NCBI RefSeq assembly: GCF_000233695.2
Contig: NZ_CM001488.1
Span: 1,476,202-1,540,201 of the forward strand
DNA: 64,000 nucleotides
From: Desulfobacter postgatei 2ac9
GTDB taxonomy: Bacteria > Desulfobacterota > Desulfobacteria > Desulfobacterales > Desulfobacteraceae
Direction of reading: 5' to 3'
Shown here piece by piece: positions 1 through 64,000 of the stretch. The notes below the pieces were generated by a model. That model was not told the origin of the DNA and did no database searches. It saw only the letters and a list, made by a program, of their open reading frames with translations. The translations under genes and the position numbers were made by a program. Position 1 is the first letter of the stretch; each line of letters begins with the position of its first letter.

Positions 1-873
1 CGCTATACCCCTGAAATTTTCTCTTTTAACGGCATTCACGAGATCGGCATCGAACACCTGCGCATCGAAAGTGCGTGGTCCGGCGGCTACCGGCACCACA
101 AACCGTTCAAGGATACGGATGGAAAGATTATCCGTACCGCCAAGGAGCAGGATTATCTCTGGGGTGGCATCTGGATCAGCAGCGCAGTGAACGGATGGGT
201 ACAAGATGTGACCTTTGCCGACATGACCCAGGGAATTATCCTCAGCCAATCTGCCCAGTGGACCCTGAAGGACCTTACATTTACAGGACAGGAAGGACAT
301 GCCGGTGTCACCATCGGATGGGGAAACGACAACCTGGTCAGAAACGTTCACTTCCATGCCCGGTTGGTTCATCCGGTGACGCTTACAATGACGGCATCAG
401 GAAACGTTATCACAGAATGCACGGCACATTATGAAGGCAGAAATTCATATTCAGGCACGGACACGGCCATGGATTTTCACGGCATTTTTCCTTTTGAAAA
501 TCTCTTTGAAAAAATGAAGGGGTTCTATGTCTGTCCGGGTGGAGATTTGAGCGTGATGCCCCATGCCGGTGTAAGAAACGTTTTCTGGAATATCGAGGCA
601 CCTGCAAAGATCACCGGCTACGGCGACTATGCAAAAGATTCCTTCGTGCAAACCTATGATTTTGTGAACACCTCATCCAAAACGCCTGCCACCATGCATG
701 AACACTATCCCCAGGCATTCTACATTGGTATCCACAGGAGGGGCAATCGCTGCGTCACCCTGGCCGGATCAACCGAAGACGGTCACACCCGGTGGATGAC
801 CGTGGAAGGATTGAATCATCCGGATATCGCCATTCCTTCCCTGTACGAGCGGCAAAGAAAAGAAGCACAGTAG
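1..873 (+). CDS. Right-handed beta-helix (pectate-lyase-like) protein, 5' truncated
   Basis: The frame is open from base 1 to a TAG at 871-873, so the gene enters from the left and 290 residues are visible. Short strands keep returning to asparagine- and glycine-rich turns (WVQDVTFADMTQGIILS, WTLKDLTFTGQEGHAGVTI, NLVRNVHFHARLV), which is the look of a parallel beta-helix such as pectate-lyase or polysaccharide-lyase folds. The substrate cannot be read from this fragment and no catalytic residue is assigned. The first Met in frame (base 187) is internal, because the sequence before it continues the same repeat pattern without a ribosome site. Fold confidence is moderate; function is open. Confidence 0.6.
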   Translation, partial: RYTPEIFSFNGIHEIGIEHLRIESAWSGGYRHHKPFKDTDGKIIRTAKEQDYLWGGIWISSAVNGWVQDVTFADMTQGIILSQSAQWTLKDLTFTGQEGHAGVTIGWGNDNLVRNVHFHARLVHPVTLTMTASGNVITECTAHYEGRNSYSGTDTAMDFHGIFPFENLFEKMKGFYVCPGGDLSVMPHAGVRNVFWNIEAPAKITGYGDYAKDSFVQTYDFVNTSSKTPATMHEHYPQAFYIGIHRRGNRCVTLAGSTEDGHTRWMTVEGLNHPDIAIPSLYERQRKEAQ

Positions 874-893
874 AAGGATCAACCTACCCACCT

Positions 894-1150
894 CTATTTA
901 ACAGCCTGAACTATATATCCGCCAGGAAATGCCATTTTTTCTGCCTGTACAAGTTGTTTCTCAGTCCGTTTTCTTTCTTCTATCTCGTGCTGAAGCTTGA
1001 CAGTCTGTTTTTCCAGATCTTTCTGGTATGCCTCATTCTCAGCAATGAGCTTGGGGCGATCTATCGCTTTTTCAAAAAAAATTATCCAGATTATCAAGAA
1101 ACAGATCCGTTAAAAATGGATCAAAATGTTTACCCGTCTCGCTTTTGAAA
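894..1150 (-). pseudogene. Remnant of an HD-GYP / sensor-kinase signalling gene
   Basis: Reading the minus strand from about 1150, one frame gives LFKSETGKHFDPFLTDLF, which resembles the C-terminal end of HD-GYP domains (G-x-HFDP). After a run of eight T the frame is lost. A second frame (1097 down to 894) continues with AENEAYQKDLEKQ and HEIEERKRTEKQLVQAEKMA, the coiled-coil that normally precedes a HisKA domain. It then ends in unrelated residues and a stop where HisKA should begin. So the piece has a frameshift and is cut at both ends. It directly follows the stop of the radical SAM gene at 1161. I infer a decayed signalling gene; no function is expected. Confidence 0.55.
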
Positions 1151-1160
1151 AGTGCAATAA

Positions 1161-2231
1161 TTAATTTTGGGGTTTAAGGTTATCCGGGTTTCGCCAGCAC
1201 AGGGGATCCGACGCCAGAAAATCTCCTGTGAGCTGGAAGGCTGCGCCCCGGCACCCGTAACAGATGTCATTTTTTTCACAGGTGCGGCAGTATCCTTTGA
1301 TGGTTTGCCGGTGATTTTTCAGCAGGCGAAGTTCGCGGGAATGGTCCAGAATATCCTTAAGGCGGGTTTCCCGTATGTTGCCTATGGATTTTGTAATCCC
1401 CACACAGGGTTGGACATTGCCGATGGAGGTGACGGTGCAGGAAAACTGGTGCCGCATACACTGGTTGCCCATGAGCGGCGGCTGGGGGTCCCATTCAATG
1501 CCGTAGCGCTCCCGGTCAACGGCACATATTTCCTCGAACACCACTTTGAGTTCCAGGGGAGAAAGTTCAAGGGAGGTATTGTTTTTTGCCTGGCCCTGGG
1601 GGGTAATGATTTCAAAATAGGGCGCCATGTTGTTGTCCCTGATCCAGGTCCACAAGTTAATCAGTTCATCCCGGTTCTGGCGGCAGATAATGGTGCTCAA
1701 GGCCAGGAACGCATCTTTGGCGGGATAGCCTGCGGCTTTAAGGTTGCCAAGGGCATTGTGGATAATATGAAACGCCCCTTTTTTACCTGCAAGGGCATCC
1801 TGTCTGGCCTCATCAAAGGAGTTCATTTTCAGGACCACCCTTACCCCGGCTGCGCGAAGTTCCCGGGAAAAATCAGGGGTAATGCCGGTACCGTTGGTAA
1901 AGATCTCTGTTTCAAGATGATGGCTTTTTAAAAATTCAATGACCTGCCGGATATGGGGGTAGATGCTGGGCTCTCCGCCCAACAGAATAATTTTCCCGGC
2001 CCCAAGTGCTTTGGCCTGGATAATGACTTCAAATATTTCGTCCAGACTGAGTTCATTATCAAAATATGCGTCATGGGGCACATAGCAGTAGCTGCAGCGA
2101 AAATTGCACCGCAGGCTTAACTCAATCTCCATGGAGAGAAGCCGATTGCCGGATACTGCGTGATCAATTTTTTGTTTGGAAAATTCAAAGTTTCCCGCAC
2201 AACCAATATTGTGACTGGTACAGATACTCAT
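1161..2231 (-). CDS. Radical SAM protein with SPASM-like C-terminal cluster site
   Basis: The 356-residue protein has the radical SAM CxxxCxxC motif near residue 42 (LRCNFRCSYC), a GGEP motif (ILLGGEPSIYP) and a cysteine-rich C-terminus (CRTCEKNDICYGCRGAAF, then DPLC) that would bind auxiliary iron-sulfur clusters as in SPASM proteins. Such enzymes make a 5'-deoxyadenosyl radical from S-adenosylmethionine; the substrate here is not readable. It is the last gene of the left arm, and its ATG overlaps the MMPL-methyltransferase stop by 4 bases (2228-2231), so the two are translationally coupled. That coupling suggests a role in the same pathway, either modifying the acyl chain or maturing a partner. 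Family assignment is firm, role inferred. Confidence 0.88.
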   Translation of the reverse strand: MSICTSHNIGCAGNFEFSKQKIDHAVSGNRLLSMEIELSLRCNFRCSYCYVPHDAYFDNELSLDEIFEVIIQAKALGAGKIILLGGEPSIYPHIRQVIEFLKSHHLETEIFTNGTGITPDFSRELRAAGVRVVLKMNSFDEARQDALAGKKGAFHIIHNALGNLKAAGYPAKDAFLALSTIICRQNRDELINLWTWIRDNNMAPYFEIITPQGQAKNNTSLELSPLELKVVFEEICAVDRERYGIEWDPQPPLMGNQCMRHQFSCTVTSIGNVQPCVGITKSIGNIRETRLKDILDHSRELRLLKNHRQTIKGYCRTCEKNDICYGCRGAAFQLTGDFLASDPLCWRNPDNLKPQN

Positions 2232-5200
2232 GGGGAGACCTTTGCGACAAACCAGACGGTTTCCGGATTGTTACCGGATATTTGGGTATGTTCCATCCTG
2301 AAATCCGCTTCGTTGATAAGATCTGTGATGGCTTGCACAGACAGGTAATGGGGAACCACCCCTTTTAATTTCAGTTTCAGCGCTTCAATGATCCAGATCC
2401 GTGTTGGCTTTCCGGCCGGTGGGATGATGGCCCTGATAATCAGGACACCCTCGGGAGCCATCGTTGCCCTGATTCTTTTTAAGGTCAACCTGAATTCATC
2501 TGGTGTTAAAAAATGGGACATGTCCAGCATCAGGGCCATGTGGATCGGTTCTGAGACAGTGGGAAGATCCGGGGCACTGCCCAGCGCAACACTTCCCCGG
2601 TCTGATACAGCCATGGCACTGATGCGTTGGCTTTCGGGATCCGGCTCCAGGCCGAATATACGGGCATGGGGAAATCGTTCAAGAAGAAAGCAGGCCGGCA
2701 CCCCGAGCCCTGTGCCGATATCCATGATCCGCAAAACATTGTCCCTGCCTGCCAAAATCCCGGGCAGCTCTCTGAACATGGGGTCCAGTTGCAGTTTAAA
2801 GCGGGCGAACATTCTGGGATATGCCTCGGCCGTGCGGTACCTGGCAAGAATCCGGGATGGGGCCGGTGTGCCCGTTTCCTGGTTTTGATCTTCCTGGGGT
2901 TCCGGCAATGAACCTTTGCCCCGGGGCGATTCTGCGGTTTGTAAAATAAAATAGCGGCGCAGCAGGGGCGGCAGAATCAAAAAAGCGCCCCCAAGGCAAA
3001 AGCCGATGCCCAGAAGGGAGGCAAGGCCGGCACTTTGCAAAAGCGAATGGGTTGCCATACACATCACTCCGAATCCGATCATGGTGGAAACGCCTGCCAT
3101 GAATACGGCCAGGCGTATCAGTTCGACCGAGGGATGGGATTCGTCACGGTATCGCTGGTAGGCGCGCACAAAAAAAAGGGAAAAGTCAATGCCGATGCCG
3201 AATACGATAATGGAGAGCATCAGCGCGGGAATATCAAGGTTGTGTCCTAACAGTTTCATGGTGCCGAGGGTGCAGATAAAGGCAAAAAAGACCGGCAGCA
3301 TGGTGATGATGGTGAGTCTGATGTCTAGAAAAAAGATAAAAAGCAGGATCAGGACCGCCCCTGCAATGATGAAGAACATTTTGGTAAAGGTGGTGTACAA
3401 AATGGCACCTAATGTGTCGGAAAAAAGCTGGGGCTCAAACACGGTGGCAATGCTGCTGAAGGCGTCATAGAAACTTTTTTCATCCACATCCGGGTTGCGC
3501 ATAAGGCTTGTGGTCCAGATCCAGTGACCGCGGTTGTCTCTGGGTTGGGAGATGCCCATCATGGAATAAAGGGCCTGGGGAATTGCCACGGGTCCGTCCG
3601 GAGGGTTGGCCGGGGCAAGCAGGCCTAAAAACGGGTCAAAGGCATCCCGGGTAAAACCGAGCCGGTCTGCCTCCCGGATCAGGGTCTGTTTGAGGGCCGT
3701 GACCCGTTCATCACCCCAGAACTGTACCCAGGCCTGATAGTTCTCCTTTTTTTTTGCCTCCCCCGGGAAGATCATTGAAAGTATTGTGCCCGAGGCCGGA
3801 ACACCTTGGGTCTGAACGGCAGAGACCCTGTCTGACAGCCGGTCGCTTAAATCCTGAAGCTTTTTGACAGAATCGGCAGTCAGCATGAGATGGGACTTGC
3901 CTGTAAATCCTTTGCCCCAGGTCTCATAGAATGCTGTATCCGCATCCCTGGTTTCCCGGCTCACCGTACTCATGGCGGACAGATCCACATGAAAGACCGG
4001 CCAGGCAAACCACACCAGGACCAGTGTCAGCGCCAGGGCAAACCAGGCACCACGGTTGCCGGGAAGAATCAGGGTATTGACCAGCCCTTTCAGGGGGAGC
4101 CTCCGGGCTTTTGCCGGCCGAAGCATGGGCACGATCCTTGGGAACAGGGAATGAATAAAGACAAAGGAGAATCCCATGCCAAGGGCGGTAAACTTCCCGA
4201 GTTCTTCAAGAATTTTAAAATCGCTCATCCCCAGGGAGAGAAAGGCGCATACCGTGGTCAGGGTGGCGATCAGACCCACGGCCCGCACTTCCGTGGATGC
4301 CTGTCTGCCAAATGTTTTTTGGGGCTGGTCCAGAAACAGCAGGTAGGTAATGCCGTGGTCTATGGTGATGGAGATGATGGCCCCGCCAAATCCCAGAACG
4401 ATCAGGGAGATGCTGTCATATAACAGGGAATAGGTAAAAAGGCCCGCAATGGTGCCGAACATGGCCGGAACCAGGGCCAAAAGCCCGATCCATGGCCGGG
4501 GAAAGGCCAGAAACAGCAGAAGGGTGATGGCTGCCGTGGCAATGAGGATGGCGTTTTGGACATCATGTTTGATTATTTTTTCATTGTCATAGGCGGCCCT
4601 GAATGCCCCTACCGAGGTGAGTACGGCATGCTCATCCGGCCGGGAAAACGCTGTTTGGGCAAGGGTCTGGACGGCATGGATCAGATCCATGGTCCGGGTG
4701 GCAAATTTTGAGTCCGTGCCCGAGCCTTTGGGGGTGGCTATGATCAGGCAATGCCGTGAATCCGGTGACAAAAGTTTGCCTTGGTAAAAGTTGAATTTAT
4801 CAACCGGTGCCAGGGATTTCAGCCTTGCCAGCACAATGTTTTTCAACCCGAGGGGGTCAAGGGCTATGAATTCGGATGTGCCCACTTCCTCAAGGCTTAA
4901 GAGGCGGTCATGGGTTTGGGAGAGCGTCTCCCGGACGGCGTCAGGCGAGAGCAGGGGACGGATCCGGTTTTCAAGCTGGGTGCGGGTGAATTGAAAGGGC
5001 AGGGTTTTTACCACCTGGGTGATCAGTTCGGGCATGATCTGCTGGTAGTGATCCATTCCCACACGGCTGAACAGTCCGGAGGCCCAAAGTTGTTCTTCCA
5101 CCATGGCGGCAAGTTTGACCAGCCGTTCCGGATCACGGGTGCCAAGGCTTGCACTGATAATGACCTGGTCCTGGAGGGGATGGTGGTCAAAAAAATCAAG

Positions 5201-5362
5201 GGCGTCATGGATCACCCGGTTGTGTGTCGGAAGCGATGCCGTGATATCCGTTTCCACATAAAGCCTTTGGAAACTGACAAAGAGCATGAAGGCCGCGGCA
5301 AGGATCGTGATGATCAATAGAGCTATGTTCAGCTGTTTGTCGCCTTTTTTTGAATTTACCAT
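2228..5362 (-). CDS. MMPL/RND-type lipid exporter fused to a SAM methyltransferase
   Basis: From the ATG at 5362 the product is 1044 residues. A membrane helix near the N-terminus is followed by a large periplasmic loop and a first helix bundle containing ISITIDHGITYLLF. A second loop and bundle contain IIVFGIGIDFSLFFVRAY. This is the duplicated layout of MMPL/RND exporters, resembling the predicted exporters found in aryl-polyene-type clusters. About residue 845 onward is a soluble class I methyltransferase with the SAM-binding DIGTGLGVPACFL and a later FLTPDEF segment. The open frame runs upstream to 5473, but those 37 residues lie inside the glycosyltransferase gene and look non-native, so I start at MVNSKKGDK with a 7-base overlap. 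Exporter and methyltransferase in one chain suggest methylation coupled to transport of the cluster product (inference). Confidence 0.85.
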   Translation of the reverse strand: MVNSKKGDKQLNIALLIITILAAAFMLFVSFQRLYVETDITASLPTHNRVIHDALDFFDHHPLQDQVIISASLGTRDPERLVKLAAMVEEQLWASGLFSRVGMDHYQQIMPELITQVVKTLPFQFTRTQLENRIRPLLSPDAVRETLSQTHDRLLSLEEVGTSEFIALDPLGLKNIVLARLKSLAPVDKFNFYQGKLLSPDSRHCLIIATPKGSGTDSKFATRTMDLIHAVQTLAQTAFSRPDEHAVLTSVGAFRAAYDNEKIIKHDVQNAILIATAAITLLLFLAFPRPWIGLLALVPAMFGTIAGLFTYSLLYDSISLIVLGFGGAIISITIDHGITYLLFLDQPQKTFGRQASTEVRAVGLIATLTTVCAFLSLGMSDFKILEELGKFTALGMGFSFVFIHSLFPRIVPMLRPAKARRLPLKGLVNTLILPGNRGAWFALALTLVLVWFAWPVFHVDLSAMSTVSRETRDADTAFYETWGKGFTGKSHLMLTADSVKKLQDLSDRLSDRVSAVQTQGVPASGTILSMIFPGEAKKKENYQAWVQFWGDERVTALKQTLIREADRLGFTRDAFDPFLGLLAPANPPDGPVAIPQALYSMMGISQPRDNRGHWIWTTSLMRNPDVDEKSFYDAFSSIATVFEPQLFSDTLGAILYTTFTKMFFIIAGAVLILLFIFFLDIRLTIITMLPVFFAFICTLGTMKLLGHNLDIPALMLSIIVFGIGIDFSLFFVRAYQRYRDESHPSVELIRLAVFMAGVSTMIGFGVMCMATHSLLQSAGLASLLGIGFCLGGAFLILPPLLRRYFILQTAESPRGKGSLPEPQEDQNQETGTPAPSRILARYRTAEAYPRMFARFKLQLDPMFRELPGILAGRDNVLRIMDIGTGLGVPACFLLERFPHARIFGLEPDPESQRISAMAVSDRGSVALGSAPDLPTVSEPIHMALMLDMSHFLTPDEFRLTLKRIRATMAPEGVLIIRAIIPPAGKPTRIWIIEALKLKLKGVVPHYLSVQAITDLINEADFRMEHTQISGNNPETVWFVAKVSP

Positions 5363-6069
5363 AGGCACACCACAAGACCTGCGAGAACTGCTAAATGAAC
5401 GACAATGATCATCAGGCGGTGGGCATAAAAAAATTCGTTCATCAGCTGGATAAATCCAAGGCCGCCAAAACAACGCCGGAACCTGTCCAGGCCGCGGCAG
5501 GCATCATTGTCTGTTTCTGCATTGCTCTGGAAGGCAAAAAAAGGCGTTATTCCCAAATAGTCGTCACAAAGGTTTTTGAGCATCACGTCATAGGGTATCC
5601 CGCGCCAGGGCTGTCTTGCGATCTTTTTGCCAAAGGCGCGGCTGACGGCATAGGCATGGGTCAATGCCTGATACCTGATTTTTTTTACCCCTGGATTACC
5701 GGTTTTTGAACTGCCCCTGATCAGACATCCGAAAAAAAACAGGCTCCAGGTGCCGCAGGTTGACAGATGTGTAACGGCTGCGCTTAAAATCTTGGGGGTA
5801 TACCGGTGAATTACCACGTCATCCTCAAATACGACCCATTGTTGTGCCCCGGCATCAATGGCTTTTTCCATGCATAGAAGATGGGACGCAAAGATGCCCC
5901 GGCAGGTATCATTGTGATCTTTCTCCACCAGGACAAATTCCACACGCTTCAGAATGCCCATGCGTGAAAATTCAAGCCTGATCCGTTCCCGGCGGTCAGT
6001 ACGATCCCGAAGCGAGATGCAGTACAGCCTGTCAAAAAAGGCCCAGGGGGTTTCTGTTTCAGGTGTCAT
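5356..6069 (-). CDS. Glycosyltransferase family 25-like protein with C-terminal membrane helix
   Basis: The 237-residue protein begins with LYCISLRDRTDRRERI and later has WVVFEDDVVIH. Together they match the GT25 (LPS glycosyltransferase LgtB/Lex2-like) pattern in which the EDD/EDDV site binds the metal-nucleotide sugar. The last 20 or so residues are hydrophobic (LMIIVVHLAVLAGLVV) and should anchor the enzyme to the inner membrane. It lies 6 bases downstream of plsY and overlaps the exporter start. In context it could glycosylate the lipid or its headgroup. Donor and acceptor are unknown. Confidence 0.72.
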   Translation of the reverse strand: MTPETETPWAFFDRLYCISLRDRTDRRERIRLEFSRMGILKRVEFVLVEKDHNDTCRGIFASHLLCMEKAIDAGAQQWVVFEDDVVIHRYTPKILSAAVTHLSTCGTWSLFFFGCLIRGSSKTGNPGVKKIRYQALTHAYAVSRAFGKKIARQPWRGIPYDVMLKNLCDDYLGITPFFAFQSNAETDNDACRGLDRFRRCFGGLGFIQLMNEFFYAHRLMIIVVHLAVLAGLVVCLW

Positions 6070-6075
6070 GGCGTG

Positions 6076-6669
6076 TCATTGGCTCTTTTTTGAAACGTTC
6101 ATGCAATGATTCCCGGATACAAGGGCCAGCAAGTTATTTCGGTGATTTAGAACGATAAACCCCATACATACAATCATCGCAGCGATTCCCGAAAAATCGG
6201 TTCCGGATATCCTGGCAAGGCCCATGCCGATAATGGCCACAAGCACCATGGAACCGGCAAAAGGCAGCCGAAAAAAAAGATATCCTGCACACCAGCCGGC
6301 AAGGGAAAGCAGTGTAAATAAAGGGGTGAGAAACAGGGACAAACCAATGAAATGGGCAACGCCTTTTCCCCCTTTAAATCCGTGGAAACAGGGGAAGCGG
6401 TTCCCAAGGAGCAGAAAAAATCCCATCCAGAGGGTTGCGGGCACAGACAGAAACCGGGAGGCAACCGCTGAAATCAGAAACGCCTTTCCCACATCGGCCA
6501 TGAGAACAAATCCGGCCCATTTCACCCCCAAGATTCTGTAAACATTGGTGGTCCCGGCGTTTTTGCTGAACAGGGTCCGGGGATCTTTTTTTGTTTTCAC
6601 CTGCAGCACAAGGATGGAAGCATTCAATGAGCCTGCGGCATAGGCAATCAGGCAGAAAAGTATGAACAT
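6076..6669 (-). CDS. plsY: PlsY-like acyl-phosphate:glycerol-3-phosphate acyltransferase
   Basis: PlsY moves an acyl group from acyl-phosphate to sn-glycerol-3-phosphate in the inner membrane, giving lysophosphatidate. The 197-residue product has the family motifs in order: a GSLN segment near the N-terminus, SKNAGTTNVYRILG, a lysine/aspartate helix, and FKGGKGVA, spread over about five membrane helices. I start at the ATG at 6669 (MFILFCLIAYAAG) because GGGAGGG lies about 9 bases upstream; an upstream ATG at 6693 lacks such a site and runs further into the preceding gene. No PlsX is visible in the window. Being in an operon with dehydratase, ACP and exporter genes suggests a specialised copy (inference). 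Confidence 0.88.
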   Translation of the reverse strand: MFILFCLIAYAAGSLNASILVLQVKTKKDPRTLFSKNAGTTNVYRILGVKWAGFVLMADVGKAFLISAVASRFLSVPATLWMGFFLLLGNRFPCFHGFKGGKGVAHFIGLSLFLTPLFTLLSLAGWCAGYLFFRLPFAGSMVLVAIIGMGLARISGTDFSGIAAMIVCMGFIVLNHRNNLLALVSGNHCMNVSKKSQ

Positions 6670-7538
6670 GAGTGGATGCCCTCCCTGATCCATGCCGGAG
6701 GGGTGATGGTTCCGCCGCTGACATCTCTCATCATTGCCCCGGATACGGTTTCACACAGATCGCCCTGCTTGTCGGTAATCCATATGTCAAACCCCAGGGT
6801 CCCGTGGGTTTGATATTGGGGGATGACCCGGGCAGTATAATCCTGATGTTCAACCGTGGGTTTGTAAATGATCCGTTTATCAAACCCCACCGGAAAGGCC
6901 ACAACGCCGAAAAACCGCTGACTCCAGACACAGCCGGCATGGAAGGCTCCATCCAGGGGAAATCCTGATCCCAGCATGGTTTTAAATGGATCATCCGGAT
7001 CATCGGGCATCGCTTTCAGTGTTGCATACGCGCCTGACCGGGCAAGCCGCAATTCATCCTTAATGGAGTGAAAGGCCGGCCCGAACGGAACCAGTTCACT
7101 GTATATGGAATCGGTTGCCACCTTAAACACGGGCTCTTCACATTCATGGGCATGGACTGGGGAGAGGTTTGGGACAGGTTCTGTTTTGGCGTAGAAGGTA
7201 GCCGTGCAATGCTCCCGGATTCTTGTCATGGCACCGTTTTTTGAGGAAAACCGGGTGGCCAGGGATAGCGAAATCCGCGTATCGTCGATGGGGCGGATAT
7301 TGCACAGCGCGTCAATGGTCTCCTGGCCGGGTTCAAGCACAAGAAATTTATTGAAGCGTGCATCCGCCATATGCCCCGGGGCAAAGGCGGAAGTGAAAAA
7401 ATCGCGTTCCCCGATTAATCCGGCCAGGATCTTTAACGCCTCCACAGCCGGAAAAACCACCTTGCCTGCAAAACAATGGTCCATGAAGTGGGGATAAACG
7501 GCTATGGTTAACGGAACCTGGGTAAAGGAGCTGTCCAT
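6648..7538 (-). CDS. PKS-type dehydratase (double hotdog)
   Basis: The 296-residue protein carries the polyketide-synthase dehydratase signature HxxxGxxxxP close to the N-terminus (HCFAGKVVFP). It has the second-half DxxxH motif in PLDGAFHAGC near residue 200, so both catalytic residues of a PS-DH double hotdog are present. It would remove water from a 3-hydroxyacyl-ACP during chain building. It is a free-standing enzyme rather than part of a multidomain synthase. Its start lies one base after the stop of the radical SAM gene, and its end overlaps plsY. A FabZ-like dehydratase is also present at 12304, so the cluster has two kinds of dehydratase. Confidence 0.75.
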   Translation of the reverse strand: MDSSFTQVPLTIAVYPHFMDHCFAGKVVFPAVEALKILAGLIGERDFFTSAFAPGHMADARFNKFLVLEPGQETIDALCNIRPIDDTRISLSLATRFSSKNGAMTRIREHCTATFYAKTEPVPNLSPVHAHECEEPVFKVATDSIYSELVPFGPAFHSIKDELRLARSGAYATLKAMPDDPDDPFKTMLGSGFPLDGAFHAGCVWSQRFFGVVAFPVGFDKRIIYKPTVEHQDYTARVIPQYQTHGTLGFDIWITDKQGDLCETVSGAMMRDVSGGTITPPAWIREGIHSCSYFSA

Positions 7539-7539
7539 C

Positions 7540-8586
7540 TCAGGTTCTGCTTGGCGGGTCTACAAATTTCAGGCTCAGGTTTTCCCCTTTTTCATACCCC
7601 ATCACCCATACGGCCAGATAGGTATCCACATAATCCAGCCAGGCCTTGAAGGTTTCAGGATCAATCGCGTGTCTGAAAAGTCTTGCCGTGACAACTGCAC
7701 TGCCGGCCGCGTAGTGGCGGCAGTCCGCACAATCGGTATCCGGCACACAGCATGCCGCGCTTCTGTCCCAGGTCAGATCTGCCCTGTATTGTCTGAATGT
7801 TTTACCCAGGCCCACATCTTCATGCGGATTCATTCTCGGATAAGAACATTGAAAAAGATCGTGCAGGGCCATCTCATGGGTATGAACAAGGATGTTATAG
7901 TGGGAGAAGAGCAGATGCTCAGGATAGGTTTCAAGCATCTCAATCATGATCTCCCTGGTTTTTGCCAGTGTCTGCCGGTTGTGCCGCAGGTCTCCATCAT
8001 ATCCCACCGGCGCGGAAAACATATTAAAGGTGAAGCGGCAGCCGTTTTCCGCAAGGATGGGGGCCACATCCCGTATCTCATCAATGTTGCTGCTGGTAAA
8101 GGTGTAGACAAATACGGCCCTGGGATCGTCTTTGTAGTTTTTGATCTGTTTTTCAAGCATGTGATCAGCCCTGCGAACGGCCTGGCTTGTCCGGTCATTG
8201 CCCCACACGGAGATGTGGATCCTGTAGCCCACACCCTCCGGTATGAATTTTAACCCATTGGATGCGATGGCGCCCAAAGGAATTTCCCGGTAACAGGTCT
8301 GCAAAAGTTCGGGAACCAGGGCGGGCTCAGCCCCTGCCAGCACAACAAAGGTGATTCCCCGTTCCTTTTCTCTGACCATCAGTTCCTGCCATGCGTCAGG
8401 ATCGTTATTCCCGGTGACAAACTGTTTGTCGCCTTCATAAAAATAACAGCCTTCACACCGGATATTGCAGCGGTTGGTCATGTCATAGGTGGATTCCCTT
8501 AGGAAAAAGTACTTTTTTACCCGCTGCCATCGGCTGCGAATCACCGGATCGGACAGAATATCTGAGAATTTCCAATATGTTTGCAT
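7540..8586 (-). CDS. Radical SAM protein, paralogue of the one at 16847
   Basis: The 348-residue protein has the cluster-binding CxxxCxxC in YDMTNRCNIRCEGCYFY and a C-terminal cysteine group (ACCVPDTDCADC). It aligns along most of its length by eye with the 16847-17845 protein: TNRCN-RC-GC, REKERG followed by a GEP or AEP motif, SNGL or TNGL, and S-WG. Where most radical SAM proteins have GGEP, this one has AGAEP. The substrate is unknown. It begins the distal part of the left arm after the ACP gene. Having two diverged copies in one cluster suggests two related radical steps, or a heteromeric pair (inference). Confidence 0.85.
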   Translation of the reverse strand: MQTYWKFSDILSDPVIRSRWQRVKKYFFLRESTYDMTNRCNIRCEGCYFYEGDKQFVTGNNDPDAWQELMVREKERGITFVVLAGAEPALVPELLQTCYREIPLGAIASNGLKFIPEGVGYRIHISVWGNDRTSQAVRRADHMLEKQIKNYKDDPRAVFVYTFTSSNIDEIRDVAPILAENGCRFTFNMFSAPVGYDGDLRHNRQTLAKTREIMIEMLETYPEHLLFSHYNILVHTHEMALHDLFQCSYPRMNPHEDVGLGKTFRQYRADLTWDRSAACCVPDTDCADCRHYAAGSAVVTARLFRHAIDPETFKAWLDYVDTYLAVWVMGYEKGENLSLKFVDPPSRT

Positions 8587-8606
8587 AGAGGGTTTTTATA
8601 TATTTG

Positions 8607-8629
8607 TTAACTTAACTTAACTTAACTTT
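8607..8629. repeat. Short CTTAA tandem repeat
   Basis: A 5-base unit (ttaac/cttaa) is repeated about four times between the ACP gene and the radical SAM gene, in the leader of the latter on the minus strand. It could vary in length by slippage and so alter spacing upstream of the radical SAM start. This is a direct sequence observation; any effect is speculative. Confidence 0.6.
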
Positions 8630-8684
8630 ATCTCTTGTTGTGGGTTGAGCCTGGGTGTTGATAGACCAAGTCAGCCCATGGCAG

Positions 8685-8945
8685 TTATAATTTGTTGTTG
8701 ATGTATTCGGCAATGAGCCGGACGTTTGTCAGTTTGGGGTAGTCATCCTCGTCAATGCGGATACCGTATTCATCCTGGATCACCAGGGCCACGGTGGCAA
8801 GATCCATACTGTCAATGCCGACTTCATCCACAAGGTCCATTTCAGGATCAAAGGTTTCGGGCGTCACATCCTCAATCATGAGTTCATCAATGATAATCCG
8901 GGTCACATTGATAATGACATCATCAATGGTTCTTACTTTGTTCAT
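8685..8945 (-). CDS. Acyl carrier protein 1
   Basis: The product is about 86 residues, acidic, with the phosphopantetheine attachment site in DEVGIDSMDLATVAL; the serine follows Asp as in standard ACPs. It would hold the growing or modified acyl chain. I start at 8945 (MNKVRTIDD) because GGAGAA lies about 10 bases upstream; an ATG six codons earlier (8963) has no such site but is possible. It is followed, after about 100 bases, by a radical SAM gene, the PS-DH gene and plsY. The other ACP (12720) has a different helix-II sequence, so the two may serve different enzymes. Confidence 0.88.
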   Translation of the reverse strand: MNKVRTIDDVIINVTRIIIDELMIEDVTPETFDPEMDLVDEVGIDSMDLATVALVIQDEYGIRIDEDDYPKLTNVRLIAEYINNKL

Positions 8946-9134
8946 TTTTAGAGTTTTCTCCATTTATATAATTTTAAAGCTTCTTAACATATTCCTGACA
9001 AGATATCCATTTCAGGATTCATGGGTCAAGGGTCATCGCATGTAAAAAATACCTCACCCCACTTGATTTTATATCCTTTACGATTCCCCCAACCCAGGAT
9101 TAACAAAACGCAATGGCAGGGATATGGCTGTTTT

Positions 9135-9962
9135 TCAGGTCAGGGTCATGCCTGTTATTTTTGCGACATAATTTTTAGTCTCCCTCGGCATCTGGCTTGG
9201 CCGGGAGTCCAGGTTCCCCATCCCCCAGTTGTAGGCGGCCAGGGCAAGGGGGACGCTTCCTTCATACCGGTCCAGCAACTGCTTCAGGTACCGTGTGCCG
9301 CCCATTACATTCTCAGTGGGATTCAGAGGGTCTTTTACCCCGAGTTCCCTTGCGGTATCCGGCATCAGCTGCATCAGCCCCATGGCCCCTTTGGGAGAAA
9401 CAGCATCGGGATTAAAGCTGCTTTCCGCTTGGATAACCGCCTTGATGAGGCCTGAATTCACCCCAAAGGTTGTGGCGGCTTTCTCAATGATTGCTTCAAT
9501 GTCAAGGCTGTCAGTCCGTTTGGCCTCTTCGGTTGTTGCGGTAACAGTTCCATTGGCTTCAATTTCCTGAAAGCGGTTTTTTGACGGTGCCTGTCGGATT
9601 TCTGACATCATTTTCCGACCGGCCGTCCGGTTGGAAAGCATCTGCTCAAGCCCGTCCATGAAAGGGGCACAAATCGGCTGATCATCCCCGTTTTCGGTCA
9701 GTATTCCCAGAAGGCTTTCATTTATCTGCATCATCATATGCCGGGACAAAACCAGGGAGAGCCTGGCGTTTAGAGAATCTGCCGCCGGGTCTTGTTCTGC
9801 TGCCTGGGCGGGGGGTGTCACCTGTTTGAGAAGATTTGAAAAAGATGCTGACCCGGGGCCCTTATTGTTTTGCAGCCCCGTTCTCCATGCTTCTCTGGAA
9901 ACCGGGTTTAACCGGGGCGAGCCCATTGAAGCGTCAAATGTCGTGTCAAATTGGATCGTCAT
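9135..9962 (-). CDS. Soluble lytic transglycosylase (SLT) domain protein
   Basis: The C-terminal 120 residues of this 275-residue protein are a lysozyme-like SLT domain: the catalytic Glu in AVIQAESSFNPDAV, then KGAMGLMQLMPDTAREL and LALAAYNWGMGNL. It cleaves peptidoglycan glycan strands. The first 150 residues are of low complexity and show no clear signal peptide, which is unusual for a periplasmic enzyme and recalls flagellum- or secretion-associated transglycosylases. It sits between the AT-rich insert and the ACP gene with gaps on both sides, and I see no link to lipid synthesis. It may simply be a bystander. Confidence 0.85.
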   Translation of the reverse strand: MTIQFDTTFDASMGSPRLNPVSREAWRTGLQNNKGPGSASFSNLLKQVTPPAQAAEQDPAADSLNARLSLVLSRHMMMQINESLLGILTENGDDQPICAPFMDGLEQMLSNRTAGRKMMSEIRQAPSKNRFQEIEANGTVTATTEEAKRTDSLDIEAIIEKAATTFGVNSGLIKAVIQAESSFNPDAVSPKGAMGLMQLMPDTARELGVKDPLNPTENVMGGTRYLKQLLDRYEGSVPLALAAYNWGMGNLDSRPSQMPRETKNYVAKITGMTLT

Positions 9963-10680
9963 GATTTCTTAACCTGTAAATTGTTCCGGCTTGCTTGAGA
10001 ACGGCCGGCGGACGGATTCATTACTGAAGGCCGGGCCTCTTTCAAACCAGTTACCTCTCGGAGAAAAGCAAGAAGCATGCCTTTTATCCAGGCAGGGGGA
10101 TTAGCCGGTGACGGCTATAGCTGAACACAGGCAACGGTGGCAGGATATCTTCAGCCTGATCATTCAGCCGGATTCAATTTGAAGAAAATTTATGTGTCAG
10201 AACTTTTACGCACCCGGCAGATAGACAGAATGCTCGCCTTTGGGGGGATTCAAACAGAGGCAGGAGTATAATATATAAAATTTGGCCTGGTTCAATTCTC
10301 CAGGAGACAAGGTAACAGTTTTTGGTAACACTTTAACTTGCCATAAAATGTAACCTACTTAATTTGCATATTAAAATGATTTTTAAGAGAGTTATGTCTG
10401 CCTAATATCTGCAACCTTGTTTTGAACCAGGCCTAAAATTTAATCTTGAGTTTCCCTGCCGGGGATGTTTAATCTCCAATTAAGTTGCTTGGTTTCTGTT
10501 TTTCTTTTAGGTTTACATTCTAAAATAGAATGGTTAATGTTTTTGTTGTAGGAAGATTAGGTTATGTGATCTTAACTATAGTCGACCAATAACAACGAAT
10601 ATTAAAAGTGTTCCAATTGATTTTGGAAATTTTTTTAGTGTTAAGTATAAATAATTGTAAATAAGGTAAAGGCAAGACCG
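9963..10680. other. Non-coding stretch leading into an AT-rich insert
   Basis: No convincing gene is seen in these 718 bases. Base composition changes within it: up to about 10300 it resembles the flanks, and from about 10330 it is distinctly AT-rich, continuing so to about 12300. I saw no terminal inverted repeats, tRNA end or direct repeat marking the change. The AT-rich part probably contains the promoter of the gene at 10681, but no clear -35/-10 pair could be chosen. Confidence 0.5.
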
Positions 10681-11403
10681 ATGCCAAGACCGACTAAAAT
10701 AACACCAGATCCAATAATTGATGCTGTTGTAGAATTTCGTTTTGAAAGTGAAATCCCACCTGATGCCATTTTAGGCATGCTGTTTAGCGTTGTTCGAAAC
10801 GATTTTCCAAATTTCAACAAATTACCAATAGCTGATATTCCAGGGGTGCTAAGGCAGAAAGACCCACAATTAAAATTTGCGCCATGTTATCAATCTATTT
10901 CAAATGGATATCGATTAAATGTTGGCCCCAATGTGATATCCTTGGGGAACCCAGGAAATTATGTCGGTTGGAAAGATAATTTTTATCCATTTCTACAAAG
11001 TATTATTAAACAATTAGAAAAATCCGGAATTGTAAAAAGATTCACTCGGATTGGAATTAGATATATCGACTTTTTTGAGGCTGATATTTTTGAAAAAAAA
11101 ATTACGCTTTCAATTAGTCTTAATGATGCCCCTCTTAATGCAAAGCAGATTACTGTTAGTACTATTTTTGAACAAGAAGAATTAGTTACTAGAGTAAACA
11201 TTCAAAACAACTCAACTGTTATCTCAGGTGATAATCGCCGTGTTGGATCTATCATAGATACAGATACTTTCTTCGAACCAAAACAGGATATTTCTTTTAG
11301 CGACCTAATTTCATTACTGGATAAACAACATGAAGTTTCATTGTCAGTATTTTTCAATTTGCTTCACCCTGAGTTTCTAAAGACACTTAATCCGGAGTAT
11401 TAA
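10681..11403 (+). CDS. TIGR04255-like sporadically distributed protein
   Basis: The 240-residue product begins with a conserved-looking strand (PDPIIDAVVEFRFE) and has IGIRYIDFFEADIF in the middle, features I associate with the TIGR04255 family, a patchily distributed family of unknown function. No catalytic motif or membrane segment is evident. It is AT-rich and on the plus strand inside an otherwise minus-strand, GC-richer biosynthetic arm, so it was probably acquired separately. The next gene starts 3 bases after its stop, and the pair looks like a two-gene module. The family call is from memory of the pattern and is moderate. Confidence 0.6.
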   Translation: MPRPTKITPDPIIDAVVEFRFESEIPPDAILGMLFSVVRNDFPNFNKLPIADIPGVLRQKDPQLKFAPCYQSISNGYRLNVGPNVISLGNPGNYVGWKDNFYPFLQSIIKQLEKSGIVKRFTRIGIRYIDFFEADIFEKKITLSISLNDAPLNAKQITVSTIFEQEELVTRVNIQNNSTVISGDNRRVGSIIDTDTFFEPKQDISFSDLISLLDKQHEVSLSVFFNLLHPEFLKTLNPEY

Positions 11404-11405
11404 AA

Positions 11406-12028
11406 ATGTATAATACAGAATTGTACGAGGATTTATTGCAGGGTCAGGGACAATACCAATACTCCCTTAAAAAAACAACAAAAACGATGGTGATCTGTGG
11501 CGCTCTTTTGTTAAATACGAGTGTTCCTCTTGTTTCGTACCCGTTATTGGGTAACTTTGCTATGAATAAAGATGGAAGTGATGGATATACGTTTAATAGT
11601 CGTTACTATGACAATGTGAATACATGGTCCGATATTAAGGTAGAATATATTCCCTTATTGAGGGTGAATATAGCTATTGGGTAGTATTAGGGAATACTTG
11701 TGATCTGTCAAGAAGTTTACCTATCAATGAAGACTCGCCGATACCACAACTCACTCATATTTCTCCCCTCATCCCAGTTCCGCAAGAGACTCCAGAGAGT
11801 ATTCTTGATAATTTAAAAAAGTATAAACTTTTTAAGAGAGTGTTTATTCCAAGATGGAATGATGAAAAAAACGATTTTTATATTGATTTAACAATAATAA
11901 ACTCTATAGAAAGACAGTGTTTAATGAACCATTCTGAAGTGTTGGCAAGGCTAAATTTTAAAACTTGGCTTTTGCTCCATTCCTGTCTTGTTCGATATAT
12001 TGCTCGAGATGATGGTCGCCATGATTAG
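11406..12028 (+). pseudogene. Frameshifted partner gene of the TIGR04255-like protein
   Basis: The first frame starts at 11406 (MYNTELYEDLLQGQGQ) and stops at 11684. The frame of 11840-12028 is open back to about 11639 and reads SLIEGEYSYWVVLGNTCDL across the first frame's end. Overlaying the two gives one continuous-looking protein if one base is shifted around 11650-11670. A third piece, back in the first frame (from 12009, ending at 12140), also looks protein-like, so a second shift may exist near 12010. This is either a decayed gene or a sequencing error. The TCDL-containing segment resembles a motif seen in hypothetical proteins, and I assign no function. From 12141 to 12303 I see nothing coding. 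Confidence 0.6.
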
Positions 12029-12303
12029 CAATACATCTTATTCATCAGTGGACTACATCAGTATCGAAATATCCCCAACATGGCATTTAGAACCCCGGAC
12101 TATTATTAATAGTTTTGATCATCAAGCCTTTAAAAAGTAAAGGCAGGTCCTATACACAACATGTTTATAAATACTTAAATCCAGGGTTTTAGGCTCATCC
12201 ACAATATGTAGGTGTAGCTTCTTACTATTTAAAGAGAAGGATTATAGTTTATACTGTATCTTCCGCATGAGCCGTTCGACATTGATATGAAACTGCAGGA
12301 ACG

Positions 12304-12723
12304 TTACATGCGATTGCCCTGTTCCGGAGGCCTGACTGTCTGGCCAATACGGATATCAATAAATCCAGTACAGACAACCTTCTGGTCCGCCGTAAGCTGA
12401 TATTCAAAACGATTCGGAGTTTTTTTCGCCGGCTTTATCAAAACTGAAATGGGGGTGTTCGGTCTGATCAATTGCTTGAATCTGACCCGCTTGAACCCTT
12501 CAAGTTTCACTCCGGGTCCCATGGTCCGCTGCATCAGGTCAAAAATCATGCTCATCTGGGCAATGCCCGGGACAATGGGGTTGTCCGGGAAATGCCCGTC
12601 AAACCAAGGCGACTCGGGGGCAAAGATCGTCCGGGCTGTGATGATTGACGCTTCTGTCATGCTGATCTTACTGACCTCATATCCGGGTCCACTTCGATCC
12701 GCCATCTCTACGGATGGGGTCAT
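12304..12723 (-). CDS. FabZ/FabA-like 3-hydroxyacyl-ACP dehydratase (hotdog)
   Basis: The 139-residue protein has the hotdog dehydratase active-site region WFDGHFPDNPIVPGIAQM, with the catalytic His and the GxFP pattern typical of FabZ. In FabZ the helix then carries a Glu; here that position reads MSMIFDLMQ, so an acid is present but not at a position I can align firmly. Activity could therefore be dehydration or hotdog binding. Its ATG overlaps the preceding ACP stop (12720-12723, ATGA), implying coupled translation. After its stop the AT-rich insert begins. Confidence 0.78.
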   Translation of the reverse strand: MTPSVEMADRSGPGYEVSKISMTEASIITARTIFAPESPWFDGHFPDNPIVPGIAQMSMIFDLMQRTMGPGVKLEGFKRVRFKQLIRPNTPISVLIKPAKKTPNRFEYQLTADQKVVCTGFIDIRIGQTVRPPEQGNRM

Positions 12724-12983
12724 GACCTTGAGTTACCATGTTCGTTAACATACCGGGCCAGGGTATCAAGGGTGGCAAATACGGTTTCTCCAAGCTCCTT
12801 GTTGTCAATGACCACCCCGTAATCGTTTTCCAGCATCATGACCATCTCCAGGACATCAATGGAATCTAGTCCCAAAGGACCGCCAATCAGCTGGTCCTGT
12901 TCATTGATATCTTCGGGTGTTACATCCATCAGTCCCAGTGTGTCGACAATTTTGTGCTTGAGTTCTGAAATCAGCTTTTCCAT
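12720..12983 (-). CDS. Acyl carrier protein 2
   Basis: An 87-residue ACP with the phosphopantetheine serine in GGPLGLDSIDVLEMVMML. The overall acidic, four-helix pattern and length match stand-alone ACPs of type II synthases. It is directly followed by the FabZ-like gene with a 4-base overlap and preceded, 50 bases upstream, by the DAK2-DegV-radical SAM gene. It probably carries the intermediates used by the ketosynthases and dehydratases of this cluster; partner specificity versus the ACP at 8685 cannot be told from sequence alone. Confidence 0.9.
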   Translation of the reverse strand: MEKLISELKHKIVDTLGLMDVTPEDINEQDQLIGGPLGLDSIDVLEMVMMLENDYGVVIDNKELGETVFATLDTLARYVNEHGNSRS

Positions 12984-13033
12984 ATTCCATCCAATACAAT
13001 AAGCATTATGGGTTTTATTATTTAGTGTGTAGA

Positions 13034-16000
13034 TTAAAGGCCTTCAAAGGTGTTCATCTCTTCCTGTTCTTTTAACACATCTTTATAAATGCCCTCCCAC
13101 CCCTTTTTTTTAAGGACCCTGGCATGCTGCTGTTGCAGTAATGGTTTGAACATGTATGTCCAGATGCCGGTCCATAATTTGCCGGTCCCCTTGGCCCTGG
13201 CCGACGGGTCCCACCATCCCAGAACGGTCTGGCGGTGATACCAGAACAGGTATTGCAGTTTGTCGGCACTCAGGTGACGGGTTTTGACATTGGCCCACAG
13301 GCCGTTGTATTTTTTCAAATCCAGGGCATTGGTCACAAGGCCCTGGTCCATGAGCTGTTCCCTCATGCCTGTTTTGGGATAGGGGGTCAGGATCTGGCAA
13401 TAGGCGGCATCGGCATTAATCTCTTTTAAAAAACGGTAATTTTCAATGATGGCGGTCTCGTCATCATCGGGGAATCCGAATATCAGGCCGCCGATGACCA
13501 TCAGGCCGTGTTTCTGGCACAATGCCACGGCTTTTCTTGAATATTCCACAATGTTTCCCTTGCCTGCCACGGCAAGGTTTGCTTTTGAGACATTTTCGAT
13601 CCCTAAGAATACGGACTTAAACCCAGCCTGGGCCATTTTACGAATCATGCCCTCATTGGTGGCCATGGTCAGGCTGTCGGCCTGGACTACCAGTTTCAGG
13701 CGCCGGTATCCTTGCTGAATGATGGCATCGCACAGCCGGATGACCCTGTCCGTGTCCAGGACCAGGTTGTCATCCACAATAAAGGCCAGCCGGGTTTTTT
13801 TATTATAGTAAATGTCATCAAGGTCGGCAATGACCCTGTCAATGGGATAGGTTCTGAAGGTGCGGCCGTACATGTGCTTCATGCTGCAGAAATTGCAGGT
13901 TCGGGTGCATCCCCTTGAGGTCTCCAGCACCTCGGCCTTCATGTTCATCACATGGTATCCCCAGGTCAGCCGCCGTTTGTCCCGGATGGGCGGTTTCAAC
14001 TTGGAAAGATCCTGCAGTTCACCCATGGGATTGGTGATGAATCCGTCTCCATCCCTGTAGGTCAGGGAGGGGATGTCCTGGAAGGTGTCTTGGCCGTCCA
14101 GGGCTTCCACCAACCGTTTAAAAGCCGTCTCTCCTTCTCCCTGGATAATGAAATCAATGAGTTTGCCTTCCGGGGATTTTGTGATCTCCTGGGTCATCAG
14201 GGTGGCATGGTATCCCCCGACCACGATTTTGGCCGTGGGGCGGATTCGTTTGATCAGCCGGATAATCCGGCAGCAGGTGTCCCATTGCCATGACATGGCT
14301 GAAAGCCCCACGATATCCGGCGCAAGCCTTGTCAGCTGTTTCGTCAGATAGGCGCGGATGGCCCGGCGTTTTCGGATCAGGTCAATGATTCTGACCTCAT
14401 GGCGTTCATGGATGTTGCCCCCGATGCTGGCAATCCCGAGGTTGGGGAAGTGCACGGCATTCTGGTGAATGACCAGGGGCGCTACATCGGGCATGGACAT
14501 CAGGAGTACTTTCATGGCAGACTCTCCTTGGAAAAAGGGATAATGACGATTGAAAAGATTTTCATGGCAATAGCCTCTATCTGTGTCCCCCGGGGCCAGT
14601 TCTCCGGGTAAAAATGCCATTCCCCACGTGCCCGGCCCCATGTGAACACCTGAGGTCAGAGACAACGGGACAAGGGAAAGACGCGCCCGGGGACAGGCCT
14701 GACGTATTTGGGGCATGACCGAGGCCTCCACCCATGCCCTGTTGTCCGAATATTCCAGAACTATCCTTGGTGAAGCGGTTTTTTCAAACTCGTGTTGAAG
14801 CCGGTTGACGGCATACCGGATCTGGCTGTCACTGTTTCTCACGGTTGCGACTTTTTGGGCGCCGTTTGCCCTGGGGCTGATGACGGGCCGGATGCTGAGA
14901 AGATCACCCGCTACACCGCCTGTTTTGGACATCCTGCCACCCATGGCCAGGTATTTCAGCTGGTTGAGGAAAAGCAGTTCGTCGCAAGCCCCGATAATTT
15001 TTACCGCATGGGCTGCCAGTTCCGCCGGATCCTTCAGGGTTTCGGCTGCCAGGGCAACGGTTTCGGCAATCAGCCCGAGCCTGCCGGATGCCGCACCGGT
15101 ATCCACAACCTGCATGCGTTCTGAAAGGTCGTTGTCCGCAACCCACTGGACGGCAACCTCATAATTGCCTGTATACACAGACCCCACACACAGGTAAAGC
15201 ACCCGGTCATATTGTTCCAAGGCCTTCCTGAAGGTTTCCCGGCGCTGGAATACCGAGGCCTGGGCCGTCATGACCCTTTTACCCCGGGCCATGTCCGCAT
15301 AGATTTGGGCCGGGTCTGCCAGGGTTTCAGGAGACCCGCCGCCGTCTGTCACGATGAAACTGTCCATGAGCGTGATGCCAAGCGCTGCGGCCCGCTCAAG
15401 GGTGATGGAGCCTGCCGCATCCGTGATGATGCCCACCGTGTCAGGGGTTGCCCGGGCCGGTGCTTTTTCCGGCCGGGTTGTGATGGGTTCATCATCCCAT
15501 GCCGTGATCTCCCCTAGCTCAGACACCCGCCGCTTAAGCGCCTCCCTGTCCCGGGTGTGCACATGGATTTTCAGGGATTGATCGGTTTGTGCCATGACAA
15601 TACTGTCACCAAGGGTTTTAATCAGTGCGTCCGGGGCCCCGGCACCTTGATCCATCCGGATCTGTAAATCCACACAAAACGCCGGTTCTGCGGGTTCCGT
15701 GTATCCGGCAGAGACACAGAGATGATCCTTGAAGCTTTCCATGACCGGGATACATTGATCCTGCCGCTCTTCAAGGGCTTTGAAAAATCCTTCCAGGAAC
15801 AGGAACATCCCTAACACTCCTGCATCCACGACACCTGCTTTCTGCAGGGCGGGCAGTCGGGTAACGCTTTGGGCCACACTCTGTCTGAGTACTTCGGTCA
15901 GTTCGTCGGTGTCAAAGAATGCTTCGTGCAGCCGGGCGTCACTTGCCTTGTCATCAAAAAAACGGGCCTGGCTTTCAAACAGATCCAGCATGGTACCTGG

Positions 16001-16411
16001 CCTGGGATCGGCCACGGCGTTCATGGCCATGTTTAAGCCCTGCCTGGCGGCATTGGGAAAAGAGATGGGCAATGGATGGGCCAAAAAGCCTGAAAAAAAG
16101 GCTGCCGCAATATTGCCTGAATTGCCGACGGCCGACCGTGACAGGTTATCAATTAATTTATCAAAAGGGCGTTGGTCAAAAGAGCTCCCTGGCGATGGTT
16201 TGCCGGCGCCATTGCACGCGCCATGAGCCGGCTTGATTTGCTTAAACGGTGCCAGGCTGATTTTCAGATTTTTGCCGGTATCTGAATCATGGACCGGAAA
16301 GACATTGACCTGATCCAGCAGATCCGCCCAGGCCACAATTCTTTCATACCCAATGGCAAAGGCTTTTGTCATTTTTTGTATGTTCGTACACTCAAAAAGG
16401 CCTGGGGGCAT
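13034..16411 (-). CDS. DAK2 + DegV (fatty-acid-kinase-like) fused in frame to a B12-binding radical SAM enzyme
   Basis: One open frame of 1125 codons. Residues about 15-250 are DAK2/FakA-like, with the nucleotide-metal site VNVFPVHDSDTGKN. Residues about 325-620 are DegV/FakB-like, with GIITDAAGSIT, LCVGSVYTGNYEVA and the closing HMGPGTWGMAF. In known Fak systems the first domain phosphorylates a fatty acid held by the second, giving acyl-phosphate. From residue 633 (MKVLLMSMP) comes a B12-binding fold (VVGGYHATL) and a radical SAM core with CTRTCNFC. The about 30-residue join looks like untranslated sequence, and a strong ribosome site precedes the Met at 14515, so these may be two genes whose separating stop was lost. 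The true N-terminus may be MTKAF at 16371. Confidence 0.82.
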   Translation of the reverse strand: MPPGLFECTNIQKMTKAFAIGYERIVAWADLLDQVNVFPVHDSDTGKNLKISLAPFKQIKPAHGACNGAGKPSPGSSFDQRPFDKLIDNLSRSAVGNSGNIAAAFFSGFLAHPLPISFPNAARQGLNMAMNAVADPRPGTMLDLFESQARFFDDKASDARLHEAFFDTDELTEVLRQSVAQSVTRLPALQKAGVVDAGVLGMFLFLEGFFKALEERQDQCIPVMESFKDHLCVSAGYTEPAEPAFCVDLQIRMDQGAGAPDALIKTLGDSIVMAQTDQSLKIHVHTRDREALKRRVSELGEITAWDDEPITTRPEKAPARATPDTVGIITDAAGSITLERAAALGITLMDSFIVTDGGGSPETLADPAQIYADMARGKRVMTAQASVFQRRETFRKALEQYDRVLYLCVGSVYTGNYEVAVQWVADNDLSERMQVVDTGAASGRLGLIAETVALAAETLKDPAELAAHAVKIIGACDELLFLNQLKYLAMGGRMSKTGGVAGDLLSIRPVISPRANGAQKVATVRNSDSQIRYAVNRLQHEFEKTASPRIVLEYSDNRAWVEASVMPQIRQACPRARLSLVPLSLTSGVHMGPGTWGMAFLPGELAPGDTDRGYCHENLFNRHYPFFQGESAMKVLLMSMPDVAPLVIHQNAVHFPNLGIASIGGNIHERHEVRIIDLIRKRRAIRAYLTKQLTRLAPDIVGLSAMSWQWDTCCRIIRLIKRIRPTAKIVVGGYHATLMTQEITKSPEGKLIDFIIQGEGETAFKRLVEALDGQDTFQDIPSLTYRDGDGFITNPMGELQDLSKLKPPIRDKRRLTWGYHVMNMKAEVLETSRGCTRTCNFCSMKHMYGRTFRTYPIDRVIADLDDIYYNKKTRLAFIVDDNLVLDTDRVIRLCDAIIQQGYRRLKLVVQADSLTMATNEGMIRKMAQAGFKSVFLGIENVSKANLAVAGKGNIVEYSRKAVALCQKHGLMVIGGLIFGFPDDDETAIIENYRFLKEINADAAYCQILTPYPKTGMREQLMDQGLVTNALDLKKYNGLWANVKTRHLSADKLQYLFWYHRQTVLGWWDPSARAKGTGKLWTGIWTYMFKPLLQQQHARVLKKKGWEGIYKDVLKEQEEMNTFEGL
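14522..14529 (-). promoter_or_regulatory. Internal Shine-Dalgarno for a separate radical SAM start
   Basis: On the minus strand AAGGAGAG stands 6 bases before the ATG at 14515, which opens MKVLLMSMP, a typical start for B12-binding radical SAM proteins. It lies inside the 1125-codon frame. This suggests that the C-terminal 493 residues can be made on their own whether or not read-through from the DAK2-DegV part also occurs. Confidence 0.65.
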
Positions 16412-16415
16412 GAGG

Positions 16416-16853
16416 TCACACCAGAAGGGATGAGGTGATATCCTCGGGGATTCTGTACAGAAGCCTCATTTCAGGCACACGCACAGCCACCTGTTCTCCT
16501 TTTCCCCGGGCACAGACCTGGCCCGTATTTTTAAGCCGGATCTCAAAATTTATGGCAATTTTGTATTCAGCCTCTGTCACAGACGCTTTGCAGATAAATT
16601 CGTCATGAAATTTTAAAGGGGCAACATGCTTGATGGATGAGCGGCTTACCGGAAAGCTGACATGTTTTGTAAGGGAGTATTCATACAGGTCAATGCCTCC
16701 TGCTTTAAACAGGTCGAACCTTGCAATATCAAAGTATTTATAATAATTGCCGTGCCACATCACATGCATGGGGTCCAGGTCGTGGAACGGCACTTTGTGT
16801 ACTGTTTCGATCTGTCTGTATATCGGCTTTTTATTTTCGTTTTTTGTTACCAT
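16416..16853 (-). CDS. 4HBT-type acyl-thioesterase 1
   Basis: A 145-residue single-hotdog protein with the 4-hydroxybenzoyl-CoA-thioesterase pattern: FHDLDPMHVMWHGNYYKYFD, where the Asp and the HGNYY turn form the active region. It would release or edit acyl chains from ACP or CoA. Its start overlaps the end of the radical SAM gene by 7 bases and it is followed 4 bases later by the DAK2-DegV fusion. Release of a free acid followed by kinase activation would be a sensible order (inference). A second thioesterase with the same layout lies at 33824. Confidence 0.88.
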   Translation of the reverse strand: MVTKNENKKPIYRQIETVHKVPFHDLDPMHVMWHGNYYKYFDIARFDLFKAGGIDLYEYSLTKHVSFPVSRSSIKHVAPLKFHDEFICKASVTEAEYKIAINFEIRLKNTGQVCARGKGEQVAVRVPEMRLLYRIPEDITSSLLV

Positions 16854-17845
16854 GGAATGAACTGATACAGTTTTGCGAACATTTCATAAACGGTGATCCA
16901 GTTCTGCAGATCCCGGGTACTGTTCATATGTGCCCGTTTATTGACCATGACCCAGCTCATATGGGCTGCGCCGTCCTTGCAGGTTCTGCAGTCCCGGGTT
17001 TCAGAGGTGCAGCAGCGGTGCATGGTTTTTAGATCCGAGGCCCAGCGGATAAAGTTGGTCAGCCGTCTGGGATTGTTTTTCCGGTCGTCCAGGGGCTGCG
17101 TCACCGAGGGGCACTCCGCCCACCCGAAGGACCTGCCCAACATGGTGCCTGTGGTGATGATCTTGTGATAGTATTTTGCGGAGACCACCGTGTCCGGATA
17201 GCGGTCCAGTAGGTCGTCCATTTCCCGGCACACGTCTGCAAGCTCTTGATTGGTCCAGTTGAATCCGTCCACACCTTCGTCATTGGAAAGAAGCTGCATA
17301 TGAACTTTGACGCCTACATTGCGAATTTTCTGGACAATGGGCTCAATATTTCCCACCAGTTTGGGGGTAATGGTCAGAAGATAGTAAACATGGGGATCGC
17401 CTTCATAGTGGCGGCTGGATATGGCAAAGGTATCCTTTCCCCTTAATGTCTTTTCGTCATCACTGCTGCCCCACAGCGAAATGCCCACCATCATATTCGG
17501 AAAACGCTCCCTGGGCACTTTGATCAGCCCGTTTGTGGCAACAAAGGTGGGCATGCGTTTATAAAACGCCTCGACCCGGTCCATGCAGAGGGTGGGTTCT
17601 CCGCCGATGAGAATCGCAAGATTTACGCCCCGCTCTTTTTCCCGATCAATAAAGGCTTTCCATTCTGAAATATCCATCTGCTCTTCGGCCGCCTCGTGTT
17701 CCCCGGAGGAAAAAAAGAAACAGCCCTTGCAGCGAAGGTTACAGCGATTGGTTACATCATAGATGGAGCTTCTTATGTTGAGCTTGGAGATGGCTTTATA
17801 TCGTGCATACCATTCTTGATCCAGAAGAGAACTCACTGTTTTCAT
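16847..17845 (-). CDS. Radical SAM protein, paralogue of the one at 7540
   Basis: The 332-residue protein has the cluster motif in YDVTNRCNLRCKGCFFF, a GGEP motif (ILIGGEPTL), TNGL, and a C-terminal cysteine group (HRCCTSETRDCRTC). It aligns well by eye with the 7540 protein but keeps the canonical GGEP. AAGGAAA lies about 7 bases before the ATG. The substrate is unknown; the place between a ketosynthase and a thioesterase ties it to acyl-chain modification. A role in maturation of another protein is the main alternative. Confidence 0.87.
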   Translation of the reverse strand: MKTVSSLLDQEWYARYKAISKLNIRSSIYDVTNRCNLRCKGCFFFSSGEHEAAEEQMDISEWKAFIDREKERGVNLAILIGGEPTLCMDRVEAFYKRMPTFVATNGLIKVPRERFPNMMVGISLWGSSDDEKTLRGKDTFAISSRHYEGDPHVYYLLTITPKLVGNIEPIVQKIRNVGVKVHMQLLSNDEGVDGFNWTNQELADVCREMDDLLDRYPDTVVSAKYYHKIITTGTMLGRSFGWAECPSVTQPLDDRKNNPRRLTNFIRWASDLKTMHRCCTSETRDCRTCKDGAAHMSWVMVNKRAHMNSTRDLQNWITVYEMFAKLYQFIPW

Positions 17846-17948
17846 AGACAGTTTCCTTGCCTTGCCTGTATTGGTTTTTTTTAAAGGTAAGTAATATAAT
17901 AAAATGATACGCCATAAACAAGACTAAAATAGTGTCCGGAGAGCGCTT

Positions 17949-20135
17949 TCATCCGGGCATCACCTCAACAGCGGTAAGATATCTGCCAAGGCCCAGAAGG
18001 AGAATGCCGCGGTGTTGAAGATCCATGGATTGTCCCTGGACATTCGGGTTCGGCAGCCTGTTGTTTTCCACCGCGTCCACGGCAAGCACGGCTGCAACAG
18101 CCGGGGCCGTAGCAAACTGCCCGGTAAGGCTACGGTAATCCAGAATTGGCAAGGACGATGAAAACGCATTGGTCAAGGCTTCGGCCAGGTCCTTTCGCCG
18201 GGCCGCACAGGTCCGGGGGATGCCTGCCATGACGGCACCATACCTGTCATTAAAATCCGGCAGTTCCCGGATAAGGCCTGTCAGGGAATCCTTGGGCCCA
18301 AGACGGTCGTCATATTTCATGAAAAGCCGGGGGGTCAGGGTGGTTTTGCCGGGAACCGCTCCGGGGGCCAGCACCAGGGCGCCGCCGCCGTCTGCCGCCC
18401 TCTCCCCGGGGATCACAGACATGTCAAATTTGAAAGACAGGTCCGGATGGTGTTCATCGCCGCCCATGACCATCATCGGGGCATGGTCTTTTTGACCCAG
18501 AATCCCGGCTGTCCAAAGGGCCTGTTCAAAGGAGGTATCCCCGCCCGTGGTGGTGATGTTGGCCCCTTTTGCACCAAGTTCCATGGCCACATGGCCCAGG
18601 GCTGCGTTATGGACCGACCCCACAAAATCAATGGGGCTGGAGGACTTTTCATTGCCTGCAAAAAGCCGTGAAAGAAAGTCCCAGGTTTCCGACAGCGATC
18701 CCCAGCCGGTTCCGCCGATAATGGATGCCGGGGATATGCCGGGGGGCGCATCTTTTCCGGCCAGGACCGCCAGGGCCAGCATCAGGCGGGAGAATCGTTT
18801 CATCCGCCGCACTTTTTTCAAAGAGAGCAGGTCTGTCAGGGTTGAGTCCGTGATCATTCCTGCCAAAGAGTGTCCCTTGTAAAATGCCTCCAGGCTGTCA
18901 GCCGTGGTGCCCGCACCGGTTACACAGGCAGAACCCAGAACCGACATGGGACCCATTGTCGGTTTTTGAACCCTTGTTGCATCCCGGGAGCAGGTTCCGG
19001 CTCTCCGGTTTTCTGCTTTTGAGATCACAATGGCTGCATTATTCCCGCCAAATCCAAATGTGTTTGACAATACCCTGTGAACGGGCTGTTGGATGGGGTT
19101 GGGTACCGGAATGAAATTCAGTTCAGGATCCGGCGCACTGAATCCGGTATTGCCGGGGATGAAACCTTTGGATACGGCCATAGCACAGATGACCGCTTCG
19201 ATGGCTCCGGCTGCGGCCATGGGGTGGCCTGTGGCGCCTTTGACCGATGATGCCGCAGGTCTGTTTTTGTTAAAAAGCCGGTTCACGGCCAGGGCTTCCG
19301 CCCTGTCATTGGCCTCGGTACCTGTGCCGTGAAGGCTGATATAATCTATCTGCTCGGGGGTGATGCCGGCGTCATCCATGGCTTTTACCATGGCATCAAA
19401 CGCGCCGTTACCCTCGGGGTGCGGGGATGAGGCGTGGTATGCATCACAGGACAGGCCGCCCCCGGACAGTTCCGCCACCGGATTTTCAGGCCTTTGGGAT
19501 ACAAGGAGCAGCAGGCCTGCACCTTCGGCAACGCTCATGCCGGAACGATTTTTGTCAAAGGGGCGGGCCCCGGCGGGATCAACCACCTGCAGGGACTGAA
19601 ACCCAAAACAGGTCATCCGGCACAGGGCGTCCGCTCCCCCGGCCAGGACGGTTTTGGCCCGGCCCGAACGGATCATCTCCAAGGCGATTGCCAGGGCCGT
19701 ATTTCCCGAAGAACAGGCTGTGGACACGGTGATGGCAGGGCCGGTACAGCCCATCAGGTCGGCGATATCTTCGGCAACCGTGCCCAGTCCGTGGTGCCGG
19801 AAGCGTTCGGGATCGGTCTCTTTTTCCTTGAGCAGGGATTCACAGGTCAGCATCCCCCCGGTGGTGCCCCCTAAAACAACGGCATCCGGGACCCGGCTGC
19901 ATTGCGCCATGATCTGTTCGGCAGCTATCCGGGCAAGTTCGTGGGTTCTGGGAAGCGTGTGTTTGATTGTTCCCGGAACCACGCCCACCTTGGGCAAATC
20001 CGGGCGGTTGAGTTGGAAAAAATCCACGCGGGCCAGTCCCGATTCACCCTGTTTAAGGGCCTGGCAGGTACTCTCAGTCCCTGTCCCTAAGGCGGAGATG
20101 ATTCCCATTGCCGCAATGTACGCACCGCATGTCAT
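17949..20135 (-). CDS. Ketosynthase fused to a Cys-less ketosynthase-like (chain-length-factor-like) domain
   Basis: The 728-residue protein has two halves. The first about 390 residues form a FabF-type ketosynthase with the active Cys in VSTACSSGN, the first His in LHGTGTEANDRAEA and the second in KGATGHPMAAAG, so the C-H-H triad is complete. The second half begins near MSVLGSACVTGAGTT and follows the smaller ketoacyl-synthase-like fold (GSVHNAALGHVAMELGAKG). At the position of the active Cys it reads TTTGGDTSFEQAL, with no cysteine. This pairing recalls KS-CLF heterodimers in aromatic and aryl-polyene synthases, here joined in one chain. It is the first gene of the left arm, with GGAG about 10 bases upstream of its ATG. 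Elongation with a built-in partner is the likely role. Confidence 0.85.
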   Translation of the reverse strand: MTCGAYIAAMGIISALGTGTESTCQALKQGESGLARVDFFQLNRPDLPKVGVVPGTIKHTLPRTHELARIAAEQIMAQCSRVPDAVVLGGTTGGMLTCESLLKEKETDPERFRHHGLGTVAEDIADLMGCTGPAITVSTACSSGNTALAIALEMIRSGRAKTVLAGGADALCRMTCFGFQSLQVVDPAGARPFDKNRSGMSVAEGAGLLLLVSQRPENPVAELSGGGLSCDAYHASSPHPEGNGAFDAMVKAMDDAGITPEQIDYISLHGTGTEANDRAEALAVNRLFNKNRPAASSVKGATGHPMAAAGAIEAVICAMAVSKGFIPGNTGFSAPDPELNFIPVPNPIQQPVHRVLSNTFGFGGNNAAIVISKAENRRAGTCSRDATRVQKPTMGPMSVLGSACVTGAGTTADSLEAFYKGHSLAGMITDSTLTDLLSLKKVRRMKRFSRLMLALAVLAGKDAPPGISPASIIGGTGWGSLSETWDFLSRLFAGNEKSSSPIDFVGSVHNAALGHVAMELGAKGANITTTGGDTSFEQALWTAGILGQKDHAPMMVMGGDEHHPDLSFKFDMSVIPGERAADGGGALVLAPGAVPGKTTLTPRLFMKYDDRLGPKDSLTGLIRELPDFNDRYGAVMAGIPRTCAARRKDLAEALTNAFSSSLPILDYRSLTGQFATAPAVAAVLAVDAVENNRLPNPNVQGQSMDLQHRGILLLGLGRYLTAVEVMPG

Positions 20136-20447
20136 TATTTATATCTCCGGATTTTTGAAGAATATTTTGTTTAAAATGGTTTTAAGGCAGAAAAACAACA
20201 TGCGTTAGCTCCTATCATCAAGAGGGTGATCTGCAGGTTCCGAAATATCATTTCAGGCACACCAATGGAAGCATATTGTAAAATCAGGCGTGTTTTTAAC
20301 GATAGTGTTTTTCCATTTTTCACAGCATACAAATATTGTCTCTTTTCAATTGCATAAAAAAAGAGGCTTGGAAAACCCGGACCGCAATGATAGGAATATT
20401 ATTCATTCTCTGCCTCAATAAAGGGGCCAACCTTTCAGGAGGAAAAC
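20136..20447. other. Divergent intergenic region
   Basis: This 312-base gap separates the leftward ketosynthase operon from the rightward TPR gene and must hold both promoters. I could not pick a convincing -35/-10 pair, riboswitch or palindrome. The only clear site is the ribosome site AGGAGGAAAAC just before the TPR start. Confidence 0.5.
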
Positions 20448-22724
20448 ATGAAGCGCTTGTTACCCTTTTTTTTGATTTTTTTTATCACCCTTCAAGGCTG
20501 TGCTTCCGAACAGGAAAAAGCCGACACCTTTATCCGGGAAGGAAACGCTTATTTTGAGAAGCAGGAATATGCCAAAGCTGAAATCCAGTTGAAAAATGCC
20601 CTCAAGCTGACACCGGATTCGGCCCAGGCCTACCATCTTCTGGCCCAGGCCTATCTCAAGCAGAAAAAGGTCCAGGAGGCATTTGGCACATTTTTACGGC
20701 TGGAGCAGCTGGAACCGGATAATCTTGAAACCAAACTCCAGCTGGCCTCGATTTATTTTCTGGCCAATAAACGGCCTGAGGCGGAAAAAAAAGTGGAACA
20801 GGTCCTTGCTGCTGATCCGGACAACATTACGGGGCTCTATTTGAAAGCCGGAATTCTGGGCAGCAAAAAAGCGGGACTGGAAACCCTGGAACCCATCTAT
20901 GACCGGATTCTTGCGCTGGATCCCAAACAGACCAAGGCCATGCTGCTCCTTGCAAGGATATACGAGGCCCAGGGAGAATCCGCCAGGGCCGAAGCCATCC
21001 TGAAAAGGGCCGTCCAAGCGACTCCGGATGATCTGAATATCAGTCAGGCATTATTCATGTATTACCTTGCCCACAAATCCTATGACAAAGCCCAGATCGT
21101 TTTAGAAGACCTGGTCCGCCAAAAACCTGAAGCGGTTCAACCCAGGATCATGCTGGCCACCTTTCATGCCGACCGGCAGGAAAACGACCTGGCCGAGGCA
21201 TCCTTCTTAAAGGCGGTTGAACTGGCTCCGGACAATCCTCTGCCTTATATGCTCATTGCCCGGTTCTACAATGCCAATGAGCAGCCGGACAAAGCAGAAA
21301 AATTTATCAAAAAAGCCCTGGCCGTCCATCCGGACGATGCCGGTTTGAAAACCGTGTATGCGGATTTTTATTTTCTTCACAAGGCGTACAAAAAAGCCGA
21401 GGAGATGGTTGATGAGGTATTGGCGGTACGCCCTGACTTTCCCCAGGCCAAGGTTCTTAAAGGAAAATTGCTGATAATCCGGAAACAACCGCATCAGGCA
21501 GGGCAGATTTTCCTCTCCTTGTTAAAAGATGAGCCGGATTCTGTTTTGTACAATTTCTTGATGGGATCGGTGCTGCTGGAACAGGGAAAACCAGATCAGG
21601 CCATCTCTTATCTTGCCAAAACCCTGAAAAAGAATCCCCGCCACCTCAAAGCCAGGATTATCATGGCAGATATCTATTTCAAGCAGGCAGATTATTTTCT
21701 GGCCGAGACTGAAATCAATGAGGCATTGAAACTAAGTCCCAAAAACTATAACGCCCTTTTATTGAAGGGAAATATTTACGCCGCCCGGAAAGAGATGAAA
21801 AAAGCCCGGGCTGTTTATGAGGAGCTGATTCAAACCCATCCGCAGAACCCGGCTGCCCTGTTCAGCCTGGGCAATCTTTACGTCATGGATAAACAACCGG
21901 ACAAGGCCCTGGATGCCTATGAAAAAGCTCTGGCTATCAACCCGAACCTTATGGATGTTTTTATCAACATTATCCGGTTGTACAGCACCCAAAAAGAGTA
22001 CCAGACAGCCCTTCACAGGTGTGATGCCCATCTTGACGCCATGGCAGATGCCTCCCCCGTTGTCGTGTCCATCATCCAGGGGCTCAGGGGAGACCTTTTC
22101 ATGGCCCTTGGAAATACGGATGCCGCAATAAAAGCCTTTGACCTGTCCATTCAGAACAATCCGAAATTTATTCAACCCTACTTTTCACTGGCCAAGATCT
22201 TTCATTCGGAAAAAAATGATGAAAAAGAGCTTGAGACATATAAAAATCTGTTAGCCCAGCGACCGGATCAGTCCGCTCCCCATTTCTATCTTGGGACCTT
22301 TTACGAACAAAAAGGGGAAGACGATCTGGCCCAGACACATTACAAAAAGGTTCTTGAGCTAGATCCGGAACATGTTCCGGCCCTGAACAACCTGGCCTTT
22401 TTCTTTGCCGAACGGAACAAGGAGATGAACAAGGCCCTGGATATGGCCAGGAAGGCCAAGGAACTGGGCGGAGAGATTCCGGCCATCATGGATACCCTAG
22501 GCTGGATCTACTATAAAAAAGGCGTCTATGATTCGGCCATTGAAGAGTTTTCCAGCTGCGTCGAAAAGGAGCCTGAAAATCCCGTTTTCAACTACCACCT
22601 GGGCCTGGCCTATAACAAAAAATGGGATTACATCAATGCAAAGAAATATCTGGAGAGGGCACTTGAACTGGAAAAAGACTTTAAAGGGGCAGACGAGGCC
22701 AGAAAGATTCTTGAGCAGATTTAA
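20448..22724 (+). CDS. Large TPR-repeat lipoprotein
   Basis: The 758-residue product starts with a lipoprotein signal peptide ending in LQGC, so it should be lipidated at Cys18 and sit in the inner or outer membrane facing the periplasm. The rest is a continuous array of roughly twenty tetratricopeptide repeats (for example YFEKQEYAKAEIQLKNALKL and YEKALAINPNLMDVFINI), making a solenoid for protein binding. The architecture is like the TPR lipoproteins associated with PEP-CTERM/exopolysaccharide systems, but no such partner genes are in the window. AGGAGG is well placed before the ATG. The partner is unknown. Confidence 0.85.
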   Translation: MKRLLPFFLIFFITLQGCASEQEKADTFIREGNAYFEKQEYAKAEIQLKNALKLTPDSAQAYHLLAQAYLKQKKVQEAFGTFLRLEQLEPDNLETKLQLASIYFLANKRPEAEKKVEQVLAADPDNITGLYLKAGILGSKKAGLETLEPIYDRILALDPKQTKAMLLLARIYEAQGESARAEAILKRAVQATPDDLNISQALFMYYLAHKSYDKAQIVLEDLVRQKPEAVQPRIMLATFHADRQENDLAEASFLKAVELAPDNPLPYMLIARFYNANEQPDKAEKFIKKALAVHPDDAGLKTVYADFYFLHKAYKKAEEMVDEVLAVRPDFPQAKVLKGKLLIIRKQPHQAGQIFLSLLKDEPDSVLYNFLMGSVLLEQGKPDQAISYLAKTLKKNPRHLKARIIMADIYFKQADYFLAETEINEALKLSPKNYNALLLKGNIYAARKEMKKARAVYEELIQTHPQNPAALFSLGNLYVMDKQPDKALDAYEKALAINPNLMDVFINIIRLYSTQKEYQTALHRCDAHLDAMADASPVVVSIIQGLRGDLFMALGNTDAAIKAFDLSIQNNPKFIQPYFSLAKIFHSEKNDEKELETYKNLLAQRPDQSAPHFYLGTFYEQKGEDDLAQTHYKKVLELDPEHVPALNNLAFFFAERNKEMNKALDMARKAKELGGEIPAIMDTLGWIYYKKGVYDSAIEEFSSCVEKEPENPVFNYHLGLAYNKKWDYINAKKYLERALELEKDFKGADEARKILEQI

Positions 22725-22852
22725 CAGGGCTGATTTTCTTTAGGGCTTGTTTTTTTACGACAAATTGAGTGTGAGCCCTAATTATAAATAGCGTTACTTA
22801 TAAAACCCAGTTGGGAATTTACCTTTAATGTTAATGAGAGTCTATCATCTCC

Positions 22853-24304
22853 CTAACCCTTGATGACGGCAAGCGGAATCAATCGGGCCACTTTTTTGGC
22901 GATGCCTGCGCCGTGAACCACCTCGATCACCCGGTCTACGTCTTTATAGGCGCTCGGTGCTTCTTCGGCCAGGCCGGACATGCTGCTGACCCGCACATGG
23001 ATGCCGCAAGCCTCTAATTCTTCGCGCAGTTTGGCACCCCGTACAGCTTTTTTGGCCTTGCTGCGGCTGATTACTCGCCCGGCCCCGTGGCATATCGACC
23101 CGAAGGTTTGCGTCATGGAACCTTCCGTGCCGACCAGCACCCAACTGGCGGTTCCCATTGAGCCGGGTACCAGAACCGGCTGGCCGATGTCACGGTATAT
23201 CCCGGGCAGTAGCGATGATCCGGGGCCAAAGGCGCGTGTTGCGCCTTTGCGATGAACGCATACCTTTATCCGGCGCCCGTCTACCTCGTGTTCTTCGATT
23301 CTGGCCATGTTGTGAGCGATGTCGTACACCTGGTACACGTGGTGATTTTTTACCTTTCCGGCCAATACCTGTTCAAAGCTGCGGCGGATATGATAGGTGA
23401 GCAGTTGGCGGTTGACAAAGGCATAGTTGGCGGCGGCATTCATTGCTGCCAAATAATCTTGTCCTTCCGGGCTGCTGAGGGGTGCGCAAACCAGTTCCCG
23501 GTCCGGCAAACTAAACCCGTATTGTTGAATCGTTTTTTGAAGCCGTTTGACATAATCACTGCATACCTGATGTCCAAAGCCGCGTGAGCCGGAATGGATC
23601 TGGACGGTCACCTGGTTGTGGAAGATGCCCATGCGCGTGGCGACCGGTTCGTCGAAAATCCGGTCGACCATATCTATCTCAATGAAGTGGTTGCCTGAGC
23701 CCAGGGTGCCGACCTGGTCCTGGCCTCGATTTTTGGCTCTGTCACTGACCTTGCCTGGATCGGCGCCCTCCAGGCAGCCACCCTCTTCGGTTCGTTCCAG
23801 GTCGGACTCGGTGGCATAGCCACGTTTCAAGGCCCATTTTGCGCCTTTTACGACCAAGAGATCCAGTTCACCCGGCTTAAGCTTTATATGGCCGCCTTTG
23901 CCGAGGCCGCTGGGGCAGTTGGCGTAGAGCGCCGACGCCAAATCCTCCAGATAAGGGGCTGCTTCTTCTTTTTCCAGTTGTGTTGCCAGCAGGCGCACGC
24001 CGCAGTTGATATCATAGCCCACACCGCCGGGCGAGATAATTCCATCAGGGAGTTGGGTGGCGACCACGCCGCCGATCGGGAAGCCATATCCCTGATGCAT
24101 GTCGGGCATGGCCAGTGCGTACTTGACAATTCCCGGCAGGGTGGCTGTATTGACCAGTTGTTCCAGACTTCGATCGCCCTGTATAGCCTTTTGCAGTTCC
24201 GAATCCGCGTAAAACCGGGCCGGCACGCGCATATCGGCACGAAACGACCTGGGGATTTCGTACAGGTATTTGTTGATTTGCTTAAAATCATGGCTGCTGA
24301 TCAT
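22853..24304 (-). CDS. rtcB: RNA-splicing ligase RtcB
   Basis: RtcB joins RNA 2',3'-cyclic phosphate or 3'-phosphate ends to 5'-OH ends using GTP and Mn2+. The 483-residue length is normal. Metal and nucleotide residues are visible in order: [38 protein letters not shown], and the guanylylated-His motif in [15 protein letters not shown]. Its activator archease is encoded just upstream on the same strand with a 30-base gap, so the two form an operon. No rtcR-type sigma-54 activator gene is seen nearby. Confidence 0.95.
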
Positions 24305-24334
24305 TTTACACCTTCTTTGTAATTTGCCGTATGA

Positions 24335-24784
24335 TTATACGTCAAACACCACAGTTGCTTCCACCCCTTTTTTTGTCTCGACAATTTTCAGGTTGTGATA
24401 GGTTACCGCCTTTATATGCTTTTTTAAGCGTGAGGCGTGACCGCCGTGCATAACAGCCTGTAAATGGGTCGGCGTGACCTTGTACAGGTCAAACCGCCGG
24501 AAGATGAGCATTTGTGTTTCAGCCCAATAGGCCAGTTCGTTTAGCCATTCTACCAGCAAACTTTCGGCATCTATGGCCGCCAATTCAAACTGTTTTTCTA
24601 TATTATCAGGAATAGAGGAAAGATCGAAGGCGATCAGGCTGTTCATGCCGCGAGCTGCATTCAGCAGTAACTCGTTCAGGTTTTGCCCCCAAACGTGAAG
24701 GGCACAGTCGGCGGTATGCTCCATTTCTTCAAATCCTGTATCATAGAAGGCATGAAAGGATTCCGGCAAAGATTTTGTCGGCAT
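24335..24784 (-). CDS. Archease, RtcB activator
   Basis: The 149-residue protein has the archease core: GFEEMEHTADCALHVWG near residue 20, a middle LLVEWLNELAYWAETQ, and a C-terminal KAVTYHNLKIVETKKG with the closing acidic VVFDV. Archease speeds RtcB guanylylation and supplies metal-binding acidic residues. It is the first gene of the two-gene unit with rtcB. The N-terminus starts with about 15 extra residues before the domain, which is not remarkable. Confidence 0.92.
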   Translation of the reverse strand: MPTKSLPESFHAFYDTGFEEMEHTADCALHVWGQNLNELLLNAARGMNSLIAFDLSSIPDNIEKQFELAAIDAESLLVEWLNELAYWAETQMLIFRRFDLYKVTPTHLQAVMHGGHASRLKKHIKAVTYHNLKIVETKKGVEATVVFDV

Positions 24785-25089
24785 TATGTTCCCTTTTTAA
24801 TAATCCGGTTGATGGTCTCCATTACACTGTCTTCTTGCCGGGCGGCCCGTAGATAGTTGTTTTATAAGCCAGTTTTCCAAAAACATCAAATTTAATTAGG
24901 GAGGTTTTCTTTGAATCCTCACGTTGGAGCGGATTATGCAGTCTGCTCCGGTTTATCGAAAAAATATCGACTGTTCATAAGGCAATGAAAAAATGACAAA
25001 GATCCTGTTGTATAGGAAATTATATTCGTGATAGTTTTTTCACTTGGCTGTTTTTGTTTGATCACTTAGTTTTTTTCATGAGGTGAATA
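24785..25089. other. Divergent intergenic region
   Basis: This 305-base gap between archease (leftward) and the methyltransferase (rightward) is AT-rich. I looked for a sigma-54 site of the rtc type on the minus strand and saw none. GAGGTG precedes the GTG start at 25090. Nothing else can be supported. Confidence 0.5.
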
Positions 25090-26190
25090 GTGGATAAAAA
25101 ATTTGATTCCGGCAAAAAAGAGGTGCTCAGGGCACGTTATGAGGCCCAGAAAATTGCCTTTGCACCTGTGGTGTTCCAAGCGGTACGCCTGCTAAGGGAT
25201 CTGAACATTCTCAAAGTTATTGAAGCGGCCGGAAAGCCCGGGCTTAAAATCGAAGCGATTGCAGAACAAACAGGCGTCTCTTGCTACGGGGTGACCATTC
25301 TCTGTGAAACCGGACTTAGCCAGGATGTTCTGGAGATCAAGGATGATTGCTATAGACTAACCAATGTCGGACATTTTCTGCTCAATGATGAATTAACCAA
25401 AGTGAACATGGATTTTATCCATGACGTCTGCTATGAGGGACTTTTTCGCTTGGATCAGGCGATTGCAACAGGGAAGCCTTCCGGATTGGAAGTGTTTGGC
25501 AAGTGGTCCACAATTTACGAAGCATTAAGTCATCTGCCTCCCAAGGTTCAAAAAAGTTGGTTTGCTTTTGACCACTTCTACAGTGACTCTGCCTTTCCCG
25601 ACGCCTTACCCTATGTATTTGACCTTAAACCGAAGTCACTTCTGGATATCGGCGCAAATACCGGAAAATTTGCCATCCAATGTGTTCGCCATAATCCGGA
25701 TGTCCATGTCACTATGATGGATTTGCCCGGGCAGCTTGCCAAAGCAAAAGAGAATATTGCGGCACAAGGTTTCGGCAATAGAATCACCGAATATCCTATT
25801 TGTGATCTGCTCGATTCCAAAGCCCCGTTTCCCGGCGGTTTTGATGCGGTATGGATGAGTCAGTTTCTGGTCTGTTTTTCCGAGGCGCAGATTTCAAGTT
25901 TGCTTGAGCGGGCAAAGGAGGCATTGGCCCCCCAAGGCAACTTGTTCATTCTGGATACATACTGGGATCGCCAAAAACATGAAATCGCTGCATATTGTCT
26001 AATCAATTCTTCACCCTATTTTACAGCCATGGCAAATGGGAACAGCCGTATGTACCGGTTTTCGCAGATAGAATCTCTCATCACAAAGGCGGGTTTTCGG
26101 ATTGAATCGGTTGATGACGGCCTTGGAATGGGCCATACCCTTATAAGATGCCGGACAAATTCAAATAGTGCCTGTCTGCCTGATTGTTGA
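25090..26190 (+). CDS. O-methyltransferase-like SAM-dependent methyltransferase
   Basis: The 366-residue protein begins at a GTG with GAGGTG upstream. An N-terminal helical, winged-helix-like dimerisation part (about residues 15-110, LKIEAIAEQTGVSCYGVTIL) precedes a class I methyltransferase core with SLLDIGANTGKFAIQC and VTMMDLPGQLAKAKENI. The layout matches acetylserotonin/hydroxyneurosporene-type O-methyltransferases. It is a single gene between archease and the cytochrome, close to the lipid cluster, and might methylate its product, but no overlap or operon ties it there. Its substrate cannot be inferred. Confidence 0.8.
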   Translation: MDKKFDSGKKEVLRARYEAQKIAFAPVVFQAVRLLRDLNILKVIEAAGKPGLKIEAIAEQTGVSCYGVTILCETGLSQDVLEIKDDCYRLTNVGHFLLNDELTKVNMDFIHDVCYEGLFRLDQAIATGKPSGLEVFGKWSTIYEALSHLPPKVQKSWFAFDHFYSDSAFPDALPYVFDLKPKSLLDIGANTGKFAIQCVRHNPDVHVTMMDLPGQLAKAKENIAAQGFGNRITEYPICDLLDSKAPFPGGFDAVWMSQFLVCFSEAQISSLLERAKEALAPQGNLFILDTYWDRQKHEIAAYCLINSSPYFTAMANGNSRMYRFSQIESLITKAGFRIESVDDGLGMGHTLIRCRTNSNSACLPDC

Positions 26191-26424
26191 TTGACTTTTT
26201 CTCTGAAGTTTGAAAAATATGGGGCGGAGTTCATAACTAGGACTTCGCTCAATTTTTTGTGTCTCCTAATTAAATTTGACGCAATCTGTTGAGATTTGAG
26301 AGACTAATCATGCGTGTTTATTTGAACGATCGTTTAGTAATTGGTCTGAGATCCTTATGTTTCGTTATGGCAAAGCCGTTTGCTATTGGTCGTTATTCAC
26401 AAAAAGAAAGGAGAAAAAGAAAAG

Positions 26425-27495
26425 ATGAAGTGCAAATTTTGTTTTATTCTGTTTTTTGTATCCTTGCTGATTCTGTTCGGTGGGCCTCTCCATGCCGAAG
26501 AACAACAGGGCTGTTTTATCTCAAGCTTACATCACACCGGTGAAGGCATGCGTTATTGGTATGAGGCCAAGGACGGTTTCATGGCGATAAGCGGCGTACC
26601 GTACAACTCCCTTGGATGTAAGAACTGTCATGTGCAAAGTTGTGATGATTGTCATCTTCAGAAAACAGAAGAAGGCCTTGTTTACTCAACCGAAATAGCC
26701 CGGTCAAGTGATACCTGTCTTAAATGCCATGCCCGGGAGGAAGCCACACGCAAATATGATGAGCTGCATGAATGCCAGGGGGCCCATGCAGCAAGCAACA
26801 TGAGCTGCATGGATTGTCATAGCAAAAAAGAGGTTCACGGAGATGGAAAAATCTACAGCAGTATGAGACAGGACGGCGCAATGGATACGGCGTGCACAAA
26901 CTGTCACACAAAAGATACGCAAGATTATCCCGCGCTTCCGGACACCAAGTCCCATACCGTTCATAAGGGCAAATTGGCATGCAACGCTTGTCATGTACAA
27001 AATTCCATGACCTGTTATAATTGTCACTTCGGTGTACTTGCCAAGACAAAATCCAAACCTAAAAGCTTTGCAATGAAAGCCAAAGACTTTTTGCTTTTAG
27101 TAAAGTACAAAGGAACAGTGACAAGCGGAACCATGCAAACCTTGGTTGGAAAAAACAACGAACCGTTTGTTTCTTACGTGCCTTATTTTACCCATTCAAT
27201 TATGAAAGAAGGGAGAAAGTGTGAGCAATGCCACGGCACGGAAGCGGTCAAAACACTTGCGTCATCCCAAACATTTACCCCGGCCGTATTTAAGGACGGC
27301 AAACTCGAATTTTACAAAGGAATCATTCCTGTTGTTCCGGATCTGTTGAATTGGCCTTTTTTGGAAAAGAAAGGGGAGCAGTGGGTGCCGTTCGAACCAA
27401 AGACAAAACCGCTTGTACAGATGGCAGTTTACGCCGAACCCTTCACGCCGGATGATTTGAAAAAATTGAAAGTTAAAATCAAATACGAAGAATAG
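26425..27495 (+). CDS. Multihaem cytochrome c (eight CxxCH, one degenerate site)
   Basis: I start at 26425 (MKCKFCFILFFVSLL), with AAAGGAG about 12 bases upstream; the frame is open 15 codons further. A Sec signal peptide ends near LHAEE, so the protein is exported and should receive haem in the periplasm. Eight CxxCH sites are readable: CKNCH, CDDCH, CLKCH, CMDCH, CTNCH, CNACH, CYNCH and CEQCH. A ninth place reads ECQGAH, with the second Cys replaced by Ala. The last 100 residues lack haem sites. It fits electron transfer in an anaerobic respirer; no partner oxidoreductase is adjacent, so the donor and acceptor are unknown. Confidence 0.9.
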   Translation: MKCKFCFILFFVSLLILFGGPLHAEEQQGCFISSLHHTGEGMRYWYEAKDGFMAISGVPYNSLGCKNCHVQSCDDCHLQKTEEGLVYSTEIARSSDTCLKCHAREEATRKYDELHECQGAHAASNMSCMDCHSKKEVHGDGKIYSSMRQDGAMDTACTNCHTKDTQDYPALPDTKSHTVHKGKLACNACHVQNSMTCYNCHFGVLAKTKSKPKSFAMKAKDFLLLVKYKGTVTSGTMQTLVGKNNEPFVSYVPYFTHSIMKEGRKCEQCHGTEAVKTLASSQTFTPAVFKDGKLEFYKGIIPVVPDLLNWPFLEKKGEQWVPFEPKTKPLVQMAVYAEPFTPDDLKKLKVKIKYEE

Positions 27496-27839
27496 CGCAT
27501 ATATTCAAAACCAATTGTTTCAGGTTCCGGTATGGGACGGCAGCGACACACGATGCTTTCTTATCCCTTTACCGGAACCCATCATCTCGGCTGATAGGAA
27601 GACACTTTTTCCCATAATCAATCGGAACATGCAGCACGCGCAAATCACCCCAAGGGCGTCCTGATTTGTCCTTGACAGTTCACAGTCTCTTATCTACCAT
27701 AGGCCTTTCATTATAGCCTTGTGTGTAAAAATAATAAGTTGCGGGTGTATAATATCTTGAAATATCTCCTGGCTGCATCTGAATTTTTGCCCTGCATTTT
27801 AATGCCCCTGGGATTTTTTGTTGCAAGGGTCAGTGACTT
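27496..27839. other. Intergenic region with a dispersed inverted repeat
   Basis: The gap before the right-arm operon holds no gene. An inverted repeat with arms ggttccggta (27523-27532) and taccggaacc (27570-27579) encloses 37 bases. It follows the cytochrome gene but has no T-run, so a terminator is doubtful. A TATAAT hexamer lies near 27748 without a well-spaced -35. It presumably contains the promoter for the AMP-ligase operon. Confidence 0.45.
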
Positions 27840-29228
27840 ATGAAAATCGATGCATTGCATTGTTTGACTGAACAGGCCGTGGCTGACCTTTTGACTTTGA
27901 AGATGGTCGGTGCGCGTGACAGATCTTTTTGCGGGAAATGCACCTATGGGGATATCCATGCCATGGCCCACGTCATTCTTGACAGGTGTCCTGAAACCCA
28001 TCCGCAGAGGGGATACCTTGCCATATTTACCATGAATCGGGCTGTCATAGCTGCCGCAATTGTTGCGGCGCTGGCCGGCGGGCCCATATTGATTCTGCCC
28101 CATGATATCTCGGACGGGGCGCTTATGGATCTGGCAAGTGACCCGGAACATACATGGGTGGTGACGGATCCGGACAGGACGTTGCCTGATCGGTTTAAAG
28201 AACTTTTTGTTACCCCGGACGGCCACAGCCGTACTCCCATACCCTTAAACGCCGGCATTGACCCGGGTGCGCCCCTGCTTAAACTTTATACCGGCGGCTC
28301 AACAGGGACGCCGACCATATGGACAAAGACCGTGGAGAATATCATGGGCGAAGCCCTGTTTCATGTGGGTGAGCATCAGATCTCCTGTGATGACGTGGTG
28401 GTCGCCACGGTGCCGCCCTATCATATATACGGTCTGCTGTTTTCCGTGGTTGCCCCTTTGCTGGCAGGCGCAAGGGTGGTTGATCAAACCTGCCGATTTC
28501 CCCATGAGATTGTCAATACGGTGACGGATACGGCTGCAACCATTCTTGTCAGCGTGCCGGCCCATTTCAGGGCCTTGAAAGATCATGATTTTTCCGGTCA
28601 TAACCTGCGTCTGGCTTTTTCTTCGGCAGGCGTACTGGATGAGGCGGATGAAAGAAATTTTCGCCAACGCAATAACGTTTTTGTGATGGAGGTTTACGGT
28701 TCAACAGAAACCGGCGGCATCGCCTTTAGATGCCGGGGGCGAGGCGAGACTTTTTTTTCCCCTTTTGATGTCATTGAAACCCGTATTGCAGAGGAATCCT
28801 TAAAAATCCGTTCCCCTTTTATTTCGTCTGAAATTAGTCGGAATGATGCGGGTTTTTATCTGGTGCCCGACAGGGTAAAAAAATGTTGCGTAAACCGCTT
28901 TGCCATCCTTGGCAGATCTGATGCTGTTGTGAAAATAGCCGGCCTCCGGGTTGACCTGGACCGGGTCGGGTCGGTTTTAAAGGCAATGGACGGTATCAGG
29001 GATGCGCTTGTTCTGGCAAAGGCCGTTCCCCGGGGCAGGGCCTTTGATATCTGTGCGTTTGTGGAAGGGAACTGCACCCCTGGGGATATCCGGCAATTTC
29101 TTTCAGGTCGCCTTGAAGCGGCAGCCCATCCGCGGTGGATCAAGGTTGTCGATCAAATACCCATGACCCGTTCCGGCAAGTATGACCGCGCTGCTGTTGC
29201 GGCCTTGTTTGAACCGGAGGCCGGCTAA
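27840..29228 (+). CDS. AMP-dependent acyl-ligase (adenylate-forming)
   Basis: The 462-residue protein has the adenylate-forming core motifs: YTGGSTGTPTIWTKT (P-loop), EVYGSTETGG, GRSDAVVKIAGLRVD and the C-terminal lysine motif MTRSGKYDR. It activates a carboxylic acid as the adenylate and passes it to a thiol, either CoA or an ACP. It resembles the AMP-ligases that open aryl-polyene and xanthomonadin-type clusters. It is the first gene of the right arm, 6 bases before the ketosynthase at 29235. Priming of one of the two left-arm ACPs with an unusual starter acid is the likely role. The acid is not identified. Confidence 0.85.
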   Translation: MKIDALHCLTEQAVADLLTLKMVGARDRSFCGKCTYGDIHAMAHVILDRCPETHPQRGYLAIFTMNRAVIAAAIVAALAGGPILILPHDISDGALMDLASDPEHTWVVTDPDRTLPDRFKELFVTPDGHSRTPIPLNAGIDPGAPLLKLYTGGSTGTPTIWTKTVENIMGEALFHVGEHQISCDDVVVATVPPYHIYGLLFSVVAPLLAGARVVDQTCRFPHEIVNTVTDTAATILVSVPAHFRALKDHDFSGHNLRLAFSSAGVLDEADERNFRQRNNVFVMEVYGSTETGGIAFRCRGRGETFFSPFDVIETRIAEESLKIRSPFISSEISRNDAGFYLVPDRVKKCCVNRFAILGRSDAVVKIAGLRVDLDRVGSVLKAMDGIRDALVLAKAVPRGRAFDICAFVEGNCTPGDIRQFLSGRLEAAAHPRWIKVVDQIPMTRSGKYDRAAVAALFEPEAG

Positions 29229-29234
29229 GGAAAA

Positions 29235-30470
29235 ATGCACCGCAGAGTCGTTATAACAGGGTATGGCGTCATCTCCCCCATCGGGGATACGGATGATGAG
29301 ATCATCCGGCATCTGACCCAAGGGATTTCCGGGGTTAAAGAGCTTAAAGATGACGGATTTCTGTCCGGGTTTATACAGTCCGGTGTTTATGGCAGCATTG
29401 ATTATCCCAAGACATATCACTTTGAACGAAACCATCGAAAAACCATGGGACCGGTGGCTTTTGTTGCCTGCGAGTCGGCCCGGCGGGCCATTGAACAATC
29501 GGGTCTGGATAAGGAATTTTTGACCTCGGGACAGGTTGGTGTGGCTTTCGGCTCCATCCACGGTAGCCCGTTTGTCCAGCGCGAGATCATGAAAACCTAT
29601 TTTAAGGGCCGTAAAGAGGGTGATCCAGGCATCAATGCGGCCGATTTTTTAAAATCCATGGCCCACACCACGGCCGTTAATATTACAAAGATGTTCGGCA
29701 TATCAGGCCGGGTCATCAGTCCCTGTACGGCATGCACCACCAGCAGCCAGTCCATTGGTTTCGGATACGAAACCATTCGCTTCGGCATGCAGGATGCCAT
29801 GGTGTGCGGCGGTGCCGACGAGTATGACACCTCAACCGTGGCTGTTTTTGATAACCTTCGGGCCTGTTCCACCCGGTTCAACAACACCCCCCACCTCACT
29901 CCGCGTCCTTTTGACAGTCTGCGCGACGGTCTGGTGGTGGGAGAAGGCGCCGGCGCCCTTGTGCTGGAGTCCCTGGACCACGCGAAACGTCGCGGCGCAA
30001 CCATTCTGGGTGAAGTTGTGGGGTTTGCCTCCAACAACAACGGGGGGGACATGATTCTGCCCAACCTGGCCGGGATCACCCAGACGCTGACCCTGGCCCT
30101 GGCTGATGCGCAAATCGCCGGCCGGGATGTGGATTTCATCAGCGCCCATGCCACAGCCACCCGCCAGGGTGACACCATTGAGGCAAAAGCCATCCATAAT
30201 GTGTATGGAGAAAAACCCCGGGTGACGGCCCTGAAAAGCTACATGGGCCATACCATTGCCGCCTGCGGGGCCATTGAGACCATCATTACCCTGATGATGA
30301 TGAAGCACGGGTTTATCCCGGCCACCCTCAATCTTGACACCGTGGATGAATCCTGTGCCATGATCAACCATACAAGGCAGTTGCTGGAGGAGAAGATCCA
30401 TACGGCGTCGGTTCAGAACTTTGCCTTTGGCGGGGTGAATACTGCCTTAATATTGAGAAAATTCAACTGA
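29235..30470 (+). CDS. FabF-like beta-ketoacyl-ACP synthase A
   Basis: A 411-residue ketosynthase with the active Cys in SPCTACTTSSQSIG, the first His in SAHATATRQGDTIEA (ATAT instead of the usual GTGT) and the second in KSYMGHTIAACGA, so the catalytic triad is complete. It condenses malonyl-ACP with an acyl-ACP. AAGG lies just before the ATG. Its TGA overlaps the ATG of the acyltransferase gene by one base. The altered loop around the first His suggests an unusual substrate, but this is inference. Confidence 0.88.
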   Translation: MHRRVVITGYGVISPIGDTDDEIIRHLTQGISGVKELKDDGFLSGFIQSGVYGSIDYPKTYHFERNHRKTMGPVAFVACESARRAIEQSGLDKEFLTSGQVGVAFGSIHGSPFVQREIMKTYFKGRKEGDPGINAADFLKSMAHTTAVNITKMFGISGRVISPCTACTTSSQSIGFGYETIRFGMQDAMVCGGADEYDTSTVAVFDNLRACSTRFNNTPHLTPRPFDSLRDGLVVGEGAGALVLESLDHAKRRGATILGEVVGFASNNNGGDMILPNLAGITQTLTLALADAQIAGRDVDFISAHATATRQGDTIEAKAIHNVYGEKPRVTALKSYMGHTIAACGAIETIITLMMMKHGFIPATLNLDTVDESCAMINHTRQLLEEKIHTASVQNFAFGGVNTALILRKFN

Positions 30471-31312
30471 TGAACCCTCAATCTTCAAACGCCGTGAATG
30501 CAACGGAAACCAGGGGGTTCACTTTTCTCTCTTTTACCCGGGATCTGATCATTACGCTGCTGCTCTGGGGCTATTTTATTTTTGGATTTCTTCTGTTTTT
30601 CTCCCCGTTTTACCTGATCGTCTTTTTTTGCCCGTCCATGCGTGAATCGGCTATCCAATCTCTTAATTGTCTGTTTTACAGAGGTTTTTTTCTTCTGGTG
30701 CGTATGCTTATGCCGGGCGTTGGCCTGCATATTGCCCCGGAGGTCAAAAATCTTGAAAACTGCATTATTGTGGCCAACCATGTCTCCTATCTGGATCCAT
30801 TGATGATGATCGCTTTGTTCAGGCGTCATAAAACCATTGTCAAGAGCACCTTTTTCAAGGTGCCGGTGTTCGGCTGGGTGTTACGGGCGGCAGGGTATAT
30901 CCCGTCCATGCCCACGGGGCGGCTGTCCAGTCTGATGGTGCGGCAGACCACAACCCTTGCCCCCTTTCTTGAAAAGGGCGGGATTTTTTTTGTATTTCCC
31001 GAAGGCACCCGGAACCGCAACGCCGGAGAGGGTACTCTGGCATTTCACAGCGGTGTGTTTAAAATGGCAAGGCTTTGCAGCGCACCCATAAGTGTGCTGG
31101 TGATCCGCAATACCGACAAACTGTTCACACCCGGGCGGTTTTTATTTCATACCGGTTTTTCCGGGACCATCAGCGTTGAACTTGCCGGTACGATCCAGCC
31201 GGATTATGATAAAGAAAAGGTTTCTACGGCATGGCTCATGGAACAGGCCGCAAGGATTTTAAGTAAAAAACAAAGGACATCTCCTTGGGATCATCACACA
31301 GACAAGCCGTAA
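30470..31312 (+). CDS. PlsC-like 1-acyl-glycerol-3-phosphate acyltransferase
   Basis: The 280-residue protein has an N-terminal hydrophobic region (about residues 25-55) and the acyltransferase motifs NHVSYLDPL (HX4D) and FPEGTRNRN. This family puts the second acyl chain on lysophosphatidate at the inner face of the inner membrane. It lies between two ketosynthase genes with overlapping ends, so it is an integral part of the operon. Along with PlsY at 6076 it gives the cluster both acylation steps for phosphatidate. Wax-, glycolipid- or ornithine-lipid-type acceptors are alternatives. Confidence 0.86.
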   Translation: MNPQSSNAVNATETRGFTFLSFTRDLIITLLLWGYFIFGFLLFFSPFYLIVFFCPSMRESAIQSLNCLFYRGFFLLVRMLMPGVGLHIAPEVKNLENCIIVANHVSYLDPLMMIALFRRHKTIVKSTFFKVPVFGWVLRAAGYIPSMPTGRLSSLMVRQTTTLAPFLEKGGIFFVFPEGTRNRNAGEGTLAFHSGVFKMARLCSAPISVLVIRNTDKLFTPGRFLFHTGFSGTISVELAGTIQPDYDKEKVSTAWLMEQAARILSKKQRTSPWDHHTDKP

Positions 31313-32535
31313 TTTTGGGATATGACGCGGTTTGCGCCCTGGGAACGCGGTTTCCTGATGCCTGGGAAAAGGCGCTGAACGGAGACAGCGGTATTGGTCC
31401 GCTGACCCGGTTTCCCATGGATGACAACTTTCCGGTGCGTATTGCAGGAGAAATCGAGAGCATCGAGGATCTGGACTATCCTTTTCTAAATCCCAGGGAA
31501 CGCGCCAAGTGGACGTCGCCCATTTTCAAGCATGCCATGCTGACCACATCCCGGGCCATTGCGCGAAGCGGGATTGAGATCACCCCTGACATTGCCCCCA
31601 GAACCGCCATCACCTACAGTTCCGCCCTGGGCGGGTTGGATGCCGCTCTGGAGGCGGACCGAAGACTGGTGAAGGAGAACCGCCTGCCCAAGCCCTTTAC
31701 CAATCTCAATGCCTGCATCAATATGGTGGGAGGCAAGGTTTCCATCCTCACCGGCGCCACCGGCCCCATCACCGCAACCATCTCGGCCTGTGCCACAGGG
31801 TCCACCTCCATGATCATCGGTGCCATGTTCATTGAGCAGGGCCTGTGCGATGTGGCCATCTGCGGTGCGGTCGATTTTGCCCTGGTGCCCGCCATTATTG
31901 CCGGGTTTGCCACCATGAACGGTACCTTTTATCCAAAGCCCGGGGAAAACGTCCCGCCCCAGGCGGCGAGCCGTCCTTTTTCCAGCAATCGGCGGGGGTT
32001 CGTGGTCTCCGAAGGGGCCGGCGCCGTGATCCTGGCTGCCCGGGAGTTTGCCCAAAGCTGGGGCTTGAGGTATCAGGTGGCCCTTGCCGGGTGGGGCATG
32101 ACCTCGGATGCCCACCATGTGGTGGCCCCCCACCTGCCTACGGTAACACGGTGCATGGAGTTAAGCCTTGCCCATGCCGGGATTGCTCCCAGTGCGGTTT
32201 CCAGTATCAATGCCCACGCCACCTCCACCCAGGTGGGAGACAAGGTGGAGTATGATGCGCTTTGTGCCGTATTCGGCAAAAAGATTCCGCCGGTGACAGC
32301 CAATAAATCCATGATGGGCCACGCCATGGGCGCATCCAGCGCCATTGAGACCATTTTTGCCGTCCAGGGGATGATTGGCGGGAAAATCCCCCCCACCATT
32401 AATTATGACCCTGATCCTGACATGGTGTTTGACTGTGTGACAGACAATGCAAGATGCCTGGACCAGCCGTATGTGTTAAAAAATGCATTTGGATTTGGCG
32501 GATGCAATGCCTGCATTGTACTGCAAAAATGCTGA
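31285..32535 (+). CDS. FabF-like beta-ketoacyl-ACP synthase B
   Basis: A 416-residue ketosynthase starting at a TTG (31285) with AAAGGA 7 bases upstream, inside the last 28 bases of the acyltransferase gene. The active Cys is in ATISACATGSTSM, the first His in INAHATSTQVGDKVEYD and the second in NKSMMGHAMGASSA, all present. The sequence is closer to the ketosynthase at 32554 than to that at 29235 (shared NAHxTST, NKSxxGHxxGA and QAASRPFS), which suggests a tandem duplication followed by divergence. It elongates acyl-ACP; whether it pairs with its neighbour as a heterodimer is open. Confidence 0.88.
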   Translation: MGSSHRQAVILGYDAVCALGTRFPDAWEKALNGDSGIGPLTRFPMDDNFPVRIAGEIESIEDLDYPFLNPRERAKWTSPIFKHAMLTTSRAIARSGIEITPDIAPRTAITYSSALGGLDAALEADRRLVKENRLPKPFTNLNACINMVGGKVSILTGATGPITATISACATGSTSMIIGAMFIEQGLCDVAICGAVDFALVPAIIAGFATMNGTFYPKPGENVPPQAASRPFSSNRRGFVVSEGAGAVILAAREFAQSWGLRYQVALAGWGMTSDAHHVVAPHLPTVTRCMELSLAHAGIAPSAVSSINAHATSTQVGDKVEYDALCAVFGKKIPPVTANKSMMGHAMGASSAIETIFAVQGMIGGKIPPTINYDPDPDMVFDCVTDNARCLDQPYVLKNAFGFGGCNACIVLQKC

Positions 32536-32553
32536 AAGAATAGAGATAAGACC

Positions 32554-33819
32554 ATGAAAGCACCAATGAACAGGCGGGTTTTTGTCCTGGGGTACGGGGC
32601 GGCCACCCCGTTGGGGGCAACCTTTGATCTGACCTTTGAAAATGCTGTGGCCGGTAAAGCAGGGTTTAGAAGGATTACCCGGTGTGAGGTGAAAACCCTG
32701 AGCAATGTGGTCGGAGAAATCCCGGACTGGGATCCGGTGGCAAGCGGGATGTTTGAAAAAAAAGAGGCCCATAACTGGAATGCGGCGTTTGTGCTGTTGA
32801 CCGTGGCCGTGTGCCGGGAGGCGCTGGCTCATGCAGGTCTTGTCATGGAACCCGATATCGGTCGGCGGACCGCCTGTCTGATCGGCTCCGCCCTGAACGG
32901 TATGGATGCCTTCAGGATTGCCTCGGAGAAATATGCCAATGCAGGTCCTTTGCGGGTCAGCCCCTATCTTTTGCCCAACCTGTGCGGAAACATGCCGGCA
33001 AGCAAGGCCGGTATTGATTTAGGCTTTACAGGGCCGTTGTTCTCCCCCCAGGGGGCGTGTGCCTCGGGCAACCATGCCATCGGCATGGGGGCCAGGATGA
33101 TCCGGGACGGTGATGTGGACGTTGTGCTGGCAGGCGGCGTGGACACGCCTCTGGTACCGGAAATCATTCAGGGTTTTGCCAATATGGGGGCCACCATAAA
33201 AGTCACTCCCGAGGACCGGGCCTATGATGACCCCGGCCAGGCCAGCCGTCCGTTCAGCTGCGACCGCAAGGGCATGGTGCTCTCCGAAGGGTGTGGCGTG
33301 CTGGTGCTGGCCGCAGAAGAGGTGGTAAAAGCCCACGGTCTTAAACCCCGGGCCGAAGTGGCCGGCGTGGGCTGGACCTCGGATGCCTTTCATTTTACCA
33401 GTCCCAATGTTGAGACCATTGTCCGGGCCATGCACCAGGCCATTGAGGATGCGCAAATTGCACCCCAAGATATCCAGTACATCAATGCCCACGGCACCTC
33501 CACGTTTAAGGGGGACCTGTCAGAGGCCGACTGTTTAAGGCAGGTATTCGGGCACCATTTAGGACAGATTCCCGTATCATCCAACAAGTCCCAGATCGGT
33601 CACACCCTGGGGGCGGCAGCCGCCATTGAGGCTGCATTGAGCATTGAAGGCATGCAGATGGGCATGGTGCTTCCCACCATCAACCATTGTCCGACCCCTG
33701 ATTTTGACGACCTGGATGTTGTGCCGGATACCTTCAGGGCTCACCCGCACTCTTTTCTTTTGTCCAATGCCTACGGGTTTGGCGGAACCAATTGCTGCAT
33801 CGTATTCAAAGGGGTATAA
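32554..33819 (+). CDS. FabF-like beta-ketoacyl-ACP synthase C
   Basis: A 421-residue ketosynthase. The Cys is in PQGACASGNHAIGMG, the first His in INAHGTSTFKGDLSEAD and the second in NKSQIGHTLGAAAA, so it looks catalytically competent. It starts 18 bases after the previous ketosynthase and ends 4 bases before the thioesterase start. With 29235, 31285 and the two-domain protein at 17949, the cluster has four complete ketosynthase active sites plus one Cys-less partner. That is more than a simple fatty acid synthase needs and more in line with specialised chain building. Confidence 0.88.
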   Translation: MKAPMNRRVFVLGYGAATPLGATFDLTFENAVAGKAGFRRITRCEVKTLSNVVGEIPDWDPVASGMFEKKEAHNWNAAFVLLTVAVCREALAHAGLVMEPDIGRRTACLIGSALNGMDAFRIASEKYANAGPLRVSPYLLPNLCGNMPASKAGIDLGFTGPLFSPQGACASGNHAIGMGARMIRDGDVDVVLAGGVDTPLVPEIIQGFANMGATIKVTPEDRAYDDPGQASRPFSCDRKGMVLSEGCGVLVLAAEEVVKAHGLKPRAEVAGVGWTSDAFHFTSPNVETIVRAMHQAIEDAQIAPQDIQYINAHGTSTFKGDLSEADCLRQVFGHHLGQIPVSSNKSQIGHTLGAAAAIEAALSIEGMQMGMVLPTINHCPTPDFDDLDVVPDTFRAHPHSFLLSNAYGFGGTNCCIVFKGV

Positions 33820-33823
33820 CAGT

Positions 33824-34306
33824 ATGAAACCCAAACCGTTTAAACCTGAAATTACAGATGAAAATACGCCCTATGTAAAGGATCTGACCACAGGTCTTTT
33901 CTGGCACAGAACCAGCCATAGAACCCTTTATGCAGACACGGATCGCTCCCGGGTGGTTTACCATGCCAATTATTTAAGATTCTTTGAGCAGGGCAGGGCC
34001 GCTTTAATGCGGGATATCGCCTACCCCTACCGGGAGATTGAAGAGAGCGGGTTTGTCTATCCCATCATTGAGACCAAGCTGAACTATTTTGCGCCGCTGT
34101 TTTATGATGACCTGATGTGGATCCATACCCGGCCTGCCGGCTTGGAACGGGTTAAGCTTCAGTTTGACTATGTGATCACAAGCCAGACCTATGACCAGAT
34201 GATCTGCAAGGGCTATACCCGTCATTGCGCCACCAATGCCCAGGGCATACCCGTTGGCGTGGATGAGAAAACAGTCCGGGTATGGACACAGTTTCCGAAA
34301 TCCTAA
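33824..34306 (+). CDS. 4HBT-type acyl-thioesterase 2
   Basis: I start at the ATG at 33824 (MKPKPFKPEITDEN), preceded by AAAGGGG; the open frame extends upstream into the ketosynthase gene but without similarity. The 160-residue hotdog protein has YADTDRSRVVYHANYLRFFE, the active Asp and YHANY turn of 4-hydroxybenzoyl-CoA-type thioesterases. It would free an acyl chain from CoA or ACP. Its last 4 bases overlap the end of the convergent membrane-protein gene at 34303. It is the counterpart of the thioesterase at 16416 in the other arm. Confidence 0.88.
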   Translation: MKPKPFKPEITDENTPYVKDLTTGLFWHRTSHRTLYADTDRSRVVYHANYLRFFEQGRAALMRDIAYPYREIEESGFVYPIIETKLNYFAPLFYDDLMWIHTRPAGLERVKLQFDYVITSQTYDQMICKGYTRHCATNAQGIPVGVDEKTVRVWTQFPKS

Positions 34307-34656
34307 GTACCGAACCTCTCAATGAGTGACTCCATGGTGACTCTTGTCAGCCAGCGAAGGAAAATCAGGGAGTATTCGGCCCCGGAAAGGACCATGCCGG
34401 CCATGAAAACCAGGTGGGAAAGAGCATAAAATGCGGGACCGCCGATAACGGCGAACCAGGGATTTCCTGTTTTCAGAGAGATAATGCCCATCAGACCGAC
34501 CATGGGCCAGCCTAAAACATAGCTGAAGGCAATGGCAGAGACACCGGCCAGTACTCTAAAAGAGGGCTTTTCACGAAAAGCACGTAAATCTGCTTTGTCT
34601 TCAATGGCATTGCGGACAAAAGGGGTGTTGGAAATTTTATTGAGCAGGGTCACCAT
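34303..34656 (-). CDS. Small membrane protein, unknown function
   Basis: A 117-residue protein on the strand opposite to the surrounding operon. It has a basic N-terminal part (FVRNAIEDKADLRAFREKPS) followed by three or four hydrophobic helices (VLAGVSAIAFSYVLGWPMVG, FAVIGGPAFYALSHLVFMAG, then YSLIFLRWL). The open frame continues far upstream to 35052, but that part is antisense to the glycosyltransferase and looks non-native, so I start at the ATG at 34656. The clean membrane pattern and good fit between convergent genes make it a likely real gene. Its role is unknown. Confidence 0.65.
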   Translation of the reverse strand: MVTLLNKISNTPFVRNAIEDKADLRAFREKPSFRVLAGVSAIAFSYVLGWPMVGLMGIISLKTGNPWFAVIGGPAFYALSHLVFMAGMVLSGAEYSLIFLRWLTRVTMESLIERFGT

Positions 34657-34740
34657 GACCGATTTATACCCGATAATTGGGGTTACGGTAAAATTAAATT
34701 TTTTACTTTGATCTAAATTATCCACACAAGGAGGAAATAC

Positions 34741-35472
34741 GTGGATGCCAAAGCCAGGATAAATGGGTGCCGGGAAACTCCGGAGCGCCGTTTTGCCGTG
34801 GTGATCCCTGTGTATAACCATGGCGTAAAAGTCAAAGCGGTGGTGCTTGAGGCGGTGACGCTTGGATTGCCGGTTATTGTTGTGGATGACGGCTCCACGG
34901 ACATCACCCCGAAACGGCTTCAAGGGATCCCGGGAATCCGCGTGATTACCCATGAACACAATCTTGGCAAGGGCGCCGCCCTGATGACCGGATTCCGGGT
35001 TGCGGCTGAAATGGCTGATTTTGCCATAACCATGGATGCTGACGGCCAGCATTTTCCCAAGGATGCCCTGGCCATGATTGCTGCAGTCCCAAAGGGAAAA
35101 AAAGCATTGATCATTGGGTATCGAAAACAGATGGAGAATGCGTCTGTTCCATGGACAAGCCGCATGGGCAGACGGTTTTCAAACCTGTGGATCACGGCAT
35201 CGGGCGGTCCCGGCCTCCGGGATTCCCAAAGTGGGTTCCGCATCTACCCGCTGTCGGAAACCCTGAACCTGAAAACCCGATCCAGGCGGTATCAATTTGA
35301 AGTGGAGGTGCTGGTTAAGGCCCACAGAAATAAAATTGCCGTTATTGAAGTGCCCATCCGTGTCGCATATCCTGCGGACAGGGTCTCCCATTTTCATCCC
35401 GTTATTGATTTTTTACGCAACAGTGCCACATTCAGCCGGTTGGTCTTCCGGCGTATCATTGGTTTGGTTTAG
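34741..35472 (+). CDS. Glycosyltransferase family 2 (DPM1-like)
   Basis: The 243-residue enzyme starts at a GTG with AAGGAGG 5 bases upstream. GT-A motifs are clear: AVVIPVYNHGVKVK, IVVDDGSTDITPK, and the DXD-containing TMDADGQHFPKDAL. No transmembrane helix follows, so it acts at the cytoplasmic face. DPM1-like enzymes transfer sugar to polyprenyl phosphate or lipid. It begins 84 bases after the start of the divergent membrane-protein gene and is followed by an LpxL-like acyltransferase, a pairing also typical of aryl-polyene-type clusters. Acceptor unknown. Confidence 0.88.
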   Translation: MDAKARINGCRETPERRFAVVIPVYNHGVKVKAVVLEAVTLGLPVIVVDDGSTDITPKRLQGIPGIRVITHEHNLGKGAALMTGFRVAAEMADFAITMDADGQHFPKDALAMIAAVPKGKKALIIGYRKQMENASVPWTSRMGRRFSNLWITASGGPGLRDSQSGFRIYPLSETLNLKTRSRRYQFEVEVLVKAHRNKIAVIEVPIRVAYPADRVSHFHPVIDFLRNSATFSRLVFRRIIGLV

Positions 35473-35485
35473 AGGGGTCTTTTTT

Positions 35486-36409
35486 GTGAAGGCTTTGACC
35501 TATAAAGTACTCATTGTATTGTCACGCTGGTTGGGTCCCTGGATTTTTACTCTGGTCTCCCGGATCATTGCGGCGGGCTATTTTTTCATTTTTCCGGGCA
35601 GGGCTGCGGTGAATGCCGGGTTTTACAGCGCTCTTTTTCCCGGCAAAGGCCGTCTGTTTCATTGGCAATGCGTCTGGCGCCAATACCAGAATTTTACCAC
35701 TGTATTTATGGACCGGATCAGGCCCGGAGAGCAGGACAATATCCGTTTTACCTCCACGGGCTGGCAGGGGTTTGAAGAAGCACTGGACAATGGGCGCGGC
35801 GCCATAGTCCTCATGTCACACATGGGCAATTGGGATGTGGCCGCAAGCCTTATGGCAAAAAAGCGAAAGGATCTCAAGCTGCTCCTTTATATGGGGTCCA
35901 AAGCCAAAGAACAGATTGAATCTGTCCAGAAAAAGGAACTCAATGACAAAGGCATCCGCATTGTTGCTGTTGAACCCTCCGGGGGCTCTCCCCTTGATGT
36001 TGTAGAGGGTATCCGTTTTCTAAAGTCCGGCGGGGTGGTCTCTTTGACCGGGGATAAGCTGTGGCACCCGGATCAAAGATCGGTCAGTGTTCCATTTTTA
36101 GGAAAAACCGCACGGATTCCTGAGTTCCCCCATGTCTTTGCCCTGCTCTCCAAAGCCCCTTTGTTTGTTTTTTTTACCTTTCGCACCGCTCCCGGAACCT
36201 ATCGGTTTATGTTCTCCGATCCCATCCGTATTGCCTGCCCATCACGGGAAGAACGCAGTTGTGCTGTTGCGCAATCGGCGGGGGTTTATGCCGGCATGCT
36301 GGAAAAGACCCTGCGTGAACATCCCTATGAATGGTACCATTTTGATCCGTTTCTTGTGGATGATAGTGGGCAGTACGATCAGGGCAATGTAAAAATAAAA
36401 ATTCAGTAA
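35486..36409 (+). CDS. LpxL/HtrB-like lysophospholipid acyltransferase
   Basis: I start at the GTG at 35486 (VKALTYKVLIVLSRW) with AGGGG upstream; the frame is open to 35297 but inside the glycosyltransferase gene. The 307-residue product has an N-terminal hydrophobic segment and the HX4D motif in MSHMGNWDVAASL, as in lipid A late acyltransferases, and ends with the family-like YEWYHFDPF. It would add an acyl chain to a lipid at the inner membrane. As the last gene of the right arm it may acylate the sugar added by the GT2. A housekeeping lipid A role is the alternative. Confidence 0.86.
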   Translation: MKALTYKVLIVLSRWLGPWIFTLVSRIIAAGYFFIFPGRAAVNAGFYSALFPGKGRLFHWQCVWRQYQNFTTVFMDRIRPGEQDNIRFTSTGWQGFEEALDNGRGAIVLMSHMGNWDVAASLMAKKRKDLKLLLYMGSKAKEQIESVQKKELNDKGIRIVAVEPSGGSPLDVVEGIRFLKSGGVVSLTGDKLWHPDQRSVSVPFLGKTARIPEFPHVFALLSKAPLFVFFTFRTAPGTYRFMFSDPIRIACPSREERSCAVAQSAGVYAGMLEKTLREHPYEWYHFDPFLVDDSGQYDQGNVKIKIQ

Positions 36410-36457
36410 ATTCTCTCCGGGAGAGCAGCAGGGATAGAAACCAACCTCATTCTTATG

Positions 36458-37441
36458 TCATTTATAGGCGTGAGCCTTAGAACGGACCAACAAAGATATT
36501 ACTATAAATAACATTGAATATATGAAGTAGGTTGAAAATATAGCCGATACTCCCAAGGGTTTAACCGTCATGAGTGACAAGCCGACAATGGCTTGGAAAA
36601 TTCCATATCCTACTGAAACAAGCCAATGAGGGGTTTCCATTTCATTAACCAGCAATTGATATAAATGTCGTCGATGAGCAAGAATAAGAGACTCTCTATC
36701 TTTTATGCGGATCACCATCGTAGATATCTCATCAATATAAAATGGAAATATAAATCCAGCCATAATTAAAAAATCCATTGCGGAATTGGCCAGTACAATG
36801 GTCAAACAGGAAAAAACAAACCCTATTAAAATGCTGCCGACATCTCCTAAAAAGACTTTTGCCCTTGGAAAATTAAAAAAAAGAAACCCGATGCAAGAAG
36901 CGCAGATACAAACACAAAAGGTAATATAATTGGGGGCCGCATGGATACGTATGCCGTAATTTGCCAGTAAAAGAAAACCAACAAGACCGGTTATTCCCGC
37001 AATTCCATCAATTCCGTCCATAAAATTGTAAAAATTTGAAGTACCTACAATAAATAGGAGGGCCAGAGGAATACTCAGCAAATAAAAATCACCCCCAATT
37101 TTTATGGTTTCAGATAAAAATAAAAGAAAGTATATGCCGCAACCAAAATGAACAAATAACCGCTGTTTTACAGTGAGTTTGTAGCGATCTCCACCCCATA
37201 GGCTTGCAAGAGAAATCCCCAGGGCTGGTAACCATAAAAAATGAGCTATTTTTAGAAAAAATGACGCGATCATAATCGCGAAAAGAATGCCGATGCCGCC
37301 CCCTTTACAGACTTTTTTGTTATGGGAACTTCTTTCGTTCGGAAGATCCGTCATGCCGATTTGTTCCCCAAGCCGGATAAGCGTCCACGCGCCTGCAATG
37401 CCTAAAAAAAAGCATAAAAATAGTAATATAATTTCTTTCAT
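36458..37441 (-). CDS. Polyprenyl-phosphate sugar-1-phosphate transferase (WbpL/WecA-like)
   Basis: The 327-residue membrane protein has about ten hydrophobic helices and the Asp-rich loop FYNFMDGIDGIAG, with a basic loop carrying KDRESLILAHRRHLYQLL near residue 260, as in the MraY/WecA/WbpL family. These enzymes put a sugar-1-phosphate on undecaprenyl phosphate to begin O-antigen or capsule units. It overlaps the epimerase gene by 4 bases (37438-37441). The pair is AT-richer than the lipid cluster. Which sugar is used cannot be told. Confidence 0.88.
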   Translation of the reverse strand: MKEIILLFLCFFLGIAGAWTLIRLGEQIGMTDLPNERSSHNKKVCKGGGIGILFAIMIASFFLKIAHFLWLPALGISLASLWGGDRYKLTVKQRLFVHFGCGIYFLLFLSETIKIGGDFYLLSIPLALLFIVGTSNFYNFMDGIDGIAGITGLVGFLLLANYGIRIHAAPNYITFCVCICASCIGFLFFNFPRAKVFLGDVGSILIGFVFSCLTIVLANSAMDFLIMAGFIFPFYIDEISTMVIRIKDRESLILAHRRHLYQLLVNEMETPHWLVSVGYGIFQAIVGLSLMTVKPLGVSAIFSTYFIYSMLFIVISLLVRSKAHAYK

Positions 37442-38442
37442 TCGTATTTTTTTTGCAATATGTTTTCTATTGTGTATTTGGGTTTGAATCCTGATTCCAA
37501 CATGCGTTGATTGTTGATTACTATATCCCGGACAAGTTTATGGTGGCAGGAAGAGATGAATTGTTTTTTAGTGGGAAAACAAAACCGTGCTATTTGGCTT
37601 GCTATATTAATTGATTGTAATGGGATTGTAAACACAGGCTTTTTGTGACCAGTTGGCCCGAAGTTCATAAGGCGGATCATCTCATTAAAAGAGCAGGGTT
37701 CAGGATCAGAGATATTCATAATACTGCCGGTACGCGTTGCATTGTCAATCGAAATACGGTATCGGATAAAATCAACCAAATTTTTTCGCGCAAGAACAGA
37801 AAGTTTTTGTTGGCCCGAGCCATATTTAAAATAAAACAATTTTCCAGGTGCACAGATCCGTTTTTCTAAATTTATGCGCCGGTCAGTTGCATAAACCGGC
37901 GCTAATCTGAGAATATCGAGTTTTCTGATACATCCGGTTTCAAATAAGGCGTTAAGTCTGATTTCCGCTTTCAGTTTGCTTTTTGCATAGGCACTGGTCG
38001 GATTGCATTGATCCGTTTCATCAACATTAATATTGCCATTCTCACCATATACACAGATTGAAGACAAAAGAATAAAATAAAGGTTTGGATTGGTTTTTCC
38101 GCCGATTTGGGCAAGATTCACTGCGGCATGATAATTAATTTTGTCATACAAGGTATCCGGCAGGGGCCGAAACATCTTTTGGTGAGCAATTCCTGCACAG
38201 TGAACAATCACATCCGGTTGCTTGTCATGACAGATCTTATCCAGCGTTGTTGTATCTGAAATATCGGCTTTGATGTATTCAAAATTTTTTACGCCCTTGT
38301 GCGCCGGGTTTTCCGAGCGGCCGGTGCCAATAACTTGATAACCATATCGGCATAAATTCTTTGAGATCATCCAGCCAAGAAAACCTGTTGCCCCTGTAAC
38401 AAGTACGGTTTTTATCGCGGAACCGCTATATCTGTTTTGCAT
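37438..38442 (-). CDS. NAD-dependent sugar epimerase/dehydratase (WbpV-like)
   Basis: The 334-residue extended short-chain dehydrogenase has the NAD-binding TGATGFLGWMI at the N-terminus, an active-site Ser region (LLSSICVYGENG) and the YxxxK pair in SAYAKSKLKAE. It would make the nucleotide sugar used by the next enzyme, a combination found in O-antigen clusters as WbpV-WbpL (UDP-GlcNAc to UDP-FucNAc or QuiNAc type chemistry). The two genes are coupled by overlap. The usual glycosyltransferases, flippase and polymerase are absent here, so the rest of that pathway lies elsewhere. Confidence 0.85.
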   Translation of the reverse strand: MQNRYSGSAIKTVLVTGATGFLGWMISKNLCRYGYQVIGTGRSENPAHKGVKNFEYIKADISDTTTLDKICHDKQPDVIVHCAGIAHQKMFRPLPDTLYDKINYHAAVNLAQIGGKTNPNLYFILLSSICVYGENGNINVDETDQCNPTSAYAKSKLKAEIRLNALFETGCIRKLDILRLAPVYATDRRINLEKRICAPGKLFYFKYGSGQQKLSVLARKNLVDFIRYRISIDNATRTGSIMNISDPEPCSFNEMIRLMNFGPTGHKKPVFTIPLQSINIASQIARFCFPTKKQFISSCHHKLVRDIVINNQRMLESGFKPKYTIENILQKKYE

Positions 38443-38616
38443 AATTTTAAAGTCAGAATCCTTAAAAAAAACTACATCCTTAAAACATGTTTTAAAACTT
38501 AATATTATATGCTAAAAGACGCCAATATTTATAAATAGTTAAGATGGTAATATGGATTATTGTCAGCGTTTTTTCAATGATTAATCCTCCTTTCAAGTCA
38601 GGAATGAAATTATTTA

Positions 38617-39876
38617 ATGGATAAAATACAAATCAACGGAGGCCGGCAGCTAAAAGGTGAGGTCTTGATCAGCGGCGCCAAAAATGCTGCGCTTCCACTT
38701 ATTGCATCAAGTATTCTCGTGGATGGGGTTTCCACGTTTGAAAATGTACCCCGCCTGATGGACATCTCCTCAATACAGATGCTTCTTGAAGATCTTGGGG
38801 CGTTATGTGAGTTTAAGGGTCATACATTTACTGTTAATGCGTCCGGAATCGATAAAATAGAGGCTGAGTATGAACTGGTCAGAAAGATGAGAGCCTCTAT
38901 TCTGGTATTAGGCCCACTTGTGGCAAGGTTCGGCCGGGCCAAGGTTTCCATGCCCGGAGGGTGTGCCATTGGCGCCCGTCCTGTGAATATGCATCTTTCC
39001 GGTCTTGAGGCGTTAGGTGCCACCATCTCAATTGCCGGCGGATACATTGAAGCAACGGCTAAAGGGGGGCTTACCGGAAATGAAATCTATTTTGACATCC
39101 CCACGGTGACCGGTACGGAAAATCTTATGATGGCCGCCGTTTTAGCCAAAGGACAAACCAAATTGAGGAATGCGGCAAGGGAACCTGAAATTGTATGCCT
39201 GGCCGACGCATTAAACCGGATGGGGGCAAACATCACGGGTGCGGGTACCCCCATTATCATCATTGAAGGGGTGAGTCGCCTTCATGGTGCGAACTGTCGT
39301 GTAATACCGGACCGGATCGAAACCGGCACGTTTATGGTGGCTGCCGCAGCAACTATGGGAGATGTGCTTATCCGAGACTGTATACCTGATCATTTAGGCG
39401 GCGTTATCAATAAACTTAGGGCCACAGGGGCAATTGTTGACGCCTTTGAGGACAGAATACATATTAAAGGCAGTGAAATTATCAAAAATATTGACATAAA
39501 AACCCTGCCGTACCCGGGATTTCCCACTGATATGCAGGCCCAGTTCATGGCGCTGATGACTATTGCTCAGGGGAACAGCGTGATTCATGAATCCATTTTT
39601 GAAAACCGATTTATCCACGCAAACGAACTTCTGCGCATGGGTGCTGATATCAAAATTTCCGGCGGGAATATCGCCAACGTCCGCGGCGTGTCTCATCTTC
39701 AGGGTGCGCCTGTAATGGCATCGGACCTTCGTGCCAGTGCCTCCCTTGTGATTGCAGCCTTAATTGCTCAAGGAACCACTGTCATCAGTCGTGTTTATCA
39801 TATGGACCGGGGTTATGAGAGCATTGAAAAGAAATTTGAAGGTCTGGGCGCAGATATTAAGAGAATTTCATCCTGA
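38617..39876 (+). CDS. murA: UDP-N-acetylglucosamine 1-carboxyvinyltransferase
   Basis: MurA transfers enolpyruvate from PEP to UDP-GlcNAc, the first committed step of peptidoglycan synthesis in the cytoplasm. The 419-residue length is standard. The N-terminal [20 protein letters not shown] and the catalytic Cys in [16 protein letters not shown] are visible; the Cys is the one attacked by fosfomycin, and its presence predicts normal sensitivity of the enzyme. The gene stands alone with its own 170-base upstream region, followed 25 bases later by comEC. Confidence 0.97.
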
Positions 39877-39901
39877 CACCCCCCATCCAAGGAGGGCATA
39901 A

Positions 39902-42361
39902 GTGGACATACGGCATAAGCTAACCCTTGCGCCAATGCTCTTTATCTTCCTCTGCTTTGCAACCGGTGCCATAGCAGGTAGTTGGGCACCGGTTGCACCC
40001 TGGATATATTTTATTGCGGTGTGTCTGCCTGCCGCAACTATCTTTATTCTTTTCAAACCTGATAAATTTATTTTTTTATCATGTCTTGCAGTTTTTAGCT
40101 TGACTGCATTCCGCATGGCAGGCATCTGCGCTCCAGATTATTCTGATCAACATGTCATCAGGTTTTGCAATGGTGAAACTTACCCGATTTCAGGTATAAT
40201 TAATTCTCTTCCTAAAAAATATCCAGATAAAACCAGATACACCATAAATTGTACCAGCATCGGTACGGATACCGCTGTTGGAAAATTGATTTTAACCATA
40301 TATCATGATCCTTTAAAGCAACCTGTATCATCCCTGCGTTTTGGGGAACATATTATCGTTACGTCAAAAATTAGAGCCATACGAAATTTTTCCAACCCCG
40401 GGGGGTATGATCATGAATTTCGGATGCGTCTTGAAGGTATAACCGGCACCATTTACGCCAATTCGTACACCATTGTACATACAGGCAGGGTTGACGGCAG
40501 TTTATTTGCCCGGGGCATGCGATTTCTGCAAAGGACCCGGGAACGCTTTTCCGACAATGTTGCAAAAGCCCTCCAAAACACAGATGAGAGGCAGCCTGAT
40601 TTTTTCTCCAACCAGGCCGGGGCTGTGCTTACAGCACTGGTTACAGGGCAAAAAGAGATGATTCATGAAAAAACCCGTGATAATTTTTCCAAAGCAGGTC
40701 TTTCTCATATTTTAGCTGTCTCGGGTTTGCACATGTCTCTTGTCGGATTTGGTTTTTTTTCTGTTTTTATATTTATATTAAATCAGCACTCGTCTTTTGT
40801 CATAACAGGCCATGCAAAAAAAGCAGCAGGCATTCTCACGCTCTTGCCTTTGACGGCCTATGCTTTTTTTGCCGGGTTCTCACCATCGACCCAAAGAGCG
40901 TTGATCATGACAGCGGTTTTTTTAACCTCTTTTCTCATTGAAAAGGAAAAAGATCCTTTAAACACCCTTTACTTTGCCGCAAGTCTAATTCTTTTTATTG
41001 ATCCCGGTACCTTGTTTTCGATCTCTTTTCAGCTCTCATTTGTTTGTGTTTTTTTTATTATCTCGGGCTTTATGTTCCTTGGACGGACTTTGGGCATACC
41101 CGAGAATAAATGGATTAAAAGAATTTGTTTAATGATTTTGACAACCGTGTTTGCAGGGATCGGCGCAGCCCCTGTGACAGCGTTTTATTTTAATATGTTT
41201 CCCATGGTCCAGGTGGGGACCAACCTTGTCATGATTCCTGTCATCGGTTTTTTAGGGCTTCCCCTGGGATTGGCAGGCCTGATGTTTATGGATCTTTTGC
41301 CTGGCCTCTCCGACCTTTTTTTAACTTTAGATATCCACATTCTTTCATATTGTCTTCAGGGTATTCATTGGATTGCCGGTTTCGACTGGACCTGGGCCAG
41401 GGTCGTCACACCACGGCCAATTGAAATTATAATATATTATGCACTGATACTTTGCCTTGGATTTGCAATCATGGAAAAGAACAAGGGTGCGATATATCTG
41501 ACCTTTCTTCTGACTGCGGCCGGCATGGTATCCACAGGCCAGGGGATGTTGAAAAGATTTTATCCCGGAAAACTTGTGGTGCACACCCTGGATGTAGGGC
41601 AGGGGAATGCCTCTGTTATCATTACGCCTGACGGAAAAACCCTGCTCATTGATGCCGGCGGATTTGGCTCAGGTTCCAGTTTTGACACCGGCCGGTATAT
41701 TGTGGGCCCCTTTTTGTGGAAGCGCTGGATTCTATCTCTTGATGCCGTTATTCTGACACATCCGGACAGTGATCATATGAATGGCCTTTATTTTATTTTT
41801 GAAAACTTTGGGGTCAGACAATGGATAAAAAATCATGAGATGCTCTCATCTGTTTTTTTTAAAAATCTGATGGATATCGCTGAAAAAAAAGATATTAAAA
41901 TTCATGTCCCGGGTCCTGACCCCTGGCGGTTTTCGTGGGATCAGGTTAAAATAAGTATTATTGGCGGAAAAAGTCCGCAATTATCTGATAACGTTAATAA
42001 CAACAGTCTTGTTACCCGACTTGATTTTTTATCCTTTTCCATGCTCTTTCCAGGCGATATTGAAGAAAAAAGAGAAAGGGAACTTATACATGCAGAAAAT
42101 TTTAGTCTCAAATCAGATATTCTTATGTCCCCCCACCATGGCAGTTGTTCCAGTTCAAGTGAACTTTTTCTTGATCAAGTCAGCCCGTCAGGAGTTATAA
42201 TATCATGCGGTTATATGAACAGACATAAGTTCCCCTGCCGGAGAGTTTTCCAGCGGTATTTGCAAAAAAGGATCTCAATTTTTCGAACGGATCTGATGGG
42301 CGCTGTTACACTGCAGTCTGACGGTATTGGTTATACCATTAAAACCCATAGGAAATTTTAA
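39902..42361 (+). CDS. comEC: ComEC/Rec2-type DNA uptake channel protein
   Basis: The 819-residue protein starts at a GTG with AGGAGG upstream. It has an N-terminal pair of helices, a soluble DUF4131-like part, a multi-helix competence domain containing SHILAVSGLHMSLVG, and from about residue 560 a metallo-beta-lactamase domain with LDVGQGNASVIITP and THPDSDHMNGL (HxDxDH). ComEC carries single-stranded DNA across the inner membrane. All three domains are present and full length, so DNA uptake is possible. Only this one competence gene is in the window. Confidence 0.93.
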   Translation: MDIRHKLTLAPMLFIFLCFATGAIAGSWAPVAPWIYFIAVCLPAATIFILFKPDKFIFLSCLAVFSLTAFRMAGICAPDYSDQHVIRFCNGETYPISGIINSLPKKYPDKTRYTINCTSIGTDTAVGKLILTIYHDPLKQPVSSLRFGEHIIVTSKIRAIRNFSNPGGYDHEFRMRLEGITGTIYANSYTIVHTGRVDGSLFARGMRFLQRTRERFSDNVAKALQNTDERQPDFFSNQAGAVLTALVTGQKEMIHEKTRDNFSKAGLSHILAVSGLHMSLVGFGFFSVFIFILNQHSSFVITGHAKKAAGILTLLPLTAYAFFAGFSPSTQRALIMTAVFLTSFLIEKEKDPLNTLYFAASLILFIDPGTLFSISFQLSFVCVFFIISGFMFLGRTLGIPENKWIKRICLMILTTVFAGIGAAPVTAFYFNMFPMVQVGTNLVMIPVIGFLGLPLGLAGLMFMDLLPGLSDLFLTLDIHILSYCLQGIHWIAGFDWTWARVVTPRPIEIIIYYALILCLGFAIMEKNKGAIYLTFLLTAAGMVSTGQGMLKRFYPGKLVVHTLDVGQGNASVIITPDGKTLLIDAGGFGSGSSFDTGRYIVGPFLWKRWILSLDAVILTHPDSDHMNGLYFIFENFGVRQWIKNHEMLSSVFFKNLMDIAEKKDIKIHVPGPDPWRFSWDQVKISIIGGKSPQLSDNVNNNSLVTRLDFLSFSMLFPGDIEEKRERELIHAENFSLKSDILMSPHHGSCSSSSELFLDQVSPSGVIISCGYMNRHKFPCRRVFQRYLQKRISIFRTDLMGAVTLQSDGIGYTIKTHRKF

Positions 42362-42364
42362 CGC

Positions 42365-43162
42365 GTGTATTATATTTATTTTTCTTTTATTTTTATTTTA
42401 TCCGGTCTGATGTTCGTAGAATGCAAGCGTCAAAGCCTTCCTAAATGGTGGGCTGCGATTGTATTTGCAGCGCCTGTAACGACCCCGTATTTCATATTTA
42501 AATCCGGAAAAGGTAATCGTTTGGTTTTGTTTTTGATTTTTATGGTCTGCTTCTTTATTGTAACTGTCGGCGAAATTTTTATCTATTCCAGAATGAAGGC
42601 AACATATAAATATGATTACTTGCCGCCTGTTACCCGGCAGCTTATCCGTTACAGTGAAATCCTTAAACAGACCACCCAGAGCCTGGACAAGGCTTTAATT
42701 GAACTTGAGCAGCAGTCCAAGGTTCAGTCAAATCTATATAAACTTGAGCAGACCATTGTATTTATAGGCCAACTTCGCCAGGCCATGCTTGATAATCAGG
42801 CCGCTATTAAGCAAATGGTTGAGTTTGTGGGGCATTATAGGGATCTCTTCACCCAAAAGGATCTGCAATGGGTATATGAAATCAAAAAATTTTACAACAA
42901 CCGCATCGTGATTGCGCGCTTTAAAAGCCTTGAAAATTATCTGGATAATTTTGAAACCCTGCTGCGCTTCTGTTACCGGAATTTTGACGCCATAACCAAG
43001 TCGGAAAGTACAATCCATTTAAAAAAGTATGATGAATATTATCTGCGTTACCGCAGGGCTGTTGACTCCCACAATCGGTTTAATGTCAAGCGCATTGAAT
43101 TTCAGAATGACTTTATAAAAAGATACCCTGAAACCAAGGCATATCTGCCGGCCGAACGTTAG
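42365..43162 (+). CDS. Membrane protein with coiled-coil domain, unknown
   Basis: The 265-residue protein begins at a GTG three bases after the comEC stop. Two N-terminal helices (YFSFIFILSGLMFV and LVLFLIFMVCFFIVTVG) precede a cytosolic or periplasmic helical part with long amphipathic stretches (SLDKALIELEQQSKVQSNLY) that should form coiled coils. I do not recognise the family. Its close spacing suggests co-transcription with comEC. Its last 4 bases overlap the end of the convergent activase gene. Confidence 0.75.
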   Translation: MYYIYFSFIFILSGLMFVECKRQSLPKWWAAIVFAAPVTTPYFIFKSGKGNRLVLFLIFMVCFFIVTVGEIFIYSRMKATYKYDYLPPVTRQLIRYSEILKQTTQSLDKALIELEQQSKVQSNLYKLEQTIVFIGQLRQAMLDNQAAIKQMVEFVGHYRDLFTQKDLQWVYEIKKFYNNRIVIARFKSLENYLDNFETLLRFCYRNFDAITKSESTIHLKKYDEYYLRYRRAVDSHNRFNVKRIEFQNDFIKRYPETKAYLPAER

Positions 43163-46100
43163 ACAAAAGCTTTCCGGCTCTGGGAATAGGGGGATCTGCG
43201 CAAATATTTCAGGAAAGGCACCACCACCCTGTTCTTGTTGCCTCCGGACAGATCATAGGTAATATTGACAATCGGAACGCCGACCTTTTTTTCAATCTGT
43301 GAGGCCATGGCCTCGGTCACAAGACCCGGACAACAAAATGTCGGGTTGACGGCAACCAGAAGAGCTATATCCGGATGTTCATTGACAATATAGTGGATCT
43401 TGAGCAAGTTATCCATGGACTCTCCGGTATGTTCCGGCAGCATGCCGTAGGTTTCAAGGATATGTTCATAGGGCGCGTTTACCTTGAGTTCCGTTTCATT
43501 GAAAAACGGCGCAAAAAATGGATAATATTTTTTTTCCATTGTTTTTACGGCTGTCAGAAGCGCTTTGTTTGAAATCAGGCTTAAGTATTTGCCCTCCTTG
43601 AACCATTTTTTAAAATAGGCATTGGCGATGATCTGAACATACTGATAATAAGGCGTGGTTACGACTTCTCCGCCATTATCCTCAATGAACTGGATCAGAT
43701 TCTGGTTCATTATCCGGTTGTCCCTGACATACAGATCCCCGAAGATTCCCACCTTGGGACGTGTTTCTTTTTTTACCGGGATCTGTTCAAAGACAGACAT
43801 GATCTCCTTAAGGGCTTTTTCCTTTGATCCGCCTGTGAGAAATGCCGTGCCCATGATGGCACCTGCAGTGTGCAACGCCTCATCGGTCTGTCCCTTGTTT
43901 ATTTCATATGGACGAATTTTGCAGCCGATGCTCCTGAAAAGTCCGCCAAACATATATGCAAAATAGGTGTTGGTGGACGCCTTAAACCCCAAATCAAAAA
44001 GAGAGAGCTCCCCTAAATAGACCCTGGCTTTTTCAAAACCTTTTCCATGGCGGGTCAAAATTTTTTGGATATGGTAGGGGTACATTTTTATATTGCAGGC
44101 TATATCGGACTGATTGAGCCATAAAACGGTGTTTTCCGGGGAGAGCCCGTTTTTTTCAACGGTATGGATAAATCCCGCTGCCACGGCATTTAAGGGCAGG
44201 CACTGTCCGGTATTTGTTAAAAGCGCTTTTTTAAGGGTCTCCTGGTTCTCTTCCATCAATATGGCATTGTGCCCCTCATTTTTAATGATATTGACAATGA
44301 GGTGACCAGAGATGGCATCCCAGTTGGGGAAAATGACCGTTTTCTGTTCAATGCTTCTATCAAATTTCGGTATAAATAAAGACGCATCAGTGGTTTGAGG
44401 GGCCTGATCCTGCCGCCTGTGATTTTCAAAGGCCCTCACAGCCGCTTCAATACGGGTTTCATATCCCACGCTGGAGTCATGTTCATCCAGTTCCAGCACC
44501 AGATAGGGTTTGTTTGCCGATCCCATGATCTCTTTAAAGTAATCCACGGCAAAAGCATCCGGCGCACATCTGAAAGATGAAATGTAGACCGGATACAGAT
44601 TGGGGGTTGTGGCGGCAACATACGCTGCTTGTAAATTTTTCGCCGCATGTTTCCAGTGGATCTGCTTAAGCAATGGTTCAATGGGTGAATAATCAATGCC
44701 TTCCAGATCAATCATGTCATTGAAAAATGTTTTAATGCCTAAATTGGCAAAAATGCCTGGAATATTATTGTTCATGGAAGAGGATAAAACCGTATATGGG
44801 CGACCGAGTAGCAGCACGTCGGCTCGTCCGGTCGATCTCTGGGACCGCCACAGTCCGGCAAGTGCTTGCTCCATGTTTTTTTGGGCAGATAACGCCCGAT
44901 CCCAGGCAGATGATATGTCAAAAAAGGAGATATTTGCTCCAATTTTCTTAAATGTGTCATATAGCTGCATTTTTGTATGAAAGTTTGTATACAGATATTT
45001 GACTATGGGAGAGAGTATTTTTCCCTGATTTGTCAGGGTACTCAGTACTGCCGGTGCAAACTGGGTATAGTAACAGTGGTGACGACGCAATCCTTTTTCA
45101 TTGGTTTTGTCTTCAAAATAAAAGGGCAGAAAAATATAATCGCATTTATCCTCAAGAAAACGTACATGTCCGTGCAGCGCAAGAACAGGTGCACAGAATT
45201 CGGCCCCGGCAATCTGTTTGCCTTGTTTGACAGGATCGGTACACTTGCAGCTGGTCACCACAGACAATCCAATTTCCTTGAAAAAAATCTGCCAGAAATC
45301 AAGATCATGGGTCATGTGAAGGGCATTGGGAAGGCCTATGGTTATTTTTTTTCCACTCTTTTTTAAGACGCCTTGTTCGGGAAGGGTCCTGTGCCGGACC
45401 TCTTTTCTAAGCCCTAAAAGATCATAAAGACCTGAAGGGTTAACCCGTTTTTTTGTATGGTAATCCCTGCCGCACAGAAATCCATAGGCAAGGGCTTCTC
45501 CTTCTACTTCGGCAATGGTGATCTTGCAATGGTTGGTGCAAAGTCGGCAAACCTCCTGACGCACTGGAATAGTTTCTTTCCATAGGTGAAAACCCCTAAA
45601 GCCAGATTCAGGCAGCTCGCCTTTTTCCTTCATCTGCCTGGCCATCAGGGCGATGCCAAGGGCACCGGTGAGGTGGCAGTACCGGGATACATGGATCGGT
45701 TTATTCAATTTTTGCTCAAAGGCTGCCACAAGGGCCCTATTTCTGGCAGTGGCCCCCTGGAATACGACCCGGTCACCGATTTGAGCAATATTGGCGACCT
45801 TGGTCAGGTAATTGTCGCGTACCGAGTGCAGCACCGATGCCAAAATTTCGTTTTTCCCATACCCCTCGGCAAAAAAATAATTGATATCCCTTTCCATGAA
45901 AACAGTACACCGGTCACTGGATACCGGTGCCGCAATGCCCTGTGCTCTCTGGGAGTACTCGGATAACGGGCAGTTAAGGCGCATGGCCTGTTCTTCAATA
46001 AAGCTGCCGGTACCTGCGGCACATACCGCATTCATGACCGATGAAGTGACCTGGCCGTTTTTAACGATGGTAAATTTGGCGTCTTGGCCTCCGATTTCAA

Positions 46101-47379
46101 TGATGGTATCCACATCCGGGTGAAGATTCACGGCTGCGGTGGCGTGGGCCGTGATCTCATCGGGTTCTAAGTCCGCACCAATGATTTTACCGGAAATGCG
46201 TCGGCCGGAACCTGTGGTTCCGCACCCCTGGATTTTGAACACCACCTTTTTTTCAGCCATGAGATGGTCACAGGCTTTAAATATGCGCTGGAAAGCTTCC
46301 ACCGGCCTTGACGCGGTCCGGGTGTAAAATCCGGCTATAGGCTCACCATTCTGGTCAATAATAATGCTTTTGGTGCTTGTGGAACCTACATCAAGCCCTA
46401 AAAAACCTTTAATCGAAGATCCATTATCAATGGGTTTGAAAATTTCAATTTCAACGGATTCAAAATCAAGGGTTTCAACGGACGAAAAGTCAGGATAATC
46501 AGACAGGGTAAGCTCAAGCGCCGGATTAAGCATGCCTTTTATTTTTTTTCGGTCCAGGAAAAAGGTGTTGATATCATTCAAGGACTTGGCAGGTACATGG
46601 GTATTCATCATTTCATCAGCAAGACATAGCGCTGCGCCCATGGCCCCATAAAACAGGGCATGTTCTCCGTTGACAAGGCGTTTGCCGATAATGGATTCAA
46701 GATGCTTTTTAACGGCATTATTTTTGGAAACACCGCCGCAGAATATAATATCTTTTTCCGGGATATTCTGCTTGAACAAGGTGTCGGCAATGTTCCTGGC
46801 AAGCCCGTAGCACAGTCCGTCACAGATTTGTTTAAGATCATAGCCCTGCTGTTGGGCATGGATCAGATCTGTCTTTGCAAACACCGCACACCGGGTGGCG
46901 ATGTCCGGCCGCCGACCGCCGTTTTCAAGGGCCATGGATGAAATTTTTTCCGATCCCGGCAGGTGAATTCGTCCGGCCTGCTGGTCGAGGAATGCACCGG
47001 TGCCTGCTGCACACCCTGAATTCTGCCGCTGGCCCCTGTAATTGCCGTGGCCGTCAAACAGGCTTAGGAAAAATTTTTCCCCGCCCACATGCAGAATAGC
47101 GCTGAAATCTTTATGGATGTGACGTGCGCTGCGTATGACAGCCACCTGTTCGTCAACACAGAGCGCTGCATTGACATCTGTGGGCGTGGATGCGGTTTTA
47201 GCCACATGGGTCACCGATGAAAGGACCTTATGGTTCAGCATTTTTGTCAGACATGCCCTGACATCGCCATGATGGTATTCAGATGCTTTATGCAAAAGAT
47301 TGCCGTTTCTATCAATAATTGCAAGATGAACGGATACGGATCCGGCATCAATGCCAAGGATCGTGGCAGGTTTATCCAT
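43159..47379 (-). CDS. Giant CoA-dehydratase-activase-like protein (two ASKHA ATPase domains + DUF2229/HgdB-like)
   Basis: A single 1406-residue chain. The first ATPase domain (about 1-280) starts ILGIDAGSVSVHLAII and has NSGCAAGTGAFLDQQA. The second (about 325-590) starts LGLDVGSTSTKSIII and has CAAGTGSFIEEQAMRL; the CAAGTG turn carries the bridging [4Fe-4S] ligand in 2-hydroxyglutaryl-CoA dehydratase activators (HgdC/BadF). A cysteine-rich linker (CRLCTNHCKI) follows, then a DUF2229-type and an HgdB-like region up to the C-terminus (LVAVNPTFCCPGLVTEAMAS). Such proteins couple ATP hydrolysis to difficult one-electron reductions. The substrate of this widespread large form is unknown. The gene stands alone. 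Confidence 0.85.
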   Translation of the reverse strand: MDKPATILGIDAGSVSVHLAIIDRNGNLLHKASEYHHGDVRACLTKMLNHKVLSSVTHVAKTASTPTDVNAALCVDEQVAVIRSARHIHKDFSAILHVGGEKFFLSLFDGHGNYRGQRQNSGCAAGTGAFLDQQAGRIHLPGSEKISSMALENGGRRPDIATRCAVFAKTDLIHAQQQGYDLKQICDGLCYGLARNIADTLFKQNIPEKDIIFCGGVSKNNAVKKHLESIIGKRLVNGEHALFYGAMGAALCLADEMMNTHVPAKSLNDINTFFLDRKKIKGMLNPALELTLSDYPDFSSVETLDFESVEIEIFKPIDNGSSIKGFLGLDVGSTSTKSIIIDQNGEPIAGFYTRTASRPVEAFQRIFKACDHLMAEKKVVFKIQGCGTTGSGRRISGKIIGADLEPDEITAHATAAVNLHPDVDTIIEIGGQDAKFTIVKNGQVTSSVMNAVCAAGTGSFIEEQAMRLNCPLSEYSQRAQGIAAPVSSDRCTVFMERDINYFFAEGYGKNEILASVLHSVRDNYLTKVANIAQIGDRVVFQGATARNRALVAAFEQKLNKPIHVSRYCHLTGALGIALMARQMKEKGELPESGFRGFHLWKETIPVRQEVCRLCTNHCKITIAEVEGEALAYGFLCGRDYHTKKRVNPSGLYDLLGLRKEVRHRTLPEQGVLKKSGKKITIGLPNALHMTHDLDFWQIFFKEIGLSVVTSCKCTDPVKQGKQIAGAEFCAPVLALHGHVRFLEDKCDYIFLPFYFEDKTNEKGLRRHHCYYTQFAPAVLSTLTNQGKILSPIVKYLYTNFHTKMQLYDTFKKIGANISFFDISSAWDRALSAQKNMEQALAGLWRSQRSTGRADVLLLGRPYTVLSSSMNNNIPGIFANLGIKTFFNDMIDLEGIDYSPIEPLLKQIHWKHAAKNLQAAYVAATTPNLYPVYISSFRCAPDAFAVDYFKEIMGSANKPYLVLELDEHDSSVGYETRIEAAVRAFENHRRQDQAPQTTDASLFIPKFDRSIEQKTVIFPNWDAISGHLIVNIIKNEGHNAILMEENQETLKKALLTNTGQCLPLNAVAAGFIHTVEKNGLSPENTVLWLNQSDIACNIKMYPYHIQKILTRHGKGFEKARVYLGELSLFDLGFKASTNTYFAYMFGGLFRSIGCKIRPYEINKGQTDEALHTAGAIMGTAFLTGGSKEKALKEIMSVFEQIPVKKETRPKVGIFGDLYVRDNRIMNQNLIQFIEDNGGEVVTTPYYQYVQIIANAYFKKWFKEGKYLSLISNKALLTAVKTMEKKYYPFFAPFFNETELKVNAPYEHILETYGMLPEHTGESMDNLLKIHYIVNEHPDIALLVAVNPTFCCPGLVTEAMASQIEKKVGVPIVNITYDLSGGNKNRVVVPFLKYLRRSPYSQSRKAFV

Positions 47380-47550
47380 GCTTTAATATGCTCCCTTACG
47401 TCGTTTTAGCTATACCAATACGTATTAGAATAGTGAGTAGGTGTCAATTTTTTTTATCAGGGTTGACGGATTCCAAATCAGATTTGTCAAGTATGGGGCA
47501 GCCTCAAACCGCTTGTTTTTTGAATAAAGAACGCTTATAAGGTATGGACT

Positions 47551-48345
47551 ATGTTCAAACAGCGTATTGAAAAATTAGGCTCCGCCTGCATTGACGGCAT
47601 CCGGTCCATTGGTCGAATATCAATCTTTTTTTCTCAGGGTATCTGCCGGAATTTTGTGCCTTTTGTTCAGATTTCAAAAATCATGGAACAGGTGTGGTTT
47701 ATTGGGGCTAAGTCCATGTTTGTCATTGTGTTGACGGCAATATTTACCGGCATGGTTCTAGGTCTTCAAGGGTATTACACCCTGGTGGATTTCGGTTCCG
47801 AAGCGACCCTTGGGTCAGCCGTGGCCATGACCCTTATCCGTGAGCTTGGGCCGGTACTGTCCGCTATCATGATTACGGCCCGGGCCGGATCAGCCATGGC
47901 TGCAGAAATCGGTGTCATGCGAATTTCAGAGCAGATCGACGCCCTTGAAACCATGGACATTAATCCGGTACGGTTTACCTTTTCCCCGCGTCTTTCAGCG
48001 TCCATTATCAGCTTTCCGCTTTTAACCGCACTTTTTGATGTTACAGGCATATTCGGCGGATACCTGACAGGCGTTGTAATGCTGGGTGTTAACCGCTATA
48101 TATACATGGATAGAGTGATCCGAAGCATTGACCTTGCAGATGTCACCGGTGGATTTGTCAAAGCCCTCGTATTTGGCGTGATTGTCTCTACCATGTGCTG
48201 TTACAAGGGTTTTTTTGCACATATTTCCGGGGCCCAGGCAGGGCAGGGTGCTAAAAGTGTATCCTTGGCCACCACCGATGCGGTTGTCAATTCCTGTGTC
48301 CTTATTCTAATATCTGATTACATCATCACCTTTTTTCTGGTTTAA
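47551..48345 (+). CDS. mlaE: MlaE-type ABC transporter permease
   Basis: The 264-residue permease has five or six helices and the MlaE family signature through VVLTAIFTGMVLGLQGYYTL, LGPVLSAIMITARAGSAMAAE and MRISEQIDALETMDINPVRF. It forms the inner-membrane channel of the MlaFEDB phospholipid transporter that moves lipids between the inner and outer membrane. It is the first gene of a tight mlaE-F-D-A series; the mlaF start follows its stop by 2 bases. Confidence 0.95.
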   Translation: MFKQRIEKLGSACIDGIRSIGRISIFFSQGICRNFVPFVQISKIMEQVWFIGAKSMFVIVLTAIFTGMVLGLQGYYTLVDFGSEATLGSAVAMTLIRELGPVLSAIMITARAGSAMAAEIGVMRISEQIDALETMDINPVRFTFSPRLSASIISFPLLTALFDVTGIFGGYLTGVVMLGVNRYIYMDRVIRSIDLADVTGGFVKALVFGVIVSTMCCYKGFFAHISGAQAGQGAKSVSLATTDAVVNSCVLILISDYIITFFLV

Positions 48346-48347
48346 TC

Positions 48348-49100
48348 ATGGGTCAGCCTTACATTGAACTGATAGATATTCATAAAAGTTTTTCAGCCAA
48401 TCATGTGCTTGACGGCGTCAATCTCACCATTGAAAAGGGTCTGGTGACATGCATAATCGGTAAAAGCGGCACGGGGAAATCTGTTTTGATCAAACACATT
48501 ATTGGTCTGATACATGCCGATTCCGGTCAGGTCCGCGTGGACGGTTTACCCATGAATGAAATGGACAATGATCAAAAACACCGGTTTTATAAACAAATAT
48601 CCTTTATGTTTCAGGATAATGCCCTGTTTGATTTTTTAACGGTGTGGGAAAATATTGCTCTGCCGTTAACCGAGAAAAAAAAGATGCCCATGGATCAGAT
48701 CCGGCAGCGGGTAAAGGAAAAAATGCAGGCCCTGGAGATCAGCAAGCATGAAAACAAATATCCGGGCCAGTTGTCCGGAGGGATCAGAAAGCGTGTGGCC
48801 CTTGCCCGGGCCCTGATTACCGAGCCTGTTGCCGTGCTTTTTGACGAGCCTACGTCAGGGCTTGATCCGGTGAGAAGAAACAGCGTCCATGCCATGATTT
48901 CAACATACCAGAAAGAATTCGGCTTTACCGCTGTTATTGTCAGCCATGATATCCCGAAGATATTTACCATATCACAGCGTGTGGCCATGCTTGATCAGGG
49001 TAAAATTATTTACTTTGGAAAAAGTGACGAGATTTTTCAGACTGACAATGAGACAGTCAAGGCATTTATTTCAGGAAAAGAGACAGGAAAAGAGACCTGA
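48348..49100 (+). CDS. mlaF: MlaF-type ABC transporter ATPase
   Basis: The 250-residue ATPase has Walker A in IGKSGTGKSVLIKHI, the signature LSGGIRKRVALARALI, Walker B in AVLFDEPTSGLDP and the switch His in VIVSHD. It powers lipid transport with MlaE. The LSGGIRKR form (rather than LSGGQ-R) is typical for MlaF. A C-terminal extension rich in Lys and Glu ends the protein. Confidence 0.96.
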   Translation: MGQPYIELIDIHKSFSANHVLDGVNLTIEKGLVTCIIGKSGTGKSVLIKHIIGLIHADSGQVRVDGLPMNEMDNDQKHRFYKQISFMFQDNALFDFLTVWENIALPLTEKKKMPMDQIRQRVKEKMQALEISKHENKYPGQLSGGIRKRVALARALITEPVAVLFDEPTSGLDPVRRNSVHAMISTYQKEFGFTAVIVSHDIPKIFTISQRVAMLDQGKIIYFGKSDEIFQTDNETVKAFISGKETGKET

Positions 49101-49125
49101 TAAGTGAAAAATTAAGGACAGGTTC

Positions 49126-49581
49126 ATGAAATTAATAAATAAGGAATTATATGTAGGCGTCTTTGTTCTTATCGGCCTTTTGTGTGCGGGTTATCTTACG
49201 GTTGTTTTGGGTGGTGTCCCGATGTTCGGCCCGAAGGGGTATACGCTGTATGCATATTTTACCTCTGTAAGCGGTTTGAAAGACGGTGCCCGAATTGAGA
49301 TGGCCGGTGTTGAGATCGGCAATGTCTCTGAGATCAGGCTGGACAAAGAGCGTCTGGAGGCAAAGGTTGCCTTCAGAATCAATCAGGAACTTCAACTCAG
49401 CGAAGACAGCATTGCCTCTATTAAAACCGCAGGCATCATTGGTGAAAAATATATTTCCATTTCTCCGGGTGGATCTGATATCATGCTTGAAGATAAAGAG
49501 GCGTTTAATAATACCGAATCAACCCTGGATATTGAGTCGCTGATCAGAAAATTTATCTTTAAAGATGATAATGAGTCATGA
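49126..49581 (+). CDS. mlaD: MlaD-type MCE-domain lipid-binding protein
   Basis: A 151-residue protein with one N-terminal membrane helix (YVGVFVLIGLLCAGYLTVVLGG) and one MCE domain (LKDGARIEMAGVEIGNVSEI, then IKTAGIIGEKYISISPG). It forms the periplasmic hexameric ring that accepts lipid from the partner chaperone. The length is that of a minimal MlaD. The gene is 25 bases after mlaF. Confidence 0.94.
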   Translation: MKLINKELYVGVFVLIGLLCAGYLTVVLGGVPMFGPKGYTLYAYFTSVSGLKDGARIEMAGVEIGNVSEIRLDKERLEAKVAFRINQELQLSEDSIASIKTAGIIGEKYISISPGGSDIMLEDKEAFNNTESTLDIESLIRKFIFKDDNES

Positions 49582-49609
49582 ACAGGTAAAAACCGCAGGG
49601 GAAATATCT

Positions 49610-50458
49610 ATGAAATCTTATTGGGTCCTTAGTATTCTGATTCTGACACTGATCTCAGGCCCGGTTGTTGCCGGTAATATAGCAGATCAAACCGGACAAA
49701 TGGTATTTTCAGGCGCTGATCAGGAAGCCGGTGCAGCCGATCAAATAGATACGGCACAGGATGATGGGTTTGAAGCAGATATTTTTCAGGAAGATCAGGC
49801 AGAGCAGAGTACCCATGCCATCGTAGCAGATCCTCTTGAAGGATTTAACCGGGCTGTATTCGTTTTTAACGATAAGATTTACATGTATGGCTTAAGGCCA
49901 ATAGCAAAGGGGTATGCCCGGGTAGTTCCCACCTTTGCCCGTAGAGGGGTTAAGAACTTTTTTAACAACCTGTTTTTCCCCATCCGTTTTGTCAATGATT
50001 TGCTCCAGGCCAAGGGTGAAGCTGCAGGCATGGAATTCTCCGCCTTTTTCATCAACACAACCCTTGGTTTTGGCGGATTAAATGATTTTGCCCAGAAATA
50101 TGTGGGCATCCGGCTTCAGGATGAAGATTTTGGCCAGACCCTTGGATCATACGGCATTGGCAACGGATTTTACCTGATGCTGCCCGTTCTTGGTCCCAGT
50201 TCTTTGAGGGATGCCGTGGGCCGTGCAGGAGACTCGCTTATCAATCCAGTCAACTATGTACAGCCCTGGGAATTGTGCTGGGGGGGACGGGGGCTTGAAA
50301 CGGTGAACGGGGCATCATTTCACATCGGAGAGTATGAAGCGTTCAAAAAAGCGTCAATAGATCCTTACACAGCCATGCGTAATGCCTATATCCAGAACCG
50401 AAACGCCCTTGTCAAAGACTTGACCGGCGCGCAAAAATTAAAGGACAGTAAAGAATAA
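49610..50458 (+). CDS. mlaA: MlaA/VacJ-like outer-membrane lipid-transfer protein
   Basis: I start at 49610 (MKSYWVLSILILTLI) because AGGGG lies upstream; the frame is open 15 codons earlier within mlaD. A Sec signal peptide without a clear lipobox is followed by an acidic low-complexity stretch, then the MlaA core: DPLEGFNRAVFVFND, GVKNFFNNLFFPIRFVN, EDFGQTLGSYGIGNG and LPVLGPSSLRDAVGRAGD. MlaA is the outer-membrane channel that removes mislocalised phospholipid. In E. coli it is a separate lipoprotein; here it follows mlaD with a 28-base gap, and MlaC is not found next to it. Confidence 0.92.
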   Translation: MKSYWVLSILILTLISGPVVAGNIADQTGQMVFSGADQEAGAADQIDTAQDDGFEADIFQEDQAEQSTHAIVADPLEGFNRAVFVFNDKIYMYGLRPIAKGYARVVPTFARRGVKNFFNNLFFPIRFVNDLLQAKGEAAGMEFSAFFINTTLGFGGLNDFAQKYVGIRLQDEDFGQTLGSYGIGNGFYLMLPVLGPSSLRDAVGRAGDSLINPVNYVQPWELCWGGRGLETVNGASFHIGEYEAFKKASIDPYTAMRNAYIQNRNALVKDLTGAQKLKDSKE

Positions 50459-50599
50459 AAGACAGCTTCAATTTTTTTTCAGGCTGAGCAGTCCCAAAAG
50501 TTCCTTAAATATATTTTGTCTGACACGGTCCTTCATGATATTTTCCTAAATATTTTATAAGGCTCTATTCACTAAACCACGTGTCCCCTGTAGCCCCCT

Positions 50600-50632
50600 G
50601 TAGGTTGGGTTGAGGAACGAAACCCAACAATT
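50600..50632 (+). repeat. REP-like palindrome, copy 1
   Basis: A 33-base sequence with a GTTGGGTT / AACCCAAC stem and a GAGGAACGA loop. An exact inverted copy of all 33 bases lies at 51179-51211. It stands 16 bases outside the end of the RAYT remnant, as expected for the REP sequences that such transposases mobilise. Confidence 0.85.
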
Positions 50633-50647
50633 ATCTTTTCAAATCCA

Positions 50648-50936
50648 TCACTCATGCCCAACACCTTCATCAAAATCCAAAACCACACCGCCCCCCCAAT
50701 TTTCCGGGTATTGTCCCTGTTTCACATATTGGTGAAAACTTGAATATTTCCAACTTCCCGGGGCATTAACCAAGCCATGTTTAACGGGATTGTAATGAAT
50801 GTATTCCACATGCCGCATAAAATCCTGCTCATCTTTGTTTTTTGTTTTCAGGGGCAGAAAACACCTTTTTCCGCCCGAACGTTACTACCGTGAAAAAATA
50901 AGTTCCTCCTGCAATCTTTGCCCGACGGTACCGCAT
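50648..50936 (-). pseudogene. REP-associated tyrosine transposase (RAYT), internally deleted
   Basis: On the minus strand an ATG at 50936 begins MRYRRAKIAGGTYFFTVVTF, the typical N-terminus of RAYT (Y1_Tnp/IS200-like) proteins. It runs about 35 residues to a TGA. In another frame the C-terminal part follows directly: KDEQDFMRHVEYIHYNPVKH, then a WKYSSFHQYV segment, ending VGHE and TGA at 50648-50650. An intact RAYT has roughly 80 more residues between these pieces, including the catalytic His pair. So an internal deletion plus frameshift has killed the gene. The REP-like palindromes around it are its probable substrates. Confidence 0.8.
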
Positions 50937-51014
50937 ATCTTAACCGTTTCATCATGGTTCGTTAATTTGTGTTATCCATTTTCCCATCTGCCCGGTGCCG
51001 CCCCTGTGGTCTCC

Positions 51015-51048
51015 AATGTTGGGTTGAGCGCAGCGAAACCCAACATTT
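51015..51048 (+). repeat. REP-like palindrome, copy 2
   Basis: Same GTTGGGTT / AACCCAAC stem as the other two copies, but with a different loop (GAGCGCAGCGA). It lies about 80 bases upstream of the RAYT start. It is in the same orientation as copy 1. Confidence 0.85.
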
Positions 51049-51178
51049 AACCAGGAGCATTCATCAAACCATCCATGTTCATATAAATTTTCAGCCCATA
51101 TCCCATTCAAAAAATTTTAATGAATCAATTGTTTGTTGGGTCGTTATATCCCAGCCTTATTTCCTCCGGTTTGCATTT

Positions 51179-51211
51179 AATTGTTGGGTTTCGTTCCTCA
51201 ACCCAACCTAC
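51179..51211 (-). repeat. REP-like palindrome, copy 3 (exact inverted copy of copy 1)
   Basis: The 33 bases are the exact reverse complement of 50600-50632, so the two copies bracket the RAYT remnant and the middle copy. Its right end touches the end of the adjacent transposase remnant. The identity shows recent spread or gene conversion compared with the decayed RAYT. Confidence 0.85.
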
Positions 51212-51705
51212 GCAGCTACGCAGCTCAATTGATCATAGTCATCCGTAAAGCATTTGAGGGCTTCACTCAGACCGTGCTGTAACCGGATCAGCCGTTCATC
51301 TGAAATATGAGCGATAAATACCTCCAGGCAATCACAGACTTCCCTAAAGCCTTGATACATTTCAATGCCTGCCATGCGGAATGGTGGACGTCCCTTTAAA
51401 GTCAGCAGATAACGCACCCTGCGTATCAGCGAATCCACAATGGATTGCCGTTCCTGTTCCACCTGATCGACTGAATGTTGTTCCGTTTTCCCCTCGGTGG
51501 TAGGATTTTCAATCACAGGTGACGGCAGCAAACCCGTTACCGTCAATACCGGGTTGTTCCACATGCTCCGGACGGATGATCTCCCCGGCATTTTCCCGGA
51601 CCGTTTTCCTGAGTTCAACTTTTGTTCACCACATAACGGACATTGATCTAATTCGCAAATGTACATTTCCGATGTTTGAGGGTATAATATACGACGTGTT
51701 CTCAT
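51208..51705 (-). pseudogene. Transposase remnant (zinc-ribbon N-terminus and distal C-terminus only)
   Basis: From the ATG at 51705, with AAAGGAGAAC 8 bases before it, 165 residues are encoded. The start MRTRRILYPQTSEMYICELD leads to a CPLCG zinc knuckle. The C-terminal half (RVRYLLTLKGRPPFRMAG, then YQGFREVCDCLEVF) is helical. I associate this combination with the two ends of a much longer DDE-type transposase of low-copy insertion sequences; the catalytic middle is absent. It is therefore probably an internally deleted transposase gene, though a small standing protein is possible. It adjoins REP copy 3. Confidence 0.4.
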
Positions 51706-51850
51706 GGCATGTTCTCCTTTGGGCGTCTTTGTTTTTGGCAAAACATTTATTGCCATGAGAACTTCCTTTATTCAACCCTTTTCGGGGTGAGGTTTGCGGT
51801 ATTGCGAAAAAAGATACTACGACCACCAATAAAAGCTTATACATCTTCAT
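51626..51850 (-). pseudogene. Truncated secreted-protein gene behind the riboswitch
   Basis: An ATG at 51850 has an excellent ribosome site (AAGGAGGAG, 5-6 bases ahead) and encodes MKMYKLLLVVVVSFFAIPQ, a signal-peptide-like start. After about 25-30 residues the reading frame enters the DNA of the neighbouring transposase remnant in another frame and ends at 51626 without sense. The original gene was therefore cut by that element or by a deletion. Given the leader, it was probably a secreted protein under cyclic-di-GMP control. Confidence 0.5.
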
Positions 51851-51983
51851 TTCTGCTCCTCCTTATCACCCTGAAATTAACAGATCTCTTCCAATGACGC
51901 CCTCTGGATCAACCGCATAATAAATACACCCTGGCCGAGTTTTCCTCGTTTATTTTTATTTCGCTTTCCTTGATTCCCCATTT

Positions 51984-52030
51984 AAAAAAACAGACGGTTT
52001 TCCTTTGCCCTCCATAAAAACAAAAACCGA
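51984..52030 (-). terminator. Probable terminator of the riboswitch expression platform
   Basis: On the minus strand CGGTTTT and AAAACCG form a 7-base-pair stem around a 21-base loop, followed by TCTG and seven T. It begins just after the aptamer's 3' end, where an intrinsic terminator controlled by ligand binding is expected. The stem is not GC-rich, so strength is uncertain. Confidence 0.45.
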
Positions 52031-52130
52031 GTCACCCTTCAAAAGGCAACCCGGCTTTCTATTGATGCAACTTTAAGACCCGTGGCTTTCCGTCCCTGCT
52101 TCACAACAGGTTTGGTATTTTCTATTTTTT
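52028..52130 (-). promoter_or_regulatory. Cyclic-di-GMP-I (GEMM) riboswitch, partly degenerate
   Basis: Read on the minus strand the segment has the order of a GEMM-I aptamer. AAACC is followed by a 6-bp P2 stem closed by a GTGA (GNRA) tetraloop (CCTGTT-GTGA-AGCAGG). Then come GGGACGGAAAGCC, ACGGGTCTTAAAG, and the closing AGCCGGGTTGCC. The 5' strand of P1, usually a GGCAA-like segment before AAACC, is not recognisable, so ligand binding may be weakened. A terminator-like stem and a truncated secreted-protein gene follow downstream. The family is recognised from memory of its consensus; a covariance search would settle it. Confidence 0.6.
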
Positions 52131-52367
52131 TTCGAGAAAATAAGCAATCTTCATACCGAATTTAATAAACAAATATCAAACAAATAAAGTCGGGCTGAAA
52201 AAGCTTATTATTTCAACCCATAAGAATATTTTCGCCAGGCAATCCCCCCATTATCATATTCGGAAAACTATGGGTTTCTCTTAGGAAATTATTTTCTCAT
52301 GATATTTTAGTTTAGGAAGTATTTGTTATAATTTGTGTAAAAGATTCATATTTCAATATTGTGATAG

Positions 52368-52440
52368 CCATGAAGGACATGATGCACATGAAGAATATAT
52401 ATCGGGAAATTAATCTTCATGTCCTTCATGCGCTTTATGG
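52368..52440. repeat. Imperfect inverted repeat of CATGAAGGACATGA type
   Basis: CATGAAGGACATGA near 52369 and its reverse complement near 52416-52430 (CTTCATGTCCTTCATG) enclose about 33 AT-rich bases. The rest of the non-coding stretch 51851-52486 holds only the riboswitch region and AT-rich sequence. Whether this is a mobile palindrome or a transcript hairpin is unknown. Confidence 0.5.
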
Positions 52441-52486
52441 TTTTAATTTGGAAGTATCTCAACTTTAAAACATTGAGGCTGGAGGA

Positions 52487-53290
52487 TTATTTTTCAATGA
52501 GATTGGCCCGCCTGTTGGGCAGAAAGTATCTCATTTTGTGGGTGCGGATCTGTTCAAGTACCGACATGTCCAGTATATAGGTGTGCATTTTATTTTCGTA
52601 TGCGATGTTTTCACCGGCCAAAAATCCGTCAGGGCCAAGCATCATGGATATTCCGGGGAAATTAAGCCCTGCATCATTTTCGCCGACCTGATTAACCGCT
52701 GCCACAAACACGGCATTATCAAATGCCCGTGCCGTTAAATGGCGCTTCCAGGATGCGCTTTTTTCTTCAGGCGTTCCCCGTGGAGACGCATGGGGAATAA
52801 AAATAATATCCGCCTTTTTTAATGCCATGGCCGTGGATAATTCCGGAAAATGGGCGTCGTAACAAAGCTGGATTCCGAAATGCACCCCTTTGAATTTAAA
52901 GACCTTGACATCATCTCCACAGCTGAAATAGGGTGCCTCAAATGGAGATAAATGAATTTTTCTGTACCTGGCCACGGACTGATCCGGGCGAAACACCAGG
53001 TGGGTGGCATAGATTTTTTTAGACGCCGCCTTTTCAACAAGTCCGGTTAGTATCGCGATATTGTATTTTTGTGCAAGCCGGTTCAGCTCATCCATCCATC
53101 CGGAATCAAGGGCAACGGCATTACTTAAATCCGCCGGGGCATACCCTGTAAGGTTCATTTCAGGGAACACAACAAAATCACAGTTCTGCTGTGCCGCATC
53201 AGAAATATTTTTGACCGTCAGGGCAAGATTGTGCGCGAACCGGTTCACAGGGCAGTTCTGGATGACCAGGGTCACACGGATGTTTTGCAT
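52487..53290 (-). CDS. Nitrilase-superfamily carbon-nitrogen hydrolase
   Basis: The 267-residue protein has the three catalytic residues of the family in order: Glu in FPEMNLTGYAP, Lys in RKIHLSPFEAP and Cys in IQLCYDAHFPE. It hydrolyses an amide or nitrile-type bond in the cytoplasm. I start at the ATG at 53290 (MQNIRVTLVIQ); an in-frame TTG lies five codons upstream. The substrate cannot be inferred from the sequence, and it is not in an obvious operon. Confidence 0.9.
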   Translation of the reverse strand: MQNIRVTLVIQNCPVNRFAHNLALTVKNISDAAQQNCDFVVFPEMNLTGYAPADLSNAVALDSGWMDELNRLAQKYNIAILTGLVEKAASKKIYATHLVFRPDQSVARYRKIHLSPFEAPYFSCGDDVKVFKFKGVHFGIQLCYDAHFPELSTAMALKKADIIFIPHASPRGTPEEKSASWKRHLTARAFDNAVFVAAVNQVGENDAGLNFPGISMMLGPDGFLAGENIAYENKMHTYILDMSVLEQIRTHKMRYFLPNRRANLIEK

Positions 53291-53380
53291 AATAACCCAC
53301 AACAAATCAGGGCTAAAATGGACGCCGCAGGCGCCTCATTCTCTTGTTGCTTGCCTCTTGTCTCGAGTTTCATGAACAGG

Positions 53381-53851
53381 TCAGACTTTAAAATTAGCTG
53401 CTATTTTAAATACATGGGTGGCCGGCAGATTAAGAATCTCGGTCACTCCGGTTTTTTGTGAAATGGTTTCAAGGCGTTCTTTAATTTCTTGGACTGAAGG
53501 CGCAATAAACGTAAACCAGATATTGTACTGATGATTCCTTTGATAATTATGTGTAACGCCGCTGAAGGCATTAACGGTTCTAGTGAACAGTTCAATTTTA
53601 TCAGGTTCCACCCGGGCCGCACACAGGGTGGAATAAAAACCTAAACGGTCGGGACTGAAATTTCCTCCGATTCTGCGGATAATCATCTCCTGTTTCATTT
53701 GCTCTATTCTATCGATGAGCTGGTCTTCACTTAGCCCCAGTTCTTCGGCTAAAACCTTGTAGGGCCTTGGATGAATAGGGAAGTCAGCCTGAATCCGGTT
53801 AAGTATGTCTTTGCTTGTCTGGTCTTCTATCATTGGGTGGAAAGTTTCCAA
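53381..53851 (-). CDS. Siroheme decarboxylase-type protein (AhbA/AhbB, Lrp-like fold)
   Basis: The 156-residue protein has an N-terminal winged-helix part (PRPYKVLAEELGLSEDQLID, then MIIRRIGGNFSPDRLGFYS) and an AsnC-like ligand-binding part with the hallmark GVTHNYQRNHQYNIWFTF. In sulfate reducers AhbA and AhbB decarboxylate siroheme to didecarboxysiroheme on the alternative haem route, which would serve the cytochrome of this window. Only one subunit is seen here; its partner must be elsewhere. A transcriptional regulator of the Lrp type is the alternative but fits the histidine-rich signature less well. Confidence 0.8.
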   Translation of the reverse strand: METFHPMIEDQTSKDILNRIQADFPIHPRPYKVLAEELGLSEDQLIDRIEQMKQEMIIRRIGGNFSPDRLGFYSTLCAARVEPDKIELFTRTVNAFSGVTHNYQRNHQYNIWFTFIAPSVQEIKERLETISQKTGVTEILNLPATHVFKIAANFKV

Positions 53852-53864
53852 AATTGTAAAAAAA

Positions 53865-53902
53865 GATAAAGGCCCTGTTTAGTTTTAAACAGGGCCTTTA
53901 TC
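53865..53902 (-). terminator. Strong rho-independent terminator after dsrC
   Basis: A 17-base-pair perfect stem (GATAAAGGCCCTGTTTA and its complement) with a 4-base loop lies between dsrC and the ahb-like gene. On the minus strand it is followed by a run of seven T, so it should end dsrC transcripts and isolate the next gene. It may also work weakly on the plus strand. Confidence 0.88.
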
Positions 53903-53935
53903 AATATTAAGTTAAAAATTTAAACTATTTTTTAA

Positions 53936-54253
53936 CTATACACAACCGGTCGGTTTCGGAAGACCGGCCATCTTGCAGGCGCCTTTACCTGGTCCGGAGG
54001 GGAACAGTTCATAGATGTGTTTCAGTTTGAACTTTGTGAGCTTGGAAAGAACACGAACCATGGGGGCAATGCCGTTTTTCTCGTAGTAGTCTTGGAGAAC
54101 TTTAACAAGCTGCCAGTGTTCCTCAGTCATCTCGTCGATGCCTTCCTGGCCTTTTACATATTCTACCCATTCTTCATTGTACATATTGTAGTCAAGAAGA
54201 AATCCGTCTTCATCTATCTCGAATGTTTTCCCATTGAATTCAAGTGTTGCCAT
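53936..54253 (-). CDS. dsrC: DsrC sulfur-carrier protein of dissimilatory sulfite reductase
   Basis: The 105-residue protein matches DsrC in length and ends GACKMAGLPKPTGCV, with the two conserved cysteines ten residues apart that form the trisulfide with the sulfite-reductase product and return electrons to the membrane DsrMKJOP complex. The N-terminal TLEFNGKTFEIDEDGFLLD is also typical. AGGAGG lies well placed upstream of the ATG. As in many sulfate reducers, dsrC stands apart from dsrAB. This is the best physiological marker in the window. Confidence 0.96.
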   Translation of the reverse strand: MATLEFNGKTFEIDEDGFLLDYNMYNEEWVEYVKGQEGIDEMTEEHWQLVKVLQDYYEKNGIAPMVRVLSKLTKFKLKHIYELFPSGPGKGACKMAGLPKPTGCV

Positions 54254-54353
54254 TTAATCAATCCTCCTAAAAAAGTTTGTTATACCTGCTCGTTTAACCT
54301 ATCTTAAGACAAACCGTCTTCACTATCAAAGTCGCTTTTACAATTGGAAGCTT

Positions 54354-54382
54354 ACCTTATCTCAGCATTGTATCCTTGTCAA
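54354..54382 (-). promoter_or_regulatory. Candidate sigma-70 promoter of dsrC
   Basis: On the minus strand TTGACA (54377-54382) is followed 17 bases later by TAAGGT (or 15 bases later by GATAAG). It is about 100 bases upstream of the dsrC start. Only the -35 is a good match. Between 54383 and 54653 nothing else is seen in this 400-base gap. Confidence 0.3.
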
Positions 54383-54653
54383 CAAAGAATAGCAGCCGTT
54401 CGGTAAAAAAAAATGTATCCGAACCCTGCGTGGTTAATACCGTTTGGGGTCAAATTAACCTGTTCAAGTGTAAAAATAAGCCTATCCTTGCACATCAGTT
54501 CGCTTTCGAATCAATCGCGTCTGTAATAGCTTTAATTAATTCTCATTTTTCAAAAACCATGATATAAAACGTTTCGCTGAATATTGTCAACCTTAGTTGG
54601 TATAACCATAACCCTTTTATATACAATCCCTGACAAATAAAAACTATTTTTGC

Positions 54654-55565
54654 ATGACAAAAATTATTACCATATGCGGCCCCACTGGCATCGGAAAAAC
54701 AGGCTTTGCCATTGCCCTGGCCCAGGAACTGAATGGCGAAATTATTGGTGCAGATTCCATGCAGATCTATAAATATATGAATGTTGGGACTGCCAAACCC
54801 GATGAAAGGGAAAGGCGGCTTGCCGTACATCATCTGGTTGACTTTCTTGATCCGGCGGAAAATTTTGATGCAAAAAGTTTTACTCTCCTGGCAGACCAGG
54901 CTATTTCCGACATTGCAAAACGGGGTCGGGTGCCTTTGGTCGTCGGCGGGACAGGGCTTTATATCAGGGCCTTACTCCACGGCCTCTTCAGAGGGAAACC
55001 GGCTTGCCCGGCAACCCTTGAAAAACTGAATCAGGCCCTTGAGGAAAAGGGGGCACCGGCTCTTCATGAACAATTGACAAAATGTGATCCAAAGGTTGCA
55101 GAAAAGATTCATCCCAATGACGGATTCAGAATTGTAAGGGCGCTTGAAGTGTTTTTAACCACAGGGGTTCCCATTTCCCAGTGCCGGCAGACCCATGATT
55201 TTAAGTCAGACCGATACCAAAGCCTTACCTTTGGCCTTTATATGGACCGAAAATTATTATATGACCGGATTAATCAGCGGGTGGATATGATGATGGCCCA
55301 GGGTCTGCTTGATGAGGTGAAAAATCTTGTAAACCAGGGGTATTCACTGGAATTGAAATCCATGCAGTCCATCGGCTACCGGCATATGGGGATGTATATA
55401 AAAGGAGACATAAGCCTTGAAGAGGCCGTCCGGTTGCTTAAACGCGATACCCGCAGATATGCCAAGCGCCAGTTTACCTGGTTTAACAAGGAAAAGAATC
55501 TGATTTGGATTAATGCCGAAGAGACGCAAAACGCCATTGAAACGGCCAAAGACTTTTTGACATAA
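54654..55565 (+). CDS. miaA: tRNA dimethylallyltransferase
   Basis: MiaA adds the dimethylallyl group to A37 of tRNAs that read codons beginning with U. The 303-residue length fits. The P-loop GPTGIGKTGFAIALAQEL, the ADSMQIYKYMNVGTAKP segment, the VGGTGLYIRALLHG motif and the C-terminal RYAKRQFTWFN are all visible. The gene is preceded by an AT-rich region and followed about 60 bases later by the left end of the IS66-type element. Confidence 0.96.
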   Translation: MTKIITICGPTGIGKTGFAIALAQELNGEIIGADSMQIYKYMNVGTAKPDERERRLAVHHLVDFLDPAENFDAKSFTLLADQAISDIAKRGRVPLVVGGTGLYIRALLHGLFRGKPACPATLEKLNQALEEKGAPALHEQLTKCDPKVAEKIHPNDGFRIVRALEVFLTTGVPISQCRQTHDFKSDRYQSLTFGLYMDRKLLYDRINQRVDMMMAQGLLDEVKNLVNQGYSLELKSMQSIGYRHMGMYIKGDISLEEAVRLLKRDTRRYAKRQFTWFNKEKNLIWINAEETQNAIETAKDFLT

Positions 55566-55626
55566 CCTCCTGGTTTGATAATATTGAATCTTTTTATAAA
55601 GAGACGGTTTTAAACAACAAGACCCC

Positions 55627-55634
55627 AAAATGGT
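55627..55634 (+). repeat. Target-site duplication, left copy (AAAATGGT)
   Basis: Eight bases directly left of the left inverted repeat are identical to 58293-58300 on the right. An 8-base duplication is the usual length for IS66-family insertion. Confidence 0.92.
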
Positions 55635-55652
55635 GTAAATATTCGGGTTAGT
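55635..55652 (+). repeat. IS66-type element, left inverted repeat
   Basis: The 18 bases are the exact reverse complement of 58275-58292. They define the left boundary of the element. Confidence 0.93.
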
Positions 55653-55657
55653 CATTT

Positions 55658-56524
55658 TTAAGTTGATTTGAGTAACGTCCTAAAATTCTGGTCCAGAGGA
55701 TAAACCCAAACATCTTTGATGGGAACAATCACCGTCCCTTTCTTTGGGTTAGCACCTAATTTACCCCGCCCTTTAGTTTCTCCAACAATTTGCCAGTTTG
55801 CGGCTTTATAACAGGTCCCTGCGAAACGATCTTTTTGAACAAACGTCTCAAGCAGGACAGGCCGGATATTATACTTGTTGTGCCAATCATCCGGGAGTCG
55901 GTGTGTGATTAATGAGAGAACTTTGGATGCCAAATTTTTTGATTGAATCCATGGCAAAATAAGGAATCTGGCATTATTCACAATCAAATGCAAATTTGCC
56001 TTTCTTTGATCATGAGTCCATCCAATAAACTGATCTCTTGGTGCGGTTTGCCATGCCGCTGCACCGAACCCTGCCAGGGCAACGATCTGTTCGCCGGCAG
56101 TAATGAAATATCGAAGTTGGGCACCTGGCAACGGCTTATGCCCAAGATAATGATACCTTTCGATGTATTCATTCCACAAACCAGATGTCGCTTTGGTAAC
56201 GATCTGCAAATTAAGTTCCGGCAAACGATGAACCGGACAGACAACCCGGCTTTGCGGATCCGTAGCTGACGTTAATTTAATGCGTCGGTCACGCTTTGTT
56301 TTTTGAGTAGAGGGCGGCAGGCATATCACCCCATCCTTTTCCATCTTCAGCATAGCAACACGGCACGACATATCTTTGGTTTTTCCATCCGGTTTGAACC
56401 ATTGGAGAATCCGGCACACCTCTATTGAAAGTCGCGTTCGGTTGAACTGGGGATTGTTTTTTATGAGAGCCTTGATCTGTGTTATTTCTGTTCGGGTAAA
56501 ATCCCGGCCACAGTATCGGATCAT
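55658..56524 (-). CDS. DUF4338 / DruA-like protein carried by the IS element
   Basis: The 288-residue protein contains the DUF4338 region with GLWNEYIERYHYLGHKPLPG, LRYFITAGEQIVALAGFGAA and VNNARFLILPWIQSKNLASK. DUF4338 is the domain of DruA, a component of the Druantia anti-phage system, but most members travel with transposases. Its ATG overlaps the transposase stop (56521-56524), so translation is coupled. The gene ends 6 bases inside the left inverted repeat, hence it is element cargo, not a stand-alone defence gene. Whether it helps transposition or acts against competitors is unknown. Confidence 0.82.
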   Translation of the reverse strand: MIRYCGRDFTRTEITQIKALIKNNPQFNRTRLSIEVCRILQWFKPDGKTKDMSCRVAMLKMEKDGVICLPPSTQKTKRDRRIKLTSATDPQSRVVCPVHRLPELNLQIVTKATSGLWNEYIERYHYLGHKPLPGAQLRYFITAGEQIVALAGFGAAAWQTAPRDQFIGWTHDQRKANLHLIVNNARFLILPWIQSKNLASKVLSLITHRLPDDWHNKYNIRPVLLETFVQKDRFAGTCYKAANWQIVGETKGRGKLGANPKKGTVIVPIKDVWVYPLDQNFRTLLKST

Positions 56525-58208
56525 GAGGTATCTATCGGTTTTGACAATTTCTCCAGGCGGGCCTTATCCATTTCCCAGGGAAGAAACCGTGATAATTGTT
56601 CAGGCGCTTTCCCATGGTTTAGAGCGCAGGCATTAAGGTACGAATTTAACCAGTGGTGACAGTTCAGTCCCCACAACTCCAAGGTTTTAAAAAGTGAAAA
56701 CATCATTGCTGCCAGTTGAGCGCTCCATACACTTGCTGAACCATAAAAATTTCTACGACCTGTTACTGGATTCCGAATGGCATTTTCACCTTTATTATTA
56801 TCCATGGGGACTTCCGGGTGTTCAACAAACACACTCAATCCGTCCCAATGGTTTTTCAGGCTTTTCAAAATTTTGTATTTAGCATTGGATAACAGGGTGG
56901 AATTAGGGTCATCGGGATTGTGTGATTCTATAAATGCATCTCGGTCCTGCGTCATTTCATTCATCTTGTTAATCACAGATTCATGTCGCTTTTTGAATGA
57001 TTCCGACTGCCATTGCACAGGTAATGCTTTATCAAAGGCTGCACAACGAAGGTTGTTTATATGATACAGCTGTGCGATTTTCTCAATCCAGCAAAACGCC
57101 CATTCTTCCAATTCCGGATACTTCCTGGCTGCATCCAGGAAATCACGGCGGACGTGTGCCCAACAAAAGGCCAGAATAATGAAAGGCATTTTGTTAGCCA
57201 GTGATTTATAGGCGCTGTATCGGTCGCAGACAACAATGATTTTACCTTTCCGGGTATTTTTAAAATATGATATCGGAATATCTGCACCTCGTCCCGGCGC
57301 AATCAGGAAATAGACAACGGATTCAGAACGACTGACCCATAACCACCATTTATTTCCGATTTTACCTTCAATTTCTTCAAAAACCTTCCAGCTGCTTTCA
57401 TCTTGATGGAATCTGTCTTCGGTCATTTGTTGAAGGTAAAGCCTGTTGCAGATGGGTTCAAATAATTCTTTGAGATTGTTCAAGCCGCCTGAAATTGTAC
57501 CGGCTGAAATGGGTAAACCAAGCTCCTCATAATGATTTAAAAGACGATTGGTCGGCTGGCAATAACGAAATTTGTTCAACAAAACGTCTGCCCAGATTGA
57601 AATTCCGTATGGGCTTTTGGGCATCAGCTTTGGAGGCATTGGCGCAGTAATCGTTTGAGGCACCCCTTTGCACGAGCATATTTTTGTTCCTGTCTGACGG
57701 ACAATTCTCCTTGTGTAGGCTTTGACGTCAACCTCAATAATTTGGGTTTCAGGTCCTGAACTCCCATCAAGTGTATAGGGCAACCCGCAACAAGGGCATA
57801 CTGGATTTTGGGGAAAACAAGCTTGTTCGTATACTACAGGAAGATCAGGACGCTCTGTCAGGCCGTGACCTTCACTTCCAGGTTGTTGACCACGAGGCCT
57901 TTTGTTTTCATTTGATTTTGGATTGGCTTTTTCTGTTTTTGAAGGTCTCTTTTCGGTTTTTTCCCAAATAATCGGTTTTTCAGTATCCCGGATTTGGCCA
58001 TCTTTTTCTTTATTTCTTGCTTGAGCCCTTCTTCCCGCAAAAGAGCTTTTTGGTGCATGCCTTTCCAATACCCCACCTGGTTTCTTAATTCCAGATATTC
58101 GCTCTCTGGGATTGAAATATATGGCTGTGAATCAGCCTGCAGATCAATAGTCTGACCATCAATTTGATGCATGCACACTGCTGATATTTTTTGACAAGAA
58201 GATACCAT
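56521..58208 (-). CDS. IS66-family transposase, needs a -1 frameshift
   Basis: The N-terminal frame (58208 to 57858) carries the leucine-zipper-like part ending in a KNRLFGKK segment. The second frame (58068 to 56521) holds the rest: the TEKRPSKTEKANPKS linker, the zinc knuckle CPCCGLPYTL, the CWAHVRRDFLDAARKY motif and the NNKGENAIRNPVTGRRNFYG motif with the catalytic Glu. The two join smoothly by a -1 shift at GGGAAAAAACC (57955-57965, minus strand), where KNRLFGKK continues as TEKRPSK. This may be programmed slippage, as in other IS families, or a fresh indel. Conserved C-terminal motifs are intact. Confidence 0.85.
57955..57965 (-). promoter_or_regulatory. Candidate -1 frameshift slippery site in the transposase gene
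   Basis: On the minus strand GGGAAAAAACC sits exactly where the N-terminal frame must pass into the main transposase frame. The AAA-AAA run allows the A-site tRNA to re-pair after a -1 slip. The joined sequence matches the usual IS66 transposase N-terminus. Confidence 0.5.
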
Positions 58209-58274
58209 GCTTCTTCTTGTATCAATATTTTATGATAGTGTCCCGCTTTTTTTGAGATGGGAGAAAAAATTATT

Positions 58275-58292
58275 ACTAACCCGAATATTTAC
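58275..58292 (-). repeat. IS66-type element, right inverted repeat
   Basis: Exact reverse complement of 55635-55652. It defines the right boundary of the element, about 70 bases upstream of the transposase start. Confidence 0.93.
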
Positions 58293-58300
58293 AAAATGGT
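58293..58300 (+). repeat. Target-site duplication, right copy (AAAATGGT)
   Basis: Identical to 55627-55634. It ends 6 bases before the ATG of the next gene. Confidence 0.92.
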
Positions 58301-58306
58301 AGCTTT

Positions 58307-59866
58307 ATGACTTACACAACACACATAAAACTTGTATTTTCTGTTTGTCTTTTAATTGTGCTTTCTTTTTTTTGCGGATGTTCCAAACATGTCATTTCAC
58401 TCCCTTCTTCTCCTAAGCCGGTACAAAAATCTGTAGCCCCGCAGGAAACTGTCCCGGAACTTATCAGTCAGGCCAGAATTTTAAGCGAACAAGGCGCTGT
58501 CCAGGATGCCCTGATCATATACAATTATGCCTTTAATCTCACCCAAAAACTTGAGACAGGCCAATATATTTATTTTAAAAAGATTATCCTTGATGATATT
58601 GAAAGACTTTTATCAAAAACAGACCCTGTAGAGATTCGGAAATTTTCAGATATAAAAAATCTTTCTATCCCCCGGGATATTTTAGACTACTGGGAGGGTT
58701 ACAGATTTGCTCAGCACGAAGATTATGCCAATGCTGCAATGGTCTTGAATGCTTTCCTTGAAAAATATCCCGATCATCCCAGGAGCGCGCAGATAAAGGA
58801 ACTTTTGGCAGACATGGGTGCCAGATCCTTTGACAAAAAGAAACTAGGCATTATTTTGCCCATGTCCGGAAGATATAAACTTTACGGACAAAAGGTCATG
58901 AAAGGAATAGAGCTTTCCCTGGCACGGTTATCTGAATTCGGTATCAAGGGTTTAAGCCTTATCGTCAAGGACAGTATGTCTGATCCCCAACAGGCTGCCA
59001 TGTGTGTAGAGCAGCTTGGAAAGGAGAATGTTTTTTCCATTCTGGGCCCTATTTTTGTTTCAAAGCAAGTGGCTGATAAGGCCCAGGCTCTTGGTATTCC
59101 AATGATGGCCCTGACCCAGAAAATTGAATTTCCCAAATATGGGGATTATATATTTACAAATTTCATAACCCCTGAAATGCAGGTTCAGGCCTTGGGTACC
59201 TATATTTTTCATGAACTGGGACTGAGAAGTGCGGCTGTCCTATATCCTGACGATCCGTATGGCCACCGATATATGCAGGTGTTTAGGGAGATGGTCGATG
59301 GGTTTGGAGGCCAATTAACCGCAGTCCAGGCATACGACGGCAACAAAACTGATTTTTCAGCTTCCATCAAAAATTTGATCCGGAACACAGGGTTAAGTTT
59401 CCAGGCATTGTTTATTCCTGATTCGGTCTCCAGAATAAATCTGATACTCCCCCAGCTTGTCTACCATGACGCCCGGGGGTTTACCCTGTTGGGGACCAAC
59501 CTGTGGCATCAGGACAGCCTTTTAAAAGAGACCCGAAGGTATAATAGAAATGCCGTCATCTGCGACGGATATTTTTCCGGCAGCGCCAATCCTGAAAGCG
59601 TATGGTTTGATAAGGCATTCAAGGCGTTATATCAGGAATCCCCGGGCTTCCTTGAGGCCATTGCCTATGATACGGCCCAAATTCTGTTCAGGGCAGCCAA
59701 TGCCGACGACGTTAATTCAGGGAAACAACTTAAGGAAGTTTTACAAGGGAATTTTATTTTTGACGGGGCCACCGGCCGCACACAATTTGACGAGACCGGC
59801 ACCCCGCACAAGGAGTTGTTTCTGATTACCGTGAAGGATGATCAGTTTGTGGAAATCAACCGTTAA
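58307..59866 (+). CDS. LpoA-like penicillin-binding-protein activator / periplasmic-binding-like lipoprotein
   Basis: The 519-residue protein has a lipoprotein signal peptide ending FFCGC. A helical TPR-like part follows (about 45-180), then a type I periplasmic-binding fold (from KKLGIILPMSGRYKLYGQKV to the C-terminus; LRSAAVLYPDDPYGHRYM in the middle). This two-part layout is that of LpoA, the outer-membrane activator of PBP1A, though branched-chain amino acid-binding proteins share the second fold. The IS66-type element is inserted so that only 14 native-looking bases (target duplication plus six) precede the ATG, so its own ribosome site and promoter have been displaced. Expression now may come from the element or be reduced. 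Confidence 0.82.
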   Translation: MTYTTHIKLVFSVCLLIVLSFFCGCSKHVISLPSSPKPVQKSVAPQETVPELISQARILSEQGAVQDALIIYNYAFNLTQKLETGQYIYFKKIILDDIERLLSKTDPVEIRKFSDIKNLSIPRDILDYWEGYRFAQHEDYANAAMVLNAFLEKYPDHPRSAQIKELLADMGARSFDKKKLGIILPMSGRYKLYGQKVMKGIELSLARLSEFGIKGLSLIVKDSMSDPQQAAMCVEQLGKENVFSILGPIFVSKQVADKAQALGIPMMALTQKIEFPKYGDYIFTNFITPEMQVQALGTYIFHELGLRSAAVLYPDDPYGHRYMQVFREMVDGFGGQLTAVQAYDGNKTDFSASIKNLIRNTGLSFQALFIPDSVSRINLILPQLVYHDARGFTLLGTNLWHQDSLLKETRRYNRNAVICDGYFSGSANPESVWFDKAFKALYQESPGFLEAIAYDTAQILFRAANADDVNSGKQLKEVLQGNFIFDGATGRTQFDETGTPHKELFLITVKDDQFVEINR

Positions 59867-61178
59867 AGAGCAAATTCTGGCCTGTGGATTCAAGAACCGA
59901 CTGCCATAGCCTGCCTGACGGATCCATCTTTTTGCGCTGTCCGGCTGAGGCATCCATGGGTATATGCACATAATTATTATTCCAGAAGCTGATAAGCAAA
60001 TTGGTTTTTCCGGCCATGCCCGCATGTACGGCATCCCTTGCCAGAAGTCCGCAGAACACCGAGTCATTGGCATTGGCCGGCAGACTGCGGATGATGTAGG
60101 ATGGATCAATGTACTTTAAAGAGATTGGGATGTTTTTGGATTTAAAATAGGTACTGATTTCTGTCTTTAAAAATAGACCGATATCCTTGAGCTTTAGATT
60201 TCCCGAGGCATCATGCTCAATATCCTTGTCTTCAAAAAAATTTTGGCCGGCCCCTTCGGCGACAATGATTACCGCATGCTTTCTTAGTGCCAGACGCCGC
60301 TCCACAGCAGCCAAAAGCCCGTTTTCCCCATGCAGCAGTATCTCCTCTTCGGGAATAAGCACAAAATTGGCGTCAGGTTGGGCAAGGGCTGCCGTGGCGG
60401 CCAGAAATCCCGAATGCCTGCCCATGAGCTTGATCAGGCCGATACCGTTGGGATAGGCCTCGGCTTCGTTATGGGCTCCCTTGATTGCCAGGGTGGCCAC
60501 GTCTACGGCTGAATCAAAACCAAAGGAACGGGAAACCAGGAAAATATCATTATCAATGGTTTTTGGAATGCCAACCACGGAAATCTTTAATCTGCGGTTT
60601 AAAATTTCATCTCCAATGGCCTTGGAGGCCATTAATGTCCCGTCGCCTCCTACCATGAAAAGCAGCCCCACCCCTATACGTTCCAGGCAGTCCACAATTT
60701 CCCCGATATCCTGTCCCCCCCGGGAAGAGCCCAGCATTGACCCACCGGTATTCTGGATGCCAGATACCCGTTCAGGATTAAGTTCAATCAGGTCATGGCC
60801 GTATTTAGGGATAAATCCCTGTAGCCCGTGGCGAATACCATAAATAGTTTTGACGCCATACACATGGTACAATTCAAGCACCAGCGACCGGATAATGTCG
60901 TTCAGTCCAGGACACAGCCCCCCGCAGGTGACGACCGCGCATTTAAGTTTGCTGGGGTCAAAGTAAATGTTTTCCCGGGGGCCGGCCTGTTCAAAACTCA
61001 GCAGACTGTCTTTGTTTTCTCCGGCAACACGATCAACCCTGACATCAACGCTGATCCTGTACTCATCTTTCATGAACCGGGTTTTACCATCACGGGTCAC
61101 CCCCTGGGAAGTTAGTGGGGATGGGATCCGGGCAGGACCTAAAACGGAAATGGTGGTGTTGATGTTCATATTTTTCAT
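59856..61178 (-). CDS. 6-phosphofructokinase (ATP-type, plant/TP0108-like group)
   Basis: A 440-residue PfkA-fold kinase with CGGLCPGLNDIIRSLV (nucleotide site), MVGGDGTLMASKAIG and VGIPKTIDNDIFLVSRSFG, then a GRHSGFLAATAAL segment. The Gly after GGD usually marks ATP use, whereas the Lys of PKTIDND is shared with PPi enzymes; the pair of features is typical of the longer ATP-dependent group found in plants, trypanosomes and spirochaetes. It phosphorylates fructose-6-phosphate. Its start overlaps the kdsD stop by 4 bases, and its end overlaps the end of the convergent lipoprotein gene by 11 bases. Confidence 0.92.
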   Translation of the reverse strand: MKNMNINTTISVLGPARIPSPLTSQGVTRDGKTRFMKDEYRISVDVRVDRVAGENKDSLLSFEQAGPRENIYFDPSKLKCAVVTCGGLCPGLNDIIRSLVLELYHVYGVKTIYGIRHGLQGFIPKYGHDLIELNPERVSGIQNTGGSMLGSSRGGQDIGEIVDCLERIGVGLLFMVGGDGTLMASKAIGDEILNRRLKISVVGIPKTIDNDIFLVSRSFGFDSAVDVATLAIKGAHNEAEAYPNGIGLIKLMGRHSGFLAATAALAQPDANFVLIPEEEILLHGENGLLAAVERRLALRKHAVIIVAEGAGQNFFEDKDIEHDASGNLKLKDIGLFLKTEISTYFKSKNIPISLKYIDPSYIIRSLPANANDSVFCGLLARDAVHAGMAGKTNLLISFWNNNYVHIPMDASAGQRKKMDPSGRLWQSVLESTGQNLLFNG

Positions 61179-62158
61179 TGATTGCCTCCATTAAATTTAA
61201 AGGTTCCCTTTCCCAGGATATCGTGGAGATGCAACAATCCTTTAAGACAGTCTTTCTCCCCAAGGATAGGCAAAACCGTAATTTCATATTTTTCCATTAA
61301 ATTAAGGGCATCATACAGATAAGAATCGGGGGATAGATGCCTTGGGGAGCGGGTCATCACTTCGTCCACAAGCAGGGTCTCGGCTGTGCCGCCCCCTTTT
61401 GCAAGCCAGTGCCGGACATCTCCGTCAGTAAGTATTCCCATAAGTTTGTCATCCGAATCAAGTATAACAACAGCACCCAGGCGATGAATATCCATGCAGG
61501 CAAGGGCCTGGGCCATAGTGGCACCTGTTTGCACAAAAGGCACGCCTGATTTTTCAAGCATCAGTTCGCTAACCTTACCTGACAGACGCTGTCCCAGTGC
61601 ACCGCCGGGATGAGAACGCATGAAATCGGCCTTTTTAAAATTTTTCTTTTTTATCAGGGCAACAGCCAGGGCATCCCCCATGGCTAACTGGGCCGTGGTT
61701 GAACAGGTCGGCGCCATATTTAAAGGGCAGGCCTCTTTTTTTACGCCGGTGTTTATGATCATGTCGCAGAATCCAGCCATGGTGGATTCAGGCTTTCCCG
61801 TAAAGCCTGCAATCCTGCAGCCCACCTCCCGGATCACCGGCAAAAGCTGGTTAAGTTCCCCGGTTTCACCGGAATTTGAGATGGCAATGAATATATCATC
61901 ACGACCGACCATGCCAAGGTCACCGTGAACCGCCTCAACCGGATGAAGGAACATGGCATTGGTTCCTGTGCTGCTTAAGGTGGCGGCAATTTTTCTTCCG
62001 ATTAAACCGGATTTTCCGATTCCCGAAATAATTACCCGCCCTTTTGCATTGCAAATTGCATTGACAAGGGTTTGAAAATCCATATTTAATTTTTCAATAA
62101 GGTCCAGAAGCGACTGGGCTTCCATTTTAAGAACTTCAACAGCATCGTCTATGATCAT
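61175..62158 (-). CDS. kdsD: Arabinose-5-phosphate isomerase
   Basis: KdsD converts ribulose-5-phosphate to arabinose-5-phosphate, the first step to Kdo for lipopolysaccharide. The 327-residue protein has an N-terminal SIS domain (ISGIGKSGLIGRKIAATLSS, then HPVEAVHGDLGMV) and two C-terminal CBS domains (LACMDIHRLGAVVILDSDDK and KYEITVLPILGEKD). Residues typical for the enzyme are present. It is the first gene of a unit with the phosphofructokinase. Confidence 0.94.
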   Translation of the reverse strand: MIIDDAVEVLKMEAQSLLDLIEKLNMDFQTLVNAICNAKGRVIISGIGKSGLIGRKIAATLSSTGTNAMFLHPVEAVHGDLGMVGRDDIFIAISNSGETGELNQLLPVIREVGCRIAGFTGKPESTMAGFCDMIINTGVKKEACPLNMAPTCSTTAQLAMGDALAVALIKKKNFKKADFMRSHPGGALGQRLSGKVSELMLEKSGVPFVQTGATMAQALACMDIHRLGAVVILDSDDKLMGILTDGDVRHWLAKGGGTAETLLVDEVMTRSPRHLSPDSYLYDALNLMEKYEITVLPILGEKDCLKGLLHLHDILGKGTFKFNGGNQ

Positions 62159-62435
62159 TGGTTTTCCCGGATTACTATTATTTTTGACTGGATATGGTTA
62201 AGGTTATGGCGTATTACGTTTTCATGTTATACATCAGAAAAGACCTGCCCACAAGTGACAGAACCCTAATATACGGTCGAACAAATATGTGTTTAAAAAT
62301 AATTGGTTGACAATTGAAGGACCATTATGATAATTGGTTACGGTTTATTTTTCCCGGTTTATATAAAATCGGTTTTGTTTTGAATATTAAATACTAATGT
62401 CAAATGATATAAAAATTAAGAACAGGAAGACGATT

Positions 62436-62708
62436 ATGATTTGTACAACTGTTAGAGAAGGTCAGGAGTGTGTTTTCATGACCGCCCAAGGCTGCAGCTA
62501 TAACGAAGGTTACTGCCTTCCGATTATTGATGAATGTAAAGGATGCCAGAAAAGTGCCGAGTTTCCCACCGGCGTTTACTGTACTGTCGCACCTGATCCG
62601 TCCCTGAAATGGAAAAACGGAACCTGCAACATGGCCACCCATGTTAAAACCGCTACCGAAACCAAAAAACAGAAACTTAACCCCATCAAGGCATCCAAAC
62701 GAAGATAG
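62436..62708 (+). CDS. PxxKW-type cysteine-rich small protein
   Basis: I start at the ATG at 62436 (MICTTVREGQEC) with AGGA about 9 bases upstream; the frame is open 13 codons earlier. The 90-residue protein has regularly placed cysteines (GQECVFMTAQGCSYNEGYC, DECKGCQKS, YCTVAPDPSLKW) and a PxxKW motif, a pattern found in small proteins of sulfate- and metal-reducing Deltaproteobacteria. A metal site is likely. The basic C-terminal tail (KKQKLNPIKASKRR) might bind nucleic acid. Function unknown. Confidence 0.78.
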   Translation: MICTTVREGQECVFMTAQGCSYNEGYCLPIIDECKGCQKSAEFPTGVYCTVAPDPSLKWKNGTCNMATHVKTATETKKQKLNPIKASKRR

Positions 62709-62848
62709 CACAGCCGATTCAATGTACGTAAAAACTCTGCAGTTTTCCTTGGACTTTCTTGAGGTCTGGCTGCAGGGTTTTTTCTTTTTTTAGGTGCCAC
62801 ATTCATCTTAATTGAATTTGGATAATACTTTAATATACAGGTTAAATC

Positions 62849-64000
62849 ATGAATCCCATTGCCCAGGAATTGAATAACACCATTAAGCAAGGCGCCCCCC
62901 ATGTATATGAAATGCTCTCTAACATGGGAAAAAAACTATTTTTCCCAAAAGGTATTTTAACCCAGAGCGCTGAGGCAAAGGAAAAAGCAAACAAGGTCAA
63001 CGCCACCATCGGTATCGCAAGGCAGGGCAGCTGCGTTTTAAGTCTTACTTGCGTGACCAAATACATCACAGAAATTGAACCGGATGATTACCTGCCCTAT
63101 GCTTCCTCATTCGGCTTGCCGGCACTGCGAAATAAATGGCTTAAGGAGATGTATGTTAAAAGTCCTTCACTTAAGGGAACTGTCGTCAGTCTGCCCATCG
63201 TCACATCCGGCATCACCCACGGTGTTTCCATATTCTCGGACATGTGGGTAAATGCCGATGATGTTATTGTTATGCCGGACATGTTATGGGGCAACTATAA
63301 CATGATCTTCTGTGTCCGCAATAGTGCCCGGTTTGTTACATACAAATCCTATGACGATGCATTGACCCGTTTTAATCTGGATGATTTTGAGCGTGTTATC
63401 AGGGAACAGGCTGCACTTAATGACAAGATTGTTACCATGCTGAATTTCCCTCACAACCCAACCGGGTATGCCCTGAACGAGAAGGAGGCTGACCGTGTTG
63501 CAGAAATTCTCATTGATGTGGCACAAAAGGGTACCAATGTGGTGGCAGCCTGTGATGACGCCTATTTTGGATTGTTTTTCGAACCGGAGACATTTAAACA
63601 GTCCTTGTTTGCTAAACTTGCCGGTAAAACGAATCGGCTTCTGGCTGTTAAGCTCGACGGGCCGACCAAGGAAGATTATGTAATGGGATTCAGAACCGGG
63701 TTTATCACTTACGGGGTTGCCGCAGATACCAACCTTGAAGGGGTATATGAAGTTTTAGAAAAAAAGACCGCCGGATGCATCCGGGGCAATATCTCAAACT
63801 GTTCCCATTTAAGTCAGACCATTCTCATCAAATCCATGGAAGATGAAAATTATAAGAATCTCAAACAGGAGAAATTTAACCTGCTCAAATCCCGGGCTAT
63901 GGCCATCAAAGAGGTGCTCAAAGATCCCAAATATGCAGACGGATTCGATGTTTATCCGTTTAATTCAGGATATTTCCTGTGCATTCGTGTTAAGGGTGTG
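62849..64000 (+). CDS. PLP-dependent aminotransferase class I/II, 3' truncated
   Basis: The ATG at 62849 opens a frame that stays open to the last base, giving 384 residues of a protein that runs beyond the window. Fold-type I features are visible: an early glycine-rich segment, VTSGITHGVSIFSDMW, LNFPHNPTGYALNEKE (substrate-carboxylate binding), AACDDAYFGLFFEPE with the Asp-x-Ala-Tyr that holds pyridine nitrogen, and the probable PLP lysine in KLDGPTKEDYVMGFRTGF. Its exact substrate is unknown. It resembles a poorly characterised group in anaerobes rather than AspC. Confidence 0.85.
   Translation, partial: MNPIAQELNNTIKQGAPHVYEMLSNMGKKLFFPKGILTQSAEAKEKANKVNATIGIARQGSCVLSLTCVTKYITEIEPDDYLPYASSFGLPALRNKWLKEMYVKSPSLKGTVVSLPIVTSGITHGVSIFSDMWVNADDVIVMPDMLWGNYNMIFCVRNSARFVTYKSYDDALTRFNLDDFERVIREQAALNDKIVTMLNFPHNPTGYALNEKEADRVAEILIDVAQKGTNVVAACDDAYFGLFFEPETFKQSLFAKLAGKTNRLLAVKLDGPTKEDYVMGFRTGFITYGVAADTNLEGVYEVLEKKTAGCIRGNISNCSHLSQTILIKSMEDENYKNLKQEKFNLLKSRAMAIKEVLKDPKYADGFDVYPFNSGYFLCIRVKGV

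Follow-up and report, generated by a model that had tools for sequence, protein, structure and literature searches.

A putative acyl-phosphate lipid-assembly line with its own fatty-acid kinase and PlsY in a biosynthetic gene cluster of Desulfobacter postgatei

Introduction

For gene clusters of the ladderane and aryl polyene types, the route by which their odd chains enter membrane lipids is unsettled. For the aryl polyenes of E. coli, the accessible part of one account (PMC8253772) proposes thioesterase-aided release and attachment by ApeD and ApeJ, and gives the anchor as unknown at that time. The 64,000-nucleotide stretch of the Desulfobacter postgatei 2ac9 genome analyzed here (the window) holds a cluster of this kind, whose product is probably an unusual fatty chain. 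A first-pass annotation had proposed that a complete acyl-phosphate route to phosphatidate lies inside the cluster, and we asked how far that proposal holds. We find it probable (roughly 0.6) that the cluster contains a dedicated acyl-phosphate lipid-assembly line for its chain. The basis for this reading is gene content, family membership, active-site residues, co-inheritance, the absence of PlsX and the presence of a PlsB-family protein encoded elsewhere in the genome.

Results

The cluster comprises a minus-strand group of genes (1161–20135) and a plus-strand group (27840–36409). The candidate kinase and PlsY both fall in the minus-strand group, as expected of the single cluster first envisaged, but the PlsC-like gene belongs to the separate plus-strand group. 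Other products of the minus-strand group are a radical SAM/SPASM protein (1161–2231; profile match), whose gene adjoins the B12-radical-SAM gene in several relatives; an MMPL-type transporter fused to a methyltransferase domain (2228–5473; profile match); a family 25 glycosyltransferase (5356–6069; PF01755, 2e-8); a PS-DH-type dehydratase (6648–7538; PF14765, 8.8e-7), whose gene overlaps the start of plsY and adjoins PlsY in 18 of 25 PlsY loci; the radical SAM protein rSAM_A (7540–8586; PF04055, 2.9e-6, under the curated cut-off), with a CxxxCxxC motif present in 18/18 homologous loci; the acyl carrier proteins ACP1 (8685–8963; PF00550, 2.4e-9) and ACP2 (12720–12983; PF00550, 6.7e-8); a FabA/ApeI-like dehydratase (12304–12723; profile match, best solved match 6qsr); the radical SAM protein rSAM_B (16847–17845; profile match), which we chose as cluster marker; and a fused ketosynthase and chain-length-factor-like protein (17949–20135; profile matches). 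The plus-strand group encodes an AMP-dependent acyl ligase (27840–29228), for which the nearest NCBIfam model is a 4-coumarate ligase, and, by profile matches, the ketosynthases KS1 (29235–30470), KS2 (31285–32535) and KS3 (32554–33819).

The minus-strand fusion gene at 13034–16411 encodes 1125 amino acids that, judging from Pfam and NCBIfam matches, solved relatives and conserved residues, would form a one-piece fatty-acid kinase (residues 1–615, bases 14567–16411) and, C-terminal to it, a B12-binding radical SAM enzyme (approximately residues 631–1125). Profile searches place Dak2 at residues 81–209 (2.4e-9), FakA-like_M at 243–303 (9.4e-8), DegV at 326–602 (8.3e-37), B12-binding at 655–767 (2.2e-18) and Radical_SAM at 830–994 (5.5e-13); the Dak2/DegV matches, like those of the PlsY and PlsC domains below, are all far beyond chance. 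The order is thus that of a FakA nucleotide domain, a Cys-His-His domain and then a full FakB (DegV) domain at the usual position of FakA_C, and among the matches listed there is no FakA_C docking domain, the DegV/FakB domain following the middle domain directly. For the DAK2 part, the listed matches include FakA/YloV models (TIGR03599, 2.5e-32; FakA_VfrB, 1.3e-15; both below naming cut-offs) and solved FakA chains but no dihydroxyacetone-kinase family. Given these matches, and a FakA-type middle domain that carries the triad, we rejected a dihydroxyacetone kinase reading.

Conservation of the expected residues was assessed over 41 aligned rows representing 36 distinct proteins, with gaps counted as misses; nine FakA and four FakB positions are conserved in 39–41 of the rows. 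The nucleotide/Mg site of FakA_N, which in S. aureus consists of Asn32, Asp38, Asp40, Thr41, Asn82 and Asp185 (PMC9136124), is represented by N36, D42, D44, T45, N97 and D196 (40–41 of 41 rows). The Cys-His-His triad of FakA_L is likewise retained (C246 and H283 in 41/41, H285 in 40/41). At the acid-binding positions of FakB we find T382 (40/41), S411 (40/41), R493 (41/41) and H590 (40/41), which we take to correspond to Thr61, Ser93, Arg170 and His266 in the carboxylate/cap network of S. aureus FakB1. The DegV part spans positions 2–279 of the 280-position profile and is the only DegV match in the D. postgatei genome, with no separate FakB subunit seen. By sequence, then, residues 1–615 look like a one-piece fatty-acid kinase. 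The likeness of the DAK2 and DegV domains to the two halves of FakA/FakB, which the first-pass annotation had pointed out, is borne out by these domains, matches and residues, and neither of the doubts it raised, a grouping with dihydroxyacetone kinases or a DegV part lacking the fatty-acid pocket, materialized; the B12-radical-SAM half had gone unmentioned.

A 4HBT-type thioesterase (YbgC/FadM-like; 16416–16853, minus strand; 4HBT_2, 1.8e-11; 44.4 bits for the YbgC/FadM subfamily against a cut-off of 68.7) is encoded directly upstream of the kinase gene, at a distance of 4 bases. Among 37 kinase loci, a thioesterase gene of this kind is the kinase's neighbor in 23 (two of these seen across a cut), and an AMP ligase gene takes that place in 9. 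A rough home-made string for the thioesterase active site occurs in 13/32 homologous loci, from which we draw nothing firm. Two thioesterases had originally been proposed; we find one in this operon, and the other small hot-dog protein, at 12304–12723, fits FabA/ApeI-type dehydratases.

The product of the minus-strand gene at 6076–6693 (start at 6693, with an ATG at 6669 also possible) belongs to the PlsY family (PF02660, 4.2e-32), as first claimed, and shares its glycerol-3-phosphate (G3P) pocket residues with A. aeolicus PlsY (5XJ5). It differs from that enzyme in scoring 88.1 bits against an NCBI cut-off of 137.2 and in lying within a lineage of its own, which a tree separates with a support of 100/100 from 19 canonical PlsY proteins and the A. 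aeolicus chain. The residues of the G3P phosphate clamp and those contacting the 2-OH (Ser35, Arg45, Lys104, Asn180, Ser142 and His177; roles from PMC5700162) are present in 26/26 of these dedicated PlsY proteins, and Thr41 is replaced (by S, V, A or M) in 7/26. At the position of His92, which in A. aeolicus binds the phosphate of acyl-phosphate and whose H92N variant has only 6.9% activity, all 26 have Asn, as against His in 19/19 canonical PlsY proteins of the phylum. The uniform Asn would suit an alternative in which the kinase makes acyl-phosphate, PlsY draws on some other donor or acyl-phosphate source, and the kinase product goes elsewhere (ACP recharge or another acyl transfer); the intact G3P pocket speaks against it, and we regard this alternative as unlikely.

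This PlsY is the sole one in the D. postgatei genome, where PlsX was not found. The first-pass annotation had counted such a situation against its own proposal, and to the letter the objection applies; it loses force given that the genome has a PlsB-family gene at another locus (product at 423.9 bits, below the NCBI PlsB cut-off of 618.5, which 0/50 genomes reach) and that in 10 of 19 genomes of the genus neither PlsY nor the kinase was found. Because of these two observations PlsY 6076–6693 looks accessory, and we rejected it as the housekeeping enzyme.

Two further acyltransferases are encoded on the plus strand. The predicted PlsC-like enzyme at 30470–31312, proposed for the second chain, is confirmed as such by PF01553 (1.5e-22) and by both expected motifs, NHX4D (NHVSYLD; in 13/13 homologous loci) and EGTR (FPEGTR), with a TIGR00530 score of 64.4 bits against a cut-off of 102.95. 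An LpxL-like acyltransferase (35297–36409; PF03279, 1.6e-15) is an alternative for further acylation; the HX4D string is found in only 8/26 of its homologous loci, and nothing firm is drawn from this.

Co-occurrence was surveyed in 395 genomes of the phylum and 19 of the genus, the compared genomes being related to each other, which the Fisher values do not take into account; the kinase search scored two candidates per genome and the rSAM_B search up to five, and absences rest on first-pass ranking. Within the genus, PlsY and kinase appear to be gained and lost together: PlsY is present in 8/8 genomes with the kinase as against 1/11 without it, at a spacing of 5–19 kb in seven of the eight (the other, G400, is fragmented), and PlsX was found in 0/19. 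Among the 30 kinase-bearing genomes of the phylum sample, a dedicated PlsY accompanies the kinase in 11/11 that lack PlsX and in 5/19 that have it. Both patterns argue against a PlsY that works independently of the kinase. One genome with PlsX and a canonical PlsY (G301) has the same gene order with no room for PlsY, and another (G014) has kinase and PlsX with no PlsY found. Of the 16 genomes of the phylum sample with both dedicated PlsY and kinase, only five have the two within 25 kb on one contig, and in G132 they lie 1.3 Mb apart.

Other observations favor an independent PlsY. The same PlsY type occurs in two genomes (G210 and G423) in which neither kinase nor PlsX was found, and 19 genomes of the order have a canonical PlsY without PlsX, of which 11 were searched for DegV and 10 gave none; a further acyl-phosphate source may therefore exist in the order. 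For the same reason we dropped the argument that PlsY without PlsX proves Fak. No acyl-phosphate candidate was found among the genes scanned beside PlsX-less PlsY genes in six loci. PlsX is present in each of the ten genomes where PlsY scores low and the kinase search gave no match.

The kinase might instead sit in the cluster only incidentally and be an ordinary scavenging or recycling enzyme for general phospholipid synthesis, as all Fak enzymes in the accessible parts of the literature work on common fatty acids of exogenous or recycled origin. We consider this improbable, since rSAM_B occurs in 28 of the 395 phylum genomes and the kinase in 28/28 of these, with only two of the other 367 matching (G009 and G348), and since the kinase was not found in the 11 genus genomes where the cluster likewise was not found. 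Least probable is that the FakB domain serves mainly as a carrier presenting the chain to the B12-radical-SAM enzyme, with kinase activity secondary: the two are fused in all eight genus genomes that have the gene (one split over contigs), and a close unfused B12-radical-SAM homologue occurs in 15 of the 29 other kinase genomes of the phylum sample, but the fusion is seen only in this genus, with two separate genes elsewhere, and the kinase residues are nearly invariant, free-standing proteins included. Taken together, the co-occurrence of kinase, PlsY and cluster favors the proposed link.

Discussion

Co-occurrence, conserved residues, family membership and the absence of PlsX support the dedicated acyl-phosphate route to phosphatidate, and from them we infer each catalytic step, the order of steps and the passing of acyl-phosphate from kinase to PlsY. 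An unusual acyl chain would be assembled on acyl carrier proteins that the cluster itself encodes, and the thioesterase (16416–16853) would free the chain from its carrier as the acid for the kinase. The FakB domain of the 13034–16411 product would hold this free acid while the FakA domains phosphorylate it with ATP. With this acyl-phosphate as donor, PlsY (6076–6693) would then acylate glycerol-3-phosphate, PlsC (30470), or possibly the LpxL-like enzyme (35297), would add a further chain, and the products of the glycosyltransferase and MMPL genes would finish and export the lipid.

A more elaborate version of this assembly line, which we hold to be doubtful, is that the Desulfobacter FakB domain also acts as a carrier, offering the bound chain to its B12-radical-SAM fusion partner for remodelling before phosphorylation and attachment to glycerol, in a private Fak-PlsY line whose PlsY has a rebuilt phosphate hole and was added mainly where there is no PlsX. 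If that were so, a Fak-PlsY route of the Gram-positive style would have become a fixed part of a biosynthetic cluster in anaerobic bacteria.

Should the simpler assembly line be correct, its module of thioesterase, kinase, PlsY and PlsC would give this type of cluster a concrete chemical route to lipid, and would extend fatty-acid kinases to a dedicated role in a Gram-negative bacterium and to a one-piece Fak. The fusion offers a hint as to the chain on which the B12-radical-SAM enzyme acts, and the kinase and matching PlsY open lipid attachment in such clusters to tests with purified proteins.

The window protein shares DAK2, the Cys-His-His middle and the acid-binding DegV domain with the FakA and FakB proteins of S. 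aureus, S. suis (7W7H) and B. subtilis (YloV/DegV). It differs from them in being one chain, with a full FakB replacing the FakA_C of S. aureus, in its fusion to a B12-radical-SAM enzyme and in being the single DegV match of its genome. As far as the accessible text goes, a thioesterase-Fak supply of acyl-phosphate is described for E. faecalis (PMC12288450), and in Firmicutes a thioesterase (TesE/TesS, FadM) with Fak could replace PlsX function (PMC12288450, PMC13245860), the authors of the FadM study arguing against thioesterase activity as the cause. In those excerpts the Firmicutes pairing is a recycling or suppressor route, whereas in the window the genes are adjacent within a biosynthetic cluster. 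Synthesis in vitro by FakAB, PlsY and PlsC has been described, in the part of the report available, with B. subtilis and E. coli enzymes (PMC13400652). Titles and abstract openings in the open literature yielded no description of a Fak-PlsY cluster module, and the accessible portion of the aryl polyene (APE) literature (PMC8253772) makes no mention of one.

The cluster is of a ladderane-type or aryl-polyene-like kind. Compared by described gene content, it shares ketosynthase paralogues, radical SAM genes, an MMPL-like membrane protein, an AMP ligase and a glycosyltransferase with the ladderane-type clusters of Kuenenia and Desulfotalea (Rattray 2009, PMC2649909), a paper in which the terms DAK, DegV and glycerol-3-phosphate were not found. 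Against the ladderane model TIGR04072, the B12-radical-SAM half of the window protein scores only 92.7 bits (cut-off 360); a relative (G430) carries a TIGR04072 'ladder' protein as a separate cluster gene (390.3 bits). No phytoene-desaturase-like oxidoreductase was listed at E 1e-3 among the 34 window ORFs scanned. With APE clusters the window has in common two ACPs, a KS-CLF, an ApeI-like dehydratase, a thioesterase, PlsC-like and LpxL-like acyltransferases, an MMPL exporter, a coumarate-ligase-like AMP ligase and a FlxJ-like methyltransferase (480.7 bits against 560). The best or near-best ketosynthase models for KSn and KS1 are PRK09185/PRK09116, presumably APE ketosynthase models, with scores below cut-off. 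The window differs from APE clusters in having several radical SAM enzymes, and a dedicated ketoreductase, an APE feature, was not among the window ORFs scanned by profile. The cluster of one relative carries an aromatic amino acid lyase, an APE-like feature.

A fused gene encodes a putative one-piece fatty-acid kinase

A profile scan of the product of 13034-16411 (minus strand) identified Dak2, FakA-like middle, DegV, B12-binding and Radical_SAM domains, of which the first three (residues 1-615) are referred to here as the kinase. The DAK2 half matches the FakA/YloV model at 2.5e-32, which is below the naming cut-off, the DegV half spans positions 2-279 of the 280-position DegV profile, and structures related to the kinase part have been solved for FakA and FakB, including the S. 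suis FakA (7W7H). In an alignment of 41 rows (the window and 40 loci, with five genomes appearing twice and hence 36 distinct proteins), the residues of the FakA nucleotide site and the Cys-His-His triad are each kept in 40 or 41 rows, as are four DegV-domain positions that we take to be FakB residues. This DegV domain is the sole DegV match in the host genome (one contig of 3,974,658 bases, in which the window is C1:1476202-1540201). Excerpts of PMC9136124 describe FakA_C, the third domain of the S. aureus protein, as FakB-like but without the tunnel, with a role in binding FakB; in the window protein, by contrast, a full DegV/FakB domain occupies the place of FakA_C. The simplest reading, judged from sequence, is that the kinase part is a self-contained Fak. 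A search of a contig collection identified Desulfobacter vibrioformis as a named relative (86% identity to the 13034-16411 product in the best segment).

At a threshold of E <= 1e-60, and counting the host's own genome, the kinase half is matched in 30 of 395 genomes of the phylum and the B12-radical-SAM half in 19, although the B12-radical-SAM matches in G191 and G236 have just 38-40% identity and that in G164 is partial. Both halves have close relatives in 15 other phylum genomes, always as separate genes, which lie on the same contig within about 10 kb of each other in 7 of the 15. A free-standing homologue of the kinase is about 580 aa long. All 8 genus genomes that possess the two halves carry them as a fusion (in G400 the gene is split over contigs). 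Because the fusion unites genes of the same clusters, it suggests that the kinase and the B12-radical-SAM half may act in linked steps.

The kinase belongs to a recurring gene cluster

Family matches confirmed PlsY (6076-6693, minus strand) and the PlsC-like enzyme (30470-31312, plus strand) where the first-pass annotation had placed them. Just 4 bases separate the end of the 4HBT thioesterase gene (16416-16853, minus strand) from the kinase gene, and plsY begins before the dehydratase gene ahead of it (PS-DH; 6648-7538, minus strand) has ended, so that joint expression of the thioesterase with the kinase, and of the dehydratase with plsY, is likely.

Comparison of the window proteins with 69 loci, some overlapping, indicated two recurring blocks, with some genes missing from some loci: ACP2-KS-CLF / dehydratase-ACP1-rSAM_A-rSAM_B-KS2-KS3-PS-DH-(PlsY)-GT25-MMPL-methyltransferase, and thioesterase or AMP ligase-kinase-LpxL-like-KS1-PlsC-B12-radical-SAM-SPASM protein. 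PS-DH adjoins PlsY on the same strand, with a gap of at most 233 bases, in 18 of 25 PlsY loci. Of the 37 kinase loci, 23 have a thioesterase gene no more than 200 bases from that of the kinase (2 of these pairs being seen across a cut between neighbouring regions), 9 have an AMP ligase gene there, and 5 have neither. The radical-SAM gene rSAM_B (16847-17845), which marks the cluster, occurs at 68-78% identity in 28 of the 395 phylum genomes, and all 28 carry the kinase; among the 367 genomes without rSAM_B, a search that scored two candidates per genome found a kinase match in G009 and G348 only. We note that rSAM_A (7540-8586) and rSAM_B are distant paralogues (25% identity), that genes for an RtcB RNA ligase and archease (22853-24784) separate the cluster's two halves, and that the MMPL transporter (2228-5473) carries a C-terminal methyltransferase domain, the pairing of MMPL and methyltransferase being found again in many compared loci.

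There are precedents for a route from a thioesterase through Fak to PlsY and PlsC, as given in excerpts of the reports cited. In Firmicutes, acyl-phosphate can be supplied by a thioesterase together with Fak (TesE in E. faecalis, TesS in S. pneumoniae; PMC12288450). Mutations in fabF or fadM restored growth to S. aureus without PlsX, the freed acid being proposed to go via Fak, and the authors argue against thioesterase activity of FadM as the cause of rescue (PMC13245860). B. subtilis FakAB has been coupled in vitro to PlsY and PlsC, also with E. coli enzymes (PMC13400652). By analogy, the cluster looks like a thioesterase-Fak bypass made permanent for one chain.

The kinase is usually accompanied by a distinct PlsY in genomes lacking PlsX

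PlsX was not found in any of 19 genomes of the genus, in any of the 38 genus, family and order genomes searched, or in a second same-order set of 17 (the window genome belongs to both sets). A PlsB-family protein is present in 17 of the 19 genus genomes; of the other two, one is 56% complete and gave no match, and the second, the fragmented G402, has a weakly matching fragment. Nine of the 19 encode PlsY: the 8 kinase-bearing genomes and G402, in which a contig of 7.4 kb comprises ACP1-rSAM_A-PS-DH-PlsY-GT25-MMPL and stops at that point; two of the ten genus genomes without PlsY and kinase are only 56% and 74% complete. Neither protein was found in 6 of 6 genomes from other genera of the family. 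This distribution indicates that, in these PlsB-type bacteria, PlsY accompanies the kinase.

Across the phylum sample, in which the genomes are related and Fisher values of co-occurrence take no account of descent, 11 of the 30 kinase genomes lack PlsX, and all 11 have a low-scoring PlsY (102-130 bits; the dedicated type) and a PlsB-family match, with canonical PlsY in none. Of the 19 kinase genomes with PlsX, 5 have the dedicated type and 13 canonical PlsY only. In G301, which has PlsX and canonical PlsY, the cluster's gene order recurs with PS-DH and GT25 too close together for a plsY gene to fit. Among additional same-order kinase genomes, the dedicated type is present in G424 and G430, and G425, which lacks PlsX, has canonical PlsY only. 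Linkage of kinase and PlsY is not tight everywhere: the kinase and dedicated PlsY lie within 25 kb in 5 of the 16 sample genomes having both (G000, G009, G047, G085 and G134), about 90 kb apart in G348, 1.3 Mb apart in G132, and on different contigs in 9. The remaining one of the 19 kinase genomes with PlsX, G014 (L037), is a one-contig genome in which no PlsY was found.

The position of A. aeolicus His92 is Asn in 26 of 26 dedicated PlsY examined, including those of G210 and G423 (in which no kinase was found), whereas it is His in 19 of 19 canonical PlsY examined; the PlsY of G077 and G400 were assigned by score alone. The two sets separate in a tree with support of 100/100. All 26 dedicated PlsY share S35, N37, R45, K104, S142, H177 and N180, and 7 of them carry S, V, A or M in place of Thr41. 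According to excerpts of PMC5700162, two side chains of A. aeolicus PlsY, those of His92 and Thr41, contact acyl-phosphate, the H92N variant retains 6.9% activity with a normal Km for G3P, and position 92 is His in 97.8% of homologues and Asn in 0.5%. The changes at these two positions may reflect a site tuned to an unusual acyl-phosphate, or be a sign of a changed donor. The Asn92-type PlsY genes of G210 (L073) and G423 (L103) are located outside the cluster; in G210 a PlsB-family gene lies about 4 kb upstream of plsY, and nucleotidyltransferase/APH kinase, DapB-like and solute-binding protein genes fill the interval.

Canonical PlsY is present, by score, in 19 same-order genomes, in none of which was PlsX found (His92 was read in 7); example loci are L104-L109 and L123 (G161, G036, G072, G333, G254, G295 and G425). 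Since DegV was also missing in 10 of the 11 such genomes searched for it, bacteria of this order possibly have a further source of acyl-phosphate besides PlsX and Fak. In three same-order genomes (L104, L106 and L107) canonical PlsY is adjoined by a LytB-UbiA fusion protein (L104:3390-5126), a family assignment that comes from a scan of the L104 protein only.

Gene content suggests either a possible aryl polyene or a possible ladderane-type chain

The cluster's chain may be an aryl polyene or of ladderane type. The window dehydratase is ApeI-like by its match to the solved structure 6qsr, which we take to be an ApeI-type dehydratase, and the nearest family model of the AMP ligase is 4-coumarate ligase. 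The product of 25090-26190 is a FlxJ-like O-methyltransferase by score (480.7 bits, below the cut-off of 560); this family takes its name from flexirubin genes. In G311 an aromatic amino acid lyase gene lies directly upstream of the thioesterase-kinase genes (L063:9042-12716), which suggests that the G311 cluster uses an aryl starter unit. These four features count against a ladderane and point to aryl polyenes. On the side of a ladderane-type chain, the gene content of the window cluster recalls the Kuenenia and Desulfotalea clusters of Rattray 2009, in the excerpted text of which Desulfotalea is described as having C31 polyunsaturated hydrocarbons instead of ladderanes (PMC2649909). AntiSMASH-type 'ladderane' clusters of unknown function are reported from Desulfobacterota (excerpt of PMC9902471), and the G430 cluster includes a TIGR04072 'ladder' B12-radical-SAM protein (L102:1949-3298; 390.3 bits, cut-off 360). 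The G430 'ladder' gene sits between the KS-CLF and dehydratase-ACP1 genes.
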